A stretch of DNA of 64,000 bases. It comes from Antarcticibacterium sp. 1MA-6-2. Lineage in GTDB: Bacteria; Bacteroidota; Bacteroidia; Flavobacteriales; Flavobacteriaceae. This document shows, piece by piece, positions 1-64,000 of this stretch. The translations under genes were made by a program, and so were the position numbers. Each line of letters opens with the position of its first letter. Position 1 is the stretch's first letter. Location of the stretch: positions 3,286,001 through 3,350,000 of the forward strand of contig NZ_CP091036.1 in assembly GCF_021535135.1 (NCBI RefSeq), read 5' to 3'. Under the pieces are notes generated by a model, which was not told the origin of the DNA, searched no databases, and saw only the letters and a program-made list of their open reading frames with translations.

Positions 1-476
1 ATAAAGAATTTATGGATGTCGCTATGAGGTTAAATCCTAAAGATAAGATGATCGTAAAGGGAGAACGCATTGAAAAGTGGGTACTGAGAACCGCTTTTGA
101 AGATTATCTGCCTGCCAGTGTTGCCTGGAGACAGAAAGAGCAATTCTCGGACGGAGTTGGTTACAGCTGGATCGATACTTTAAAGGAAATGGTGAATGCG
201 CAGGTAAGCGATGAACAGCTTAAAAATGCCCACTTCAGATTCCCGGTACAACCACCAAAAAGCAAAGAAGAATATTTCTACCGTTCTATATTTTCAGAAC
301 ACTTCCCAAGCGATGCCGCTGCACTTTCTGTACCTTCGGTACCTTCTGTTGCCTGCAGTAGTCCCACTGCTCTGGAATGGGATGAATCTTTCAGGAATAT
401 GAATGATCCTTCAGGAAGAGCTGTGGCGAATGTACATTCTGAAGCTTATCAAAAAGAAGTTGCCAAGGCTGAATAA
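1..476 (+). CDS. asnB: Asparagine synthase B, C-terminal part (5' end outside window)
   Basis: This is the last ~158 codons of glutamine-hydrolysing asparagine synthetase, the ATP-dependent enzyme that amidates aspartate in the cytoplasm. Reading starts in frame at base 3 and runs to TAA at 474-476. The segment begins with 'KEFMDVAMRLNPKDKM', a conserved stretch of the C-terminal synthetase domain, followed by 'EKWVLRTAF' and the 'ASVAWRQKEQFSDGVGYSW' loop. These are diagnostic for AsnB rather than for other N-type ATP pyrophosphatases. The N-terminal glutaminase domain lies upstream of the window. A strong terminator follows immediately, so this is the end of its transcript. Confidence 0.95.
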   Translation, partial: KEFMDVAMRLNPKDKMIVKGERIEKWVLRTAFEDYLPASVAWRQKEQFSDGVGYSWIDTLKEMVNAQVSDEQLKNAHFRFPVQPPKSKEEYFYRSIFSEHFPSDAAALSVPSVPSVACSSPTALEWDESFRNMNDPSGRAVANVHSEAYQKEVAKAE

Positions 477-497
477 TTTAGTTTTGATATACCTATT

Positions 498-533
498 AAC
501 CTCACAGGTCTTCAAGACCTGTGAGGTTTTTTT
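498..533 (+). terminator. Rho-independent terminator of asnB
   Basis: A 13-base perfect stem (498-510 with 516-528) closes a TTCAA loop and is followed by seven T residues on the plus strand. It lies between asnB and the convergent Omp85-like gene. The T-run is only on the asnB side, so it mainly serves asnB. Confidence 0.9.
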
Positions 534-560
534 ATTAACGAGAATAGGGAAATTTCAGGT

Positions 561-2441
561 TTACTTAAACAAAACAGGTCGGGGTTTCCCGAATTCGAAA
601 TCCTGAAATCCAAAGTCGTTTGTATTAAAAGTGTTCGTTCGGAACAAATTGTTTCCACGACCAGGCATTTCAGGAAAAAATGAGAAGGAGAGCTGGAAAG
701 TATCAAACACCAGGTAATCATTACTTATAATAAAACCTACGCCTATTGAGTTATAGATTTCACTATTAGCAATTTGCCTTTGCTCATCACCAATTGCGGC
801 CATAGTATAGTTGAGGTAAGGGTTTAACCTGAAGCCCCATAAATTCCAGGGAGCATAAAACTGTGTTTGAAGGGTTAGCAGGAATTTTCTCGTACCATAG
901 AGCGAGCTGTGAAAGCCCTGAACACCTATATTGGAAATATCCTCATAATCTGGTCCGTAAAAACCTAAAATATTTCCATGTTCGTTAACCGTGAGCCTGT
1001 CGCCAAACGAATTTAAGCGGTTTCTCCCCCAGATAAGTTGTGGTTTCACAAATTGGCGCATCTTCCAGGTAGGGTTAAGATCAATCAACTTTGTGAAATA
1101 ATTGGCCTGGAAGGAATAGGTAGTTTGTTCGGTTCTCTTGTTTCCTAAATAAGTTCCTGCCTCAAAATTAGTGCTGAGGAAACCCCAGCTAAAATAATCT
1201 CCATAAGCCACACGTCCACCCAGGTATAAGCGGCCATGCCCGTTCTTGCGTTGGTGTCCTGCGGTTATGCCGTAGATCGTGCCTACTGGTACATCTTCAA
1301 TAATCCCATAATTAAAAATATACTGGTCTTCCACATACTGCCTTGAAGTGATTCCAATTCCCGCCAGGTAAAAGGTTTCACCTGAAAAAAATCCAATACT
1401 GTCAAATTCTGCTGAAGGTTTTTCGCGATAATCTACATTGAGCATTCTTGCGGAAGTAATGAGATTGGTTGTGCGATCATCCTGAGTATTTCCTTTAAAA
1501 ATCCGGAAGGAGTGTCCTCCCCAGAAATCGTATGTGTTGTATTTAAAACTCTCCAGTTCCATCTCCTGCAAAGGATTTTGCAAAGAATCTTTCCTGTAGT
1601 GTTGATCCAGATAAATACCTCCTGCCCATCGGGTAAAAGGGGAATAAAAGTTTCTTTCGGCATTAAAACCTTTATAGTAAGATTCATCAATATTTCTTAA
1701 ATACCTAAGGCTTGTTCTTATGTAAGTATTCTTGAGATTAGGTATGGTATAACCCAAATCATAAGCATTATCCCCCTCGTCAAACTTTCGGGTAAAGCGA
1801 GTACGGAATTCGTGTCCTGTACCTGCAAAATTTCTTTCTTTCAGTCCAACCGAAGTATGATCTGGTGAAAAGGATCCTTCAGGAATAATGCTCCAGGAAT
1901 CCAGTACTCTCACCGTTACATCTACAGAATCTCTATTTTTTCCATGGATAAACTGAGGCTTTACAAGGACACTCCTCACATGGGAGCGGGAACGTATTAA
2001 ACGTTCTGACTCTTTGAGCAAAAGAGAGTCCAGGGGAGTGTTTTCCTTAAATAAAAGAAGATCCCGAATGGGAGCGTGATTGGTCTTTTTATGCACTTTA
2101 TTACCTACAGCCTCTGCCCAGTTTCTGGGTTTTGAAACGGTATCATATATTGAATAGCCAAAGGGATCCAGAGTTTGAATAATAATATTCCTAATCACTT
2201 TACCCTGGTATGGCCTAAAATTTATTGACTTCCTTACCCTAATACCGGATCTTTTACTCTTGCTCGTAGGTTTAAAAACAAGATTATGAAGCATTTTAGT
2301 GAACTTCCTTTTTTGAGAAAATTCTTCAATCTTTTTATAAATTTCTACAGAATCCTTTTCTGTTTTATTTTCCTGGGATAATACAGGAAAGATAAAGCAG
2401 AGGAAGAATAAGAAGAAAAAGGAAATTTTTATATATTTCAT
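561..2441 (-). CDS. BamA/TamA-like outer-membrane beta-barrel protein (Omp85 superfamily)
   Basis: The product is 626 aa. A signal peptide (hydrophobic residues 5-20, cut near 'VLSQ') is followed by a region of about 150 residues that resembles a POTRA domain ('KVIRNIIIQTLDPFG', then 'VRSVLVKPQFI', 'VDVTVRVLDSWSI'). A long C-terminal barrel rich in alternating aromatic strands follows, with 'ERNFAGTGHEF' as a typical first-strand motif of the surface-antigen family. The length is shorter than BamA (about 850 aa with five POTRAs), so this looks like a single-POTRA relative found in Bacteroidota rather than the essential BamA. It probably inserts or exports something at the outer membrane; the substrate cannot be told from sequence. 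The frame is uninterrupted. Confidence 0.8.
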   Translation of the reverse strand: MKYIKISFFFLFFLCFIFPVLSQENKTEKDSVEIYKKIEEFSQKRKFTKMLHNLVFKPTSKSKRSGIRVRKSINFRPYQGKVIRNIIIQTLDPFGYSIYDTVSKPRNWAEAVGNKVHKKTNHAPIRDLLLFKENTPLDSLLLKESERLIRSRSHVRSVLVKPQFIHGKNRDSVDVTVRVLDSWSIIPEGSFSPDHTSVGLKERNFAGTGHEFRTRFTRKFDEGDNAYDLGYTIPNLKNTYIRTSLRYLRNIDESYYKGFNAERNFYSPFTRWAGGIYLDQHYRKDSLQNPLQEMELESFKYNTYDFWGGHSFRIFKGNTQDDRTTNLITSARMLNVDYREKPSAEFDSIGFFSGETFYLAGIGITSRQYVEDQYIFNYGIIEDVPVGTIYGITAGHQRKNGHGRLYLGGRVAYGDYFSWGFLSTNFEAGTYLGNKRTEQTTYSFQANYFTKLIDLNPTWKMRQFVKPQLIWGRNRLNSFGDRLTVNEHGNILGFYGPDYEDISNIGVQGFHSSLYGTRKFLLTLQTQFYAPWNLWGFRLNPYLNYTMAAIGDEQRQIANSEIYNSIGVGFIISNDYLVFDTFQLSFSFFPEMPGRGNNLFRTNTFNTNDFGFQDFEFGKPRPVLFK

Positions 2442-2540
2442 GCTTTATACAGGGAGCAAAAGGTTTAGGGCGATCTTTGCCGGAAATAAATTAATAAAAA
2501 TAGATTTAAATATGAGTTAATGAAACGGCCATCTATTTAC

Positions 2541-2903
2541 TTAATCAAAATGTAAAAAAGCATCTTCTAAATGTTCCAGCCGGGTGCCGGATTTGTTTTT
2601 AATTATAGCTACAATGTCAAACCGAACCTCCACATCCATCTCATTAGCTGTCACAAAATGGTCTACTGCTTTGACCAGTCGCTGAATTTGGCGACCCTTA
2701 AGAAACTCCTGCGGATTTCCAAAATCAGGGGTGCTTCTGGTCTTTACCTCTACAATAGCCAAAATACTATCCTTTCTCGCTATAATATCTACTTCAGCTT
2801 TTTGGTATATAAAATTTCTTGCAACAATTTCATATCCTTTCTTCAGTAAAAATTCTACTGCCAGATCTTCTCCCTTTTTGCCAAGTTCATTGTGTGCTGC
2901 CAT
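2541..2903 (-). CDS. yraN: YraN family (UPF0102) endonuclease-fold protein
   Basis: The product is 120 aa, full length for the family. The start 'NELGKKGEDLAVEFLLKKGY' carries the usual G-x-x-G-E-x-x-A helix. The restriction-endonuclease-like core follows: 'AEVDIIARK' then 'AIVEVKTRS', i.e. the E-x-D...E-x-K catalytic layout of PD-(D/E)xK folds. YraN proteins are widespread and poorly characterised; a role in DNA processing is assumed from the fold only. The gene stands alone between the Omp85-like gene and a lipoprotein gene, both on the same strand. Confidence 0.9.
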   Translation of the reverse strand: MAAHNELGKKGEDLAVEFLLKKGYEIVARNFIYQKAEVDIIARKDSILAIVEVKTRSTPDFGNPQEFLKGRQIQRLVKAVDHFVTANEMDVEVRFDIVAIIKNKSGTRLEHLEDAFLHFD

Positions 2904-2964
2904 ACCTATTGAGGAATAAAACTAGTAAAAGTAGCTTATTCTCAATATTTTACAAATGGATTGG

Positions 2965-3532
2965 CTAAAGTTTATATATTATCGTTTGCACTTTCAAATT
3001 AAGCTTGGCTATTTCTTCGGGAGTAGCTTCAATTATATGGTCGCCATAATGGTCATTTTTTGTTTCCCCTTCGGGAGATACAAACACTCTAAGGTTACTA
3101 TCTTCAAGTTTTCCATCATTCCACATTACAGCGCCACTATAATCCCAACCAAAACCATAAAAGGAAATCTCCTTTTCATTCAATTTGTTTAATTCATCGT
3201 AGGTGGTACCTATTTTTAAACCTGTTGATGATTTCCATTTTCCATTACCTGAGAACCTGATATCATTTACTTCAGTTTTAGCAGAATTCTTCCAGGTGAT
3301 CTGCACCTCATCAGGCGTATCGGCATACAGGATGGAGTAGGGCATTTCTACTGTGCCTTCTTCAAAAACACCCACGTCTTCTCTTGCATTAGCCTCCGGG
3401 TATATTCTCTTAAGTTCTTCAGCATCTAATTTTGCAAGGCTTTCCAGTATAAATTTATCTTCAGTTGCTTAGTTTCGTACTTTTACACGAGTAAATTCCC
3501 ACAAGTAAAAGCAAAACAAAAATTTTTCTCAT
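2965..3532 (-). CDS. Predicted lipoprotein of unknown function (one RCCGGY scar)
   Basis: I do not recognise a family. The ATG at 3532 gives a short lipoprotein signal 'MRKIFVLLLLVGIYSCKST' with the lipobox cysteine at residue 16. The frame is lost at 3467-3473, where the plus strand reads GCTTAGT. Replacing it by GCCGGT joins '..KSTK-PA-TEDKFIL' to the long downstream frame and gives a 188-aa protein with a whole number of codons. The body is hydrophilic and contains 'EVQITWKNSAKTEV' and 'GFGWDYSGAV', suggesting a small periplasmic domain tethered to the membrane. Without the repair, the signal peptide would be separated from the domain. Confidence 0.65.
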
Positions 3533-3647
3533 TATGGTTAAGTTTGGGATAAAATTAGACACATTTCCCGCTCCGGCACTGTCTTTTACAAGAATTTAAC
3601 GCGTAATATAAGGCAGTTGCTTACCTTTACACCCTTAAAATTTTAAG

Positions 3648-5729
3648 ATGAATAAACCTTCACAACGATACACTATTACCGCTGCTTTGCCCTATACCAA
3701 TGGGCCTATTCATATTGGTCATCTTGCAGGAGTTTATGTGCCTGCCGATATTTATGCCAGATTTTTAAGGATGCAGGGGATTGATGTTGCTTTTGTTTGT
3801 GGGAGCGATGAACATGGGGTTGCTATCCCGATGAAAGCCAAGAAAGAAGGAATCACTCCACAAGAGTTGATAGATAAATATCACTCTATTATAAAACAGT
3901 CATTTGTAGACTTTGGGGTATCATTTGATAATTATTCAAGGACCTCGGCCGATGTACATCACAAAACAGCTTCTGAATTTTTCAGAAAATTATATGACGA
4001 GGGGAAATTTATAGAAGATACAAACGAGCAGTTGTACGACGCTGAAGCCAATCAATTTTTGGCCGACAGATTTGTAACCGGAACCTGCCCGAAATGTGGC
4101 AATCCTGAAGCTTACGGAGACCAGTGTGAAAACTGCGGAACGTCTTTAAACGCGACAGATCTCATCAATCCCAAATCGGCTATTACAGGTTCTGTGCCTA
4201 CAATGAAACAAACCCGCCACTGGTATTTACCTTTAGATCAGTATGAAAGCTGGCTGAAAGAGTGGATTATCGAAGGACATAAGAGAGACTGGAAAGTTAA
4301 TGTGTACGGACAGGTTAAATCCTGGATAGATGACGGGTTAAGAGCTCGTGCCGTAACCCGTGACCTGGATTGGGGAATTCCTGTACCTGTTGAAGGAGCT
4401 GATGGAAAGGTACTTTATGTATGGTTTGATGCGCCTATAGGATATATTTCTTCTACCAAGGAATGGGCAGAGAGAGAAGGTAAAAACTGGGAGGATTACT
4501 GGAAAGCTGATGATACAAAGCTGGTACATTTTATTGGGAAAGACAACATCGTGTTTCACTGTGTAATTTTTCCTATAATGCTTAAAGCTGAAGGTAGCTA
4601 TATCCTTCCTGAAAACGTTCCTGCCAACGAATTTCTTAATCTGGAAGGAAAAAAATTGTCAACTTCTAAAAACTGGGCAGTTTGGCTGCACGAATATTTA
4701 CAGGATTTTCCGGGTCAGCAGGACGTGCTGCGATATGTTTTAACAGCAAATGCACCGGAGACCAAAGACAATGATTTTACCTGGAAAGATTTCCAGGCGC
4801 GGAATAATAATGAACTGGTGGCAATTTTCGGAAATTTCATAAACCGCGTGGTTGTACTAACCGACAAATATTACGAAGGAGAAGTACCTGCTCCGGGAGC
4901 ATATACTGAAGTTGATGAAGAAACACTGGCGACTTTAAGAGCCTATCCTTCAGTGATAGCGAGCTCTATAGATAAATACAGGTTTAGGGAAGCGCAGGGC
5001 GAATTGATGAACCTGGCAAGGCTGGGGAATAAATATCTGGCAGATGAAGAACCGTGGAAGCTGATAAAAACTGATGCCGAACGCGTAAAGACAGTAATGT
5101 ATGTGGCACTACAAATAGCTTCAGCACTGGCAACTTTGAGTGAGCCTTTTCTGCCGTTTACTTCAGCAAAACTGAAGAAGATCCTTAATATGGAACAGGA
5201 TGAAAAGAGTCTTTCTTCAGGAACTTTATGGAATGAAATTGCTACAAAAGAAGCCTTGCTGGCCGCAGGGAACAAAATTGGAAAGGCAGAACTGCTTTTC
5301 AGCAAAATAGAAGATGAACAAATTCAGGAACAATTGAACAAATTGGAAACAACTAAAGCCGCTAACGAAGCCGAAAATAAGAAAGTGGAGCCACAAAAAG
5401 AAACTGCAACCTTTGAAGATTTTTCTAAAATGGACCTGCGGGTTGGAACTATTGTGGAAGCCACTAAAATGCCTAAAGCTGATAAGCTTTTGGTTCTTAA
5501 AATTAATACCGGGATAGACACCCGTACAATAGTATCGGGAATTGCACAAAGTTTTAAGCCTGAAGAGATCATTGGCAAAAAAGTTACTGTACTGGTCAAC
5601 CTCGCTCCAAGAAAATTAAGAGGAGTAGAGAGTGAAGGAATGATCCTAATGACAGAAAATGCAGAAGGAAAGCTTGTTTTTCTTAATCCTGACACAGAAG
5701 GAGTGGAGAACGGGGCAGTTATTTCGTAA
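3648..5729 (+). CDS. metG: Methionyl-tRNA synthetase with C-terminal tRNA-binding domain
   Basis: The 693-aa cytoplasmic enzyme charges tRNA-Met. The class I signature is '[14 protein letters not shown]' (HIGH motif, residues 15-28). The zinc knuckle is '[18 protein letters not shown]' (about 146-163) and the KMSKS-type loop is 'KLSTSKNW' (about 340). The anticodon-binding helical domain follows. Residues about 585-693 are an EMAP-II/Trbp111 oligonucleotide-binding domain ('[11 protein letters not shown]', '[17 protein letters not shown]'), which gives the long, dimeric bacterial form of MetG. The frame is intact, so this gene has no RCCGGY position. The 3' end runs straight into the GIY-YIG repeat element. 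Confidence 0.97.
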
Positions 5730-5744
5730 ATTGATCTTTCAAAA

Positions 5745-5835
5745 GGTCTCGATTGCGCTCGACATGACACTGGTTTTTGTTGACAATGTAGGGCGTTATC
5801 TGTAGTTCCATGTCACCCCGAGCGCAGTCGAGGGG
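5745..5835. repeat. Inverted pair of 25-base hairpin repeats, left of the GIY-YIG gene
   Basis: Two copies of a 25-base unit lie head to head: 5745-5769 (minus orientation, ending CATGACA) and 5811-5835 (plus orientation, starting TGTCACC). They share the core GAGCGCARTCGAG and are 41 bases apart, so the pair can fold into one large imperfect cruciform. Each unit is also a small hairpin. The same pair appears mirrored at 6229-6315 on the other side of the GIY-YIG gene. No further copies were seen in the window. The arrangement resembles REP doublets (REPIN/BIME) in Proteobacteria. Confidence 0.85.
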
Positions 5836-5889
5836 TTATTATGAATACTACACTTAATTAAGTACTGAACCTTTATTTTAAATTTAGAA

Positions 5890-6207
5890 ATGAAACGTTA
5901 TTATGTATACATAGTAGAATGTTCAGACAATTTGCTGTATACAGGAATAACGAACAATATTTCCAGAAGGATAGAAGAACATAATGCGGGATTAAACCGA
6001 ACTAGCTTCACATATAAAAGAAGACCTGTTATGTTGAAATTCCACCAGGAATTTAATGATGTTAACCAGGCAATATTTTTTGAGAAGAAAATAAAAAAGT
6101 GGAGTGCTCAGAAGAAAAGAGCTTTAATTGGAGGCGAGTTTGAATTACTTCAAATTTTAGCAGAGTGCAGGAATGCCAGCCATTCTGATTACAAACCGGA
6201 AGAATAA
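5890..6207 (+). CDS. Small GIY-YIG nuclease (UPF0213/YhbQ-like) inside a repeat element
   Basis: The product is 105 aa, a single GIY-YIG domain. The two motif strands are 'RYYVYIVECSD' and 'LLYTGITNN'. The catalytic arginine is in 'ISRRIEEHN', and the metal-binding glutamate is in 'AIFFEKKIKKWS'. There is no extra DNA-binding domain, so binding specificity would have to come from the domain itself or a partner. The gene is flanked on both sides by inverted pairs of the same 25-base hairpin repeat, and the whole ~570-base unit sits between metG and a histone-deacetylase gene. Family members are usually annotated as repair-like endonucleases without known function. The context suggests that the nuclease acts on or spreads the repeat, much as RAYT transposases do for REP sequences; this is inference. 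Confidence 0.85.
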   Translation: MKRYYVYIVECSDNLLYTGITNNISRRIEEHNAGLNRTSFTYKRRPVMLKFHQEFNDVNQAIFFEKKIKKWSAQKKRALIGGEFELLQILAECRNASHSDYKPEE

Positions 6208-6228
6208 CATAATCAGTTATTAACCTCT

Positions 6229-6315
6229 TGTCACCCCGAGCGCAGTCGAGGGGTTACCTGGGAAGGAAGAATAATTTTACTAAATGAGGAGGTCTCGACT
6301 GCGCTCGACCTGACA
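6229..6315. repeat. Inverted pair of 25-base hairpin repeats, right of the GIY-YIG gene
   Basis: Unit 6229-6253 (TGTCACCCC start, identical over 25 bases to 5811-5835) is followed by the inverted unit 6291-6315. That unit matches 5745-5769 except at two positions: T/C in the core and A/C near the end. The spacer is 37 bases. The order of units around the gene is therefore inverted, direct, gene, direct, inverted: a mirror-symmetric element. Confidence 0.85.
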
Positions 6316-6357
6316 TTAACTAAAATTAATGAGAGAACGGTTGTCCACATAATAAGC

Positions 6358-7262
6358 ATGCTCAGAATCGCCTACCACACAATCTACAAACATCCTTTAC
6401 CGGAAGGTCACAGATTTCCAATGGAAAAATATGAGCTGCTGCCGAAACAATTATTGCACGAAGGCACCTGTACGCCTGAAAATTTCTTTGAACCTGAACT
6501 TAGCTGCCGATGAACATATTCTTGCTGTTCATACTGCGGAATATTTACAGAATTTAAAGGAGCTTACTGTTAACCCCCGGGCCGTTCGAAAAACAGGTTT
6601 TCCTCTTTCTGAAGCTTTGGTACAAAGGGAAATAATTATTGCCGGAGGAACCATTAAAGGAGCAGAACTTGCTTTGAAAAATGGGATTGCATTAAATATA
6701 GCGGGAGGTACCCATCATGCCTATTCGGGTCACGGTGAAGCTTTTTGTTTGCTGAACGATCAGGCAATAGCCGCGAGATTTCTTCAGAAAAACAACTTAG
6801 CGAAAAAAATTCTCATTGTAGATCTGGACGTACATCAGGGAAATGGAACTGCAGAAATTTTTGAAGGAGATGATTCTGTTTTTACCTTTAGTATGCATGG
6901 GAAGAATAATTATCCATTTAAGAAAGAAACTTCAGATCTTGACATTCCTCTCCCTGATGGTACTTAGTGACGCTGAATATCTCAAAATTCTCAAAAATAT
7001 CCTGCCGCAGCTTATCCAGGAACAAAAGCCGGATTTTATTTTCTACCTGAGCGGAGTAGATATAATTTTAACAGATAAACTGGGGAAATTGGGTTGTACT
7101 GTAGACGGCTGTAAAGAAAGAGATCGTTTTGTATTGGAAACTTGCCGCGATCATAGTATTGCGGTTCAGATAAGTATGGGGGGAGGTTACTCTCCGGACA
7201 TCAGGACAATAATTGAAGCTCATTCCAACACTTACAGATTGGCGAAGGAACTTTATTTTTAG
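6358..7262 (+). CDS. Histone-deacetylase/AcuC-family hydrolase (two RCCGGY scars)
   Basis: Zn-dependent deacetylase of the arginase/HDAC fold, 300 aa after repair. The start 'MLRIAYHTIYKHPLPEGHRFP' (ATG 6358) is typical of the bacterial family. Motifs in order are 'AGGTHHAYSGHGEAFC' (two active-site histidines), 'ILIVDLDVHQGNGTAEIF' (zinc ligands D and H), 'FSMHGKNNYPF', and 'YLSGVDIILTDKLG', the usual place of the third ligand (D). Two breaks occur. At 6498-6504 ACTTAGC replaces ACCGGC, giving 'FFEPEPAADEHIL'. At 6962-6968 ACTTAGT replaces ACCGGT, restoring the conserved 'PLPDGTGD'. With both repaired the gene has exactly 301 codons. The natural substrate is unknown; such enzymes deacetylate small amines or protein lysines. 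Confidence 0.9.
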
Positions 7263-7375
7263 GCAAATTTCAAAATAAGGGGTATAAAAAATTTCACATA
7301 CCTCTCTCATATCGTGAGGTTTAATTCTTATCTTTAATCGCCCTACCTCATTAAGAATCATTTAATTATTAAGTT

Positions 7376-10156
7376 ATGAAGAAGCTAACAGTCCTTCTGG
7401 TGTTGCTTGTGTTCTGCTTTCAGGAACAGAATGCTCAAAATTTTAAGGCAGATGATATCAATATCGAGTACGAGCGATTTGTTCTGCCCAATGGTTTAAA
7501 ACTCCTGGTTCACGAGGATCCAAAGGCTCCTATAGTAGCCGTAAACGTTTGGTACCACGTCGGTTCTAAAAATGAGAAGCCGGGGAAGAGTGGTTTTGCA
7601 CATCTTTTTGAACACTTGATGTTCAATGGGAGCGAAAATTTTAATGATGATTACTTTCAGGCGATAGAAAGAATTGGGGGAACTGATGTGAACGGAACAA
7701 CCAACGTAGACAGGACCAATTATTTCCAGAACGTCCCGGTGTCTGCCCTCGACCAGGTTCTTTTTCTGGAGTCAGACAGAATGGGGCATATGCTGGGTGC
7801 CATTACTCAGGAGTTGCTTGATGAGCAGAGGGGAGTGGTACAAAACGAGAAGCGACAGGGAGAGAATCAACCATATGGTCAACAGTGGAATTATCTTACC
7901 CGTGCTCTTTATCCTAAGGGTCATCCATATTCCTGGACAGTAATTGGAGAAATGGAAGATCTAAATGCAGCGACTTTAGAAGATGTTCAGGAATGGTTCA
8001 AATCTTATTACGGTGCTGCAAATGCTGTCATTGCAATTGCTTACGACATAAAACCGCAGGAGGCCTATGATAAAGTACTTAAGTATTTTGGACATATTCC
8101 CCCGGGACCCACCATCGAGCGGCAGGAGAGAAATATACCTGAACATGGAACGGACACTTACCAGGTTTATGAAGATCGCGTTCCCGAAAGCAGGGTTCTT
8201 TTTGCCTGGAACACTCCTGAATTTGGGACGCGACAGGACATTCATATGGATCTTATAGCCGGAATATTAAGTAGTGGAAAGAATTCGCGGCTTTATAAGA
8301 AACTTGTTTACGAAGATCAAACAGTGGGTTATGTAAATGCTTATCAGGCTTCTGCGGAAATTGCCAGCAGATTTATTGTTTCTGCTAATGTTAAACCTGG
8401 AGAAGATGTGGAAAATGTAAGAACTACTCTTTTAGCTGAAATTGAAAATTTGATAAATAATGGACCTACAGAGGCTGAACTAAAGCGGGTAAAAGCCGAA
8501 TACTTTGCAAATTTTATAAAGGGAATGGAAAGAATAGGTGGTTTTGGAGGAGTAAGCGACATCCTTGCTTCTAATGAAACTTATTTTGGCGATGCTTCTT
8601 ACTATAAAACGGTTCTGGAATATGCCGAAGAAGCAACAGCAGAAGATCTTAAAAAAACTGCTCAGGAATGGCTAACAAAAGGGAAACACACACTTATAGC
8701 AAATCCATTTCCTGATTATACGGTAACTCCTTCAACATTAGACCGCTCCAGCTTACCTGAATTAGGAGTGGCCAAAAGCAGTAAGTTTCCTGAAGTAGAA
8801 CGTGCAAAACTTTCTAACGGAATGGAAATCGTTCTTGCCAGAAGAGAAGGAGTTCCTACCATTGCTATGAATTTAATGTTCAACGCAGGCTATAAAACTG
8901 ACCATCTGTCTAAACCCGGAACAGCAGCCCTGGCAATGAATTTACTGGATGAAGGCACTAAAAATATGGATGCCCTGGAAATAAGTGAAAAACTGCAATT
9001 ATTAGGAGCCGATCTATATACAGGGTCTGACCAGGATATTTCATCTGTAGGAATGAGTACCTTAAAGCCAACCCTGGATGAAAGTCTCAGTTTGTTGGCA
9101 GATGTTGTTCTTAACCCTGCTTTCGATGAGAAGGAATTTCAGCGATTAAAAACAGAACAACTTAACGGTATAAAACGGGAGAAGTCACAGCTTAAGTGAC
9201 AATGGCATTAAGATCAATGAATAAATATTTATATGGAGAAGATCATCCTTATGCCAACCCTTACACCAGTAGTGGCTATGAGAGTACTGTGGAAAATTTG
9301 ACAAGGAAAGACGTGGTCGATTTTTATAACACCTGGTTGAAACCAAATAATGCAACATTGGTTGTGACAGGAGATGTGACTATGCAGGAACTGAAATCGA
9401 AATTAGAGAACTCCCTTAAAAATTGGAAGAAAGGTGATGTTCCCAATATTACTTTTAATGAACCCAAGCAGGCATCCGGAAACACTCTTTATCTAATCAA
9501 CTTACCGGAGTCACAACAGACTGTAATTATAGCAGGTCACTTAACAGAAAAGTACGGAGACTTAAATGAACTGGCGGTAGAGCAAATGGTGAGCATCCTT
9601 GGTGGAGAATTTACCTCCCGTATCAACATGAATTTGAGGGAAGATAAACATTGGGCTTACGGAGCGAGCGGATTTGTAATGAACGCGCAACAGGAGAGGC
9701 CTTTTATATTATATGCCCCCGTACAAACCGACAAGACTGCAGAGTCTATCGTGGAGCTCAAAAAAGAAATTGAAGAATTTATTACTTCCAGGCTTAGCAA
9801 CACAGGAGGAGCTTGATAAAGTGAAGACGAACAAAGTACTTGCACTTCCCGGCCAGTGGGAGACAAATTCTTCCGTCAACAGTTCTCTTTACAACCTTGT
9901 AAAGTACGATCTTGATGACGACTATTATCAGAGTTATGATGCTAATGTGAGGAATCTGCAAATAGGAGATTTACACGAGGTGAGTAAGATGGTGGTTAAG
10001 CCGAAAGAAATAAACTGGTTTGTAGTGGGAGACAGGGCAAAAATAGCGTCCAAATTGGATGAACTGGGATTTGATTCTATTATAGAAATAGATGCTGATG
10101 GTAAACCTCTTACTCCTGCTGTTAAGAAACAGGATGTGCCTGATCTTAAAAATTAG
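7376..10156 (+). CDS. Secreted M16 family (insulinase-type) zinc peptidase (two RCCGGY scars)
   Basis: The repaired product is 925 aa with a signal peptide (residues 1-20, 'VLLVLLVFCFQEQNAQ') and two M16 halves. The active half carries the inverted zinc motif HxxEH in 'HLFEHLMFNGSENF' and the downstream glutamate region 'EQRGVVQNEKRQGENQP'. The second half ('RAKLSNGMEIVLARREGVP') lacks it, as usual. The frame is broken at 9190-9197 (GCTTAAGT for GCCGGT, giving 'REKSQPVTMALR') and at 9792-9798 (GCTTAGC for GCCGGC, giving 'SRPATQEELDKVK'). Both repairs match the family. It probably degrades peptides in the periplasm. A weak hairpin follows the stop. Confidence 0.9.
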
Positions 10157-10246
10157 AAATTTTGGTTTAACTGAAGAAGCATCCAGGCTGTTCAAATAGC
10201 TTACAATTCGGGGAGGATTAATTGGCAGCAGAGCTGGCTCTTGAAT

Positions 10247-10282
10247 GAATGCCATGAAAATTGCAGGAGGCATTCGTCTTTT
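10247..10282 (+). terminator. Possible terminator after the M16 peptidase
   Basis: GAATGCC (10247-10253) pairs with GGCATTC (10269-10275) over a 15-base loop, followed by a T-rich GTCTTTT tract. The stem is short. The rest of the 228-base gap 10157-10384 shows nothing recognisable. Confidence 0.4.
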
Positions 10283-10384
10283 ACATTAAAAAGTAAAACT
10301 GAAGGGAGACCGAGAAGTCCGCAGTTATTTTTACCTTTTGGATGGGGACTTAACTTCTGAATTTTAATTAATACAAAATTTAAT

Positions 10385-12162
10385 ATGCGATTTGTAAACC
10401 GAATAATCTTTATAATTATTACCTCTTTTTATTGTTTCACATCTTTAGCCCAAACAGCGGAAGATAATTCTGGATCTGAAAAAATAAGGTTAAATCAAAT
10501 AGGATTTTATCCTGAAGGACCTAAAACAGCGGTGATTTTGGGCGCAGAGAATCTGAATTTTGAGATATTAAAAGCAGATAGTAAGGAGGAGGTTTTCTCC
10601 GGAACCCTTTCGAAGGAAATGGAGTGGCCGCATAGCAAAGAAATGGTCCGGCAGGCAGATTTTTCCTCGTTTACCAAACCGGGAGATTATGTTCTGCACA
10701 TTTCCGGAATAGGTAACAGCTTTACTTTTGAGATACGTGAAGATGTGCATCTGGAACCTGCAAAAGCCAGCTTAAAGGCTTTTTATTTTCAGAGAGCTTC
10801 TACAAATCTTACTGAAGAATATGCCGGAAAATGGGCCAGAGAGGTGGGACATCCTGATACTGCTGTAAAAGTACATAATTCGGCAGCTACGGAAAAAGAC
10901 TTACTGGCTCTGAAATCTCGGGAGCGAAAGGATGGTACGATGCGGGAGATTATAATAAATATATTGTGAACAGCGGGATAACGATGGGCACCTTGTTGTC
11001 ATTATATGAGGATTTTCCTCAATATATTGATACCATAAATCTGAATATTCCAGAGAGCGGAAACACAATTCCGGATCTGCTGGATGAAACCCTCCACAAT
11101 CTTAGGTGGATGATGACCATGCAGGATGAAGACGGCGGAGTTTACCATAAATTGACCACTGCTGAATTTGAGGGAGCGGTGAAGCCTGAAGAGGCGGTTA
11201 ATCAACGTTGGGTTGTGCAGAAAGGAACCGCTGCTACCCTGGATTTTGCAGCAGTTACTGCACAGGCCTCCAGGATATTTCAAGAATATCAGAAAGAATT
11301 ACCCGGATTAGCAGACTCTTTGCTGGTGATGAGCAAAAAAGCTTATACCTGGGCCAAAGAAAATCCGGAAGTTGCTTATATCCAAAAGAATCTAAAAGAA
11401 CTTACTATAAACACAGGCGCCTATGGAGATGGTAAATTTGCCGACGAATTTCAATGGGCTGCAATAGAATTATTTGTTACCACCGGAGATGAGAAGTTCT
11501 ATAAGGATTCTGATATTGAAAAAGACGCTGTCGAAGCCTTTGGCATTCCATCCTGGCCAAATGTAAATACTCTTGCACTATATACTTTGGTAAGGAACAG
11601 AAATAAACTTAAGACAAATAGTATAGTTAATATTTCCTCCATTGAGAGTAAAGTAATTGAGATGGCAGAGGAACTGGTAGAACATTCTAAAGAATCTGCA
11701 TACGCTACCCCAATGGGTGACAAATCATCAAATTTTGTATGGGGAAGTAATTCCGTAGCCGGAAATCAGGGTGTGTTGCTTATAAATGCTTACCTGCTTA
11801 CGGGAGACGAAAAATATTTAAATGCGGCTAACCATAATCTGGATTACCTATTAGGAAGAAATGCCACGGGTTTTTCCTTTTTAACCGGGTTTGGCAAGAA
11901 ATCAACAAAAGATCCACATCACCGCCCTTCTGAGTCCGATGATCAGGAAGATCCTGTCCCTGGTTTATTAGCTTACGGACCGAACCCTGGGCAACAGGAC
12001 AAAGCATATTGCGAGGGAAAATATACAGATGCGCATAAATATCCGGCTACCTCCTATATCGATGATCGCTGCAGTTATGCCAGTAATGAAATCGCCATAA
12101 ACTGGAATGCTCCGTTTGCCTATTTGGCAAATGGAATAGAAGCCTTAAGAAACAAAAAATAA
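10385..12162 (+). CDS. Secreted glycoside hydrolase family 9 (endoglucanase-like), one frameshift
   Basis: The product is 592 aa after repair. The signal peptide (residues 1-23, ending 'TSLAQ') is followed by an N-terminal cellulase Ig-like domain ('RLNQIGFYPEGPKTAVI', about residues 32-115). The GH9 (alpha/alpha)6 catalytic domain follows. Catalytic landmarks are 'GWYDAGDYNKYIVNSG' (nucleophile/base aspartates), 'DPHHRPSESDD' (active-site His) and 'ASNEIAINWNAP' (proton-donor Glu). The frame is lost near 10918-10925, where the string TCTCGGGAGC appears to lack one C; 'SPGAKGWYDAGD' or similar would be expected. This break is not a clear RCCGGY site. The enzyme probably cleaves beta-1,4-glucans or oligosaccharides at the cell surface; no SusCD pair is nearby. 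Confidence 0.88.
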
Positions 12163-12220
12163 CCTGTTAACTAAGTGGCTGGATTTCATCCTCCCGCTGT
12201 TGGACCTTCGATTATCAAAA

Positions 12221-12265
12221 AAAAATTAAAGGCACGGAAGAATTTCCTCTGTGCCTTTAATTTTT
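12221..12265. terminator. Bidirectional terminator between GH9 and ssb
   Basis: A 15-base perfect stem (12221-12235 with 12251-12265) with A-tracts and T-tracts on both sides can terminate the GH9 transcript on the plus strand and ssb on the minus strand. Confidence 0.85.
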
Positions 12266-12284
12266 GAAAATGGTATTAACGAGG

Positions 12285-12620
12285 TTATTTCCCGCCCATC
12301 AAAAGCAATTCACTGCAAATTACTTCAGTAACATATCTCTTTTGTCCGTCTTTATCTTCGTAGCTGCGGCTGGTTAATTTACCTTCAATACCAACTTCTT
12401 TTCCCTTAGGAACGTAATTTTCAATAAGTTCAGCGGTTTTTCCCCACGCAACTATATTGTGCCATTGAGTATCTGTAATTTTTTCGCCTTTTGAATTTTT
12501 ATAGGATTCATTTGTAGCGATAGAAAATTTGGCGAGTTTCTTTCCGGATTCAAGGTTTACGATTTCAGGAATGTTACCTACGTGACCAATTAATTGAACT
12601 TTGTTTCTTAGAGTGCTCAT
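12285..12620 (-). CDS. ssb: Single-stranded DNA-binding protein, short form
   Basis: The product is 111 aa: one OB fold with 'LRNKVQLIGHVGNIPEI', 'KLAKFSIATNESY', 'DTQWHNIVAWGKTAELIENY', 'KGKEVGIEGKLTSRSYEDKDGQKRY' (two fragments of the standard SSB core). The protein ends right after the fold and lacks the acidic partner-binding tail (DDDIPF type) of the main SSB. It may therefore be a second, specialised SSB rather than the replication one. It is transcribed divergently from the helicase-like gene. Confidence 0.93.
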   Translation of the reverse strand: MSTLRNKVQLIGHVGNIPEIVNLESGKKLAKFSIATNESYKNSKGEKITDTQWHNIVAWGKTAELIENYVPKGKEVGIEGKLTSRSYEDKDGQKRYVTEVICSELLLMGGK

Positions 12621-12719
12621 AACTTTAGAATTTATTGCAGTTGAAAATCATTAGTTCATTTCAACGAGACAAACATATTGCGGTTCTTAAATCGTAATCG
12701 GTTGGGAATGATTTGTTTT

Positions 12720-12741
12720 CGTTTACTTGCGTTTGTAAACG
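12720..12741. promoter_or_regulatory. Inverted repeat in the ssb / helicase-like divergent region
   Basis: CGTTTAC (12720-12726) is inverted as GTAAACG (12735-12741) with an 8-base spacer, embedded in a run of related GTTTGT strings. It lies between two divergently transcribed genes (gap 12621-12866), a position that would suit an operator. No known regulator site is recognised. Confidence 0.35.
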
Positions 12742-12866
12742 TTTGTTGTCGGTTATAAAAGAAATAAAAGATTTGTAAGGCCTCTTAAATCCTGCAATGT
12801 TACCTTTACAAAAAACTTTATCACTTTTTTGTCTTTAACATCAGGTTTACTAATAAATCTTACAGA

Positions 12867-13484
12867 ATGTCTTTTAAAAAATTAAATCCGCCGCTTTTGG
12901 AAGCTCTTGACCGTCTGGGATATGAGGAGCCTTTGCCATTTCAGAAGATTGCTATTCCAAAAATTAAAAGCGGGAAGAATTTGTTAGCAATTGCCCCGCA
13001 CGGCAGCGGCAAAACCACTACAGTAATTATAAATACAATCCAGACTTTAAATAGTGAGGCTTTTGAAGATGCCCCCAGAGCTTTAATTGTAGTAAAAGAT
13101 AAAGAGGCTGCCCTGGAGCTTGAAGAGGAATTCCGCAAATTTATAAGGCACATGGATCTAAGGATCTTTAGTGCTTACGATAAACCCGATTTAGATGTTC
13201 AGAAAGGTGAAATTTACGAAGGAGTAGACATTGTGATAGCCACACCTCAAAAGCTATTTAAGCTTTTTAAGGCAACCGGAATTAATGTGAGTCAGCTAAA
13301 ACTTTTTATTGTTGAAGATGCAGAATTCCTTCTCAATATAAAAGATTACAACAATCTCGTCAAGATCCCGGAACATATTTCGAAATGCCAGTATCTGGTA
13401 TTTGCACAGGAATTTAATTCAAAGCTTGAAAGACTTCAGGAAAATTTCATGGCACATTCTGAATTTGTGGATTTTAAAGATTAG
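12867..13484 (+). CDS. Single-lobe DEAD-box-helicase-like protein
   Basis: The product is 205 aa and resembles only the first RecA lobe of a DEAD-box RNA helicase. The Q motif is 'GYEEPLPFQKIAIPKI', Walker A is 'APHGSGKTT', motif Ia lies near 'RALIVVKDKEAALELEEEF', and motif Ib is 'IATPQKLF'. The DEAD tetrapeptide is replaced by EDAE in 'IVEDAEFL'. The motif III SAT is replaced by FAQ, and lobe 2 is absent. The stop is followed by a normal intergenic gap, so this is not a frameshifted longer gene. It may bind ATP but is unlikely to unwind RNA alone. Similar short proteins occur in Flavobacteria as far as I know; the function is unknown. Confidence 0.75.
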   Translation: MSFKKLNPPLLEALDRLGYEEPLPFQKIAIPKIKSGKNLLAIAPHGSGKTTTVIINTIQTLNSEAFEDAPRALIVVKDKEAALELEEEFRKFIRHMDLRIFSAYDKPDLDVQKGEIYEGVDIVIATPQKLFKLFKATGINVSQLKLFIVEDAEFLLNIKDYNNLVKIPEHISKCQYLVFAQEFNSKLERLQENFMAHSEFVDFKD

Positions 13485-13629
13485 ATGATCCACGATTGTA
13501 TTCCTGAGCTTTATAAAGTTTTTAATATTTGTTATAGACTCATCCTCCGGGATTATCTTTAAATTAAGGTAATAAATATAAAAGCCTTGGTTCTTTCATG
13601 ATCTAAACTTTTATCACCTCATTTTAAAT

Positions 13630-14049
13630 ATGAAATTCCTCTTCACCTTTATTTTTCTGATTATGACAAGCGCTAATGCACAAGAACTTTCTTCACACCA
13701 ATGGGAGAATAGAATTCTTCTGATTTTTACCGAAAACAAAAATAATCCTGATTTTGAAAAACAAATTTCAGCTTTAAAGGAAAACCGAAAAAAACTGGAA
13801 GAAAGAAAACTTGTAGTTTATCAAATAACTTCAAAACAATTCAAAAAAGACCTTGAGGAAAATTCAGAATGGCAGAAAAATGAACAATTGTATATTAATA
13901 AAACTACCGATTCTCCTTTTGAGATTCAGCTAATCGGATTAGACGGAGGTATAAAAATGACAGAACGGAATTTTACTGATCCGCAGGAAATCTTCAGCAA
14001 AATCGACAGTATGCCAATGCGCAGGGCAGAGATGAGAGATAGTAATTAG
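13630..14049 (+). CDS. DUF4174-type secreted protein
   Basis: The product is 139 aa with a signal peptide ('FLFTFIFLIMTSANAQ', cut after ~18 residues). The family hallmarks are visible: 'HQWENRILLIFTENKNN' at the start of the mature part, 'LVVYQIT' in the middle, 'IQLIGLDGGIKM' and the ending 'IDSMPMRRAEMRD'. DUF4174 proteins look thioredoxin-like but lack a CxxC pair, and none is present here. The role is unknown. Confidence 0.8.
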   Translation: MKFLFTFIFLIMTSANAQELSSHQWENRILLIFTENKNNPDFEKQISALKENRKKLEERKLVVYQITSKQFKKDLEENSEWQKNEQLYINKTTDSPFEIQLIGLDGGIKMTERNFTDPQEIFSKIDSMPMRRAEMRDSN

Positions 14050-14223
14050 ACTTATTAAATAAGCTGTAAAAGCTAAAACTGACTTAATACGCTCCACTTT
14101 CCGAAGTAGATTTTTTATCTTGTAGAGACTACTTGAAAGCACAATTTTCAAGAATCCTAAAATTTAAAATCAGAACCAATTATCCAAAAATGGTTCTATT
14201 AAACAAGATTTTCAACAGAAAAT

Positions 14224-15488
14224 ATGCGTCAGTTAATTATTAAAATTCCAAAGGGGCACAAGGAAGAGGTTAACAAGATTGTAAAGAAATATGAAGGTAA
14301 AAACACCTTTAACCTATCCAGTGAAGAGGGAGACGTTTTTTATATTTATTTGCCAAACCAAAAGGTTAATGATTTCCTGAAGGAGATTGATGAATTTGAA
14401 AAACCTGAGATCACCCTTATTCCGAGGGGGGTGATTTCTTTATATCCGCTTAAGATCTGATTCTCCCGACCAGGTAGCTGATGTGCAGCCAAAAAGTTCG
14501 CTTGAGATTTATCTTGGTGGGATCCAAAGTGTGGGTTCTATGTTCGGACTTTTCGGCTATTCCTTTGTGGCGGGAATTATTGTGTGGATCGGTTTGTTCA
14601 CCTCAACTTCATACCTGTTAGTTGCTGCTATGTTAGTTGCTCCATTTGCAGGCCCTGCGATGAATGCAGCGCTGGCGACTGCTGCGGGAAAATTAGATCT
14701 TCTAAAAACCAGTCTTGCCAGATATGCACTTGCAATATTCACAGGAATTTTAACAAGCTTTTTATTGACACTCCTGTTTCCTCTCAATACTTTAACTCCT
14801 CTAATGGAGCAGGTGAGCCAGGTGTCGAAATTCGCCTTATTTCTACCTATAATTTCAGGATTTGCAGGAGCGATTAATATTTGTCAAAGTGAACGGGACA
14901 GCCTTGTATCTGGTGCTGCGGTAGGAATTTTAGTTGCAGCTTCTCTTGCCCCGCCTGTGGGACTCGTGGGTATTGGTCTTTATATGATGGACTGGCTTAG
15001 TTGTATTCAGTAGTCTTTTCAGGATAGCTTTACAGTTGTTAGGAATCCATTTGGCCGCTACTCTGGTGTTTTATTTCTACGGAAAAGTAACTCCTAATGG
15101 AGTACGATTTCTAAAAGGAAGCAAAAAGGCCGGAATTATTACCACTTTGGTCGTTGCCGTAGGAATAGGCGCTATGATGTTCTGGCAATTTAATCAGCCG
15201 CCTTACCTTAGGAAGGCCAGTATGAATACCGAACTTGCCAAAGTTTTGACTAAAGAGCTGAATAAGCTGGAGTACATTAAAGTTTTAAGTAAGGACGTAA
15301 CTTTTACTAATGAAATGATTGATGACCGCTCAATAGCAAAATTTGAGGCTACTTTACTTCCAAAAGATACCTCTATAGGGCAGGAAGAATTGAAATCTTT
15401 AGTAATAGATCATCTGAAGGAGAATATGAAATATCCGTACAGGAATGATATATATGAAGTATTTCAGATTAATGTAGTTACAGATTGA
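14224..15488 (+). CDS. DUF389 (TIGR00341) membrane protein (two scars)
   Basis: After repair the gene has 421 codons. The N-terminal ~75 residues form a soluble domain ('RQLIIKIPKGHKEEVNKIV'). Several membrane segments follow ('SYLLVAAMLVAPFAGPAMNA', 'ILTSFLLTLLFPL', 'GILVAASLAPPVGLVGIGLY'), with the proline/alanine-rich DUF389 signature, and then a C-terminal soluble part. Breaks are at 14449-14455 (CTTAAG, probably GCCGGC, giving 'LYPPAS-DSPDQVADVQP') and at 14995-15001 (GCTTAGT for GCCGGT, giving 'MMDWPVVFSSLFR'). The function of the family is unknown. It is followed by another membrane gene on the same strand. Confidence 0.8.
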
Positions 15489-15597
15489 ATTATATTTTAT
15501 AAAATAAGATCATATTTTTAAAATAAAAATTGACTTTAAACTGCAGCAGCGAAAATCTGTAAACCACTTTCCATCATTCATAAACACAAACTGGTAA

Positions 15598-16125
15598 ATG
15601 GATAAAATTGAAATTTATTGGAATGGTTTTGAACCCCTGGTAAGGATATTAATTGTAGGAACTTTAGCTTATATAAGTATAGTTTTGGTACTGAGGATGT
15701 CAGGGAAAAGAACCCTGGCAAAAATGAACGCTTTTGATTTTGTAATTACTGTTACCATTGGTGCTGTTTTTGGACGGGTGTTAACTGCGAAAAACGTGGC
15801 TATTTCTGAAGCAGTTACTGCTTTTGTTTTGCTGGCTTTTCTACAGTTTATTTTTAGCTATGTCGAAACTCGCTCTTCTTCCTTCAGGAAGATTTTTACT
15901 GCCCGGCCAAAGATGATTTATTATAAAGATAGTTTTATTGAAAAAAATCTTCGGAAGGAAAGGCTCGTTAAAAGTGATGTTCTGGGAAGTATCCGGAAAA
16001 AAGGTATTGGAAGCCTTGAGGAAGTAGAAGCTATTATTCTCGAAGCAGACGGAACAATATCAGTTATAGAAAAAGCTAGCAATAGAAGGAATACTACTTA
16101 TGATGATCTCCTGGAAAAAAAATAA
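15598..16125 (+). CDS. DUF421 (YetF-like) membrane protein
   Basis: The product is 175 aa. Three N-terminal hydrophobic segments ('ILIVGTLAYISIVLVLR', 'FDFVITVTIGAVFGRVLT', 'AVTAFVLLAFLQFIFSY') are followed by the cytosolic YetF domain with 'ARPKMIYYKDSFIEKNLRKE' and 'LEEVEAIILEADGTISVI'. The motif 'RMSGKRTLAKMNAFDFVI' is characteristic. YetF-like proteins are linked to spore or membrane physiology in Bacillus; the role here is unknown. The frame is intact. Confidence 0.85.
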   Translation: MDKIEIYWNGFEPLVRILIVGTLAYISIVLVLRMSGKRTLAKMNAFDFVITVTIGAVFGRVLTAKNVAISEAVTAFVLLAFLQFIFSYVETRSSSFRKIFTARPKMIYYKDSFIEKNLRKERLVKSDVLGSIRKKGIGSLEEVEAIILEADGTISVIEKASNRRNTTYDDLLEKK

Positions 16126-16233
16126 ATTTTTAAGTTTAGAATAGCAATTCATCAGTCTAACAAAAATACCTCCGCTTCCCCGTAAATATGTATCTTGGAG
16201 GTTCTCAATTTCAAATATTCAGGATTAGCAACT

Positions 16234-18414
16234 ATGATAAAAAAATTCCCCGGTAGTTTGTGTTTTTTATTTTTAGCACTTTCAGCATTTTCTCAAACTT
16301 CAGAAAAAAAGTATATACCGCCGCCGATTATGAAGAGGCTGTAAACTCCCTTGGTTTTAATACCTATAATCTTGTAGATCGTGCTTCAGTTCGTCCAAAC
16401 TGGCTGGAAGATGGCAGGTTCTGGTATGAAGTTTCTACCAATGCCGGAAAGGGGTTTGTGTTAGTAGATCCCGCTAAGAAGAGCAGAAAAACAGCAGCTT
16501 CTAAAGAGGAATTGTTGAAAAATGTAAAAGTTCCTGATGAAGCTAAGCAAGCCAAAACTTCCCGGAATGAAGTAGTTTCTCCCGATGGTAAAAATGCAGT
16601 TTTCATCCGGGACTGGAACTTGTGGATGAAAAATCTGGAAACTGGCGCAGAAACTCAGTTAACAACAGATGGCACAGAAAATTTTGGTTACGCAACAGAT
16701 AACGCTTAGCTGGAGAAAAAGTGACAGGCCTATTGTACTTTGGTCGCCGGATTCTAAAAAATTAGCTACTTATCAGCAGGACCAGCGGCACGTAAGCGAC
16801 ATGTATTTGGTGACTACAAATGTGGGAGAACCAAAATTGCAAGAGTGGAAATATCCGCTGCCTACAGATGAGGATATAATTAAAATTGAGAGAGTTATTA
16901 TTGAAGTAGATGAACCTAAGGTGATACGGCTGAAAACGCCTGCAGACCCGCGTAGGGGAACTTTATGTGACGATATTTCCTGTTCAGGTGCTTTTGATGA
17001 TAATCAGTGGAATGAAGATGCATCAAAATTAATGTTCGTTTCCACTTCCAGGGATCATAAGGAAGCTAAATTAAAAATTGCTGATGCTTCTACAGGAGAA
17101 GTAAAAAATGTTTTTGAAGAGGTAGTTGCAACTCAATATGAATCAGGACAGGGTTCTATAAACTGGAAATACCTTCCCGCGTCTAATGAAATTATCTGGT
17201 ATTCTGAAAGAGACAACTGGGGTCATTTATACCTTTACAACCTGGAAACGGGAGAGTTAAAAAACCAGATAACCAGAGGAGATTTTGTAGTTACAGAACT
17301 TCTGGAAGTTGATAAGAAGAACAGAGTCCTGTATTTTTTTGCTAATGGTAAGGAAGAGGGCAGAGACCCTTATTTCACTCATTTATATCGTGTCAATTTC
17401 AATGGGAAAAACCTGCAATTGTTGACTCCGGAAAATGGGAACCATAGTGTAAGCTTCTCGCCAAATGGTAAATATATAGTAGATACCTACAGCCAGCCAG
17501 ATGTTGCTCCTGTAACAGAATTAAGGGACAGAAAAGGGAAATTGGTCATGGAACTGGAAAAGGCTGATATTTCTCGTTTAGAAGCTACAGGATGGAAACC
17601 GCCGCAGCCGTAACGGTTAAATCCAGCAATGGAAAGTGGGATCTATACGGGTTGATGTTTACCCCCACGAATCTTGATGAGTCAAAAAAGTATCCCGTCG
17701 TCAACTACATCTATCCCGGACCTCAGGGCGGGGGAGTGGGAAGCCGCTCTTTCTCACCTAGCCCGGTCTGATCATCAGGCTTTGGCTGAACTCGGCTTTG
17801 TAGTTGTTGTAATTGACGGCACCTGTAATCCTGATCGTTCCAAGGCTTTTCACGATGCCTGCTATGGAAATATGGCAGACAATACCTTAGAAGATCAAAT
17901 GTCGGGTATAAGACAACTTGCTGAGAAATATCCTTACCTGGATCTTGATAAAGTAGGAGTTTGGGGCCATTCCGGCGGGGGATATGCAACTGCTGCAGCA
18001 ATGTTTCGTTATCCGGAATTTTATAAAGTTGGAATTTCTGAATCAGGAAACCACGACAACCGGAATTATGAAGATGACTGGGGCGAAAGATATATTGGTC
18101 TTCTGGTTAAAGATGAAGAGGGGAAGGATAATTATGATGTACAGGCTAACCAGAATTTTGCTGAAAATCTACAGGGAAAATTACTTCTCGCCCACGGTGG
18201 AATGGATGACAATGTACCGCCATATAATACATATTTAGTTGTTGATGCGCTGATAAAAGCGAATAAGGATTTTGATCTTATAATATTTCCAAATGCCAGG
18301 CATGGTTATGGGCAGGACAGCTATTATATGATGCGACGCAGGTGGGATTACTTTGTGGAGCATTTATTAGGTGCTGAGCCACCAAAAAACTTTGAAATCA
18401 CCAGAAATCAATAA
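16234..18414 (+). CDS. Dipeptidyl peptidase IV-type S9 peptidase (four small indels)
   Basis: Secreted serine peptidase, 726 aa after repair. It has a signal peptide ('SLCFLFLALSAFSQ'), an N-terminal beta-propeller, and an alpha/beta-hydrolase domain carrying the triad: Ser in 'GVWGHSGGGYAT', Asp in 'AHGGMDDNVPPYN', His in 'PNARHGYGQ'. Four breaks are present. An A-run at 16309-16315 is one base short ('SEKKVYTAADYEEA' expected). GCTTAGC at 16704-16710 stands for GCCGGC ('TDNAGWRKSDRP'). GCCGT at 17607-17611 stands for GCCGGT ('PPQPVTVKSSNG'). ACCTAGC at 17756-17762 stands for ACCGGC ('SFSPARSDHQALAELGF'). The net change is zero, so the first and last parts share a frame. It removes N-terminal X-Pro dipeptides in the periplasm. 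Confidence 0.9.
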
Positions 18415-18417
18415 CAG

Positions 18418-18958
18418 ATGAGTTTTCCGGAAATAAAAACTGAAAGATTGCTCCTCAGGCAGTTTCAGCAGGACGACCTGGAAAACGTTTTTTATGGACT
18501 TTCTCATCCTGAAGTGATTCGGTACTATGGTGTGAACTATAAAAGCCTGGAAGAGACTCAGAAGCAGATAAAATGGTTTAGGGAGCTTGACGTAACCGGA
18601 ACAGGAATCTGGTGGGCCATAACTTCCTTGGAAGAGAAACAGTTCCTGGGCGGAATAGGAATAAACAGTCTAAATGAGGATCATCAAAAAGCTGAAATTG
18701 GATATTGGCTCCTCCCGGATTTTTGGGGAAAGGGTATAATTGCCGAGGCAGGCAGGGAATTGATACAGTATGCATTTAAAAACTTAAACCTGCATCGCAT
18801 TGAAGCTTACGTAGAAGATGGTAATCAAAATTCTGAAAAGTTGCTGGAGAAATTGGACTTCAACTATGAAGGTACCATGGGAGACTGTGAGATAAAGAAC
18901 GGCAATTTTATAAGCGTAAAAATTTACGCGAGGTTAAACAAAAAAACTAAGCAGTTAA
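18418..18958 (+). CDS. RimJ/RimL-type GNAT N-acetyltransferase
   Basis: The product is about 179 aa and starts three bases after the S9 peptidase stop, so the two are probably cotranscribed. The family pattern is clear: 'TERLLLRQFQQDD' at the start, the acetyl-CoA region 'IGYWLLPDFWGKGIIAEAGR', then 'NLHRIEAYVEDGNQNSEKLL' and 'LEKLDFNYEGT'. As written the frame runs to 18966. The last codons pass through ACTAAGC (18946-18952), which should be ACCGGC. With that repair the protein ends '..KKTGS' at 18958 and the hairpin below becomes perfect. Such enzymes acetylate N-termini of proteins or small amines; the substrate is unknown. Confidence 0.85.
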
Positions 18959-18972
18959 ATGCTTAGGTTTTT
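18942..18972. terminator. Terminator hairpin whose stem contains two RCCGGY scars
   Basis: As written, the arms AAAAACTAAGCA and TGCTTAGGTTTTT pair imperfectly around GTTAAA. If both scars are restored to CCGG, the arms become AAAAACCGGCA and TGCCGGTTTTT, a perfect 11-base stem with a T-run. This noncoding site supports the RCCGGY reading independently of any protein. Confidence 0.75.
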
Positions 18973-18989
18973 ATTTCTAATTATATGAT

Positions 18990-19277
18990 TTAATCTTTTC
19001 CTACAAATTTAAAGAACCTGCTTTCTCCGCCGTCTTTAGTTTCTTCCTGGTATAAAAATTCAAGGTCGTTTTCATCAAAAATGGTAAAGAATTGATCCCA
19101 GTCAATATTTTCAAGACTATCCTCTGCACCTCCCGGAAAATTAATTCTTAAGAGTCCTCCTCCTTTACCACTGTCTCCTGTTCCTTTCACAAGAGCTGGT
19201 TTTCCATCTCTTTCTTCCACCCACTTTTTAATTTTACTGTGGTCTGTCGTTGTTTTTGAATCGTGCTTTGCCATCAT
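18990..19277 (-). CDS. Small conserved hydrophilic protein ending the glycan operon
   Basis: The product is 95 aa, charged and soluble. Its start 'HSKIKKWVEERDGKPALVKG', then 'LLRINFPGGAEDSLENIDW', 'FFTIFDENDLEFLYQEET' and 'SRFFKFV' match a small family. I recall that family being labelled hypothetical or, misleadingly, 'branching enzyme'. No catalytic motif is evident. It is the last gene of the minus-strand cluster, 20 bases after the methyltransferase stop. The function is unknown. Confidence 0.6.
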   Translation of the reverse strand: MMAKHDSKTTTDHSKIKKWVEERDGKPALVKGTGDSGKGGGLLRINFPGGAEDSLENIDWDQFFTIFDENDLEFLYQEETKDGGESRFFKFVGKD

Positions 19278-19297
19278 TCTAATTTTTAATTAATAAA

Positions 19298-20092
19298 TTA
19301 TTTCTTCGTTTTCTTCATTACTTCCTCTTTCCAGTCCTTGCCAACCGCTGAAAGGTATTCAGAATAATTCCAGCTCTCCAGGCTGGATTTATTCTCCCCG
19401 TCCTTAACGGCAATATAAGTTTCATCTTCCGGCATACCTTCCACTTTAAATCCGCAACTGCGAAGCATAGAAATTATTCCCTGATGATTAGGTGCCCACC
19501 AGTTAGTTGGATCTCCTGCAAGCTTATTTTCAATAAAAGCCATAGAAGGCCAGGCATCAGTTTTCATGATCTCCCTCTTATGAAATTCAACATCGTCCGG
19601 CACCTGCATCTCATCCTTCCCCGGAAGGGAGAGGGTTTGAAAAACCATCATTTTCTTTGTTTTCTGCGACAGGATGTCTAACGCCAGTAAAGGGTATCTC
19701 AAGTGATAAAATACTCCCATAAACCACACGAGGTCAAATTGTTCTTCGGTATGGGCAAAATCGTAGACCTGCATCTGTTTAAAAGTGATTTTATCATCCA
19801 GTCCAAATTTTTCTGCTGTCCAGCGGGCCTGTTTTAAATAGTGCTCGTCCAGGTCAATTCCAGTTACTTCGGCTCCACGTTTTGCAAGTTCTATTGAATA
19901 AAATCCGGCATTACAGCCAATATCCAGAACTTTCCAGCCTGAAAGATCTTCGGGTACAGAATTTTTTATATTCTCCCATTTGAATGACGGAAAATTCCCC
20001 AGGAAATGATTGGGTGCAGTTTGTGTGCCATCCGGAAGGTGGATATTGTGAAACCAGGGTTCTAATTTTTTTACTTCTTCCTGTGTAGACAT
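19298..20092 (-). CDS. SAM-dependent methyltransferase of the glycan cluster (CmoB-like, TIGR04290 type)
   Basis: The product is 264 aa with a class I Rossmann methyltransferase core. Motif I is 'GWKVLDIGCNAGFYSIELAK', motif II is 'GAEVTGIDLDEHYLKQAR', and motif IV is 'EQFDLVWFMGVFYHLRYPLL'. The overall layout resembles the CmoB-type tRNA carboxymethyltransferases, but the position at the end of a glycosyltransferase operon points to a small-molecule or glycan substrate. The family matches, from memory, TIGR04290, found next to similar glycosyltransferases. It lies 10 bases after the preceding glycosyltransferase stop. Confidence 0.8.
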   Translation of the reverse strand: MSTQEEVKKLEPWFHNIHLPDGTQTAPNHFLGNFPSFKWENIKNSVPEDLSGWKVLDIGCNAGFYSIELAKRGAEVTGIDLDEHYLKQARWTAEKFGLDDKITFKQMQVYDFAHTEEQFDLVWFMGVFYHLRYPLLALDILSQKTKKMMVFQTLSLPGKDEMQVPDDVEFHKREIMKTDAWPSMAFIENKLAGDPTNWWAPNHQGIISMLRSCGFKVEGMPEDETYIAVKDGENKSSLESWNYSEYLSAVGKDWKEEVMKKTKK

Positions 20093-20102
20093 AATATTTT
20101 AT

Positions 20103-21177
20103 TTAAACTTTTGAGAGTTCTTTCAGCTGTTTAGAATAATTTTCCAGTTCTCTGGCTCTTGCTTTGGCTGTATGATATTTCAGAATTTTCTGCCGGGCAT
20201 TTTCACCTATTTGCTTCCTTTCGTCTTCACTAATATTGTTGAAATATTCAACTACTTCTTCCGAAGATCTTGCTATAAGAATTTCTTTGTCCAGTTCAAA
20301 GATGCTGTCAATCCCGTCCCAGTAATCTGATATTACCGGAACCCCGCATGCGGCAGCTTCAAAGAGTCGCACACTTGGAGAATAACCTGCCTTAATCATA
20401 TCTTCCCGGGTAACATTGAGAGTAAACTTCTGGGAATTGTAGAAAGCTCTATGCTCTGCTTACGGAAGATGATCAATTCGTTCTACATTTTGAGACCAGG
20501 TAATATTTTCAGGATATTGAGGCCCCGCCACAATAAATTTTTCCTGCGGAAGCTGAGGTGCGACCTTATTCAGCAATGCTTCTACCGTCGGCTGCCTGTC
20601 TGTGCTATAGGTTCCCAGGTATCCCATTTGCCATTTTAAAGTCTGATCTTCAGGATAATAATGATCCGGATCTACCGAACAGTATAGTGCTTTGGCCATA
20701 GGTGAGCCGTACTTTTCTTCGAGCAATTTTAAGGTTGGTCCTCCGCAGAAGGATAAATACATGTCATATTTACTGATGAGTTCAGGATTTATATATTCAT
20801 AATCCTGCCGTTCAAGTTTCGCCAGAGTCACTAAGTGTGTCTATATCGTAAAATGCGGTTGCTCCGCGTGCAGTTTCTATTGCCCAGTTTCCAACTTCAA
20901 CTCCCTGTTGTACATAAGAGCCAACTATAACTATATCTGCATTTGCAACTGCTTCTTGGTATTGCGTCTTAAGCTCCTCGTTCGTCTTGTATAACCCTAA
21001 TTTGCAAAATTCTGGATTCGGCATATCGCGATGACCAGAATACCACGGCACATCCTTTTCAAGAAAAAGGATGTCGTGCCCCAGTGCCGCAAGTTCTTTA
21101 AGCAAGGCTCGGTAAGTCGTAGCATGGCCATTTCCCCAGGAGGAGGTGACAGATAATCCTATAACTACAAATTTCAT
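20103..21177 (-). CDS. CgeB-like glycosyltransferase 1 (one frame scar and one in-frame stop scar)
   Basis: The repaired product is 357 aa, GT-B type. The N-lobe is 'KFVVIGLSVTSSWGNGHATT'. The C-lobe contains 'YSPSVRLFEAAACGVPVISD', the nucleotide-sugar-binding E-x7-E-like region. At 20830-20836 ACTAAGT stands for ACCGGT ('DIDTPVTLAKLERQD'). At 20458-20463 GCTTAC stands for GCCGGC; as written this creates an in-frame TAA within 'HLPPAEHRAFYNSQKF'. The start is ATG 21177, 10 bases after the preceding stop, with a GGAGA just upstream. It is one of three tandem paralogues in this operon. Confidence 0.8.
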
Positions 21178-21187
21178 TTCTCCGGTT

Positions 21188-22296
21188 TTAGTGGTTATGC
21201 CTGGCTTCTCCAAATAATCTTCTGGAAATTACACTCTCTAACAGTTCTGCCCTATGCTCATAAGTATGTTCGGCCAGTACCCGTTTGTATGCTGCCTGTC
21301 CTATTGTCTGGGCTTTCTCCGGCGTCAATTCTTCCAGAATATTCTGAACTTCCTGTCCATCTTTAGCAACAAGTATTTCTTCATCCGGCTCAAAAAAGGT
21401 TTCAATACCTTTCCAGTAATCGGTGATAATACAGGCGGCAGAGCTTACTGCTTCAAATACTCTCGTTGCGGGTGAAAAACCATATTTGGCCATACTGTCC
21501 CGGCTTATGTTGAGGACTGCCATTGGTGTGCAATTAAAGGCGTTATGGTCCTTGGTATATACGTGACCTAAATATTCCACATTCTCCGGAAGCGCTTTGT
21601 CTCCCCAGCCACTACCTCCAAGCAGAAATTTCTTCTCTTTGAGTTCCTTTGCAGGTTCTATAAAGAATTCTTCTACCCGTTTTTCTCTATCGGGTAGCCG
21701 ATTTCCAAGAAAAGCTAAAGTACCTTCAAATTTCTCCTGTGGTTCTACAGGAAAATGAGTGTCTGTGTCCAGAGCATTATAAATAGGAATACATTTTTTG
21801 GCTCCGTTTCTTTCATAAGCATCAATAACTTAGGTTGCCCGCCACCATAGGTAAGTACAAAATCGTATTTAGGAATTAGATCACTAAAGGGATCATTAGT
21901 ATTTTCCTCTATTCTATCTAAAGTCGCAGGTGCATCAACATCCCAGAAGATAATCAAATTGCTGTCCTTTTTAAGCTGAGTGACTTCATACTCCAGAAAT
22001 TCATCAAACGCTCCAACACCACTGGCTTTTATTATGACATCAGCTTCTGAAGCTTCTCTCAACAGAGCTCTAAGTGTCACCTTATCTTCAGGATAAACAA
22101 CTACTCTGCAATAATCGGGATCTTCAATATCACGGTGTTGCTGTCTTTCATAAATATCCGGTTCATAAAAAGTGACTTCATGTCCCATTTTACTAAGTGC
22201 TTTCACTATTCCGCGGTAATAAGTTGCTGCACCGTTCCAGTATGCAGATACTATGCTGGAACCAAAAAATGCGATCTTCAGGTTGTCCTTATCCAT
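21188..22296 (-). CDS. CgeB-like glycosyltransferase 2 (one RCCGGY scar)
   Basis: The repaired product is 368 aa. The N-lobe is 'KIAFFGSSIVSAYWNGAATY', with 'DVDAPATLDRIEENTNDPF' in mid-protein. The C-lobe contains 'FSPATRVFEAVSSAACIITD'. The frame breaks at 21828-21835 (ACTTAGGT for ACCGGT), restoring 'TYGGGQPVIDAYERNGAKKC'. The first ATG (22296) overlaps the stop of the upstream glycosyltransferase (ATGGATAA), a sign of translational coupling. It is similar to its neighbours in size and domain order, so the three probably add successive or alternative sugars. Confidence 0.8.
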
Positions 22297-23416
22297 TTGT
22301 TCCGGTTTTTTGGGTGAGGGGATTTTGCTTGTTCAGTTCGGTTAAAATATTTTCCAGTTCGTCCACCCGGTGAGCACAGGTGTGTTTTTCTAAAATTGTT
22401 TTTCTGCCCTTTTCAGATAAACTTTGAGCAAGGTGGTCACTCTTTAGCACTTCAGCAAGTTTGTATCCCATATCATTACCATCTTTAGCAATAAGATAAT
22501 CCTCACCCGGAGTAAATAAATTCTCACTGTCTTCCCACGGGGAACATATCAGCGGAATTCCGCAGGAAAGGGCTTCAAACGGGCGTATTGTTGGTATCCC
22601 CGGAAGCATTTCAACATAGGGCCTTCTTGGCACGTGAACAGTAACTTTATATTTTGAAAAAACCTCAGGTACTTTATAATTTGGTAACCAGCCGCCGTAC
22701 TCTATACCTGCATCAGCTAATGCTTTTTTAGCATGATCAGGATATCGAACGCCGTAGACCTTTGCTTTTAGGCTCAGTTCCTTTACAGGAGCAATAAGAT
22801 ATTCCATCAATTCTTCTGTACGTTCATCATCTCCCCAATTGCCAATCCAAACAAGATCTCCCTCTTTATCTTCATTCCGGTTCGGCCTGAAAAGCTCTGC
22901 ATCTGCTGCTTCATGCCAGGTCCAGACATTTTCTATCCATTTTTTTTCAAGGTACATCTGCTTTATCACTTCACCAAAAACGAGTGCTCCGTCGTAGTTG
23001 CTGAAATCATATTTTGACATATCCTGAGGGGCAGAAGCGGCTCTATGGTGGGTGTCGTGAAACAGCAATTTATAACCATACCTGGCTTTGTTCCTCCCGA
23101 TTTCTGCCACCAGTTCCGGCTCATTCCATTCGTGTACTATAACAAGATCAGCATCTTTAAGAATTGCATCTGCGTTTATCTTCTTTGCAGGATTGTAAAA
23201 CTGAGGACTCAGGGTAGGATAATACCTGCGGAATTCATCCAATTTCTCCGCTCCGTGATCTTTAATAAGATTTTTGAGACTCCAGCCCCCGTCCGGCTCG
23301 TAAACTTCAACTTCATGTTCCCTCTTCTGAAGTTCTTTTACGATCCCCCTAAGGAAGTGCGCATTGCCGTGATTCCAGTCGGAATAAAGGGAGTGGTAAA
23401 ACATTACAATTTTCAT
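22289..23416 (-). CDS. CgeB-like glycosyltransferase 3
   Basis: The product is 375 aa, uninterrupted. The N-lobe is 'KIVMFYHSLYSDWNHGNAHF'. A middle segment 'GDLVWIGNWGDDERTEELME' is the glycosyltransferase linker seen in CgeB/DUF3880-type enzymes. The C-lobe is 'IPTIRPFEALSCGIPLICSP' with 'TPGEDYLIAKDGNDMGYKL'. No signal peptide or membrane span is present, so it acts in the cytoplasm. It is the first of the three tandem paralogues in transcription order. Confidence 0.85.
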   Translation of the reverse strand: MKIVMFYHSLYSDWNHGNAHFLRGIVKELQKREHEVEVYEPDGGWSLKNLIKDHGAEKLDEFRRYYPTLSPQFYNPAKKINADAILKDADLVIVHEWNEPELVAEIGRNKARYGYKLLFHDTHHRAASAPQDMSKYDFSNYDGALVFGEVIKQMYLEKKWIENVWTWHEAADAELFRPNRNEDKEGDLVWIGNWGDDERTEELMEYLIAPVKELSLKAKVYGVRYPDHAKKALADAGIEYGGWLPNYKVPEVFSKYKVTVHVPRRPYVEMLPGIPTIRPFEALSCGIPLICSPWEDSENLFTPGEDYLIAKDGNDMGYKLAEVLKSDHLAQSLSEKGRKTILEKHTCAHRVDELENILTELNKQNPLTQKTGTNG

Positions 23417-23458
23417 ACGTGATCCTGGTTGGTTGTTGTTATAGTTATGTTGTGGCTA

Positions 23459-24574
23459 TTATATACTTTGGATTAATTGATTTTCAGGTTTCTTCTTATT
23501 GAGCAGATCTTTATATAGTTCCATATAGGATACTGCCATTTTTTCTGCGGAAAAATGTTCAGCTCTCTTTCTTGCTTTTTGTCCGACTTCTTCTCTGAAT
23601 TCTTCATTTTCAATTAGCTGAAGCACCAGTTCCTTTGTTTCTCGTTTGTTTTCCGGATCAAAGAAAATTGCCACGTCATGCCATAATTCGGTTAAAGTGT
23701 CCAGCTTGTTTAGTACCAATGCACAACCTGCAGCTGCTGCTTCTAGAATTGCAAGACCAAAGGGTTCATATTTCGTCGGACTAATAAAAATGGAAGCCCG
23801 GCGCATCCAGTTTTCAGCTTCTTCCTGTGGCATTTCACCAAGGAATTTCACATTCTCAATTTCTACTGCTTCCCCGGTGTTGGGATTAATGTTATTTCCC
23901 ACCACATATACTTACCACGGAAGATCCTTCGCCATTCCGGAAAGGGAGCGAAGATTTTTAGCTTCATCCCAAACCCTGCCCATACAAAGGATTATTCTTT
24001 CCTTTTGAATATTTTCAGCAGGTTTTAGATTCTTTCCGTTATAGATCAATTTGACCGGGGAAGTGATTGCGTGAGTTTCCTTAGCTTTTTGCAGAATTGC
24101 TTCCGTGGGACCCACAACAACATCAGAAGAATTCAGCGAATCTGAAACCAGTTCGTTATACTTATCCCAGGCTGCAGGGGCAGAAGTGCCTTTCACAGCC
24201 TGCCACCAGGTTTGTACGCAGGAGTGAAAAACAGTAACAGTGGGGCAGGACCATTCTTCCCGTCTGTGTGCGTAGTTATTGAAATGGATAATATCAGGTT
24301 GTACGGTGTGATAAATGGAATTTAACCATTTCTCTGCCTGGTCCACATCCTCCCAGGGATCCTGCATCCATTCCAGTTTATAATCACTTTTGTATAAAAG
24401 CAGATTGTCCAGAGATGCAGCTTCTTCCTGCTGTGCCTGCGAAGGCCAGTTTCCCATAGCAGCCAAATGAACTTTTATCCCATAATCATTTAGCACACGG
24501 CACAATTCCATTGAATATGTCCATACGCCGCCTACAGTATCTGTAGTCATCAAAATTGTAGTTTTACCTTCCAT
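23459..24574 (-). CDS. Glycosyltransferase family 4 protein (in-frame stop scar)
   Basis: The product is 371 aa, GT-B fold. The N-terminus 'TTILMTTDTVGGVWTYSMEL' carries the GT4 glycine loop. The C-lobe 'ISPTKYEPFGLAILEAAAAG' is the E-x7-E nucleotide-sugar site. A TAA interrupts the frame at the plus-strand string ACTTAC (23910-23915). ACCGGC there gives 'DLPWPVYVVGNNINP' without any length change. ATG 24574 overlaps the stop of the upstream Gfo/Idh gene (ATGGAAGGTAA), while a TTG 12 bases earlier is possible but less likely. Confidence 0.82.
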
Positions 24575-25586
24575 ATATCCTATCAATTATTTCAGCAGTT
24601 TTAATAAATTCTTCTCCAGATTGGGGGGCATAACTATTATTTTCAAGTACATTATTGGCCCATACTACTCCTGCACGACCGCTCCATTCATCGGGAGGGG
24701 TGACCAAAGTTTCAGTTTGAGTTCCGGTATATTTTTCAGCTTTAAAATCATAAAAGGATCCGTTGACATTTTTAAATGCAGCGCCACCTTTTGTACCGTA
24801 GAATCTAGCTTCAATTACAGCATCCCTTCCGGCCGAAACGTGCCATGAGCATTCCAGGTTTATTATATTATCTTTTTCTGAAGTCATTGCAACGCTGGCA
24901 AAATCTTCTACCTGCTCTTCAAAAGAGGTAAGCTTTTTTCCCTGATGAAAAAGATGACTTCTTACATTTGTTATTTTTGGAAAGTCAAGACTCCAGAGAG
25001 CCAGGTCTACCAAATGAATTCCCAGATCCATTACACAGCCTCCTCCCGATCTTTTGATGTCGTAAAACCATTCCTTGTCCGGGCCATAAGCATTATGGAA
25101 AACCAGATCTACAGCATAAATATCTCCTATTTCTCCATTCCTGATGAGCTGGTAAATCGCCTCAAAAGCTTTTGTGTACCTGTAGGAAAGATCTACGCTC
25201 AAAAGCTTATTGGCTTCTTTTGAAGCTTCCACAACCTCTCTTACTTCAGTGGCGGTGCGGCCAAGAGGTTTCTGACAAAACACAGCTTTTCCCGCTTTAA
25301 GCGCCTCTATGCTCTGTTGTGCGTGCATGGCACTGGGAGTTGCTATAACAATACCGTCCAGCTCCTCATCTGCCAGCATTTCTGAAGTAGACGATATGAT
25401 TTTTGCCTCTTTTGCTGACTTTAGAGCTTCTTCAGCATTTTCTTTAGTAGGTTCAACTATTGAAGCAACCCGGGATTGAGTATTGTTCCGGATAGCCTCC
25501 ATTCGGTTTCTGCCAATCCAGCCTACGCCAATAAAGCCTAAGGCCAATTCTTTCTTTTTTTGTTCTTTTGGTTGGGTAGCTATCAT
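24564..25586 (-). CDS. Gfo/Idh/MocA family oxidoreductase
   Basis: The product is 340 aa. The N-terminal Rossmann domain contains 'LALGFIGVGWIGRNRMEAIR'. The family motif EKP appears as 'VFCQKPLGRTATEVREVVEA' (QKP). The C-terminal alpha/beta domain contains 'GGGCVMDLGIHLVDLALWS', with the histidine that usually takes part in sugar oxidation. It oxidises or reduces a sugar, inositol or related ring with NAD(P). It follows the Zn-dependent dehydrogenase by no intergenic space, consistent with a shared pathway building an unusual sugar. Confidence 0.88.
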   Translation of the reverse strand: MIATQPKEQKKKELALGFIGVGWIGRNRMEAIRNNTQSRVASIVEPTKENAEEALKSAKEAKIISSTSEMLADEELDGIVIATPSAMHAQQSIEALKAGKAVFCQKPLGRTATEVREVVEASKEANKLLSVDLSYRYTKAFEAIYQLIRNGEIGDIYAVDLVFHNAYGPDKEWFYDIKRSGGGCVMDLGIHLVDLALWSLDFPKITNVRSHLFHQGKKLTSFEEQVEDFASVAMTSEKDNIINLECSWHVSAGRDAVIEARFYGTKGGAAFKNVNGSFYDFKAEKYTGTQTETLVTPPDEWSGRAGVVWANNVLENNSYAPQSGEEFIKTAEIIDRIYGR

Positions 25587-26600
25587 TTATTGGTTGTTAA
25601 TTATCAGGCCTTTTATAAAACCATCAGGTCTTTCTGTGAGATGTTTATAAGCGTCCTCCATTTCATCAAGAGAAAAGCCGTGAGTAAAGAAGGGATAAGG
25701 ATCCATTTCGTGTTTTTCAATTGCATCAATTGCAGCTTTAATTCCTTTTATATATTTTGATGAGTCTCTTTCGTGAGCACTTATCATATCGATTCCACGC
25801 CAGTTAAGCATCTGTACATTAATATTCCTCATCCCATCCTGGTGAAAGCCTGCTACTATTAATTTTCCTCTTTCAGCAGTGAGTTCGATAGAAAGATTTA
25901 GTGGCCATTCTTTTCCTGTAGCTTCTATAACTCTTTCACAAAATCTCCCTTCTGTAAGCTGTTTTACTTTTTCAATAATTTGGTAATGATCATCAAGCGT
26001 AATAATTTCATCTGCACCTGCCTCTTTTGCGGCTTTAAGGGAGAATTCTCTTCTCGAAAGTGCGATTACTTTTGCTCCGGCACTTTTTGCAAGCTGAGTA
26101 AGGAGCAAGCCCAGAAATCCACTACCTACAATGGCAACAGTCTGCCCTTCCTGAATGTCACTTCTTGAAAAGATATTCATAGCACACCCTAACGGTTCTC
26201 CCGGAAAAGGTTTGTTATCAAAGAAATCCGGCAACACCACAAGATCTTTAGCTTTTGCAATGTCATGAGTGGCATAGGCGTTATAGGAAAGTCCTGCAAC
26301 CCGTTCTCCCGGAGTTAAATTATCAACATTTTCCCCCACAGCATCTATTATCCCCCAGGCTTCGTGTCCCGGGTTACCGGGAGAAACAGGATACTCAAAC
26401 CAGTCTCTTCCTTCCCACACGGGAATATTGGAAGCACAAATCCCACAACCCTCAATTTTTATACGCACTTCATCTGCTCCGGGTTCAGGCAGGTCCAGAT
26501 TTTGGACGGAAACTTTTCCCGGTGCTTCTATTACCGCAGCCCGGTAAAAAGTTTTGTCCTGAATAGGAGGCATTTGTTGCAATGTTGGGCTTAAGATCAT
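25587..26600 (-). CDS. Zinc-dependent medium-chain alcohol dehydrogenase
   Basis: The product is 337 aa, MDR superfamily. The catalytic zinc site starts with Cys in 'IEGCGICASNIPVWEGRDWF' and the family's GHE box is 'PGNPGHEAWGIIDAVG'. The coenzyme fold is 'GQTVAIVGSGFLGLLLTQLA', with an arginine ('SRREFS') after the second strand that hints at NADP. The four-Cys structural zinc lobe is missing, as in several sugar dehydrogenases. ATG 26600 overlaps the upstream stop (ATGA), indicating coupling. It probably oxidises a sugar alcohol or sugar. Confidence 0.87.
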   Translation of the reverse strand: MILSPTLQQMPPIQDKTFYRAAVIEAPGKVSVQNLDLPEPGADEVRIKIEGCGICASNIPVWEGRDWFEYPVSPGNPGHEAWGIIDAVGENVDNLTPGERVAGLSYNAYATHDIAKAKDLVVLPDFFDNKPFPGEPLGCAMNIFSRSDIQEGQTVAIVGSGFLGLLLTQLAKSAGAKVIALSRREFSLKAAKEAGADEIITLDDHYQIIEKVKQLTEGRFCERVIEATGKEWPLNLSIELTAERGKLIVAGFHQDGMRNINVQMLNWRGIDMISAHERDSSKYIKGIKAAIDAIEKHEMDPYPFFTHGFSLDEMEDAYKHLTERPDGFIKGLIINNQ

Positions 26601-28633
26601 AAAGCTAATTCTTTATTAGAGGGTTGTATAGTTTTATTAAGTTTAATATTTCGGGTTTCACATAACCACTGAAGTAGTGCCTGAACTCCTTCGTCTACTG
26701 AATATTTTGGAGACCAGCTAGTATGGCCTTTTGAAATTTTGAAGTGTTGGAAACATAATAATATTGATCGCTTAGTTCTCCAGTCTTCAAAGGAAATATC
26801 TATTTCTTTACCTGCTTTATTTTTGATGATTTCCAGAATTTCAATAAGGCTCACTGTATTTTGAGGTCCACCGCCAATATTGAATACTTCTCCTGAAAGA
26901 TCTTCTATATTTTTAGCAGCCAGAACAAAAGCATCCACAAGATCTTCCACAAAGAGGATATCCCGTACCTGTTTTCCGTTTCCGTAGATCACAACAGGAT
27001 TATCTTCCAGGGCACTAATTAAAAAGTGAGCAACCCATCCCTGATCTTCGGTTCCAAACTGGTGGGGACCGTAAATACAACTCATCCGGAAAACCGCTGT
27101 TTTTAATCCGTACGAGCGGGAGTAATCCAGAATATATTGATCTGCAGCACCTTTTGAACATCCGTACGGGCTGTGGAAATCCAAAGCACGTTTTTCATCG
27201 ATTCCGTTTTGCTGAATTTTTTTATCTGCAGGAACATATCTGGTTTCGTTCGTTTTCATTTCCACATCATTAAGGTTTCCGTAAACCTTATTTGTAGAAG
27301 TGAACAACAACGGAGGTTGATGATCAGATTTTCTTATGGCCTCAAGCAGTTCAAATGTTCCCTTCAGGTTCACCTGGTAATCCAGTAAAGGATTTGTCAA
27401 AGAAGTAGTAACAGCAACCTGGGAAGAAAAATGGAAAATCTCTGAAGCGTATTTCACAATTTCAGCCAAAATTCTGGTTTCATTGATATCTGCAATCTGG
27501 ATTATCAGGTTGTCGCCATATTCCTCTTTTAACCATTTCAGGTTCTGTTCTACACCATCACGGAATAAGCTGTCATATACCATGACCCGCTTACCTTCCT
27601 TCAGTAGTCGGCTGGCGAGATTAGTTCCTATAAAACCTGCTCCACCTGTAATTAATGTGTATTTCTCTTTTTCCTCGAGACGGTAAGTTTTGGTAATATA
27701 GTCGTGGCTGTTAATTTTTTTCAATCCGTGTTTTTCCAGGAGCTTGTAGAGTAATTTTTTGGTGCCGTCCTCCTTTTTTAAGCCGAAGTGGTACTCCCTT
27801 TCGTCGAGATGAAATCCGCCAACAGTAGATTTTTTCGGATCCAGATCCTTCAGGCTATACCAGTAGATTCTTTGAGTATCTGCACCCATTACCTTTTTAA
27901 ATTCTTCAAACTGCTTTACCTCATCATCCTGCCAGGTTGAAAATCCCACTTCAGATACCCAAACTTCTTTGTGTTCCATTCCGAAGTTTTTCAAAATGTT
28001 TTTGACAGCTTTAATATTTATTTCCCATCCTTTCCATTGCTGATCAAAAACGTGGGGGAAACCATGGATCCCCACTGCATCTATATGCTCCAGAACTCCC
28101 TGTTCTCCCATCATTTGTAACCAGTTAGGATCAATGGGACTCATTCCTCCTAACAGGGTTTTTTTGCCTTTTTGCTGTGCCCAGTACCCGGCTTTAATGA
28201 TCATTTCTGAAAATTTTGTCCAGGAATAATCAAGGGTAAAATCATATTCAACTTTATTATTTGGTTCGTTCCAAAGCTCGACCCATTCAAAATATTCCCC
28301 GTATCTGCTGATCATTACATCAATAAAATCAGCATAAGATTTGAGCTCCCGCGGAGGGGATGAAGTTTTTTCTCTTTCTCCCAGAGAAGGAGGTGTATAT
28401 AGAAAACAGGGAAGTATTTCTACGTGCTTACTTAATTCAGGAAAAAGCCAATCATACCAATCCTGAGTTCCTTCCACATACCAGTCTGCCCAGGAGATTC
28501 CTGTTCTAAGGTGGGAAATTCCTAGCTTTTTAAAATCTTCTATGGCGTTTTTAACTTCATCATATTCTCCAGGCCTAAACCATTCCAGGATACCTACTAT
28601 GGGTGTGTTGTTCATTTCTTTCTTCTTGTACAT
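26597..28633 (-). CDS. Fusion of a GH39/GH5-like glycosidase domain with an NAD-dependent sugar epimerase
   Basis: The product is about 677 aa. Residues 1 to ~335 form a TIM-barrel glycosidase-like domain: 'GISHLRTGISWADWY', 'WVELWNEPNNKVEYDF' (the NEP acid/base Glu motif) and 'EVWVSEVGFSTWQDD' (second Glu). From residue ~350 an extended SDR epimerase/dehydratase begins: '[20 protein letters not shown]', 'SSQVAVTTSL', 'SPYGCSKGAADQYI' (YxxxK). Two scars cancel each other: GCTTAGT at 26770-26776 and GCTAGTAT at 26717-26724, both standing for GCCGGT on the plus strand. The stretch between is read out of frame; the repaired text is 'DWRTGDQYYYVSNTSKFQ'. The domain pairing is unusual. Confidence 0.82.
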   Translation of the reverse strand: MYKKKEMNNTPIVGILEWFRPGEYDEVKNAIEDFKKLGISHLRTGISWADWYVEGTQDWYDWLFPELSKHVEILPCFLYTPPSLGEREKTSSPPRELKSYADFIDVMISRYGEYFEWVELWNEPNNKVEYDFTLDYSWTKFSEMIIKAGYWAQQKGKKTLLGGMSPIDPNWLQMMGEQGVLEHIDAVGIHGFPHVFDQQWKGWEINIKAVKNILKNFGMEHKEVWVSEVGFSTWQDDEVKQFEEFKKVMGADTQRIYWYSLKDLDPKKSTVGGFHLDEREYHFGLKKEDGTKKLLYKLLEKHGLKKINSHDYITKTYRLEEKEKYTLITGGAGFIGTNLASRLLKEGKRVMVYDSLFRDGVEQNLKWLKEEYGDNLIIQIADINETRILAEIVKYASEIFHFSSQVAVTTSLTNPLLDYQVNLKGTFELLEAIRKSDHQPPLLFTSTNKVYGNLNDVEMKTNETRYVPADKKIQQNGIDEKRALDFHSPYGCSKGAADQYILDYSRSYGLKTAVFRMSCIYGPHQFGTEDQGWVAHFLISALEDNPVVIYGNGKQVRDILFVEDLVDAFVLAAKNIEDLSGEVFNIGGGPQNTVSLIEILEIIKNKAGKEIDISFEDWRTKRSILLCFQHFKISKGHTSWSPKYSVDEGVQALLQWLCETRNIKLNKTIQPSNKELAL

Positions 28634-28645
28634 AACAGGTTGATT

Positions 28646-29758
<1,113 letters not shown>

Positions 29759-29778
29759 CTAATTAATTTTTTGGTTGG

Positions 29779-30485
29779 TTAAAAGCTTTGAGCTATTGGT
29801 CTTGTTATAATCTTATTTATGTTGGTTCCGTTTTTCTTGCTTATTGCATAAAAAACGTCTTCAGCTATTTCTTCTGGCGATATAGACCCCATTTTAAGAT
29901 TCTCTACACTGGAATTTCCCGCCAGTTGATTGGAAAAAAACTGGTATCTGTGATACCGGGACTAATAACTGTGATCTTTAAGTGTGGCACTGTTTCCAGT
30001 CTTAAAGTTTCCGCTATTACTTCCAGAGCCGTTTTTGTAGCACTGTATATGCCTCCGTAAGGGTGAGGCTGTCCTGCAGCTACTGAAGAAATAATCACTA
30101 CATGTCCTTTTTTCTGTTCAATCATATTAGGGGTAAAGGCTCTAATGCATCTAAGTGCCCCCATAATATTGGTATTAATGATTTTTTGCCATTTCTCAGG
30201 ATCACCTTCTGTAAGTTTTTCCTGTATTCCCAAGTAAGCATTGATCACAAGAATTTCGGGATGTCCTATTGTATCAACAGTCCAGGAGTACAATTCCTCC
30301 ACATCACCACTTTCAGATACATCACAGTTCTTATATAAAATATCCTCATGGTCTCCGGGTAAATCCTTAATGTCGGCAACTGCGACTTTTATTTTATTTT
30401 CTGAAAATTTATTTGCAATAGCACGACCAATCCCGCTGCTTCCTCCGGTTACTAAGGCTGTTTTTGGTAAGGCTGCTTTCTGCAT
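29779..30485 (-). CDS. Short-chain dehydrogenase/reductase, first gene of the glycan operon (one homopolymer indel)
   Basis: The product is 235 aa after repair. The nucleotide-binding motif is 'TALVTGGSSGIGRAIAN'. The catalytic Ser and Tyr-x3-Lys lie in 'HVVIISSVAAGQPHPYGGIY' followed by SATK. An A-run at 29934-29940 (T-run on the coding strand) is one base short. With that repaired, the end reads 'DTSFFSNQLAGNSSVENLKM' and the stop moves from 29904 to 29779, only 20 bases before the next gene. It is likely an oxidoreductase on a sugar or lipid intermediate; the substrate is unknown. Confidence 0.82.
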
Positions 30486-30856
30486 TTCAGAAGAAATTTA
30501 AGTGAAAAATCTGCAGCTTCAGGTAAAGAATTAATGCGATAAAAACGGGTAGGACCCATGAGTACACCCGTATTTGGAAATATTTATTTAAAATTTATAT
30601 GGCACAGATGCCTTTACCCCAGTAAGTCAGATTTAAATTTTAACTCTAATTTCAAAGGTACAGGAGGCTAGTGTAAAATATTCCTAATTATGATTTAAAA
30701 CTCTCTTAAAGCAAAATCTATAAAGTTTATAATTTTCAGTAATAAAATCCTGTTCTCTTATTGTAATAGCTCAAGCTTACAAAATAATTGCCTTTTTTAA
30801 ACGTGTTAAGAAATAGTGAAAATTTTAATAATAATTTTTTTGTTTATCTTTAATAG
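30486..30856. promoter_or_regulatory. Divergent intergenic region with nested inverted repeats
   Basis: This 371-base AT-rich gap separates the glycan operon (minus) from the Zn-ribbon gene (plus) and must hold both promoters. ACGGGT (30545-30550) is inverted as ACCCGT (30566-30571). Inside it GGGT-AGG-ACCC (30547-30557) can form a competing hairpin. A weak TAnnTTTa box lies at about 30845-30852, just before the plus-strand gene. No gene or small ORF is convincing here. Confidence 0.4.
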
Positions 30857-31204
30857 ATGCAAAAAAGTTGTTTAGAATGTGGGGAAAAGATCGTTGGCAG
30901 GGTAGATAAGAAATTCTGTAGTGATTACTGTCGCAATGCCTACAACAATAAAATCAACAAGGATAAAACTAACCTGGTAAGAAATATAAATAATCGCCTT
31001 AGAAAGAATTACAGGATTCTTGAAGAACTAAATCCAGTTGATAAAACGAAAGCCAGCAGAGCAAAGTTGCTGGCTAAAGGATTTAGTTTTGAATATTTTA
31101 CGAGTATATATACAACAAAAACAGGTAATACCTACTTTTTTGTTTATGATCAGGGATATCTCCCCATTGAAGGTGAATATTTTGCTTTGGTACGCAGGAC
31201 CTAA
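30857..31204 (+). CDS. Small zinc-ribbon protein of unknown function
   Basis: The product is 115 aa. A zinc-binding C-x2-C...C-x3-C pattern occupies residues 5-26 ('CLECGEKI' ... 'KKFCSDYCRNAYNN'), similar to rubrerythrin-like or MYM-type knuckles. A basic helix ('NNRLRKNYRILEEL') and a small C-terminal beta region ('NTYFFVYDQGYLPIEGEYFA') follow. The shape suggests a nucleic-acid-binding protein common in Flavobacteria, but I cannot name a function. Its stop overlaps the end of the convergent CBS gene by four bases. Confidence 0.7.
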   Translation: MQKSCLECGEKIVGRVDKKFCSDYCRNAYNNKINKDKTNLVRNINNRLRKNYRILEELNPVDKTKASRAKLLAKGFSFEYFTSIYTTKTGNTYFFVYDQGYLPIEGEYFALVRRT

Positions 31205-31668
31205 CAATGCCAGTTTTGTCCCCTTAGTTTCATTGCTGCGCACAGGATGTCTTTCCTGCTAATCTGTCCAATTAATCTTCCATTCTCAACAATCGGAAAT
31301 CTGCGGTATCCATGTTTGTAAAAAAGAGAAGCGCAGTCAAAAATGTTTATTTTTTTATCAATTGTATAAACATTAGATTCCATGAATTCTTCAATTCGTT
31401 TATCTCCAATTGGCATATTGTAGTAACGACATTCTGAAATTTGCTTCATACAATCCCCATCAGAAATTATTCCTACCAACTCCATTCTCTCGTTGACAAC
31501 AGGAGCTCCTGAAATTTTATTTTTTACAAGGGCTTCCATGACTTCTATGACTAATTGATCTTTGGAGAAGGTAATAAGTGAAGTTGTCATGTAGTGCTCA
31601 ACTAATATAGGAGCACTCTCCAGCTTTTCTGGTTCTGCCCTTCTACCCTGAAAACTTTTAATTCCCAT
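31201..31668 (-). CDS. CBS-domain protein
   Basis: The product is 155 aa with two CBS repeats. The first is 'VEHYMTTSLITFSKDQLVIE' up to 'ISGAPVVNERMELVGIISDG'; the second is 'IEEFMESNVYTIDKKINIFD' up to 'YRRFPIVENGRLIGQISRKD'. A CBS pair (Bateman module) binds adenosine nucleotides and regulates a partner. Here it stands alone without an effector domain, so the target is unknown. It ends convergently with the zinc-ribbon gene. Confidence 0.88.
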   Translation of the reverse strand: MGIKSFQGRRAEPEKLESAPILVEHYMTTSLITFSKDQLVIEVMEALVKNKISGAPVVNERMELVGIISDGDCMKQISECRYYNMPIGDKRIEEFMESNVYTIDKKINIFDCASLFYKHGYRRFPIVENGRLIGQISRKDILCAAMKLRGQNWHC

Positions 31669-31792
31669 AGCTTAAGTTTTTGATTCTTAGTCTCTTCAAT
31701 TTAATGAATTTTTTTTTAATGGGGTAGAGAGGTCATTTTTTCTTTGTTTTAAACTTTACTTATTTATCTTTATTCACCTATTAAATCCTCCT

Positions 31793-34124
31793 ATGCTCAA
31801 GAAACTTTCGCCTATCCTGGTGTTGCTGTTATTGATCTTTACTGTTTGGTATCTTTTTTACTCTTCTATGCCCAGCGACGTGGAGGAAACTGATGTTCCT
31901 ATATCCCGGTTTTCAACACTTAGGGCACTGGAACACGTAGAACAAACGGCTAAAGCTCCTCATTTCGTGGGGAGTAACAACCATTCGCGGGTTAGAAATT
32001 ATATTATAGACGAACTCCAGAAGCAGGGACTTGAAGTGCAGACGCAGCAGGGCTATGTTCTAAATAATTCCGGCACTCTTAGTTATGCGCAAAATGTTCT
32101 GTCAAGGATCAATGGCACTGGAGATGGGGAAGCAATTGTTTTAATGTCTCATTACGACAGCGCGGTACACTCTTCTTACGGCGCGAGTGATGCAGCAAGT
32201 GGTGTGGCGACAATTCTCGAAGGTATAAGGGCTTTTCTTGCTGAAAATCCATCACATGAGAATGATATTATTCTGCTGTTTACAGACGTGGAGGAAACCG
32301 GATTACTGGGTGCACAGCTATTTATTAAAGAACATCCCTGGGCTAAAGACGTTAAACTCGCCCTCAATTTTGAATCCCGCGGCAGTGGAGGAAATTCCTT
32401 TATGCTCCTGGAAACAAATAAAGGGAATGCAAATTTGGTAGAAAACTTTGTAAAGGCAAATCCTTCATTTCCCTCTACAAGTTCCCTTTATTACAGCATC
32501 TATAAAATGTTGCCCAACGATACAGATCTTACTGTATTAAGAGAAGAAGGCAAAGTAAACGGTTTTAATTTTGCTTTTATTGATGATCATTTCGATTACC
32601 ATACGGCTAACGATACACCTGCGAATCTTGATCCTGAAACCCTGGCACACCAGGGAAGTTACTTAATGCCATTGCTTAATTACTTTAAGGATGCCGATTT
32701 AAATAACCTGGATTCGGAAGAAGATCTAATTTATTTTAATGTTCCTCCGGGAGAATTGTTGACCTATCCATTTTCCTGGATACTGCCCATGTTGCTTATA
32801 GCTACTTTGCTTTTTCTGGGAATTACCGTTTATGGCCTTTCCACAAAAGGCCTGAGCCTGAAAAGTATTTTCAAAGGAGCAGTGCCTTATTTTATAAGCC
32901 TAATAGGAGCTGCACTTTTCTCATTTCTATTATGGGAATTGTGTCTCATCATTTATCCGCAGTACGGGGAGATGGAACATGGTTTCACTTATAACGGCTA
33001 CTATTATATTTCTGCAGTTATTTTCCTTAGCCTTGCTATAGCTTTCTTTGTATACAGCAACTTTAAAGACAAAGATCCACGTGCAGGATATTTTGTGATT
33101 CCCTTACTTTTCTGGTTGATAATTTCGGCTCTTGTTTCTTTTTACCTTAAAGGGGCGGCTTACTTTGTCATTCCTGTTTTTTTTGGATGCATCCAGCTTT
33201 GGGTGATGCTAAGACAACGGAAACCTAATTTGTTCCTGATGTTTTTCCTGAGCCTTCCTGCATTAATTATAATAAGGCCTTTCCTGGTGACTTTCGCTGT
33301 AGCTTTGGGCTTAAAAATATTATTTGTTGCTGCCCTGTTCACTGTTTTTTTATTTAGCCTGTTTCTGCCCGTGTTTCTCTATTTTGGTCGGAAGAAGATC
33401 CTGGCAGGTTTAGGTTTTTTAATTTTTACAACTCTCTTCATTATAGCACATTTTAAATCTGGTTTTTCTGAAGATCGCCAAAAACCCAACAGCCTTGTCT
33501 ATCTCTATGATGCTGATGCAGAAAAAGCTACCTGGAATACCTATGATGAAATCTTTGATAGCTGGACAACTCCTTTTTTGGGAGAAGATCCCGCAGAATC
33601 TCCCAGGGATGTAAATTTTGAAAGTAAATATAGTTCAGGATTTACTTACAGCGTTCCGGCACCTTTAGTCCCAATTGAGGAACCGGGAATAATCTATAGG
33701 CGAACAAGCATGGATTCTCTTTCAGCCTTAAAAAATTATTCCTTAAAAATTGCTCCCAACAGGAAGGTTAACAGGATAGAACTTTTTGTAGACAGGGATA
33801 AAAATTTTGAAAATTTCACAGTTAACAATCAACTGGCAGATTCAGTAAAACTGGGAAGCGGTACCTTCCACGTTTTCAGTAAGAGATGGAGTAACCTAGC
33901 TGCTCCTTTATCATGCTGCTAATAAGGATACCCTTGAAATAAATTTTTCTTTTAAAGGAGATACAATTCCCAATATAACGCTTTACGAATCAAGTTATGA
34001 CCTTCTCGAAAACAAACAGCTTGAGGTGCCGCAAAGAGAGGAAACAATGATCCCCCGTCCCTTTGTGCTTAATGATGCGGTAGTTGTAAAAAAGACAATT
34101 AAATTTGATGAAGGAATGAACTAG
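31793..34124 (+). CDS. M28 family metallopeptidase with membrane domain (one RCCGGY scar)
   Basis: The product is 776 aa after repair. An N-terminal membrane anchor ('ILVLLLLIFTVWYLFY') is followed by a di-zinc aminopeptidase domain with ligands in 'AIVLMSHYDSAVHSSYGASD' (H-x-D), 'TDVEETGLLG' (E-E), and the region 'IDDHFDYHTANDTPANL'. Six or more membrane segments (about 325-560) and a C-terminal extracytoplasmic domain follow, an arrangement like the Fxna/ER-type peptidases. At 33894-33900 ACCTAGC stands for ACCGGC, giving 'RWSNRLLLYHAANKDTLEI' and moving the stop from 33922 to 34124. It likely degrades peptides on the outer face of the inner membrane. Confidence 0.88.
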
Positions 34125-34153
34125 CAGTTCTCTTTTATGATTAAAACAAACTT

Positions 34154-34957
34154 ATGAATATTTCAATATTGGGATGTGGATGGCTGGGTTTGCCGTTGGC
34201 GAAAAATTTAGTGGAAGCAGGACAGGTGGTAAAAGGAAGTACTACTACTCTTGATAAAATGGCAAGACTTAGGGAGGAGGGAATAACTCCTTACCAGATA
34301 AAGCTATTTACAGATGGAGTACAGGGTGACCTGGAATCTTTTCTTTCAGAAACTGAAGTCTTAATAATAGATATTCCGCCCGGGCTGCGAAAAGATCCAG
34401 ATGCTGATTTTGTTGGTAAGATTGGAAAATTAAAAGGCTATCTGGAAAAATCTTCTGTTGAAAAAGTAATTTTTATCAGCAGTACATCTGTCTATGAGGA
34501 TCGCGAGGATTTTCCTGTTTACACCGAGGAGAAAGAAGCAAACGTAACGGCAGAAAATTCACAACAATTAATTGCAGCTGAAGAAGTTTTGCGGAGTAGT
34601 GATAAATTCAGCACTACAATAATTCGATTTGGCGGACTAATAGGACCGGGAAGGCATCCAATTAACTTCCTTTCCCAAAAAAAGAATAACAAAAATGCTG
34701 TGTCTCCTGTAAATCTTATTCATCTTGATGATTGTGTGGGAATTATAAAATCTGTACTTGAAAAAGGCTTGTGGGATGAAGTCATTAATGCTGTCTATCC
34801 TGAGCATCCTCCAAAAGAAATCTATTATACACGGGTTGCTGAGGAAAAAAACCTTGCCCTGCCTCACTTTGATTTACAACATCCATCAAAAGGAAAAGTT
34901 GTGGAGTCGGTGAAAGTTCAACAACTTCTTGGCTATAATTTTCAAAAGGAGATTTAA
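34154..34957 (+). CDS. NAD(P)-binding Rossmann protein, YeeZ-like SDR
   Basis: The product is 267 aa. The dinucleotide motif is 'ISILGCGWLGLPLAKNLVEA' (GxGxxG type). 'VIFISSTSVYEDRED' holds the Ser region, and 'TTIIRFGGLIGPGRHPINFL' is typical for atypical extended SDRs of the YeeZ group. The usual YxxxK is not evident, so it may be a non-catalytic or alternative reductase. It starts 30 bases after the M28 gene and ends before a strong terminator. Confidence 0.75.
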   Translation: MNISILGCGWLGLPLAKNLVEAGQVVKGSTTTLDKMARLREEGITPYQIKLFTDGVQGDLESFLSETEVLIIDIPPGLRKDPDADFVGKIGKLKGYLEKSSVEKVIFISSTSVYEDREDFPVYTEEKEANVTAENSQQLIAAEEVLRSSDKFSTTIIRFGGLIGPGRHPINFLSQKKNNKNAVSPVNLIHLDDCVGIIKSVLEKGLWDEVINAVYPEHPPKEIYYTRVAEEKNLALPHFDLQHPSKGKVVESVKVQQLLGYNFQKEI

Positions 34958-35048
34958 AATCACAAAAGATAAGAGTGGCGAGGCCTGCATCAGTATGCAA
35001 CGACCTGTAGATGAGAGGTCTAACTCAGTTAAGCAAAGTACTCATTAA

Positions 35049-35089
35049 AATAAAAAGAGGGCCAACAATGCTGCGGCCCTCTTTTTATT
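35049..35089. terminator. Bidirectional terminator between the SDR and M13 genes
   Basis: A 15-base perfect stem (35049-35063 with 35075-35089) has an A-tract on the left and a T-tract on the right. It can end both the plus-strand SDR transcript and the convergent M13 peptidase transcript. Confidence 0.9.
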
Positions 35090-35102
35090 TTTCTAATTGT
35101 GC

Positions 35103-37178
35103 TTACCAAATGTGCACGCGATTTTCCGGCTTCACGTACATCTTGTCTCCCTCCTTAATATCAAAGGCTTCATAAAAAGCATCAATATTTTGAAGTGGGA
35201 CATAGGCGCGGTACATTCCCGGGGAATGAGGATCGGTTTTAATCCTGTTCCTTAAAGCTTCATCTCTCATTTTAGTACGCCATACAGTTGCCCATGAAAG
35301 GAAGAAACGTTGCTCTGGTGTAAATCCATCAATTTCTCCGGGATTTCCATTTTCCTCTAAGTGAATTTGAAGTCCGTCATAAGCGGCATTAACTCCTCCA
35401 AGATCTCCAATGTTTTCACCTAAGGTAAATTTACCATTAATGAAAACGCTGTCCAGTACTTCAATTGCGCTGTACTGGTCTGCCAGTGAACCACCAAGAC
35501 CTTCAAACTGTTTTAAGTCATCTTCAGTCCACCAGTTGTTCAGGTTGCCCTGTGCGTCAAATCTTGAACCGCTGTCATCAAACCCGTGAGAGATTTCATG
35601 TCCTATTACAGCACCAATTCCGCCGTAATTCACAGCAGCATCAGCCTTGTAGTCATAGAAAGGAGGCTGCAGGATAGCAGCAGGGAAAACGATCTCATTA
35701 TAACTTGGGTTGTAGTAAGCATTTACCGTTTGAGGAGGCATAAACCATTCAGTTTTGTCAACCTAGGCTCTCCAAGTTTTGCCATTGTTTCATTTACATT
35801 CCATTTGCTGGCATTCATCATGTTTTGAAAGTAAGAACCTTCTTCATCATTAGGACCGTAGATTTCTAGTTCGCTGTAGTCTTTCCACTCATCGGGATAT
35901 CCAACTTTAATAGTTGTTGTTCCCAATTTTTCAATAGCTTTTACTTTGGTACTGTCACTCATCCAGGTAAGATTGTTGATCCTAACCTCAAAAGCCTTAA
36001 TAATATTGGCGATCATTTCCTGAGCTTTTTGTTTAGCTTCCGGTGGAAAGTTCTCTTCTACATAGAGTTTTCCCAGCGCTTCACCTAAGGTGTTATTTAC
36101 TGTTCCTAAAGCACGTTCATTTAAGGGTCGCATTTCTTTTGCTCCCTGTAAAGTCCTGTCATAGAATTCCCAGTTTGCTCGTTCAATATCAGTGCTCAAT
36201 GTAGTGGCAGCATCATTAAAAAGCGTCCATCGAAGGTAAGTTTTCCAGTCTTCAACATTTTGACCTGAAAAGGTAGTTTGCAGCGCCTGCATATATTTAG
36301 GCATGGAAACAATAACCGTGTCTACCTTTGATGCTCCAATCTGTTCAAGATACTGGTTCCAGTCTATAGCGGGAACCTCCTTTTTTAATTCTGAAACAGC
36401 CATAGGGTTGTATGTGTTACGTGTATCTCGACGTTCCACCTTATCTAATTGAGGTTTTGCAAGGCTGGTTTCAAAAGCCAGGATAGTTTCAGCTTTTTTG
36501 GAAGCCTCTTCCTGAGAGTCTCCTAAAAATTGCAGCATTCTTGAAACGTAAGCTTTATATTTCTCACGGATGTCTTTAGTACTTTGGTCATCGCCCAGGT
36601 AATAATCCCGGTCCGGCAATCCTAATCCGGATGGATATATGTAAGCCGCGTTTTTATTACTGTCTTTAGCGTCAGCCCTCACCGTAAAACCAAAAAATCC
36701 TGCTCCGCCATACTCCTGCATCCCGGTTAAATATTTCTGAAGGTCTTCCTTGTTTTGAATTGATTCAATTTTAGCCAGGTATGGTTTTATAGGTTCAATC
36801 CCTCTTTCATTCCTGCTAACTGTATCCATTATGCTCTGGTAAAGGAAAACTGCTTTTGCCTGATTGCTGGAAGGATCTAAATTTGAATTTTTTGATGCTT
36901 TCTCCAACAGGGAAAGAGCCTCAGAATCTGTGTTTTTACGTAATTCATTAAAGCTGCCCCAGGTGGTATATTCATCAGGAATTTCAGTAGAATCTATCCA
37001 TATCCCGTTAACATATCTAAAGAAATCATCTTTAGGACTAACAGTGGTATCCATATAGGCAAGATTAATTCCTCGAGGATCCTGTTTTTCTTCCATTTTT
37101 TTGTCATCACTTTTACAGCTTAGTCACGAAGGCTGCACCAAGGATTGACAATATCATGGCATTGGATATTTTTTTCAT
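35103..37178 (-). CDS. M13 family (neprilysin-type) zinc peptidase lipoprotein (two RCCGGY scars)
   Basis: The product is 690 aa after repair. The start ATG 37178 gives a lipoprotein signal 'MKKISNAMILSILGAAFVTG' with cysteine next. This appears only after GCTTAGT (37118-37124) is read as GCCGGT. The zinc motif HExxH is in 'AVIGHEISHGFDDSG', the third ligand is in 'TLGENIGDLGGVNAAYDG', and the family's 'NAYYNPSYNEIVFPAAILQP' precedes it. A second scar, ACCTAGGC at 35761-35768, stands for ACCGGC and restores 'GEPVDKTEWFMPPQTVNAY'. The enzyme cleaves oligopeptides on the periplasmic side. Confidence 0.92.
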
Positions 37179-37335
37179 TCTTTATCAGGGTTTAAAAAAT
37201 TTCGCGCTAAAGTACTAAAAAGTAAAATGTCAGCGCATGAGAGATTTGAAACAGAAAATTGCTTCAGGCAAATAACAATTATTTCTTCGGAAGGAGCCTC
37301 GGGGATGTTGAACGGCACAAATAGATTTGGATGTC

Positions 37336-37875
37336 TTATTTTAGTCTGGATGTTAACTCCTCATCAAAATCTTTTTTTAATTCAGTTATTTCTGAAACAT
37401 TTTCGTTTGGAATGCTAATGGAAAGCACATAATGTTTGATCTTCCATCCTTCAGTGGTTCTCACCACCACTCCCGACCCACGGCAAATTCCCATTTGGGT
37501 GTCGAGAAGCTCATCAAACCAGGCAATATTAGCCTCTTCGCCTGTGTAAATATTTCTTTCCAAAGTTGAAAAACTCCAGGCTTTACCTTTGTCAAAATGA
37601 GGTTTAGCATATGCCCTGAAGTCTTTGTTTTGCCAATTCTCTGTAGCATCGGTTCCAAGGAAAACACCGTCCTGCGTCATCAAATCAAAATACTTTTCAA
37701 AACGAGCCTCAGCTGCAGCTTTGTGCCATTCTTCCAATACCGTATTAATAGAATCTTTTAAAATTTCCTTATTTACCGGAGCCTTGTTTTCTTCAAAATT
37801 AGCTTTTGAAGTTTCTACTGAAAAGTTGCAGGAAAGAACAGAGGTAAGAGCAAGAAACAGCAATAATTTCTTCAT
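37336..37875 (-). CDS. SnoaL/NTF2-like lipoprotein
   Basis: The product is 179 aa. The lipobox 'LALTSVLSC' places the lipidated Cys at residue 16. The C-terminal ~130 residues read as a SnoaL-like (DUF4440-type) cone fold: 'EEWHKAAAEARFEKYFDLMT', 'GVFLGTDATENWQNKDF', 'VVVRTTEGWKIKHYVLS'. Such domains bind small ligands; no catalytic residue is evident. It sits 16 bases from the next lipoprotein gene and may be cotranscribed with it. Confidence 0.8.
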   Translation of the reverse strand: MKKLLLFLALTSVLSCNFSVETSKANFEENKAPVNKEILKDSINTVLEEWHKAAAEARFEKYFDLMTQDGVFLGTDATENWQNKDFRAYAKPHFDKGKAWSFSTLERNIYTGEEANIAWFDELLDTQMGICRGSGVVVRTTEGWKIKHYVLSISIPNENVSEITELKKDFDEELTSRLK

Positions 37876-37890
37876 ACTTAATAAAATTTA

Positions 37891-38478
37891 TTAATTGAAT
37901 CCGCTGCCAATTTCTTCCCTGTTGTCAACGGGAATGGTATCGGGGGTAGTGTGAATCTCTTCCAGCTCGTCCAGTTCCTGTTCAAAATCCTCCAGCGTTT
38001 TAAGGAACAACTCGTTCAGCTGAATTTTAAGGTTGTTGAATTCCACCGGAAGTTCTTCAGCAGTTTTTGCAATTTCTTCAGGTTTGCTGTTTCTGCTCCT
38101 GGAGAGTCGCTCTAAAACTTTCGCCTTGGTATATAAAACTGAAAGCCTTGTTTGAACTGCATTAGTTCTAAATCCGGCTGGAACTGTTTGCCGTAGGGAC
38201 TGCATAATTTCAGCAATTGGGGTGGCATTGGAAATTACTTCGTTAAGGGTGTAATCGCTAAAATTATTAATTTCACTTTGTGCAGTGAGATAAGCAAGCC
38301 AGTCTGAAGTTATTTCCCGGGCTTCAGGTAACAAAATAACTTCCTCATTGGGAACCTGTAGAGGCTGTTGAAGAGCCGTGGTGTCAATTGTTTCCTGCGA
38401 TTGAATTTGCTCATCACCAGCATTTTGGTTACAGGCTGTCAGGATAATAATTGAGATGCACCAGAATATTTTCTTCAT
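37891..38478 (-). CDS. Predicted lipoprotein of unknown function
   Basis: The product is 195 aa. The signal 'MKKIFWCISIIILTAC' ends in a lipobox cysteine (residue 16). The mature part is helical and acidic, with a likely coiled-coil at the C-terminus ('LKTLEDFEQELDELEEIHTT'). 'LRQTVPAGFRTNAVQTRLSV' is the most conserved-looking stretch. No family recognised. Confidence 0.75.
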   Translation of the reverse strand: MKKIFWCISIIILTACNQNAGDEQIQSQETIDTTALQQPLQVPNEEVILLPEAREITSDWLAYLTAQSEINNFSDYTLNEVISNATPIAEIMQSLRQTVPAGFRTNAVQTRLSVLYTKAKVLERLSRSRNSKPEEIAKTAEELPVEFNNLKIQLNELFLKTLEDFEQELDELEEIHTTPDTIPVDNREEIGSGFN

Positions 38479-38591
38479 AAGGATTACAAAGCAACAAAGT
38501 TAATGAAAACCTACTCCAATAAGGAAATATTCCTCTATTTACACAATTTTCATTTTAACGTGCGGTAGGTAATCTTCTTTTGTGAAATCAA

Positions 38592-38599
38592 TATCTTTG
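38592..38599 (+). promoter_or_regulatory. -7 promoter element of tdh
   Basis: TATCTTTG matches the flavobacterial TAnnTTTG box exactly and lies 18 bases before the tdh ATG, so the leader would be about 10 bases. The upstream -33 TTG is not at ideal spacing. Confidence 0.5.
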
Positions 38600-38617
38600 C
38601 ACTTCAAAAAGTAGAGA

Positions 38618-39568
38618 ATGAATCCGAAGAAAATACTCATAATTGGTGCAGCGGGACAAATAGGAAGTGAATTGACATTGAAATTAAGGGGAAAGTATGG
38701 CAATGAAAATGTTATTGCCAGTGATATTAAAGAAGGAGGGCCGGAACTCATGGAATCAGGCCCATTTGAAATAGCTGATGCCAAGGACCGGGAAAATATC
38801 AATAGACTGGTTAACCATTATGAGATTACCGATGTTTATTTAATGGCAGCTTTCTTAAGTGCTACTGCCGAAAAAGTTCCAATGAAGGCCTGGGAACTGA
38901 ATATGGATTCATTATTCATTGTTCTGGATCTTGCGAAGGATAAAAAAATTGAAAAAGTTTTCTGGCCATCCAGTATTGCTGTTTTTGGGCCTTCCACTCC
39001 TAAGGAAGCTACTCCTCAAACCACGGTAATGGAGCCTACTACTGTTTATGGCATTTCAAAGCAAACAGGAGAAAGATGGTGTGAATACTATTTCAGGAAA
39101 TATGGAGTAGATGTAAGAAGCCTTAGATATCCCGGAATTATTAGTTATAAGACTTTGCCCGGTGGTGGTACTACAGATTATGCAGTGGAAATTTTCCATG
39201 AAGCTTTAAAAACCGGGACTTATATTTCATTTCTCAAGGAAGACACTGCTTTACCTATGATGTTTATGGATGATGCAATTAAAGCTACCATTGATATAAT
39301 GGAAGCCCCGGGAGAGAGGATAAAGGTGAGATCTTCATACAACCTTTCCGCCATGAGTTTTACTCCTAAAGAACTGGCTGCAGAAATTAAAAAGGAACTT
39401 CCGCGTTTTGAAATTTCTTATAAGCCAGATTTCAGGCAGGAGATTGCTGATTCCTGGCCAGGTAGTATTGATGACAGTATAGCAAGAGAGGAGTGGTATT
39501 GGGAACATGAATATGATCTTCCAAAACTCACAAAAGCTATGCTACAGGGTTTAAAGGTAGAATCTTAA
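38618..39568 (+). CDS. tdh: L-threonine 3-dehydrogenase, SDR (epimerase-like) type
   Basis: The product is 316 aa. It is an extended SDR with 'KKILIIGAAGQIGSELTLKL' and the catalytic 'PSSIAVFGPSTPKEATPQTT' then 'TTVYGISKQTGERWCEYYF' (YxxxK). 'DVRSLRYPGIISYKTLPGGG' and 'TDYAVEIFHEALKTGTYISF' are specific for the epimerase-like TDH known from Flavobacterium, Trypanosoma and metazoans, not the zinc-type enzyme. It oxidises threonine to 2-amino-3-ketobutyrate with NAD+. The frame is intact; no kbl gene is adjacent. Confidence 0.9.
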   Translation: MNPKKILIIGAAGQIGSELTLKLRGKYGNENVIASDIKEGGPELMESGPFEIADAKDRENINRLVNHYEITDVYLMAAFLSATAEKVPMKAWELNMDSLFIVLDLAKDKKIEKVFWPSSIAVFGPSTPKEATPQTTVMEPTTVYGISKQTGERWCEYYFRKYGVDVRSLRYPGIISYKTLPGGGTTDYAVEIFHEALKTGTYISFLKEDTALPMMFMDDAIKATIDIMEAPGERIKVRSSYNLSAMSFTPKELAAEIKKELPRFEISYKPDFRQEIADSWPGSIDDSIAREEWYWEHEYDLPKLTKAMLQGLKVES

Positions 39569-39601
39569 AAATTTACTTGCAGCCATAACATACCATAAAA
39601 A

Positions 39602-39620
39602 AACCCGCCATTGGCGGGTT
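39602..39620. terminator. Bidirectional terminator between tdh and the cold-shock gene
   Basis: AACCCGCCA (39602-39610) pairs with TGGCGGGTT (39612-39620) around a single central base (in practice a small loop), flanked by an A7 run on the left and T-rich sequence on the right. Confidence 0.8.
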
Positions 39621-39655
39621 TTGGTTAGGTTGTCGAATTATATATTCAAAATATA

Positions 39656-39853
39656 TTAATCGTTGATTACACGCACCTGAGCTGCGGTTAATCCTTTTCT
39701 TCCTTCTTCTTCAACGTACTCAACTTTGTCACCTTCGTTCAAAGTCTCACCATTAAGACCTGTAACGTGAACAAAGATGTCTCTTCCTGTGTCGTCGTTG
39801 GTAATGAATCCGTAACCTTTAGACTCATTGAAAAATTTAACTGTACCTTCCAT
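39656..39853 (-). CDS. Cold-shock domain protein (CspA family)
   Basis: The product is 65 aa, a complete cold-shock domain: 'GTVKFFNESKGYGFITNDD' (RNP1 KGYGFI) and 'RDIFVHVTGLNGETL' (RNP2 DIFVHV), ending 'GLTAAQVRVI'. It binds single-stranded RNA/DNA as an RNA chaperone. Its AT-rich upstream region (39854-39972) could hold a cold-shock leader, but no fold is evident. Confidence 0.95.
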   Translation of the reverse strand: MEGTVKFFNESKGYGFITNDDTGRDIFVHVTGLNGETLNEGDKVEYVEEEGRKGLTAAQVRVIND

Positions 39854-39972
39854 TGTAATAAAATAAATAATTAATAAAAGACAAACTTACATAATTAAAT
39901 GAATCATTAATAGTTTAATTAAAAATCTTTTTAACGTTATTAGTTATAATAACCCTATTGATTTTAAGAGAG

Positions 39973-40212
39973 TTAATCTATTCCTTTGTCTCTCATTTTC
40001 TTTATATTCTTATCAGAAAGGGTGTAATCTTCCAGCTTTTTACCCCTCCATCTAATGACCAAAAAAATGGGCATAAGGATAAAGGCAGTGGCCAGAACTG
40101 CTATCCCAATAATTCTGTCCCCTAAAATTATTTCCCCCTGAATTCTAAAATAGAATCCTGTTCCTATAGCCACAAGGATTAAGATTCCAAATATTTTTAA
40201 AAATAAATTCAT
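39973..40212 (-). CDS. Small two-span membrane protein next to the ClC gene
   Basis: The product is 79 aa with two hydrophobic helices ('IFGILILVAIGTGFYF' and 'IIGIAVLATAFILMPIFLVI') and a basic C-terminus ('RWRGKKLEDYTLSDKNIKKM'). It starts two bases after the ClC stop, so it is cotranscribed. It may assist the channel or be unrelated; no family name is certain. Confidence 0.7.
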   Translation of the reverse strand: MNLFLKIFGILILVAIGTGFYFRIQGEIILGDRIIGIAVLATAFILMPIFLVIRWRGKKLEDYTLSDKNIKKMRDKGID

Positions 40213-40214
40213 AG

Positions 40215-42005
40215 CTATACTGTTACCTCAATTAATTTTTGCCTGTATGCCGTAAGCAGCTTTGACTTCGAGACAAATCCTATATATTTTTCATTTTCTG
40301 TGACCGGAAGGTTCCAGGCATCACTATCCTGAAATTTTTTCATTATATCCTTCATTCTGTCTTTCTTAATATCTATAATTTCGGGAGCCCGTTGCATTAG
40401 TTCCTGCACCTTTACCTTATCGTACAGATCCTGTTCAAACATAATAGGTCGTATGTCATCCAGTAGAAGGATTCCCATAAAGTTATTATTTTCATCAGAT
40501 ACCGGAAAGATGTTTCGGGAGGATTTTATAACTCCCTTGTGGATTACTTCTCCCAGGGTCATATTCACGTTGAGTTCCACAAAATTAGTCTCTATTACCT
40601 GTTCAATATCCAGTAAGGTTAAAACTACCTGATCTTTATCATGAGTTAATAATTCTCCCCGCATAGCAAGTTCCATGGTATAAACAGAGTGAGGCTGGAA
40701 CTGGTTGGTTATCATAAAGGAAATGGCAGATGTAATCATAAGAGGAACAAATAGTTCATAGCCGCCTGTGAGCTCGGCAATGAGGAATATTGCCGTAAGC
40801 GGGGCATGTAAAACACCAGCCATAAGACCAGCCATTCCCACCATTGTAAAGCTGCTAACCGAAATAGGATTTTTTAATAGCCCTGTATTATTTACAAACA
40901 AAGCAAAGCAATGTCCCATAGCACTTCCCATAAAAAGTACGGGTGCAAAAATACCTCCAACTCCGCCTGCACCAAAAGTAAGCGAAGTAGCAATAATTTT
41001 GAAAATTACAAGACCCGCCAATAGAAGAATTACCACCCAAATGTTATCCAGGTAATCATTAAAAAGATTGGTTCCAAGAGCCTGCAAATAGTTAGCAGAA
41101 AGTAGATTATTTATGACATTATAGCCCTCCCCATATAGAGGCGGAATAAAATAGATTAGAATTCCAAGACCTATTCCACCAATTAATAGCCTTTTAAAAG
41201 GAGAAGAGATCTTCTTAAAATAATTATTGATCTTAAAATAAACCGAAGTAAAATACATAGAAGAAAAAGCCGCAAGTACCCCCAGGATAATATAAAAAGG
41301 AACCTCTGAAATTTTGAAATTATCCTCAAGTTGAAATGGTAAAATAATATCTGATCCAAAGAAGAAGTAGGAGGTAAGGATCGCTGAAACTGATGCAATA
41401 AGTAAAGGCAGTAAGGAAATGAGTGTGAGATCCAGGCTAAAAACTTCAATAGCAAAAATGATAGCAGCAACCGGGGCTTTAAATATGGAGGACATTGCCC
41501 CTGCCGCCGCACAACTTATTAGCAGTGTGCGAGCCCGCTGGTCCATTTGAAATAAACGGGAAATATTAGATCCAAGGGATGCTCCTGTGGCTACCGTGGG
41601 TCCCTCAAGTCCTACAGAACCTCCAAAACCAACAGTCAATGGTGCGGTAATAAGAGATGCGTACATTTGATATGTATGCATTATTCCCTGTTTTTTGGAA
41701 ATTGCATATAATGTGGAAGGAATACCGTGACCAACTTTTTTCTTAAGCACAAATTTTATTATAAGAAGGGTAATGGTTAGTCCCAACAGAGGGAAAATAA
41801 AGTAAAAAGCAGTATGGTAATTAGAAATTAAATTCCCCTCCAGGAGTTTTTGTATAAAGTGTGTAAGGTTCTTTATAATAACTGCTCCCAAACCTGCGGT
41901 GAAGCCTATAATAGAACTAAGTACTAATATAAATTGTTGCTGTGAAAGATGCTTTGTCTTCCATATCAAAAAACGCTGTAACCCGGGAATTGATTTTGGA
42001 ACCAT
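40215..42005 (-). CDS. ClC family chloride channel/antiporter with CBS domains
   Basis: The product is 596 aa. Membrane motifs of the ClC selectivity filter are present: 'FGGSVGLEGPTVATGASLGS' (GxEGP) and 'GAGGVGGIFAPVLFMGSAMG' (GxFxP). The gating Glu is in GLEGP. Residues about 450-590 hold two CBS repeats ('VIHKGVIKSSRNIFPVSDEN', 'MKKFQDSDAWNLPVTENEKY') that probably sense nucleotides. It transports chloride or fluoride-type anions across the inner membrane. The frame is intact. Confidence 0.92.
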   Translation of the reverse strand: MVPKSIPGLQRFLIWKTKHLSQQQFILVLSSIIGFTAGLGAVIIKNLTHFIQKLLEGNLISNYHTAFYFIFPLLGLTITLLIIKFVLKKKVGHGIPSTLYAISKKQGIMHTYQMYASLITAPLTVGFGGSVGLEGPTVATGASLGSNISRLFQMDQRARTLLISCAAAGAMSSIFKAPVAAIIFAIEVFSLDLTLISLLPLLIASVSAILTSYFFFGSDIILPFQLEDNFKISEVPFYIILGVLAAFSSMYFTSVYFKINNYFKKISSPFKRLLIGGIGLGILIYFIPPLYGEGYNVINNLLSANYLQALGTNLFNDYLDNIWVVILLLAGLVIFKIIATSLTFGAGGVGGIFAPVLFMGSAMGHCFALFVNNTGLLKNPISVSSFTMVGMAGLMAGVLHAPLTAIFLIAELTGGYELFVPLMITSAISFMITNQFQPHSVYTMELAMRGELLTHDKDQVVLTLLDIEQVIETNFVELNVNMTLGEVIHKGVIKSSRNIFPVSDENNNFMGILLLDDIRPIMFEQDLYDKVKVQELMQRAPEIIDIKKDRMKDIMKKFQDSDAWNLPVTENEKYIGFVSKSKLLTAYRQKLIEVTV

Positions 42006-42063
42006 TAGTACGTGTTATTTGACTGATACAAAAAAATCCCGCCCAAAGGCAGGATTTAAAAAT

Positions 42064-43815
42064 TTATAATTTTACCTGTAGGTGCAATTCCTTTAGTTGG
42101 GCCTCTTCCAGGCGGGCAGGGGCATCGATCATTACATCTCTTCCCGCATTATTTTTTGGAAAGGCAATATAATCCCGTATTGTTTCCTGGCCTCCAAGAA
42201 TGGCTACAAGCCTGTCAAAGCCAAAAGCGATTCCTCCATGGGGTGGTGCTCCAAATTCAAAGGCATTCATAAGAAAGCCAAATTGCTCTTTAGCTCCTTC
42301 AGGAGTAAAACCTAAAAAGTCAAACATTTTCGCCTGCGTCTTTTTGTCGTGTATCCTTATAGAACCACCACCAATTTCATTACCGTTAAGAACAAGATCG
42401 TAAGCATTGGCCCGTACAGAACCTGGTTCTGTTTCCAGTAATTTTACATCTTCAGGTTTTGGTGACGTGAACGGGTGGTGCATAGCATGAAATCTGGAAG
42501 TCTCTTCATCCCATTCCAACAATGGGAAATCTACTATCCACAGAGGTGCAAAGGTGTTAGGGTCTCTTAGACCTAGTTCAGTAGCCAAGTGCATTCTCAG
42601 AGCACTAAGTTGCGATCTGGTTTTTGCTGTTTCGCCAGCCATTACGAGAATAAGATCTCCGGGTTTAGCTCCTGTGGTATTAGCCCATTCTTTAAGATCT
42701 TCTTCAGAATAAAATTTATCTACAGATGATTTAAGGCTGCCATCTTCGTTGTACTTTGCCCAAATAAGACTTAGTGGCACCAATTTGAGGCCGTTTTACC
42801 CATTCAATTAATTTATCAGTCTCTTTCCGGGTATAGGAAGCAGCTCCGGGAACTGCAATTCCAACTACAAGTTCCTGTTGATCAAATACATTAAAACCTT
42901 TGTTTTTAACCAGATCATTTAATTGGGCAAACTCCATCCCAAAACGAATGTCCGGTTTGTCATTTCCATATTTTTCCATGGCTTCAGCATAGGTCATCCT
43001 TGGAAATTCTTTTACTTCTAATCCTTTAATTTCTTTTAAAAGATGTCTGGTGAGACCTTCAAAAGTTTTCAGGATATCTTCCTGTTCCACAAAAGCCATT
43101 TCGCAGTCTATCTGGGTAAATTCCGGTTGACGGTCTGCGCGTAGATCTTCATCCCTAAAGCATTTGACGATCTGGAAATACTTGTCCATTCCGCCTACCA
43201 TCAACAGCTGTTTAAAAGTTTGTGGAGATTGTGGGAGTGCATAAAATTGACCTTCATTCATCCGGCTTGGCACCACAAAATCCCGGGCTCCTTCGGGAGT
43301 GGATTTTATAAGGTAAGGCGTTTCCACTTCGATGAATCCCTGTTGAGATAGGTAATTTCTAACCTGCATTCCAACTTTGTGCCGAAACATAAGGCTTTCT
43401 TTTACAGGATTTCTTCTAATATCCAGATAGCGATATTTCATTCGCAGCTCCTCACCACCATCAGTTTCATTTTCAATTGTAAACGGAGGGGTGAGAGAAG
43501 GATTTAAAAGATTAAATTCTGAAACTAAAATTTCCACATCTCCTGTTGGCATCTGTGGATTTTTTGACTGCCGCTCTATAACCTCTCCTTTCACCTGGAT
43601 GACATATTCCCTCCCAAGTTCTACAGCTTCTTTTAGCATTGCTGCAGGAGTTCTTTCTTCATCAAAAATTAATTGTGTCACCCCATACCTGTCCCGGAGA
43701 TCTACCCACACCATAAATCCTTTATTTCTAATCTTTTGGACCCAACCTAAGCAAGAGTAACTTTCTCCCCAATGTTGGTACTTCTCAATTCCCCGCAGGT
43801 ATGACTTCTATACAT
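42064..43815 (-). CDS. aspS: Aspartyl-tRNA synthetase (two RCCGGY scars)
   Basis: The essential class II synthetase, 582 aa after repair. The N-terminal OB fold starts at ATG 43815 ('[19 protein letters not shown]'). ACCTAAGC at 43745-43752 should be ACCGGC, restoring '[20 protein letters not shown]'. Class II motifs follow: motif 2 in '[20 protein letters not shown]' and motif 3 in '[15 protein letters not shown]'. The second scar, ACTTAGT at 42769-42775 for ACCGGT, restores '[20 protein letters not shown]'. As written the enzyme would be split in three, which is not viable, so the breaks cannot be real mutations. An imperfect hairpin (42034-42057) follows the stop. Confidence 0.96.
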
Positions 43816-44026
43816 AAATAGTATTCAAATTTAGAATCGCAAAAGTAATAAGTTCGAGGGTATTTAAGGTCTTCAAGGAAGTAAAAATTTAAGGAACATC
43901 CATTTATAATCAGGAGAAATTATAAGTTGAGGATACTACAATGTTAAATTAATGTTACCTAAACATTGATTAATTGTAAAATTAAGGCTATATTTGAGAT
44001 ATAACCCTCACCAAAAACTTATGCAT

Positions 44027-44386
44027 ATGAAAAAGTTTTTCACGGCTATCGCAATATTGGCAATTTTTGCGAACACCACAGCTGTATCCCAGGAAATTAA
44101 ACCAAAATTTGAGAAAGAGGGAGAGTTAATAAAAGGTACATATTATTATGAAAATGGAAGTATTAGACAGGAGGGTACGTACAAGAACGGACAACTCCAC
44201 GGGGAATGGGTTTCTTATGACCAGGACGGTAAGAAGAATGCCGTTGCGCAATACAAAGAAGGCGTTAAAACAGGAAAATGGTTTTTTTGGAATAAAAATT
44301 TTTTAACTGAGGTCGATTACAACAATAATATAATTGCTGAAGTTCATTCATATGAAGAAGTAAGTGGAATTGTAGAAATAGATTAA
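44027..44386 (+). CDS. Secreted MORN-repeat (YwqK-like) protein
   Basis: The product is about 119 aa. The signal peptide is 'MKKFFTAIAILAIFANTTAV'. Repeated G-x-x-x-Y/W-x-x-G units typical of MORN/YwqK proteins follow: 'GTYYYENGSIRQEGTYKNGQ', 'LHGEWVSYDQDGKK', 'GVKTGKWFFWNKNF'. I chose ATG 44027 because it starts a clean signal peptide; an ATG at 44021 adds two residues. The function is unknown; such proteins are abundant in Bacteroidota. Confidence 0.8.
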   Translation: MKKFFTAIAILAIFANTTAVSQEIKPKFEKEGELIKGTYYYENGSIRQEGTYKNGQLHGEWVSYDQDGKKNAVAQYKEGVKTGKWFFWNKNFLTEVDYNNNIIAEVHSYEEVSGIVEID

Positions 44387-44400
44387 TTTTTCAACATTAA

Positions 44401-44440
44401 AAATGCAAAACCCGAAGTGGAAGCTTCGGGTTTTGCATTT
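44401..44440. terminator. Strong bidirectional terminator
   Basis: A perfect 17-base stem (44401-44417 with 44424-44440) closes a 6-base loop. It serves the MORN gene on the plus strand and the LLM gene on the minus strand. Confidence 0.92.
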
Positions 44441-44458
44441 TAATCTATAAGTAAGTAT

Positions 44459-45463
44459 TTAAAGCTCCTTCATTATTTCAGAAAATATTCTGAAGGAATT
44501 CACCCTGTCCTGGTGGTCATAAATGTGCGAAACTGCCATAATCTCATTTGCTCCGGTTTGCTTCAAAAATTCTTTAGTTTTTTTCTTTACAGTTTCTTTG
44601 CTTCCCACGAATGAATACCTCAACATTTGTTGAAGAGCGGGATGTTGTGAAATCTCCCGAAGTTCCTCTGTCATATCAATTGATGGCTGCATATAATCAA
44701 TTTTTCCTGTGAGCACTCCCAACATCATTCTTATCATTGAAGTAGATATCTTTTGTGCTTCTTCATCTGTTTCGGCGGCTACAATATTAACTCCTGCCAT
44801 TGTGTAAGGTTCCTGCAGGAATTCTGAAGGTTCAAACTCGTTGTGATAAATATTAAATGCATCGAAAAGATGGGTAGGAGCGAAGTGGCTGGCGAACACA
44901 TAAGGTAAACCCTTTTTAGCTGCAAGATGGGCACTATCTGTACTGGAACCCAAAATGTAAACTAGCACTTCCACGCCTTCGGCAACAGTTGCTCTTACTT
45001 TAGAATTGCTGTTGTCACGTGAGAAATACTGCTGTATTTTAGCAATCTCATCTGGAAATTGATAAACAGCCTGCATCCTGTCTGATCTTATAGCGTGAGC
45101 CGTGGTTTGATCTGTTCCCGGTGCCCTTCCAAGTCCCATATCAATTCTTCCAGGGTAAAGGTTTGCTAGTGTTCCAAATTGTTCGGCGACTATTAAAGGG
45201 GAATGATTTGGAAGCATTATTCCTCCAGATCCCACTCTTATTTTATTGGTTCCACCTGCTATATAACCCATAAGAACAACGGTGGCTGAGCTGGCAATGC
45301 TTATCATGTTATGATGCTCTGCAAGCCAAAACCTGTTGTACCCAAAATCTTCAGCTTTTTGTGCAAGCTCAAGGCTATTTTTAAAAGTTTTAGATGTACT
45401 AACTCCTGCACCTATACTGGCTAACTCAAGTATGGAATATTTAATATTATTATTATTTTGCAT
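44459..45463 (-). CDS. LLM-class flavin-dependent oxidoreductase
   Basis: The product is 334 aa, a luciferase-like TIM barrel. It shows 'LELAQKAEDFGYNRFWLAEH', 'RVGSGGIMLPNHSPLIVAEQ', 'LYPGRIDMGLGRAPGTD' and 'EILVYILGSSTDSA'-like text ('VEVLVYILGSSTDSAHLAAK'). These match the group named LLM, related to alkanal monooxygenase alpha chains. It uses reduced FMN; the substrate is unknown. No flavin reductase is adjacent. Confidence 0.88.
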   Translation of the reverse strand: MQNNNNIKYSILELASIGAGVSTSKTFKNSLELAQKAEDFGYNRFWLAEHHNMISIASSATVVLMGYIAGGTNKIRVGSGGIMLPNHSPLIVAEQFGTLANLYPGRIDMGLGRAPGTDQTTAHAIRSDRMQAVYQFPDEIAKIQQYFSRDNSNSKVRATVAEGVEVLVYILGSSTDSAHLAAKKGLPYVFASHFAPTHLFDAFNIYHNEFEPSEFLQEPYTMAGVNIVAAETDEEAQKISTSMIRMMLGVLTGKIDYMQPSIDMTEELREISQHPALQQMLRYSFVGSKETVKKKTKEFLKQTGANEIMAVSHIYDHQDRVNSFRIFSEIMKEL

Positions 45464-45545
45464 TATTTACTTTTATGTGTAAGTCTAATTCGTAGGTATT
45501 AGGTCGAAGAAATTCCTGACACATTTCACTAGATTTTTTATATCC

Positions 45546-48500
45546 TTAGTGGCTTGCTTCTCTTACTGCTTTTAAACGTTTTCTGGCTCTCCTCTTGTTA
45601 GAAGCACTTACTTTCATCCTGTTAACCAGGTAAAACATTACAGTACAACTACAAGGGTGAGAAAGGTGGCGAAAACCAATCCAAAAATAACTGTCCAGGC
45701 AAGTGGCCCCCAGAAGATTACGTTATCACCTCCAATTTTTATGTTTGGAGCGTAATCTATGAATAATCCAAAGAAGTCAATATTTAGACCTACAGCCAGG
45801 GGAATTAATCCCAGGACTGTAGTAATAGCAGTAAGTAAAACGGGTCGAAGCCTGGACTTACCCCCGGCAACAATGGTTTGAAAATATTCTTCCCGGGTTA
45901 AGAGCTCATACTCTTCATAACCTAATTCAACTTTTTTCCTATCAATTAAGAGTTGGGTATAGTCAATTAGTACTATGGCATTATTTACTACAATTCCCGC
46001 TAGTGAAATGATTCCCATCATTGTCATAATTATAATAAAATCCATTTGAAAAACCACCAGGCCTAAAAATACTCCCGCTAAACTTAGAACTACAGCCATA
46101 AGAATAATTACAGGCTTGGAAACAGAATTAAATTGTGCAACCAGGATAAGCAGAATTCCGCCAAGAGCAATGAGGAGCGCCTTGAGAAGAAAACTCATGT
46201 TTTCTGCCTGTTTTTCCTGCTCTCCTGTAAACTCAAGGGACATTTCATTAGGTAAATCATAACTTTCCAGCGAGTTTTTTAATTGCTCTACTATCTCATT
46301 GCCATTGTAGTCCTGCAGCACATTGGAATATAAGGTTATCACCCTTTTTAAATCTTTTCTTTTTATGGAATTAAAAGTAGATGTTGCATCTGTCTCAATA
46401 ACCGAAGATATTGGAACCTGTACCAGTTGTCCTGAATTATTTCGGAAGGTTATAGGCTGGTTGAATAGTGCTGTTTGATCATATCGCAGTTCCTCGTTAA
46501 ATCTTACATTGATTTGATAATCATCATCACCATCTTTATATGTTGAAACTTCTTCCCCGTAAATTGCCCGTCTCAGGGTTTGTCCCACCTGGGAAGTGGA
46601 GATCCCCAACTGTCCTGCCTTTCTTCGGTCTACGCGAATACTTAATTCAGGTTTAGACTTATTTACATCTATATTAAGTTCTTCTATTCCTGCAATCCCA
46701 AGTCCATTGATATATTCCCGTAATTGTTCTGCTTCCACGAGCATCTGGTCGTAATTTTCCCCTTTCAGTTCTATATTTATTGGATATCCTGATGGTGGTC
46801 CTGCAGCATCTTTTTCAACTATAATTGTTGCACCTGTGAATTCCCTTACAGCATCCCGTACCTCGCCTAATACCTGGCTACTCAATACTCCACGTCTTTC
46901 ACTAAACTCTCTCATAGAAAGCGTGACTTTTGCTTTATGAGGCATTTCGTTTTGCTGGCCACCATCTGTTTGAGGATTACAGCACCCTGTCCCACCTGCG
47001 AAATGGCAGATTCTACCATATAGTTATAACCGCTCTCATCTTCATATTTTTCAATAACATCAAATATTCGCTGCTCCACCTTTTTGGTGAATTCATTGGT
47101 GCGTTTTATATCAGTTCCTTCAGGAAATTCTATATACGTAATGATCTGGTTCGGTTGATTTTCAGGAAAGAAGAGTACATTCGGCTGTACCAGTCCCACG
47201 AGGATAAAAGAGAAAATAAGTAAGCCTAAAGTACCGAAGAAGAACATATAAGCTTTCTTCTTCCTAAGGGCAAATTTCAGGAATTTTTCATAGTTGTTCT
47301 CAAGTTTTTTTAGCGATTTATACTGGAAATAATTTACACCTCTTGAAAGCACATACTTGTAAAACCAGAGCAATACTGCACTAAAAATAAGAAGGTTTCC
47401 AACAGCTCTTAATAAACCAGAATCAATTATAAACCCTGGTACAAGCAGTAATAAACCAACCCCAATTAATATTACGGTTATCCGTACCAGTTTATTCTTT
47501 GTGAACTCTTCCTCTTCGGTTTTCATGAAGCGGGAGGTAAGCATAGAATTTATTATAAGAGCGACAAAAAGAGAAGACCCCAGGACTATGGATAAGGTCA
47601 TTGGAAAGATCATCATAAATTTTCCAATTGTTCCCGGCCACAGACCCAGGGGAAAAAATGCTGCAAGAGTAGTGGCTGTTGAGGCTATAATAGGCCAGGC
47701 AATTTCACCCAATCCCTGTTTTGCAGCTTTAAGCCGGGGCATCCCCTGGTCCATTAATGAAAATACGTTCTCCACAACAACAATCCCGTTATCTACGAGC
47801 ATTCCCAGACCCATTACCAGGGCAAAAAGCACCATAGTATTAAGAGTAATGCCGAGACTTGAAAGGATTATAAAGGATAGGAACATGGAAAGGGGGATAG
47901 CTATTCCCACGAACAAAGCATTCCTGAATCCAAGGAAAAACATCAGGACAACAACTACAAGAATAACCCCAAAAATGATGTTATTTACAAGGTCATCTAC
48001 CTGGGTTTCTGTTTTAATAGATTGATCATTTGTGAGAGAGACATGAAGGGTTTCTGGCAGGTAGGTTTCCTGCTCTTCGGCAATAATTCTATTAATCTCA
48101 TCAACCGCCTCGATCATGTTCTTCCCCGCGCGTTTTTTAATATCAAGCATCACTACAGGTTCACCATATTCCCGGGCATAAGTGGTAGCATCTTTTTCAT
48201 GAAATTTGACTTCGGCTATATCTTTAAGAAAGATATTTCCGTCTTCACGTTTTACCACGATATCTTCGAGCTCCCCGGGATCTTCAATTTCCCCAATGAT
48301 CCTGATGTTTTTCTGTACACTATTGGAAAGAATATTTCCTCCTGAAATTGTTCTGTTCTCGGCACTAACGGCATTGACCACATCGTTGAAACTCACCTGT
48401 GAGGCAGTCATACGATAGACATCAAGAGCTATTTCAATTTCCATTTCTTCAGCACCTCGAATAGTTGCTTCTTTTATCTGCGGAAGGATTTCAATCTTAT

Positions 48501-49023
48501 CCTGAAGATATTCGGCATATTCTTTTAATTGCTGAACAGTGAAATCTCCGGTTAGATTGATATTAAGAATAGGTTGTTCTTCAGAAATATTGAGATCAAA
48601 AACATTGGGTTCTACTTTACCGCCATTATCCAGATTTGGCCAGGTTGTTTCTGCTTTGACCTGATCTACCCTGTCTTTTATTTTTTGCCTTGCAACATCA
48701 ACACTTACATCATCATCAAATTCTACAATAATCATAGAGTAATCCTGAAAAGTAGTAGAGCTTATGTCTATAACACCTCCCACGTTATTGAATTCCTCCT
48801 CGAGAGGTTCAGTTATAAATTTCTCCACATCCTCTGCAGAGTTTCCTGGATTTATAGTACTAACATAAATCTTGGTTTCAATAATTTCAGGAAAAGATTC
48901 CCTTGGCATACTGTAGTAGGAGAGAAGTCCCCCTACTAAGACAATGGCAATAATTACGTACACCGTCATCCTGTTCTCAATGGCCCAGGACGATATCTTA
49001 AATTCTTTGTCTATTTTGTTCAT
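45546..49023 (-). CDS. RND efflux permease (HAE1/AcrB type), two RCCGGY scars
   Basis: The product is about 1159 aa after repair. The first half begins 'KEFKISSWAIENRMTVYVII' and shows two porter subdomains and the central span set ('VMGLGMLVDNGIVVVENVFS' with the proton-relay Asp pair). The second half contains 'MMGIISLAGIVVNNAIVLID'. Breaks are at 46979-46983 (ACAGC for ACCGGC, giving 'GQGAGNPQTDGGQQNEMPHK') and at 45640-45644 (ACAGT for ACCGGT, giving 'LVVVPVMFYLVNRMKVSASN', stop at 45546). Here the scar is a deletion of one base rather than an insertion. With the adaptor and TolC genes it forms a tripartite pump for drugs or other amphiphiles. Confidence 0.92.
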
Positions 49024-49044
49024 TTGGACTGCTTCAACAAATTC

Positions 49045-50208
49045 TTAATTTTTTACTTTGACCTTTTGTTGATCCCTTAAATTTCTGCTTCCCTGGATAA
49101 TAACCTGTTCATCTGTTTCAATACCTGAAAGTATCTCTACCTGATTATCCTGGGTTTTTCCTGTTTCTACAGTCTTTCTCACTGCTGTTCCGGTGCTGTC
49201 ACTTTCCTTCTGAAGAACATAAACTATACTCTCCCCCATGGAGTTCTTTTGAATAGCACTCTCTGGTATTGTTATAGCTCCTTCAGCAGTATAGTCATTG
49301 AGCCTAACAGTAGCAATTAAGTTAGGCTTTACAAATCCATCCTTATTAGGTATGGATACCTCCACCTGGAATGTTCTGTTATTGGGATTTATAAAGCTGC
49401 CAACCTGTTTAACCTCTCCTTCATATTGCTTGTTAATTGCGGGAATTTCTACAATTACCGATGTGCCTTTTTTAATTTGATTAAGGTATGTTTCTGGAAC
49501 AGCTGCCTCCACGTACATATTCTCAAGGTTTACCAGCCTGAATAGTTGATTTTGACCCGGGTTTACAACCTGTCCTTCATCGGAAATTACTTCATCTATT
49601 ACTCCGCTAAAAGGTGCTCTCACATTAGTTTTAGCTAATTGAGATCTCAATTGGTTTACAGCATTTTGTGACGATTGATAAGTTGTTTGAGCTTCCAAAA
49701 ACTGGATTTCTGATCCTATATTTTGCTCCCATAAGCGCTGCTGCCTCTCAAAAGTGGTTTTAGCAAGATTTGCCTGCGCCTCCAGCTGTGCCACCTGGCT
49801 CGATAGACCTCCATCATCAATAGTGGCGAGTAACTGTCCTTTGCGCACCTGCTGCCCCTCCTCTACGTGAACTTGAGAAAGAACTCCCGAAAATTCCGGA
49901 TAAATAATTATGTTCTCCCTGGTAGCAACATCACCCTGTACTCTTGTGTAGTGCCTGAAGGTGGTATCAATCACCTCCTGAACAGTAACAACGGGAAAGC
50001 CTCTGGTGTCGTCCATTTGGTTTATTGCTGCATCGAGTTGCTCAATTTTGCCTGCAATTTCACTTTGTTGCTTGCTTAGCTCTACCTTTTTCGCCCGGAT
50101 CTCTTCCAGGTTGTTAGAAGCTATAACATCTTCTACAGAACCTTCTTCAGTTTTCCCACAGGAAACAAGCAGTAGTGAGAAAAGGGAGATATAGAGTAAA
50201 TTTTTCAT
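49045..50208 (-). CDS. RND efflux periplasmic adaptor (membrane fusion) lipoprotein
   Basis: The product is about 387 aa. ATG 50208 starts the lipoprotein signal 'MKNLLYISLFSLLLVSCGKT'; an ATG at 50235 would add nine hydrophilic residues. The order is alpha-hairpin (a long coiled coil, 'LEEIRAKKVELSKQQSEIAG' and 'QVAQLEAQANLAKTTFERQQ'), lipoyl half-motif 'LSQVHVEEGQQVRKGQLLAT', beta-barrel and membrane-proximal domain. It links the RND pump to TolC. It lies 21 bases from the RND start. Confidence 0.92.
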   Translation of the reverse strand: MKNLLYISLFSLLLVSCGKTEEGSVEDVIASNNLEEIRAKKVELSKQQSEIAGKIEQLDAAINQMDDTRGFPVVTVQEVIDTTFRHYTRVQGDVATRENIIIYPEFSGVLSQVHVEEGQQVRKGQLLATIDDGGLSSQVAQLEAQANLAKTTFERQQRLWEQNIGSEIQFLEAQTTYQSSQNAVNQLRSQLAKTNVRAPFSGVIDEVISDEGQVVNPGQNQLFRLVNLENMYVEAAVPETYLNQIKKGTSVIVEIPAINKQYEGEVKQVGSFINPNNRTFQVEVSIPNKDGFVKPNLIATVRLNDYTAEGAITIPESAIQKNSMGESIVYVLQKESDSTGTAVRKTVETGKTQDNQVEILSGIETDEQVIIQGSRNLRDQQKVKVKN

Positions 50209-50261
50209 CGGCTTATTATGTTTACTTAAATTCATTAAGTGGTTTATTAAAGTAAAGGGTA

Positions 50262-51628
50262 TTAATTATTAGGAGAATATTTGGTGGTGTCCAGCAGGTT
50301 CTCCAGAGTCGCTTTTGTTGTTATTACATTTAACATGGATTGTAATAATTCCTGTTGAGCATTAAAAAGCTGCCGTTGCGCTTCACTTAATTCAAAGCTG
50401 GTGGCGAGTCCCTCAAAAAATTTGATCCTGTTTTTGTTTTCAATCCTCTCTGCCAGTTCCAGATTTCTTTTTAGGGTTTCGTAATTTTCCAGACTGTATT
50501 CATAGTCGTTTCTTGCTGCATTGATATCAAGCCGAATTCTGTTTTCGGTTTCATCAAGTTCTAAGAGAGCCTGTTCATATTCAATCTGCATTTGCTGGGT
50601 TCTTGCTCCGCGCATTCCGCTGCTGAAAATTGGAATATTAAGGCTTACTCCAAGAATGGACTGTGCAAAATATTCCTGATCACTATTGAAGAAGGTGAAT
50701 TTTCCACTATAGGCCTGTGCACCGTAATTGACAAAAGCAGTAAGCGAAGGCAGGGCTTTTGCCTTTTCCAGCCGAACAAAAATGCGGGCGGCTTCGGCAT
50801 TATTGGCAGCTATCCTGTAATCAATATTTTCCTCGACAGGTATTTCCTTGGAGAGGAGAGCGAGGTCGTAATATTTCATTGCGACAACATCCAGATCTTC
50901 ACTCAGTTTTATTTCAGTATCTACAGGAAGACCCAAAGTGTGGGCAAGCATTTCATAAGAAATCTCCAGCATTCTCTCGCTGCGGTTTAAATTGTTCTGT
51001 AAACCGAGGAGAGTGATTTGCAATTGTTCCACGTCTTCCTCTTCAGCAAAACCATTTTCAAAAATCTTTTGGGTGTCACTGTAATTCTTGTCCACAGTCT
51101 GGAGGTTTTTCTTCAGGATTTGAACACTTTCTTCAGCTAAGAGTACATTAGCATAAGCAGAAACAATAGCCTCTTTTACAGATTGATCTGTCTTGGTTTT
51201 GGCATTTCTGGAAATTGCTAAAAGAGTTTGAGCTGATTGGACACCTACAATATAAGAACCGTCAAAAATTAATTGGTTCCAGGTGGCGGTGCCTCCAAGA
51301 TTTTGTTTCGTTCCAAATCTCACTTAAGCACAAAAGTTCCTGGAGCACCTCCGGCAAGTTCAGCTGGCAAAAGGGTAACAGGTTGTTTTAAAAGGTTTTG
51401 ATAATCAACATTGGCACTTATTTGCGGCAAACCCTGGGAAATGATTTCCCATTTTTGTTTCAGGGCTTTTTCTACTTCCTTTCCGGCAATTTGAGAGGTA
51501 TAATTATTTTGAAGACCTAAAATAATTGCTTCTTCCAGGGATAAGGTATAGGAGCTTTGAACATCCTCTTCCTGTGAAAACATTGTAAAGGAAAACAGGA
51601 GAGTAAAGAATAGAAATACTTTTTTCAT
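50262..51628 (-). CDS. TolC-type outer-membrane efflux protein (one RCCGGY scar)
   Basis: The product is 454 aa after repair. It has a signal peptide ('KVFLFFTLLFSFTMFSQ') and two OEP repeats rich in coiled coil ('LSLEEAIILGLQNNYTSQIA', 'ELSEAQRQLFNAQQELLQSM'). The break at 51322-51329 (plus ACTTAAGC for ACCGGC) splits 'GAPGTFVPVRFGTKQNLGGT'. The start codon directly follows the TetR stop (TAAATG), so the regulator and pump are translated from one message. Confidence 0.92.
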
Positions 51629-52253
51629 TTAATCTTCAAGGGTTAAGATTTCATTTAGTGTTTGTAGGCCTTTGGGAGTTACAATGGCACGCAGGTGATA
51701 CTCGAGAAATTTTTCGGTTAGATCCTTTAGCGGAAACTGGTCAACTGGGAAAAAATCAGAATTCTTTATGCTCATCATTCCCATAAAGTAGATCTTACTA
51801 ATAAATTCTACGGGTATGGAGGACTGAGTAAAGACCGTCGTCTATACCTTTTTTCAAATTGTCGGCAAGGCTGCAGTGCATCATTTCGGAATGATTTTCC
51901 TGAACTTCCTGGTAGACCTTTGGGTAATATTTATTTAATTGATACTGTGGTGAAGATTTCTCATCCTTTAAATGATTCATTACAAATTTCTTTATTTCAT
52001 AAAGCTCTACAATGGGATTGTTTTCTCTGGCCTTGATGTTCTCAATTCCCTGCTCTATTGATTTAAGGATGTAAATAGTGGTGGCCTGCACCAGTTTGGT
52101 TTTCGTGGAAAAATTCGCGTAAATTGTCTTTTTTGATATTCCCATTTTATTGGCAATCTCGTCCATAGTGACGCTTTTGAAGCCAAAAGTCAAAAACATA
52201 TCTGCCGCAGTACGTATTATATCTTCTTTCATTTTCAATTTCTGAGGGCGCAA
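51629..52253 (-). CDS. TetR family regulator, first gene of the efflux operon (one RCCGGY scar)
   Basis: The product is 207 aa after repair. The N-terminal helix-turn-helix is 'RTAADMFLTFGFKSVTMDEI' followed by 'ANKMGISKKTIYANFSTKTK', the classic TetR signature. The C-terminal ligand-binding domain is cut at 51823-51829, where ACTGAGT stands for ACCGGT; repair gives 'GLYRSSIPVEFISKIYFMGM' and a stop at 51629. It probably represses its own operon and is released by a pump substrate. The 112-base upstream region (52254-52365), shared with the polyprenyl synthetase gene, would hold the operator. Confidence 0.9.
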
Positions 52254-52365
52254 ATATACTGCAGGAAACTTTAAAAACTATAAAAGTTTCCATTAAATTA
52301 TTATTAAATAATTGTGACAATTTCCAGTTGTGCTCATTTGTCCTATTTTTACTAAAAATTTTCAA

Positions 52366-53341
52366 ATGCTTTCTATATCTGAATACCGTGATGTTTTTGA
52401 AGATCACATGAATAAGAAGATCACTTCTAAAGAACTTAGTGAATCTTTATGAGCCAATGATCTATATTTTAAATCTGGGAGGCAAGAGACTAAGGCCTGT
52501 CCTAACTTTAATGGCTGCAGAAATCTTTGATTGTTCTCACAAAAAAGCTTTGGATGCAGCTTTAGCCATAGAAGTATTTCACAATTTCTCCCTTGTCCAT
52601 GATGATATTATGGATGATGCCCCTTTGAGAAGAGGCAATGTCACAGTACACGAAAAATGGGATATTAATACAGGTATCCTTTCCGGGGACGCAATGCTCA
52701 TTAATGCTTACCAGCTATTCGAAAATTATGACGGTCCGGTATTTAAGGAATTGGCACAGTTATTCAGCAGGACGGCAATTAAAGTTTGTGAAGGACAGCA
52801 GTATGATGTTGATTTTGAAGCGCGGGATAATGTGAAGATAGGAGAGTATCTTAAAATGATCGAATACAAAACGGCAGTACTCGTTGGTGCCTCACTACAA
52901 ATGGGAGCCATAGTTGCTGAAACTACCGGAGAATGTAAAGAAGCGGTTTATGAATTTGGAAAATTACTGGGAATAGCCTTTCAATTGCAGGATGATTACC
53001 TGGACGTATTTGGTGATCCTGAGTCTTTCGGGAAACAAATTGGAGGGGACATTATAGAAAATAAAAAAACCTTCCTCTATTTAACTGCACTGGCAGAAGC
53101 AGATGAATTACAGGGAAGACAACTGGAGCATTTGTATTCCATTAACCCGCCTGAAACTTCAGGAAAAATATCAGCTGTAAAAAGCATTTTTGAAAGCAGT
53201 GGAGCTTCAAATCTGGCAAGGAAAGAAATTGAGAAATATACTACTTTGGCTTTTGAAGTTTTAGAAGGAATAGACATCCCGGCACACAAAAAGGAGCTTC
53301 TTCGAAATTTTGGATTGTTACTAATGAACAGGAAGGTTTAA
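52366..53341 (+). CDS. Polyprenyl synthetase (trans-isoprenyl diphosphate synthase), one RCCGGY scar
   Basis: The product is 324 aa after repair, starting at ATG 52366 ('MLSISEYRDVFEDHMNKKIT'). The two aspartate-rich Mg2+ sites are 'LVHDDIMDDAPLRRG' (first, with the trailing R-R) and 'FQLQDDYLDVFGDP' (second). 'GGKRLRPVLTLMAAE' is the substrate-binding GKR motif. The scar at 52434-52440 (ACTTAGT for ACCGGT) restores 'SKEPVNLYEPMIYILN'. It makes a C15-C20 or longer prenyl diphosphate for quinones or carriers; chain length is not clear. Its last bases overlap the convergent OMP gene by four. Confidence 0.92.
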
Positions 53342-53887
53342 AAATAAATACTTACAAAAGGCATAAAGGCACTTCCATAGAAACTTTTTTCATCGTCGTG
53401 CAAGAGGTTATAACGAACCCCGGTAACAACTAAGCCCGGCATTATATCCTAATCCTACAAACAGAGCGGGAACCCAGGATTGTTCTTTCATACTGCCGCC
53501 ATCAAATTCATACCGCGTGTTAATATTTAATTGTTCATATTCCGCAGATAGCTGAATAGCCTGAATTGGCCTGAACATTCCAATGACACTTCCCCCAAAA
53601 CTTGTGGCTTTATAATTCCTTTGAGAGGCATAAGCTCCACTTATGCCTACACCTGCAGAAAAATAAGAATTGAAATCATAAACTGCAGAAGGTGCAAGAG
53701 CGCCAGTGAAATTCCCATTTCCAAAAGATAATCCTAAACTTCCTCCCAATCTTACCTGATCCCAGAAGTTAGAAGGATTTTGAGGATTCTTCTCTATGCC
53801 CTGAGCCTTTATCTGTGAGTTTGAAATTATTAAAAACAACAAAAGAAAAAAAACTTTGGGATTAATGAAATTTAGTGCTTTTGTCAT
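53338..53887 (-). CDS. Small outer-membrane beta-barrel protein (one RCCGGY scar)
   Basis: The product is 182 aa after repair. The signal peptide ends 'NSQIKAQG'. The mature part alternates polar and aromatic residues in strands ('RLGGSLGLSFGNGNFTGALA', 'YFSAGVGISGAYASQRNY') and ends in Phe ('MPFVSIYF'), the usual signal for outer-membrane insertion. The break at 53429-53435 (ACTAAGC for ACCGGC) gives 'GYNAGPVVTGVRYNLLHDDE'. Without the repair the barrel loses its last strands. The function is unknown. Confidence 0.82.
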
Positions 53888-53953
53888 GTTAAAGTTCTTA
53901 TAAGGTGTGGGATAAATATAACAATTCTTATAAGCTATAATAGCTAAAAGTTG

Positions 53954-53961
53954 TATTTTTG
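53954..53961 (+). promoter_or_regulatory. -7 promoter element of sucAB
   Basis: TATTTTTG, an exact TAnnTTTG match, lies 36 bases before the sucA ATG in the divergent gap between sucA and the OMP gene. A clear -33 TTG is not seen. Confidence 0.55.
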
Positions 53962-53997
53962 CGATGTTTTACAAAAAAGAAACATTAGTTTCCAACT

Positions 53998-56780
53998 ATG
54001 GATAGATTCTCATTTCTTAACGCCGCACATACATCATTTTTCGCCGATCTTTATGAACAATATCTGGAAAATCCTGACAGCGTAGAACCAAGCTGGAGAG
54101 CATTTTTCCAGGGATTTGATTTTGGACAAAATGGCCTCTCTTCTTCAAATGGAGAAGCAAGGGAAGAGGTAATTGAAAATGCAGTCGATGGAGAGTATTG
54201 CGCGCCACAACTACAAAACCTTGAAAAAGAATTTAAGGTTATAAAACTTATCGAAGGTTATCGCACAAGAGGGCATTTGTTTACTCAAACAAATCCTGTG
54301 AGGGAGCGAAGAAAATATTCCCCTACCCTGGATATTGAAAATTATGGATTATCACAGGGAGATTTAGATACTGTATTTAATGCGGGGGAGGTTATTGGTA
54401 TTGGTTCTGCCACTTTAAAGGACATTATTACCCACCTGTCCAGGATCTACTGTCAATCCATTGGAATTGAGTATATGTATATTCGTAAACCCGAAGAAAT
54501 TTCCTGGATCCAGGATAAATTAAATATCAACGATAATCAGCCTGATTTTACTGCTGAGCAAAAAAAGCTCATCCTTAAAAAATTAAATGAAGCTGTTTCG
54601 TTTGAGAGCTTTTTGCATACGAAATACGTGGGTCAAAAGAGATTTTCCTTAGAAGGAAATGAAAGTTTAATTCCGGCGTTGGATGCTATTATAGAAAAAG
54701 CTGCAGATGTAGGAGTGCGTGAGTTCGTAATGGGTATGGCTCACAGGGGAAGATTAAACACCCTTACCAATATCTTTGGTAAAAGTGCGAAGGACATATT
54801 TAGTGAATTTGATGGGAAAGATTACGAGCAGGATATTTTTGATGGGGACGTAAAATATCACCTTGGATGGACTAGTTGCAGGAAAACCCGTAACGGTAAA
54901 GAAATTAATATAAACATAGCGCCCAATCCTTCTCACCTGGAGACCGTAGGTCCGGTTGTAGAAGGAATTACCCGTGCAAAACAGGACAGGCGGTACAATG
55001 GAGATAATTCTTCAGTTTTGCCTATTGTAGTGCATGGAGATGCTGCAATAGCAGGACAGGGAGTTGTCTATGAAGTCATACAAATGGCTCAACTGGAGGG
55101 TTACCAAACAGGAGGTACTATTCATATCGTGGTAAACAACCAAATTGGATTTACCACCAATTACCTGGATGGCCGCTCATCAACTTATTGTACAGATGTT
55201 GGAAAGGTTACTTTATCTCCTATCCTTCACGTAAATGCTGATGATGCAGAGGCTGTTGTACACGCGGCTTTATTCGCACTGGATTTTAGAATGAAGTTTA
55301 AGAGAGACGTTTTTATTGATCTACTTGGCTACAGGAAATATGGGCATAATGAAGGTGATGAACCAAGGTTTACTCAACCTAAGCTTTATAAGGCTATAGC
55401 TTCACATGAAAATCCCCGCGATATTTATGCTGAAAAGCTTATCAAAAGTGGAGTTATTGATAAAGATTATGTAGGTAAGCTTGAAGAAGAATACAAGGCA
55501 AATCTTGAAGAAAATCTGGAAAATTCCCGTAAAGAGGACAAAACCAAAATAACTCCCTTTATGGAAGACGAGTGGGAAGGTTTTGAAAATGTAGAGGAAG
55601 ACCAAATGATGGAATCTGTAGATACTACTATAGATATTCAAAAGCTGGATGAGATTGCAGAAGTAATTACCCAACTTCCGGAAGACAAAAAGTTTATGCG
55701 CAAAATCGCGAAACTTATTGAGGGCAGGCATAGTATGTATTTTGACAATAATCAACTGGATTGGGCCATGGCAGAATTACTTGCTTATGGAAGTTTGATG
55801 CTGGAAGGTTATAATGTGAGGATGAGCGGTCAGGATGTGGAAAGAGGTACTTTTTCTCACTTAAGCATGCTATTGTAAAAGTCGAAGACAGTGAAGAAGA
55901 AATTATTCTTCACAACAACATAAAGAATAAAAAAGGAGATTTCAGGATATACAATTCGCTACTTTCAGAATATGGAGTGGTAGGTTTTGATTACGGTTAT
56001 GCAATGGCCAGCCCTACAACTCTTACTATTTGGGAAGCGCAGTTTGGTGATTTCGTCAATGGTGCCCAGATTATGCTGGATCAATACATCTCGGCCGCTG
56101 AAGATAAATGGAAACTGCAAAATGGATTGGTGATGTTTCTGCCGCACGGATATGAGGGTCAGGGAGCAGAACACTCTTCGGGAAGAATGGAGCGTTTTCT
56201 TCAGTTGTGTGCTACAGATAATATGTATGTGGCAGATGTTACAACACCTGCCAACATGTTTCATTTACTTCGCAGGCAGATGAAGGTGAAATTTAGAAAG
56301 CCTTTAATTATATTTACTCCAAAAAGTTTGTTGAGGCATCCAAAAGTTATTTCTACAAAAGAAGACTTCGCCCAGGGTAGTTTCCAAACTCTAATAGATG
56401 ATTCGCAAGCTGAAGTTAATAAAATAAAATCCCTGGTATTTTGTACAGGTAAATTTTATTATGACCTTCTTGAGCACCGTGAAAAGATTGGAAGAGATGA
56501 CGTGGCTCTAGTGAGGGTAGAACAATTATTTCCATTGCCCTGCGATAAGATGAAGGAAATGATAGATAAATATAAAAATGCCGATGACCTGGTATGGGCG
56601 CAGGAAGAACCAAGGAATATGGGAGCCTATAGTCATTTGTTACTTCACTTTGATGAAGCTAAGAACTTTAGGGTGTGCAGTCGAAGATTTTATGGGTCCC
56701 CTGCTGCAGGTAGTGCTGTAAGGTTTAAAAAACGTCACGAAAAGGTAATTGAGAGCGTTTTTGATAAGACAATGGTTTAA
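53998..56780 (+). CDS. sucA: 2-Oxoglutarate dehydrogenase E1 component (one RCCGGY scar)
   Basis: The product is 926 aa after repair, the normal length. It is a thiamine-diphosphate enzyme of the TCA cycle that decarboxylates 2-oxoglutarate. The E2-binding N-terminus is 'YEQYLENPDSVEPSWRAFFQ'. ThDP landmarks are 'EFVMGMAHRGRLNTLTNIFG', 'HGDAAIAGQGVVYEVIQMAQ' (GDA...) and 'VVNNQIGFTTNYLDGRSSTY'. The break at 55859-55866 (ACTTAAGC for ACCGGC) restores 'DVERGTFSHRHAIVKVEDSE'. It is cotranscribed with sucB, 66 bases downstream. Confidence 0.96.
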
Positions 56781-56846
56781 AAAATAGAATAAGAATATAA
56801 AAATTAAAATTGCTTACTAATTTTAAGCAGAAATAAATAAAAGATC

Positions 56847-58123
56847 ATGGCTTTAGAAATGAAAGTTCCTTCTCCCGGAGAATCTATTACAGAAGTTGAA
56901 ATTGCTCAATGGCTGGTAAAAGATGGAGATTACGTAGAAAAAGATCAGGCAATTGCAGAAGTTGATAGTGACAAGGCAACGCTTGAATTGCTTAGCGGAG
57001 GCAAGCGGAATAATCACCCTTAAGGCAGAAGAAGGTGACGCAGTGGCCGTTGGCCAGGTGGTTTGTATCATTGATACAGATGCAGCAAGGCCTGACGGGG
57101 GAGGAGATGCAAAAGAAAGTGCTGAAAAAGAAGTTACCGAGGAGCGAGAAAAAACAGAATCTAAGGCTGACAGTAATAAAGCTGAACCAAAAACTGAGAC
57201 CCCTTCTAAGTCTTCAACTCCTTCTCAAAAACAGGATAAGACTTACGCTACAGGAACTCCGTCTCCGGCAGCAAAGAAAATTCTTGATGAGAAAGGGATA
57301 GACTCAAAATCGGTTAATGGAACAAGCAGAGATGGTAGGATTACGCATGAAGATGCGGTGCAGGCAAAAGCTTCAATGGGAACTCCCGGTCGCGGAAAGA
57401 GAGGGGAATCCCGTAAAAAGATGTCAATGCTTCGCCGAAAGGTGGCAGAGCGTCTTGTAAGTGCAAAGAATGAGACGGCCATGCTTACCACTTTTAACGA
57501 AGTAGACATGTCTGCCATTTATTCTTTAAGAAAACAGTACAAAGACCAGTTTAAAGATAAACATGGTGTTGGATTAGGTTTTATGTCCTTTTTTACTTTA
57601 GCAATTGTTAGAGCACTTGATCTATTTCCCGATGTGAATTCTATGATTGATGGGGATTTCCAGGTGAAGTACGACTTTAAAGATATTAGTATTGCTGTTT
57701 CAGGACCAAAAGGTTTGATGGTTCCGGTAATAAGAAATGCTGAAAATCTTGGATTCCGGGGAATTGAAGATGAGGTAAAGCGATTGGCTTTAAGAGCACG
57801 TGATGGACAAATTACAGTAGATGAGATGACTGGTGGGACCTTTACTATTACAAATGGTGGAGTGTTTGGATCCATGTTATCTACGCCTATTATTAATCCA
57901 CCCCAAAGTGCAATTCTTGGAATGCACAACATAGTCGACTTAGCCTGTTGCAATAGATGGACATGTGGAGATAAGACCTATAATGTTCGTTGCATTATCT
58001 TATGATCACAGGATCATTGACGGTAAGGAATCTGTAGGTTTTCTGGTAGCTGTAAAAGAAGCTCTTGAAAATCCGGAAGAATTACTAATGGATAATGATG
58101 TAAAAAGAGCTTTGGAGCTTTAA
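56847..58123 (+). CDS. sucB: Dihydrolipoyl succinyltransferase, E2 of 2-oxoglutarate dehydrogenase (two RCCGGY scars)
   Basis: The product is 424 aa after repair. The lipoyl domain has the lipoylated Lys in '[11 protein letters not shown]'. A charged linker, the E1/E3-binding domain ('[20 protein letters not shown]') and the catalytic domain ('[20 protein letters not shown]', His motif '[11 protein letters not shown]') follow. Scars are at 56990-56996 (GCTTAGC for GCCGGC, giving '[16 protein letters not shown]') and at 57938-57944 (ACTTAGC for ACCGGC, giving '[20 protein letters not shown]'). Without repair both the lipoyl and the catalytic His segments are cut off. Confidence 0.96.
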
Positions 58124-58136
58124 TTTCTTCAGAGAG

Positions 58137-58177
58137 AAAAAAAGCGGACAGCAAATTTATTGCTGCCCGCTTTTTTT
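58137..58177 (+). terminator. Terminator of sucAB
   Basis: AAAAAAAGCGG-A-CAGCAA pairs with TTGCTG-C-CCGCTTTTTTT (one A/C mismatch) around a five-base loop, with a T-run on the plus strand. It lies 14 bases after the sucB stop. Confidence 0.85.
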
Positions 58178-58190
58178 ATTTTACAGTTTA

Positions 58191-58304
58191 CTAAAATACC
58201 TCGAGTAAATTTAAGATGTTTAAAAGTAGTACAAACACCACTGCTACAGCAAGAATAGCCATCCCCAAATCACTTATTGAGCCTTTTTTTATCTCTTGAT
58301 TCAT
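58191..58304 (-). CDS. Very small single-span membrane protein
   Basis: The ORF codes for 37 aa: a short charged start ('MNQEIKKGSISDLG') followed by one long hydrophobic helix ('MAILAVAVVFVLLLNILNLL') and 'EVF'. The minus strand has a purine-rich GGGGGG a few bases before the ATG that could act as a ribosome site. It sits between the sucAB terminator and the retropepsin-like gene. The regular amphipathic layout and clean stop suggest a real small membrane protein, but no homologue can be named. Confidence 0.45.
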   Translation of the reverse strand: MNQEIKKGSISDLGMAILAVAVVFVLLLNILNLLEVF

Positions 58305-58386
58305 ACTGCCCCCTTTTAATAATTATAATGACTAATATAATTTATTATGCCAGGGAAGAGTATGGGGAAATTTCCCCATTTTTTGT

Positions 58387-58826
58387 TTATTTGAGGTAGA
58401 GAGACTTATTCTTGTAATCAATTACTGCCTTTCCTTTTTTAAGAATATCAGCACCAATGATTCCGTGAACTTTTTCAGCTTTATGATTTAGGAGAGCTTC
58501 GTTGACGTGAGTGAGATCAAAAAGGACCAGGTCTATTTTTTTCTTTTTCCAGCCCTTAATTTCAATATTATTTTGTTGTGCTATTTGGGTTAACATGTTA
58601 GTAGCACCTGAGCACCAGCTGCCCTGATATCGCTGTCTTCGGCCAGAAGTTCAAAATGCTTAACCGCTTCAAAGCCTACGCACGAGCTGGAGGCTCCTGT
58701 ATCTAATATGAAATTACCTTCAATTTTATTGATCTTTGCCACCAGTTCGAAGTGGTTCGTCTCGGTGTAATTTAGTTTAATGCGATGGTAGCCTTTAGCT
58801 ATCAATAGCTTCTTTAAAGAGGACAT
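58387..58826 (-). CDS. Retropepsin-like aspartyl protease (one RCCGGY scar)
   Basis: The product is 145 aa after repair, starting at ATG 58826 ('MSSLKKLLIAKGYHRIKLNY'). The active-site motif D-T-G-A is in 'GNFILDTGASSSCVGFEAV', and the second hydrophobic-hydrophobic-Gly element is 'KVHGIIGADILKKGKAVIDY'. One domain means it must dimerise, as retropepsins do. The break at 58606-58613 (ACCTGAGC for ACCGGC on the plus strand) restores 'IRAAGAGATNMLTQIAQ'. Soluble, no signal. The substrate is unknown. Confidence 0.85.
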
Positions 58827-58865
58827 TCTTTTTCTTTTGAGCAAAGATAGGTGTTCAAAATAAAT

Positions 58866-58873
58866 TATTTTTG
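58866..58873 (+). promoter_or_regulatory. -7 promoter element very close to the tatD start
   Basis: TATTTTTG matches TAnnTTTG exactly and ends five bases before the tatD ATG (58879). With the usual spacing, transcription would start at or next to the ATG, giving a leaderless message. Confidence 0.45.
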
Positions 58874-58878
58874 CATTT

Positions 58879-59644
58879 ATGATTTTAACTGATACCCACA
58901 CACACTTATACTCCAAAGAATTTCAAAGCGATCGATTACAGATGGTTAAGAATGCAATGGAAGAAGATGTAAAGCGATTTTTTATTCCTGCCATAGACTC
59001 TTCACATACAGAAGCTATGTATGATCTTGAAAGGAACTTTCCAGACAATGTTTTTTTGATGATGGGCCTGCATCCTACATCAGTCAAAGAGAATTATGAA
59101 GAGGAATTAAGACTTGTAGAAGAGGAGCTGGCGAAAAGAAAATTTTATGCGGTGGGAGAAATAGGAATAGACCTTTTTTGGGATAAAACTCTTCTGGAGC
59201 AACAAAAAATCGCTTTCCGTCACCAAATAAAGCTAGCCAGGAGTTATGATTTACCAATTGTAATTCATTGCCGTGATGCTTTTGATGAAGTCTTTGAAGT
59301 TTTAGAAACGGAGAAGGACGAAAAATTGTTTGGAATATTCCACTGCTTTACCGGGAATCTTGAACAGGCGCGGCGAGCACTTTCCTACAATATGAAACTT
59401 GGGATAGGTGGAGTTGTGACCTTTAAGAATGGTGGACTGGATAAATTTTTGGCTGAAATACCCTTAGAAAATATAGTGCTGGAAACAGATGCCCCTTACC
59501 TTGCAACCTCCTTACAGAGGTAAAAGGAATGAAAGTTCTTACCTGAAGATTATTGCCGGAAAAGTAGCTGAACTATATAATGTTCCGCTTGAGGAAGTAG
59601 CAGCTGTAACCACAGGGAATTCCCTTGATATCTTCGGTAGATAA
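58879..59644 (+). CDS. tatD: TatD family metal-dependent DNase (one indel)
   Basis: The product is about 254 aa. Metal ligands are in 'ILTDTHTHLYS' (HxH), 'YAVGEIGIDLFWD' (Glu), 'PIVIHCRDAFDEVF' (His), 'GIFHCFTGNLEQA' (His) and 'NIVLETDAPYLA' (Asp). The frame is lost near 59507-59516 ('GCAACCTCCT'); 'YLAP(x)PYRGKRNESSYL' is expected, and the remainder 'IIAGKVAELYNVPLEEVA' ends at 59644. This break could be a damaged ACCGGT, but the observed string does not fit the common scar forms. TatD enzymes act as 3'-5' exonucleases or D-aminoacyl-type hydrolases. Confidence 0.9.
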
Positions 59645-59698
59645 AACTATATTTAAATATTAATTTTGTTCTTTTGTTAAGCTAATCAAACCAAGCCT

Positions 59699-60841
59699 GT
59701 GTCTAGATTCGAAGATATAAGATTTTATAATGAAGAGGAAGTGCAGCCTGCACTTAAAAAGTATGTGCATCATCCAATGATCAAAGCTTTGCTTCAATTT
59801 ACTTTTCCTGAAAATTCTTATAGTGAAATTGAAGCAATAGCGGCTCAGTGCCATTCGATTCGAGATTTTCAAACAAAAATAATTTATAAAACGGTTCAAA
59901 GGGTACTGGAGAAAAGTTCAGAAGGATTAACCTATAGTGGTTTTGACCAGCTGAAGAAGGATGAATCTTATCTATATATTTCCAATCATCGCGATATTAT
60001 TCTGGATACCTGTCTCCTTAACTACCTCCTGTATGAACAGGATTTGATCATGACAGCTTCAGCTATAGGTGACAATCTTGTGCAGAAGCCATTTTTATTA
60101 ATGCTTTCAAGAATTAATCGCAATTTTCTTGTTCAGCGGGGACTTAGCCCGAGAACAATGCTTCAGAGCTCACAGAATCTTTCCGAATATATTAAACATC
60201 TGCTTTTTGAAGAAAATCGGTCCGTTTGGATGGCGCAGCGGGAAGGTCGTACAAAAGATGGGAATGATACCACTCAACAGGGCGTTTTAAAAATGCTGGC
60301 AATGGCCAAGGGAGAGATGAGTCTTTCAGAATATTTTTCAAAAATTAAAATTGTTCCTGTTTCCATTTCTTATGAATTTGATCCTACAGATATCATGAAA
60401 ATGCCAGAAATTATGGCGAAAAGAATGGAGGAAACTTATGTGAAATCTGCAAATGAGGATTTTAAATCTATTATGAAGGGGGCATTAGGAAATAAAGGGC
60501 GCATTCATATAGAGGCAGGGAAAGTTTTTACTAAAGAATGGTTTGAGCCTGTTGTAAAACAAGAATCCTCTGTAAATGATTTTCTTAAAACAATTACTTT
60601 AAATATAGATAAAGAGATTCACTCTAATTATAAATTGTGGCCTTCCAATTATATAGCCTGTGATCTTCTCCTTAATAACGACAGTCATTCTTCAAAATAT
60701 ACTCAGAAAGAAAAAAGGCAATTTGAACGACGTCTCACCCGTAGAATAAACTGTGAAAATTCCCTGGAAGTGAATAGCTACCTTTTAATGTATGCCAATC
60801 CTGTTATAAATAAGGAAGCTCTTAATGAAGGCAAAATCTAG
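59699..60841 (+). CDS. 1-Acyl-sn-glycerol-3-phosphate acyltransferase-like protein
   Basis: The product is 380 aa, from a GTG start (the only start after an upstream in-frame stop). The acyltransferase block is 'ESYLYISNHRDIILDTCLLN' with the NHRDI/D active-site version of the PlsC motif, then 'NRNFLVQRGLSPRTMLQSSQ' and 'RSVWMAQREGRTKDGNDTTQ' (the EGR/T block). It probably acylates glycerophospholipid or an ornithine/aminolipid precursor at the inner membrane. It overlaps the asparaginase start by 17 bases, so the two are coupled. Confidence 0.82.
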   Translation: MSRFEDIRFYNEEEVQPALKKYVHHPMIKALLQFTFPENSYSEIEAIAAQCHSIRDFQTKIIYKTVQRVLEKSSEGLTYSGFDQLKKDESYLYISNHRDIILDTCLLNYLLYEQDLIMTASAIGDNLVQKPFLLMLSRINRNFLVQRGLSPRTMLQSSQNLSEYIKHLLFEENRSVWMAQREGRTKDGNDTTQQGVLKMLAMAKGEMSLSEYFSKIKIVPVSISYEFDPTDIMKMPEIMAKRMEETYVKSANEDFKSIMKGALGNKGRIHIEAGKVFTKEWFEPVVKQESSVNDFLKTITLNIDKEIHSNYKLWPSNYIACDLLLNNDSHSSKYTQKEKRQFERRLTRRINCENSLEVNSYLLMYANPVINKEALNEGKI

Positions 60842-61857
60842 AATTTTACTTATTTATACTTATGGTACCATTGGTATGATCAAAGATTTTGAAACGGGTG
60901 CTTTAAAAGCTTTTAACTTTAGTGAGCTTTTGCAGAATATCCCTGAGTTAAAGCTTCTGGAGCATACTATAGATACTGTAAGCTTCAAAGAACCAATTGA
61001 TTCTTCAAATATGAACCCTGTTTACTGGGTATCACTTGCCCGGATAATAGAGGAGCGATATGAGAAATATGACGGTTTTGTGGTTTTGCACGGCAGCGAT
61101 ACCATGTCGTATTCTGCAGCTGCTCTAAGTTTTATGTTTGAAGATCTTACCAAACCTATTATTTTCACCTAAGTTCCCAATTACCAATTGGAGATTTAAG
61201 GACTGATGCTAAAGAAAATCTTATTACCAGTATCCAGATCGCCGGATTACAAAAGCAGGGGAAACTTAGGTTATCTCTGAAGTTGGTTTATATTTTGAAT
61301 ATAAACTTTACAGGGGAAACCGAACCACTAAATTAAATGCGGAACATTTTCAGGCTTTTTCCTCTCTTAATTATCCTGCTTTGGTAGAATCTGGAGTATA
61401 TTTATCTGTCAATTATAATGCACTTTGGAAGACGAACAGGAGGAGAAAAACAAAATTACATACAGAACTTAACGAAGATGTTCTAATTTTAAAGATGTTT
61501 CCGGGCATAAATGAGCAAACGATTGATCATATTCTCTCGAGAAAAAATTTAAAAGGGGTTATTTTGGAAACTTTTGGAAGTGGAAATGCCCCTACCGACA
61601 AATGGTTTATTAAAATTTTAAAAAAATATATTTCCCGCGGATTGGTGGTAGTAAATGTCACTCAATGTATAGCAGGAAGTGTCTCAATGGGTCAATATGA
61701 GACAAGTACGCAACTAAAGAAAATAGGAGTGGTGTCAGGAAAAGATATCACAACTGAAGCAGCAGTTGCAAAATTGATGTATCTTTTGGGGAAAGAACTG
61801 TCACCAGAGGTTTTTAAGACAATTTTTGAAACTTCCCTGCGTGGGGAAATGTTATAA
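60825..61857 (+). CDS. ansA: L-asparaginase, type I cytoplasmic (three RCCGGY scars)
   Basis: The product is 342 aa after repair. The catalytic Thr motif TGGTIG appears as 'ILLIYTYGTIGMI'. ACTTAT at 60858-60863 stands for ACCGGC, so the Tyr is an artefact of unchanged length. The second Thr is in 'VVLHGSDTMSYSAAALSFMF'. Two more scars, ACCTAAGT at 61167-61174 (for ACCGGT, 'IIFTGSQLPIGDLRTDAK') and ACTTAGGT at 61264-61271 (for ACCGGT, 'QGKPVISEVGLYFEYKL'), add four bases, which matches the observed frame change. 'ILETFGSGNAP' and 'NVTQCIAGSVSMGQYETS' close the site. It hydrolyses asparagine to aspartate. Confidence 0.93.
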
Positions 61858-61928
61858 AATTAACGAATCTTATTTGATGGTAATGGTTTTTTTTTGTTAT
61901 TTGGCGCACCAATTTAGAACAGCTTAAT

Positions 61929-62016
61929 AGAGAGGTGGCCGAGTGGTCGAAGGCGCACGCCTGGAAAGTGTGTATACCCCACAAGGGTATCGAGGGTTCG
62001 AATCCCTTCCTCTCTG
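61929..62016 (+). tRNA. tRNA-Ser (anticodon GGA)
   Basis: An 88-base class II tRNA. The acceptor stem AGAGAGG/CCTCTCT (61929-61935 with 62009-62015) has discriminator G at 62016. The D arm contains the usual GTGG-CCGAG-TGG. The anticodon loop CTGGAAA (61971-61977) holds GGA, decoding UCC and UCU. A long variable arm (TATACCCC...GGGTAT) and a T arm with GTTCGAATC follow. The 3' CCA is not encoded. Confidence 0.97.
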
Positions 62017-62083
62017 CAAGTGTTTTTAATAAAAAATTATTTTTATATCTTTAACCCTTTAACTAATTAATTAAGAAACAGTA

Positions 62084-62881
62084 ATGAAAAGATTATTTTC
62101 AACTTTGGTAATCGCTTCGATTATGTTATTTGGAGCTGCGCAAGTAAACGCGACTAATTATGTGACTGCACAGCCGGATAATATCGTGAATTTTATTCAG
62201 GATGAAGAAGTAGCCCTCGATACACAAGAGGAAGAATCCGTTGGTTTTCACCAGGAATTAAAAAGACGATTTATTGAAGGAGGCCCTGGCTTTATGGGGA
62301 TCGTTCTTTTGTGTTTAATTCTTGGACTGGCCATTGCCATTGAGAGAATTATCTTTTTAAACCTTTCTACTACAAATACAAGAAAACTTGCACAGGATGT
62401 TGAAGACGCTTTAAACAGTGGCGGGATTGAAGCTGCTAAAGAAGTTTGTCGTAATACAAGAGGTCCTGTTGCTTCTATATACTACCAGGGTCTTGATAGA
62501 GCCGATGAGAGCATTGAAGCTGCAGAGAAAGCAGTTGTTGCTTATGGTGGTGTTCAAATGGGAACGTTAGAGAAAAACGTTTCCTGGGTATCTCTTTTTA
62601 TTGCTCTTGCTCCTATGCTTGGGTTCATGGGTACGGTAATAGGGATGATTCAGGCCTTCGATAGAATCGAAGCTGCAGGAGATATGCAACCATCTTTGGT
62701 AGCAGGAGGTATTAAAGTAGCACTTCTTACTACTGTATTTGGTTTAATTGTTGCTATTATTCTTCAAATTTTCTATAACTACATTATCGCTAAGATTGAT
62801 AGTATTGTTAATGATATGGAAGATGCTTCTATTCTTCTTATCGACATGCTTGTTGACTACAAAAACAGAAAAAGAATCTAA
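62084..62881 (+). CDS. exbB: ExbB/TolQ/MotA family proton-channel protein
   Basis: The product is 265 aa. An N-terminal signal-like hydrophobic segment precedes a periplasmic stretch, as in many Bacteroidota ExbB proteins. The three core spans are 'GPGFMGIVLLCLILGLAIAI', 'VSWVSLFIALAPMLGFMGTV' and 'VALLTTVFGLIVAIILQIFY'. 'GFMGTVIGMIQAFDRIEAAG' is the family signature. With ExbD it powers TonB-dependent transport from the proton gradient. It is the first gene of the exb cluster, 67 bases after tRNA-Ser. Confidence 0.95.
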   Translation: MKRLFSTLVIASIMLFGAAQVNATNYVTAQPDNIVNFIQDEEVALDTQEEESVGFHQELKRRFIEGGPGFMGIVLLCLILGLAIAIERIIFLNLSTTNTRKLAQDVEDALNSGGIEAAKEVCRNTRGPVASIYYQGLDRADESIEAAEKAVVAYGGVQMGTLEKNVSWVSLFIALAPMLGFMGTVIGMIQAFDRIEAAGDMQPSLVAGGIKVALLTTVFGLIVAIILQIFYNYIIAKIDSIVNDMEDASILLIDMLVDYKNRKRI

Positions 62882-62893
62882 GAGCAATAAACT

Positions 62894-63333
62894 ATGACCA
62901 TTCATAAAATCTTAAAATATCTGGCACTCGTTATTGGTGTGATAGGTCTTATCCTTCTGGGTAGGATTATTATGACTTACGATGATGCTATAGAATCCTC
63001 TGCTGCGACCCAGCAAAGTGTAGTAACTCCATTTCTCTGGCTGGCCTATATAGTTATGGCAGTGATCCTGGTGCTTGTTATATTCTTTGTTATTAAAGGT
63101 CTGTTTAGAGGAAATATTAAAAACACGCTTATTTCAGTAGGTGCATTCTTACTTATTGTAGCAGTAGCTTACGTGCTTTCTGATGGAACTCAGAAAACAT
63201 TAAAGGATGGAGAAATTCTATCGGCCAGTACTGATCATTGGGTTGGTGCTTAAGTTTGATTACTTTCTATATCCTGGCTGCAATTGCGGTAGGTGCAATG
63301 GTAGTCTCCGGAATAAGGAAACTAATTAAATAA
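62894..63333 (+). CDS. Membrane protein of the exbBD cluster (one RCCGGY scar)
   Basis: The product is 145 aa after repair. Spans: 'YLALVIGVIGLILLGRIIMT', 'LWLAYIVMAVILVLVIFFVI', 'LISVGAFLLIVAVAYVL', and after repair a fourth, 'GLITFYILAAIAVGAMVVSG'. GCTTAAGT at 63248-63255 stands for GCCGGT and creates a false stop at 63253. With repair the protein continues to 63333, eight bases before exbD, ending 'IRKLIK'. The placement between exbB and exbD suggests an accessory subunit. The family is unnamed to me, but the position seems common in Flavobacteria. Confidence 0.78.
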
Positions 63334-63340
63334 TACTATT

Positions 63341-63949
63341 ATGGCAAGAAGAGCATCACCAGAAGTTAATGCCGGGTCTATGGCCGATATAGCATTCCTG
63401 CTATTGATTTTCTTCCTGGTAACTACAACCATTGAGACAGATCGTGGGATAAGCAGGAAACTGCCTCCTATCCCAGAAGACAATGTTGTACCGCTTATTA
63501 TTAAACAGAAGAACATCTTTACTGTTATTGTGAACAGAAATAATGAGCTTCTTGTTGAAGAGGAAGTAATGGAACTTTCTGCTCTACGTCAGGCAGCAGT
63601 TGAATTTCTAGATAATGGTGCCGGAACAGGTGAGGAGGCATGTGATTATTGCCAGGGACCGAGAGATCCCGCATCTTCAGATAATCCTGAAAAAGCAATT
63701 ATCTCGTTGGTGAACGACCGAAAAACGGAATATAGAACTTATATATCTGTTCAAAATGAATTGGTTGCAGCCTACAATGAGTTGAGGAACCGTGAGGCTC
63801 AAAGGCTTTATGGAAGAAGTTTCCAGGAAATGGAGGCTCAGTACAATGATCCTAATTTTAGAGGTGATAGAGAAGCTTTAGGAGAGAAGATCGATATTGT
63901 TAAAGAAATGTATCCTCAAAAACTATCTGAAGCAGAGCCAACAAGTTAA
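63341..63949 (+). CDS. exbD: ExbD/TolR family protein 1
   Basis: The product is 202 aa. The membrane anchor with the proton-carrying Asp is 'EVNAGSMADIAFLLLIFFLV'. The periplasmic domain follows with an insertion that includes a Cys pair ('CDYCQGPRDPAS') and a long helical tail ('YNELRNREAQRLYGRSFQEM'). It is longer than classical ExbD (about 140 aa) but typical of Bacteroidota. A second exbD begins 12 bases downstream. Confidence 0.92.
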   Translation: MARRASPEVNAGSMADIAFLLLIFFLVTTTIETDRGISRKLPPIPEDNVVPLIIKQKNIFTVIVNRNNELLVEEEVMELSALRQAAVEFLDNGAGTGEEACDYCQGPRDPASSDNPEKAIISLVNDRKTEYRTYISVQNELVAAYNELRNREAQRLYGRSFQEMEAQYNDPNFRGDREALGEKIDIVKEMYPQKLSEAEPTS

Positions 63950-63961
63950 AAGAGAAGAATT

Positions 63962-64000
63962 ATGAGTAAATTTAAAAAGAAAAAGAGCGGAGAATTGCCT
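63962..64000 (+). CDS. Start of a second ExbD-like gene (cut by window end)
   Basis: ATG 63962 opens 'MSKFKKKKSGELP', the basic start usual for the second ExbD of Bacteroidota, 12 bases after the first exbD. Only 13 codons are visible, so identification rests on position and this short match. Confidence 0.6.
   Translation, partial: MSKFKKKKSGELP

Follow-up and report, generated by a model that had tools for sequence, protein, structure and literature searches.

Near-total absence of RCCGGY from a flavobacterial genome assembly probably reflects consensus base-calling errors at methylated sites

Cfr10I and Bse634I are reported to cleave R/CCGGY (PMC4652773), VchM is described as a 5-methylcytosine (5mC) methyltransferase of RCCGGY (PMC4654547), and in Anabaena variabilis 5mC at RCCGGY is attributed to M.AvaIX (PMC8112702). 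A separate body of work reports that methylated or otherwise modified motifs concentrate consensus errors in nanopore assemblies (PMC6591954; PMC10687267). Such errors are described at Dcm CCWGG sites (PMC6591954) and, in Listeria, at GCAGC and GCTGG, where they accompany a methyltransferase-encoding defence system in four of five low-quality strains (PMC10687267). Here we describe a finished assembly from which RCCGGY has almost vanished, together with the strings that stand in its place and the enzyme that may have marked it.

The initial annotation of the 64,000-nt window, the whole stretch of DNA that was analysed, had found no intact RCCGGY by eye, although YCCGGY and RCCGGR occurred by the dozen. 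Counting bears this out: among 189 CCGG there are 65 YCCGGY, 49 RCCGGR, 75 YCCGGR and 0 RCCGGY, the zero being exact for the window (Poisson P = 4e-28 at a mean of 63). Across the whole genome, a single contig of 4,383,004 bp, ACCGGC and GCCGGT together occur 19 times against 1,038 for the same pattern read backwards, ACCGGT 42 times against 904, and GCCGGC once against 199. The 62 RCCGGY that remain are about 1.6% of the approximately 3,808 expected when the other CCGG flank classes, counted in 384 kb, serve as reference, so the genome-wide count agrees with the absence in the window rather than contradicting it. Of the ten most depleted 6-mers listed for 455 kb, only ACCGGT (12 versus 77 expected), GCCGGC (0 versus 57) and ACCGGC (12 versus 66, both strands counted) fall below one-fifth of expectation, and they show little depletion in relatives. 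With both strands counted, ACCGGC occurs between 355 and 2,421 times in each of the 15 same-genus genomes but 19 times in this one. The loss, its specificity for the motif and its limitation to this assembly among those compared are therefore established. At 58 of the 62 intact sites, which were read with strands pooled for the R position, R is A in 82% and the flanks are AT-rich (G or C at -1 in 11%, against 30% at YCCGGR), as expected from a context-dependent base-caller.

In place of the motif, short wrong strings between R and Y, here called scars, lie where reading frames break; coordinates below are followed by the number of relative loci that support each frameshift. A histone-deacetylase-like gene carries both ACTTAGC (6498..6504; 5) and ACTTAGT (6962..6968; 5), and its reading-frame pieces match parts 28-188 and 207-285 of PF00850. 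Three peptidase genes are affected: an M16 gene, with PF05193 at 9196-9816 of the window, by GCTTAGC (9792..9798; 2), an M28 frame (PF04389), near its end, by ACCTAGC (33894..33900; 5), and an M13 gene (PF05649) by ACCTAGGC (35761..35768; 6). The end of one RND permease frame coincides with ACAGT (45640..45644; 3), where 13 relative rows have RCCGGY in the same 12-nt bin, and an RND permease gene is broken by ACAGC (46979..46983; 31; RCCGGY in one relative row) into two frames, one matching the N part of NF033617 and the other its C part. A TolC-type outer membrane protein gene (PF02321, with TIGR01844 below cut-off) contains ACTTAAGC (51322..51329; 27; RCCGGY in three rows), and a probable TetR-type regulator gene, matched by several TetR-type NCBIfam models that all fall below cut-off, contains ACTGAGT (51823..51829; 30). 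ACTAAGC (53429..53435; 11) marks another break. The 2-oxoglutarate dehydrogenase E1 frame stops at 626 aa, covering positions 10-616 of 919 in NF006914, at a second ACTTAAGC (55859..55866; 34; RCCGGY in two rows). A sucB-like gene (NF004309) contains GCTTAGC (56990..56996; 33; RCCGGY in three rows), and ACTTAGC (57938..57944; 32), with ACCGGT 4 nt off in three rows, also lies in sucB-like coding sequence. The remaining scars are ACCTGAGC (58606..58613; 31), ACCTAAGT (61167..61174; 22), ACTTAGGT (61264..61271; 22) and GCTTAAGT (63248..63255; 21), which have RCCGGY in seven, six, ten and one relative rows, respectively. Less certain are the probable GCTTAGT scars at 14995..15001 and 37118..37124, each a frameshift against one relative locus only, and a probable ACTTAGT scar at 52434..52440, aligned to RCCGGY in three relative rows though the census gives no frameshift there.

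Together with two scars in aspS, treated below, these account for 19 of the 22 frameshift sites in the window that are supported by at least two relative loci; 17 of the 22 fall on strings of 5 or more nt, compared with 2% of random places, and the other three supported sites (51888, 59499 and 63339) lack a scar string. All 19 proven scars insert or drop bases and so break the frame. Strings of the described kind are present at all 22 coordinates that the annotation had put forward as frame breaks; as frameshifts, 15 are supported by at least two relative loci and two (14995 and 37118) by one, and the remaining five (9190, 16704, 17756, 20830 and 52434) have none in the census. Four supported scars (45640, 51823, 53429 and 61264) lie beyond that list. 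The window holds 55 R...Y strings of 5 or more nt, of which 35 show no detected frameshift; part of these will be natural sequence and part will lie where the relatives' cover is thin. As a control, the 44-64 kb part of the window has 12 frameshift sites with at least three loci, against none in the same region of nine of ten relatives and three in the tenth (L024). By the genus counts and this control the errors are not shared by relatives, and they are confined genome-wide to one motif save for the three off-motif frameshift sites. Motif loss was counted genome-wide, and scars were demonstrated in the window and in one tandem repeat. Over 455 kb the counted excess of the commonest scar strings is clearly below the approximately 390 missing RCCGGY sites, a gap that would have to be filled by in-frame misreads and by a wide range of spellings.

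Two loci argue against mutation as the source of the broken frames. The aspS gene, encoding aspartate--tRNA ligase (42064..43760, right end approximate, minus strand), is split by ACTTAGT (42769..42775; 19) and ACCTAAGC (43745..43752; 23; RCCGGY in two aligned relative rows) into pieces that match positions 36-351 and 356-587 of 590 in NF001750. A genome search for a second aspS gave no other match near the cut-off, so the only strong copy is the split one. Outside the window, a 220-bp tandem repeat of 14 near-identical copies spells one site in eight ways, and all 13 complete copies measure 219 bp (73 codons) when both sites are taken as 6 nt. The same true sequence is thus spelled variably; both the scars at broken frames and these copy-to-copy differences are established observations, and since the spelling changes copy by copy, mutation does not explain the scars. 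The annotation's argument that damage to essential genes speaks against mutation is supported, the strings breaking indispensable genes of which the only strong aspS copy is one.

An RCCGGY-specific methyltransferase had also been predicted, and the genome search supplied a candidate. A PF00145 profile search returned one match (E 5.9e-48, 164.4 bits, cut-off 22), a C5-cytosine methyltransferase gene (P0002) outside the window at G000:C1:3944957-3946141 on the minus strand; PF01555, the second of the two families searched, gave no match in the genome. The translation contains GGPPCPDF and ENVKGL, which we take to be the PC and ENV motifs of C5 methyltransferases. P0002 is 53-54% identical to two methyltransferases whose genes adjoin Cfr10I-family endonuclease genes. 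Residues 256-325, which we take to form the target-recognition region, are more alike among them than the N-terminal part is. Over these 70 residues it shares 50 and 52 with the two Cfr10I-paired enzymes and 54 with P0221, a C5 methyltransferase of Trichormus variabilis ATCC 29413 that is 56% identical over 375 residues and that we infer to be M.AvaIX. Seven of the eight other C5 methyltransferases found in the genus share 5-12 of 70, and the eighth (L108) shares 37. By sequence, P0002 falls into a clade whose members also occur next to Cfr10I-type (R/CCGGY) endonucleases, and homology indicates that a putative modification enzyme for RCCGGY is present in the genome.

An endonuclease gene overlaps the P0002 gene and a Vsr gene lies upstream. 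The partner endonuclease (P0001; 2,132 homologues) falls in family PDLC03534, or PF27126 in one listing. Its profile search gave no PF07832 match, whereas the Moraxella and Nostoc partners match, and BLASTP against those two endonucleases found nothing at E up to 10; in a predicted model the C-terminal half appears restriction-endonuclease-like in general terms only. The scars point to the motif and, together with the one C5 methyltransferase found, suggest RCCGGY specificity for a restriction-modification family in which the comparisons detected no sequence relation between the endonuclease and Cfr10I.

We therefore read the near-total loss of RCCGGY as a consensus base-calling artefact at sites methylated by the C5 methyltransferase of a restriction-modification system and sequenced as native nanopore reads, with a probability of roughly 0.93; the genome-wide loss, the split aspS, the repeat spellings and the methyltransferase all support the base-calling error first proposed. 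The host, a marine bacterium with a Gillisia-like Flavobacteriaceae chromosome, carries a Type II system, probably gained horizontally, in which P0002 would methylate RCCGGY, the mark presumably being 5mC and probably on the first C. Native-DNA nanopore reads most likely underlie the assembly, and a base-caller and polisher without training for this mark would have written a stereotyped wrong consensus at nearly every site: R-CTTAG-Y, R-CTAAG-Y, R-CTTAAG-Y, R-CCTAAG-Y, R-CAG-Y and further variants. These often exceed RCCGGY by 1-2 nt or fall short of it by 1 nt. The frameshifts would then belong to the sequence file and not to the living cell.

Variants of this reading are unlikely. The mark might come from another enzyme, whether a methyltransferase belonging to neither PF00145 nor PF01555, a phosphorothioation system or an enzyme encoded on a replicon absent from the contig; the search covered those two families in an assembly rated 97.25% complete, yet the sole C5 methyltransferase found belongs, by its residue 256-325 identities, to the expected clade. 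With similarly small odds, the mark is a cytosine modification that starts from the C5 methyltransferase product but is larger than plain 5mC or processed further, a thought prompted by the failure of about 98% of expected sites and by 19 of 19 scars changing length, an effect that exceeds the mismatch errors stressed in PMC10687267 and differs from them in kind. True avoidance, with RCCGGY lost in the lineage by selection or 5mC deamination, is very improbable. A restriction-modification system is present, and the motif is described as under-represented in most cyanobacteria with an ortholog of the RCCGGY methyltransferase DmtD (PMC4390886). However, three other genomes carrying the same pair (methyltransferase 63-66% and endonuclease 76-80% identical) have normal numbers of ACCGGC, the one form counted there (G113, 616; G146, 1,600; G380, 636; controls 859, 1,442 and 667), which argues for the artefact; nor would avoidance insert bases that break the frame of aspS and other genes, and the deamination products RCTGGY and RCCAGY show no clear excess. 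Real mutations or pseudogenes, as in a decaying genome, are hardly credible: the frameshifts are genuine features of the file, but a single motif class takes nearly all of them, near-identical repeats disagree at the motif, and aspS has no intact strong copy.

If the artefact reading is right, the species' genome on file contains wrong sites at an estimated number of about 3,700, sound genes pass for pseudogenes, and users of its proteins take over false frameshifts. The scars would equally amount to a fossil methylome from which a motif is readable in the finished sequence alone, and scanning other single-contig assemblies in this way could suggest specificities in bulk.

The RCCGGY artefact is a new instance of a class already known. 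As in the nanopore modification errors described in PMC6591954 and PMC10687267, errors at one modified motif outlast consensus and polishing genome-wide; the present case differs in affecting RCCGGY, in having lost about 98% of the expected sites, and in that both the motif and the likely enzyme were deduced from nothing but finished sequence. PMC10687267 describes mainly mismatches, not 1-2 nt insertions, whereas the 19 proven scars here alter length. With Cfr10I/Bse634I-type systems (R/CCGGY) the present one shares its methyltransferase clade, most alike in residues 256-325, and differs in a partner endonuclease from an unrelated family. It resembles VchM, M.AvaIX and DmtD, all 5mC methyltransferases of RCCGGY, in motif; and unlike VchM, which its report describes as an orphan, the methyltransferase here has an overlapping endonuclease gene and an upstream Vsr gene.

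Our counts indicate that RCCGGY is nearly absent from the filed sequence of Antarcticibacterium sp. 1MA-6-2 as a whole. The 64,000 bases of the window hold 189 CCGG, divided into 75 YCCGGR, 65 YCCGGY, 49 RCCGGR and no RCCGGY, which confirms the absence reported in the initial annotation. Across the single contig (4,383,004 bases), ACCGGC and GCCGGT together occur 19 times against 1,038 for the words read backwards, ACCGGT 42 times against 904, and GCCGGC once against 199. In 384 kb, made up of the window and 16 of 20 sampled stretches (four were left out, being placed on known survivors or dropped by choice), we counted 6 RCCGGY, and the other CCGG classes averaged 334. Scaled to the genome, about 3,808 sites would be expected and 62 are left (1.6%), so that the genome-wide count, a check named at the outset, is not normal. 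A scan of all 6-mers on both strands of 455 kb (the window plus all 20 sampled stretches) sets the three members of RCCGGY apart from other 6-mers, with observed and expected counts of 12 and 77 for ACCGGT, 0 and 57 for GCCGGC, and 12 and 66 for ACCGGC; the same scan of relatives' stretches gave z values of -0.2, -1.0 and -2.1. We also searched ACCGGC in 30 other genomes. Counts on both strands range from 355 to 2,421 in the 15 congeneric genomes, against 19 here, and the lowest of all (31 and 44) come from 1.9 Mb genomes of other families, where controls are scarce as well (96 and 70). The rRNA gene stretch carries no CCGG of the RCCGGY type and is uninformative on this question. Separately, GTTAAC is enriched in the 455-kb sample (182 against 115 expected, both strands), with relatives at expectation; we looked for an extended context and saw none, 14 of the 91 sites lie in the window, and this excess leads nowhere with respect to RCCGGY.

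The missing sites can be followed at frameshifts. Frameshift-tolerant alignment of proteins from 48 loci of Gillisia and neighbouring genera to the window yielded 32 merged frameshift sites, 22 of them backed by at least two relative loci, which are partly non-independent since a single genome may supply more than one. Scar strings, that is, misread sites of the form R-string-Y such as R-CTTAG-Y, of 5 or more nucleotides lie at 17 of these 22 (2.1% of random places), and at 19 when RCAGY is included (16.9% of random places), with a string list drawn from the original finding and from strings already noticed, and hence not independent of the window. The initial annotation proposed that CTTAG-like strings replace the motif at about 36 conserved positions; strings of this kind lie at 19 of the supported sites and are absent from three, at 51888, 59499 and 63339. 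Near 59499, five relative rows align an RCCGGY at 59505, spelled GCCGGT in the four rows listed. A control census restricted to 44-64 kb gave 12 window sites backed by at least three loci, and none in nine of ten relatives; the tenth, the Gillisia marina CBA3202 locus, has three, perhaps its own sequencing errors. In this census, the relatives L027, L030 and L032 have 3, 1 and 2 sites below the three-locus threshold. Among the interrupted genes is aspS, left in two pieces that cover positions 36-351 and 356-587 of the 590-position profile; this model has five other matches in the genome, none above 59 bits where the cut-off is 374, and these presumably represent further class II synthetases. 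The genes for 2-oxoglutarate dehydrogenase E1 and E2 are also interrupted by frameshifts.

Nucleotide alignment of 80 relative loci to the window from about 42.6 kb on gave 561 relative RCCGGY rows, of which 481 pass a good-flank filter. None of the 481 keeps its class in the window; 72 retain CCGG between different flanking bases, and the length differs in 65. By comparison, the class is kept in 81 of 391 YCCGGR rows, 16 of 414 RCCGGR rows and 90 of 427 YCCGGY rows, with length changes in 8, 35 and 33, respectively. Most of the 481 rows are ordinary substitutions at such an evolutionary distance. The excess of the commonest scar strings explains just part of the RCCGGY loss, and we rejected an estimate of site number from the excess of listed strings as too low; the wide range of spellings and an uneven background make this excess an underestimate of the sites.

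A tandem repeat provides a natural experiment. Tandem Repeats Finder (TRF) reports a 220-bp unit in 13.9 copies with 97% match at G000:C1:2400726-2403787 (source genome and its contig; 5726-8787 of sampled stretch L013), probably within a repetitive protein gene. At one site with fixed flanks, 7 of 14 copies read GCTAAGT and the other seven carry seven different spellings; judged by the flanks, the true word would be GCCGGT, which no copy shows. A second site reads ACCGGC in four copies, ACCCGC in three and ACAGC in three, and ACTGGC, ACCAGC, ACTCGGC or ACCGGA in the remainder, where ACCGGA may be a true variant. As filed, lengths of 219, 220 and 221 occur among the 13 complete copies; with both sites set to 6 nt, all 13 become 219, or 73 codons. 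Elsewhere, setting aside the truncated end of the last copy, the columns that vary do so by single bases. Unlike mutation, such copy-by-copy spelling is that of a consensus unable to settle on a modified site.

Together, the genome-wide loss, the scars at frameshifts and the repeat spellings support the original reading, in which base-calling goes wrong at a modified motif. The loss is an artefact of the sequence file, which probably reports a modification of the cellular DNA. The intact sites may include protected or unmethylated ones. We inspected 58 of the 62 (leaving out 4056465, 4094033, 4184689 and 4307977); 42 of the 62 are ACCGGT, and one unit, that of the 220-bp repeat, supplies 4 of the 58. 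Survivor flanks are AT-rich, with G or C at -1 in 11%, compared with 30% for YCCGGR sites. This is the pattern to be expected where certain sequence contexts are still called correctly, and the bias fits a base-calling context effect instead. Five intact sites lie within 11 kb at G000:C1:875518-886812, a stretch of higher GC (0.425). Evolutionary avoidance would require a matching deficit where the same enzymes occur. Among 395 genomes of the order, four carry the methyltransferase described below at E <=1e-80, this one included. The other three have an identical gene order with the two genes overlapping, endonucleases 76-80% identical to ours that share its PADLOC model, and normal ACCGGC counts (616, 1,600 and 636; controls 859, 1,442 and 667), and we therefore reject avoidance. 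Deamination and pseudogene decay fall with it on the string counts, frameshifts, carrier counts, repeat spellings and aspS split.

Returning to base-calling error at a modified site, the initial annotation had suggested a search for an RCCGGY methyltransferase, and we found a single PF00145 match, whose specificity would follow from homology; PF00145 matches occur in 5 of 16 genomes of the genus, counting this one. An N4C/N6A enzyme of the PF01555 family is rejected as the author of the modification, since a PF01555 profile search of the genome returned no match. The C5 methyltransferase (394 aa; G000:C1:3944957-3946141, minus strand) overlaps a downstream gene for a 359-aa endonuclease (PADLOC REase_II PDLC03534 at 6.9e-132). 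Together with a 76-aa frame, these genes lie in G000:C1:3943900-3947493, where a Vsr gene (PF03852) and a phage-type integrase gene (PF00589) upstream of the methyltransferase suggest a likely acquired island. With the moderate structure model of the endonuclease (pTM 0.46), Cfr10I was not among the best 50 rows listed in a VIA second look.

Comparison with known enzymes points to RCCGGY. A tblastn search of plasmids with the methyltransferase matched 518 records; in the best two, from Nostoc HK-01 and Moraxella osloensis, the matching methyltransferase gene adjoins a Cfr10I/Bse634I-family endonuclease gene, and the third, from an unannotated Rhizobium record, is at 48%. Both endonucleases match PF07832, and that of M. 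osloensis matches Cfr10I (1cfr) at 6.9e-96; Cfr10I and Bse634I are described as cleaving R/CCGGY (PMC4652773). Our methyltransferase is 53-54% identical overall to the methyltransferases of these two plasmids, with 98/198 and 101/198 identities in the N-terminal part and 50/70 and 52/70 in residues 256-325, taken as the target-recognition region. Seven of the eight other C5 methyltransferases detected in the genus reach 5-12/70 there; the eighth (locus L108, genome G013), 37% identical overall, reaches 37/70 and may share part of the specificity. A C5 methyltransferase of Trichormus variabilis ATCC 29413 is 56% identical over 375 residues and 54/70 in this region, and we infer that it is M.AvaIX, the enzyme of RCCGGY specificity reported for Anabaena variabilis ATCC 27893, in which 5mC was detected in this motif (PMC8112702). 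According to the same report, MspJI, used in that study, requires a methylated C in CNNR; this fits the first C of RCCGGY and not the second, so our guess is that the first would be methylated.

The error type suggests a nanopore platform. Nanopore errors of this type have been described for the Dcm motif (PMC6591954) and for other motifs (PMC10687267). The RCCGGY scars are a further instance of this already known class of artefact, and they offer a useful suggestion of restriction-modification specificity.
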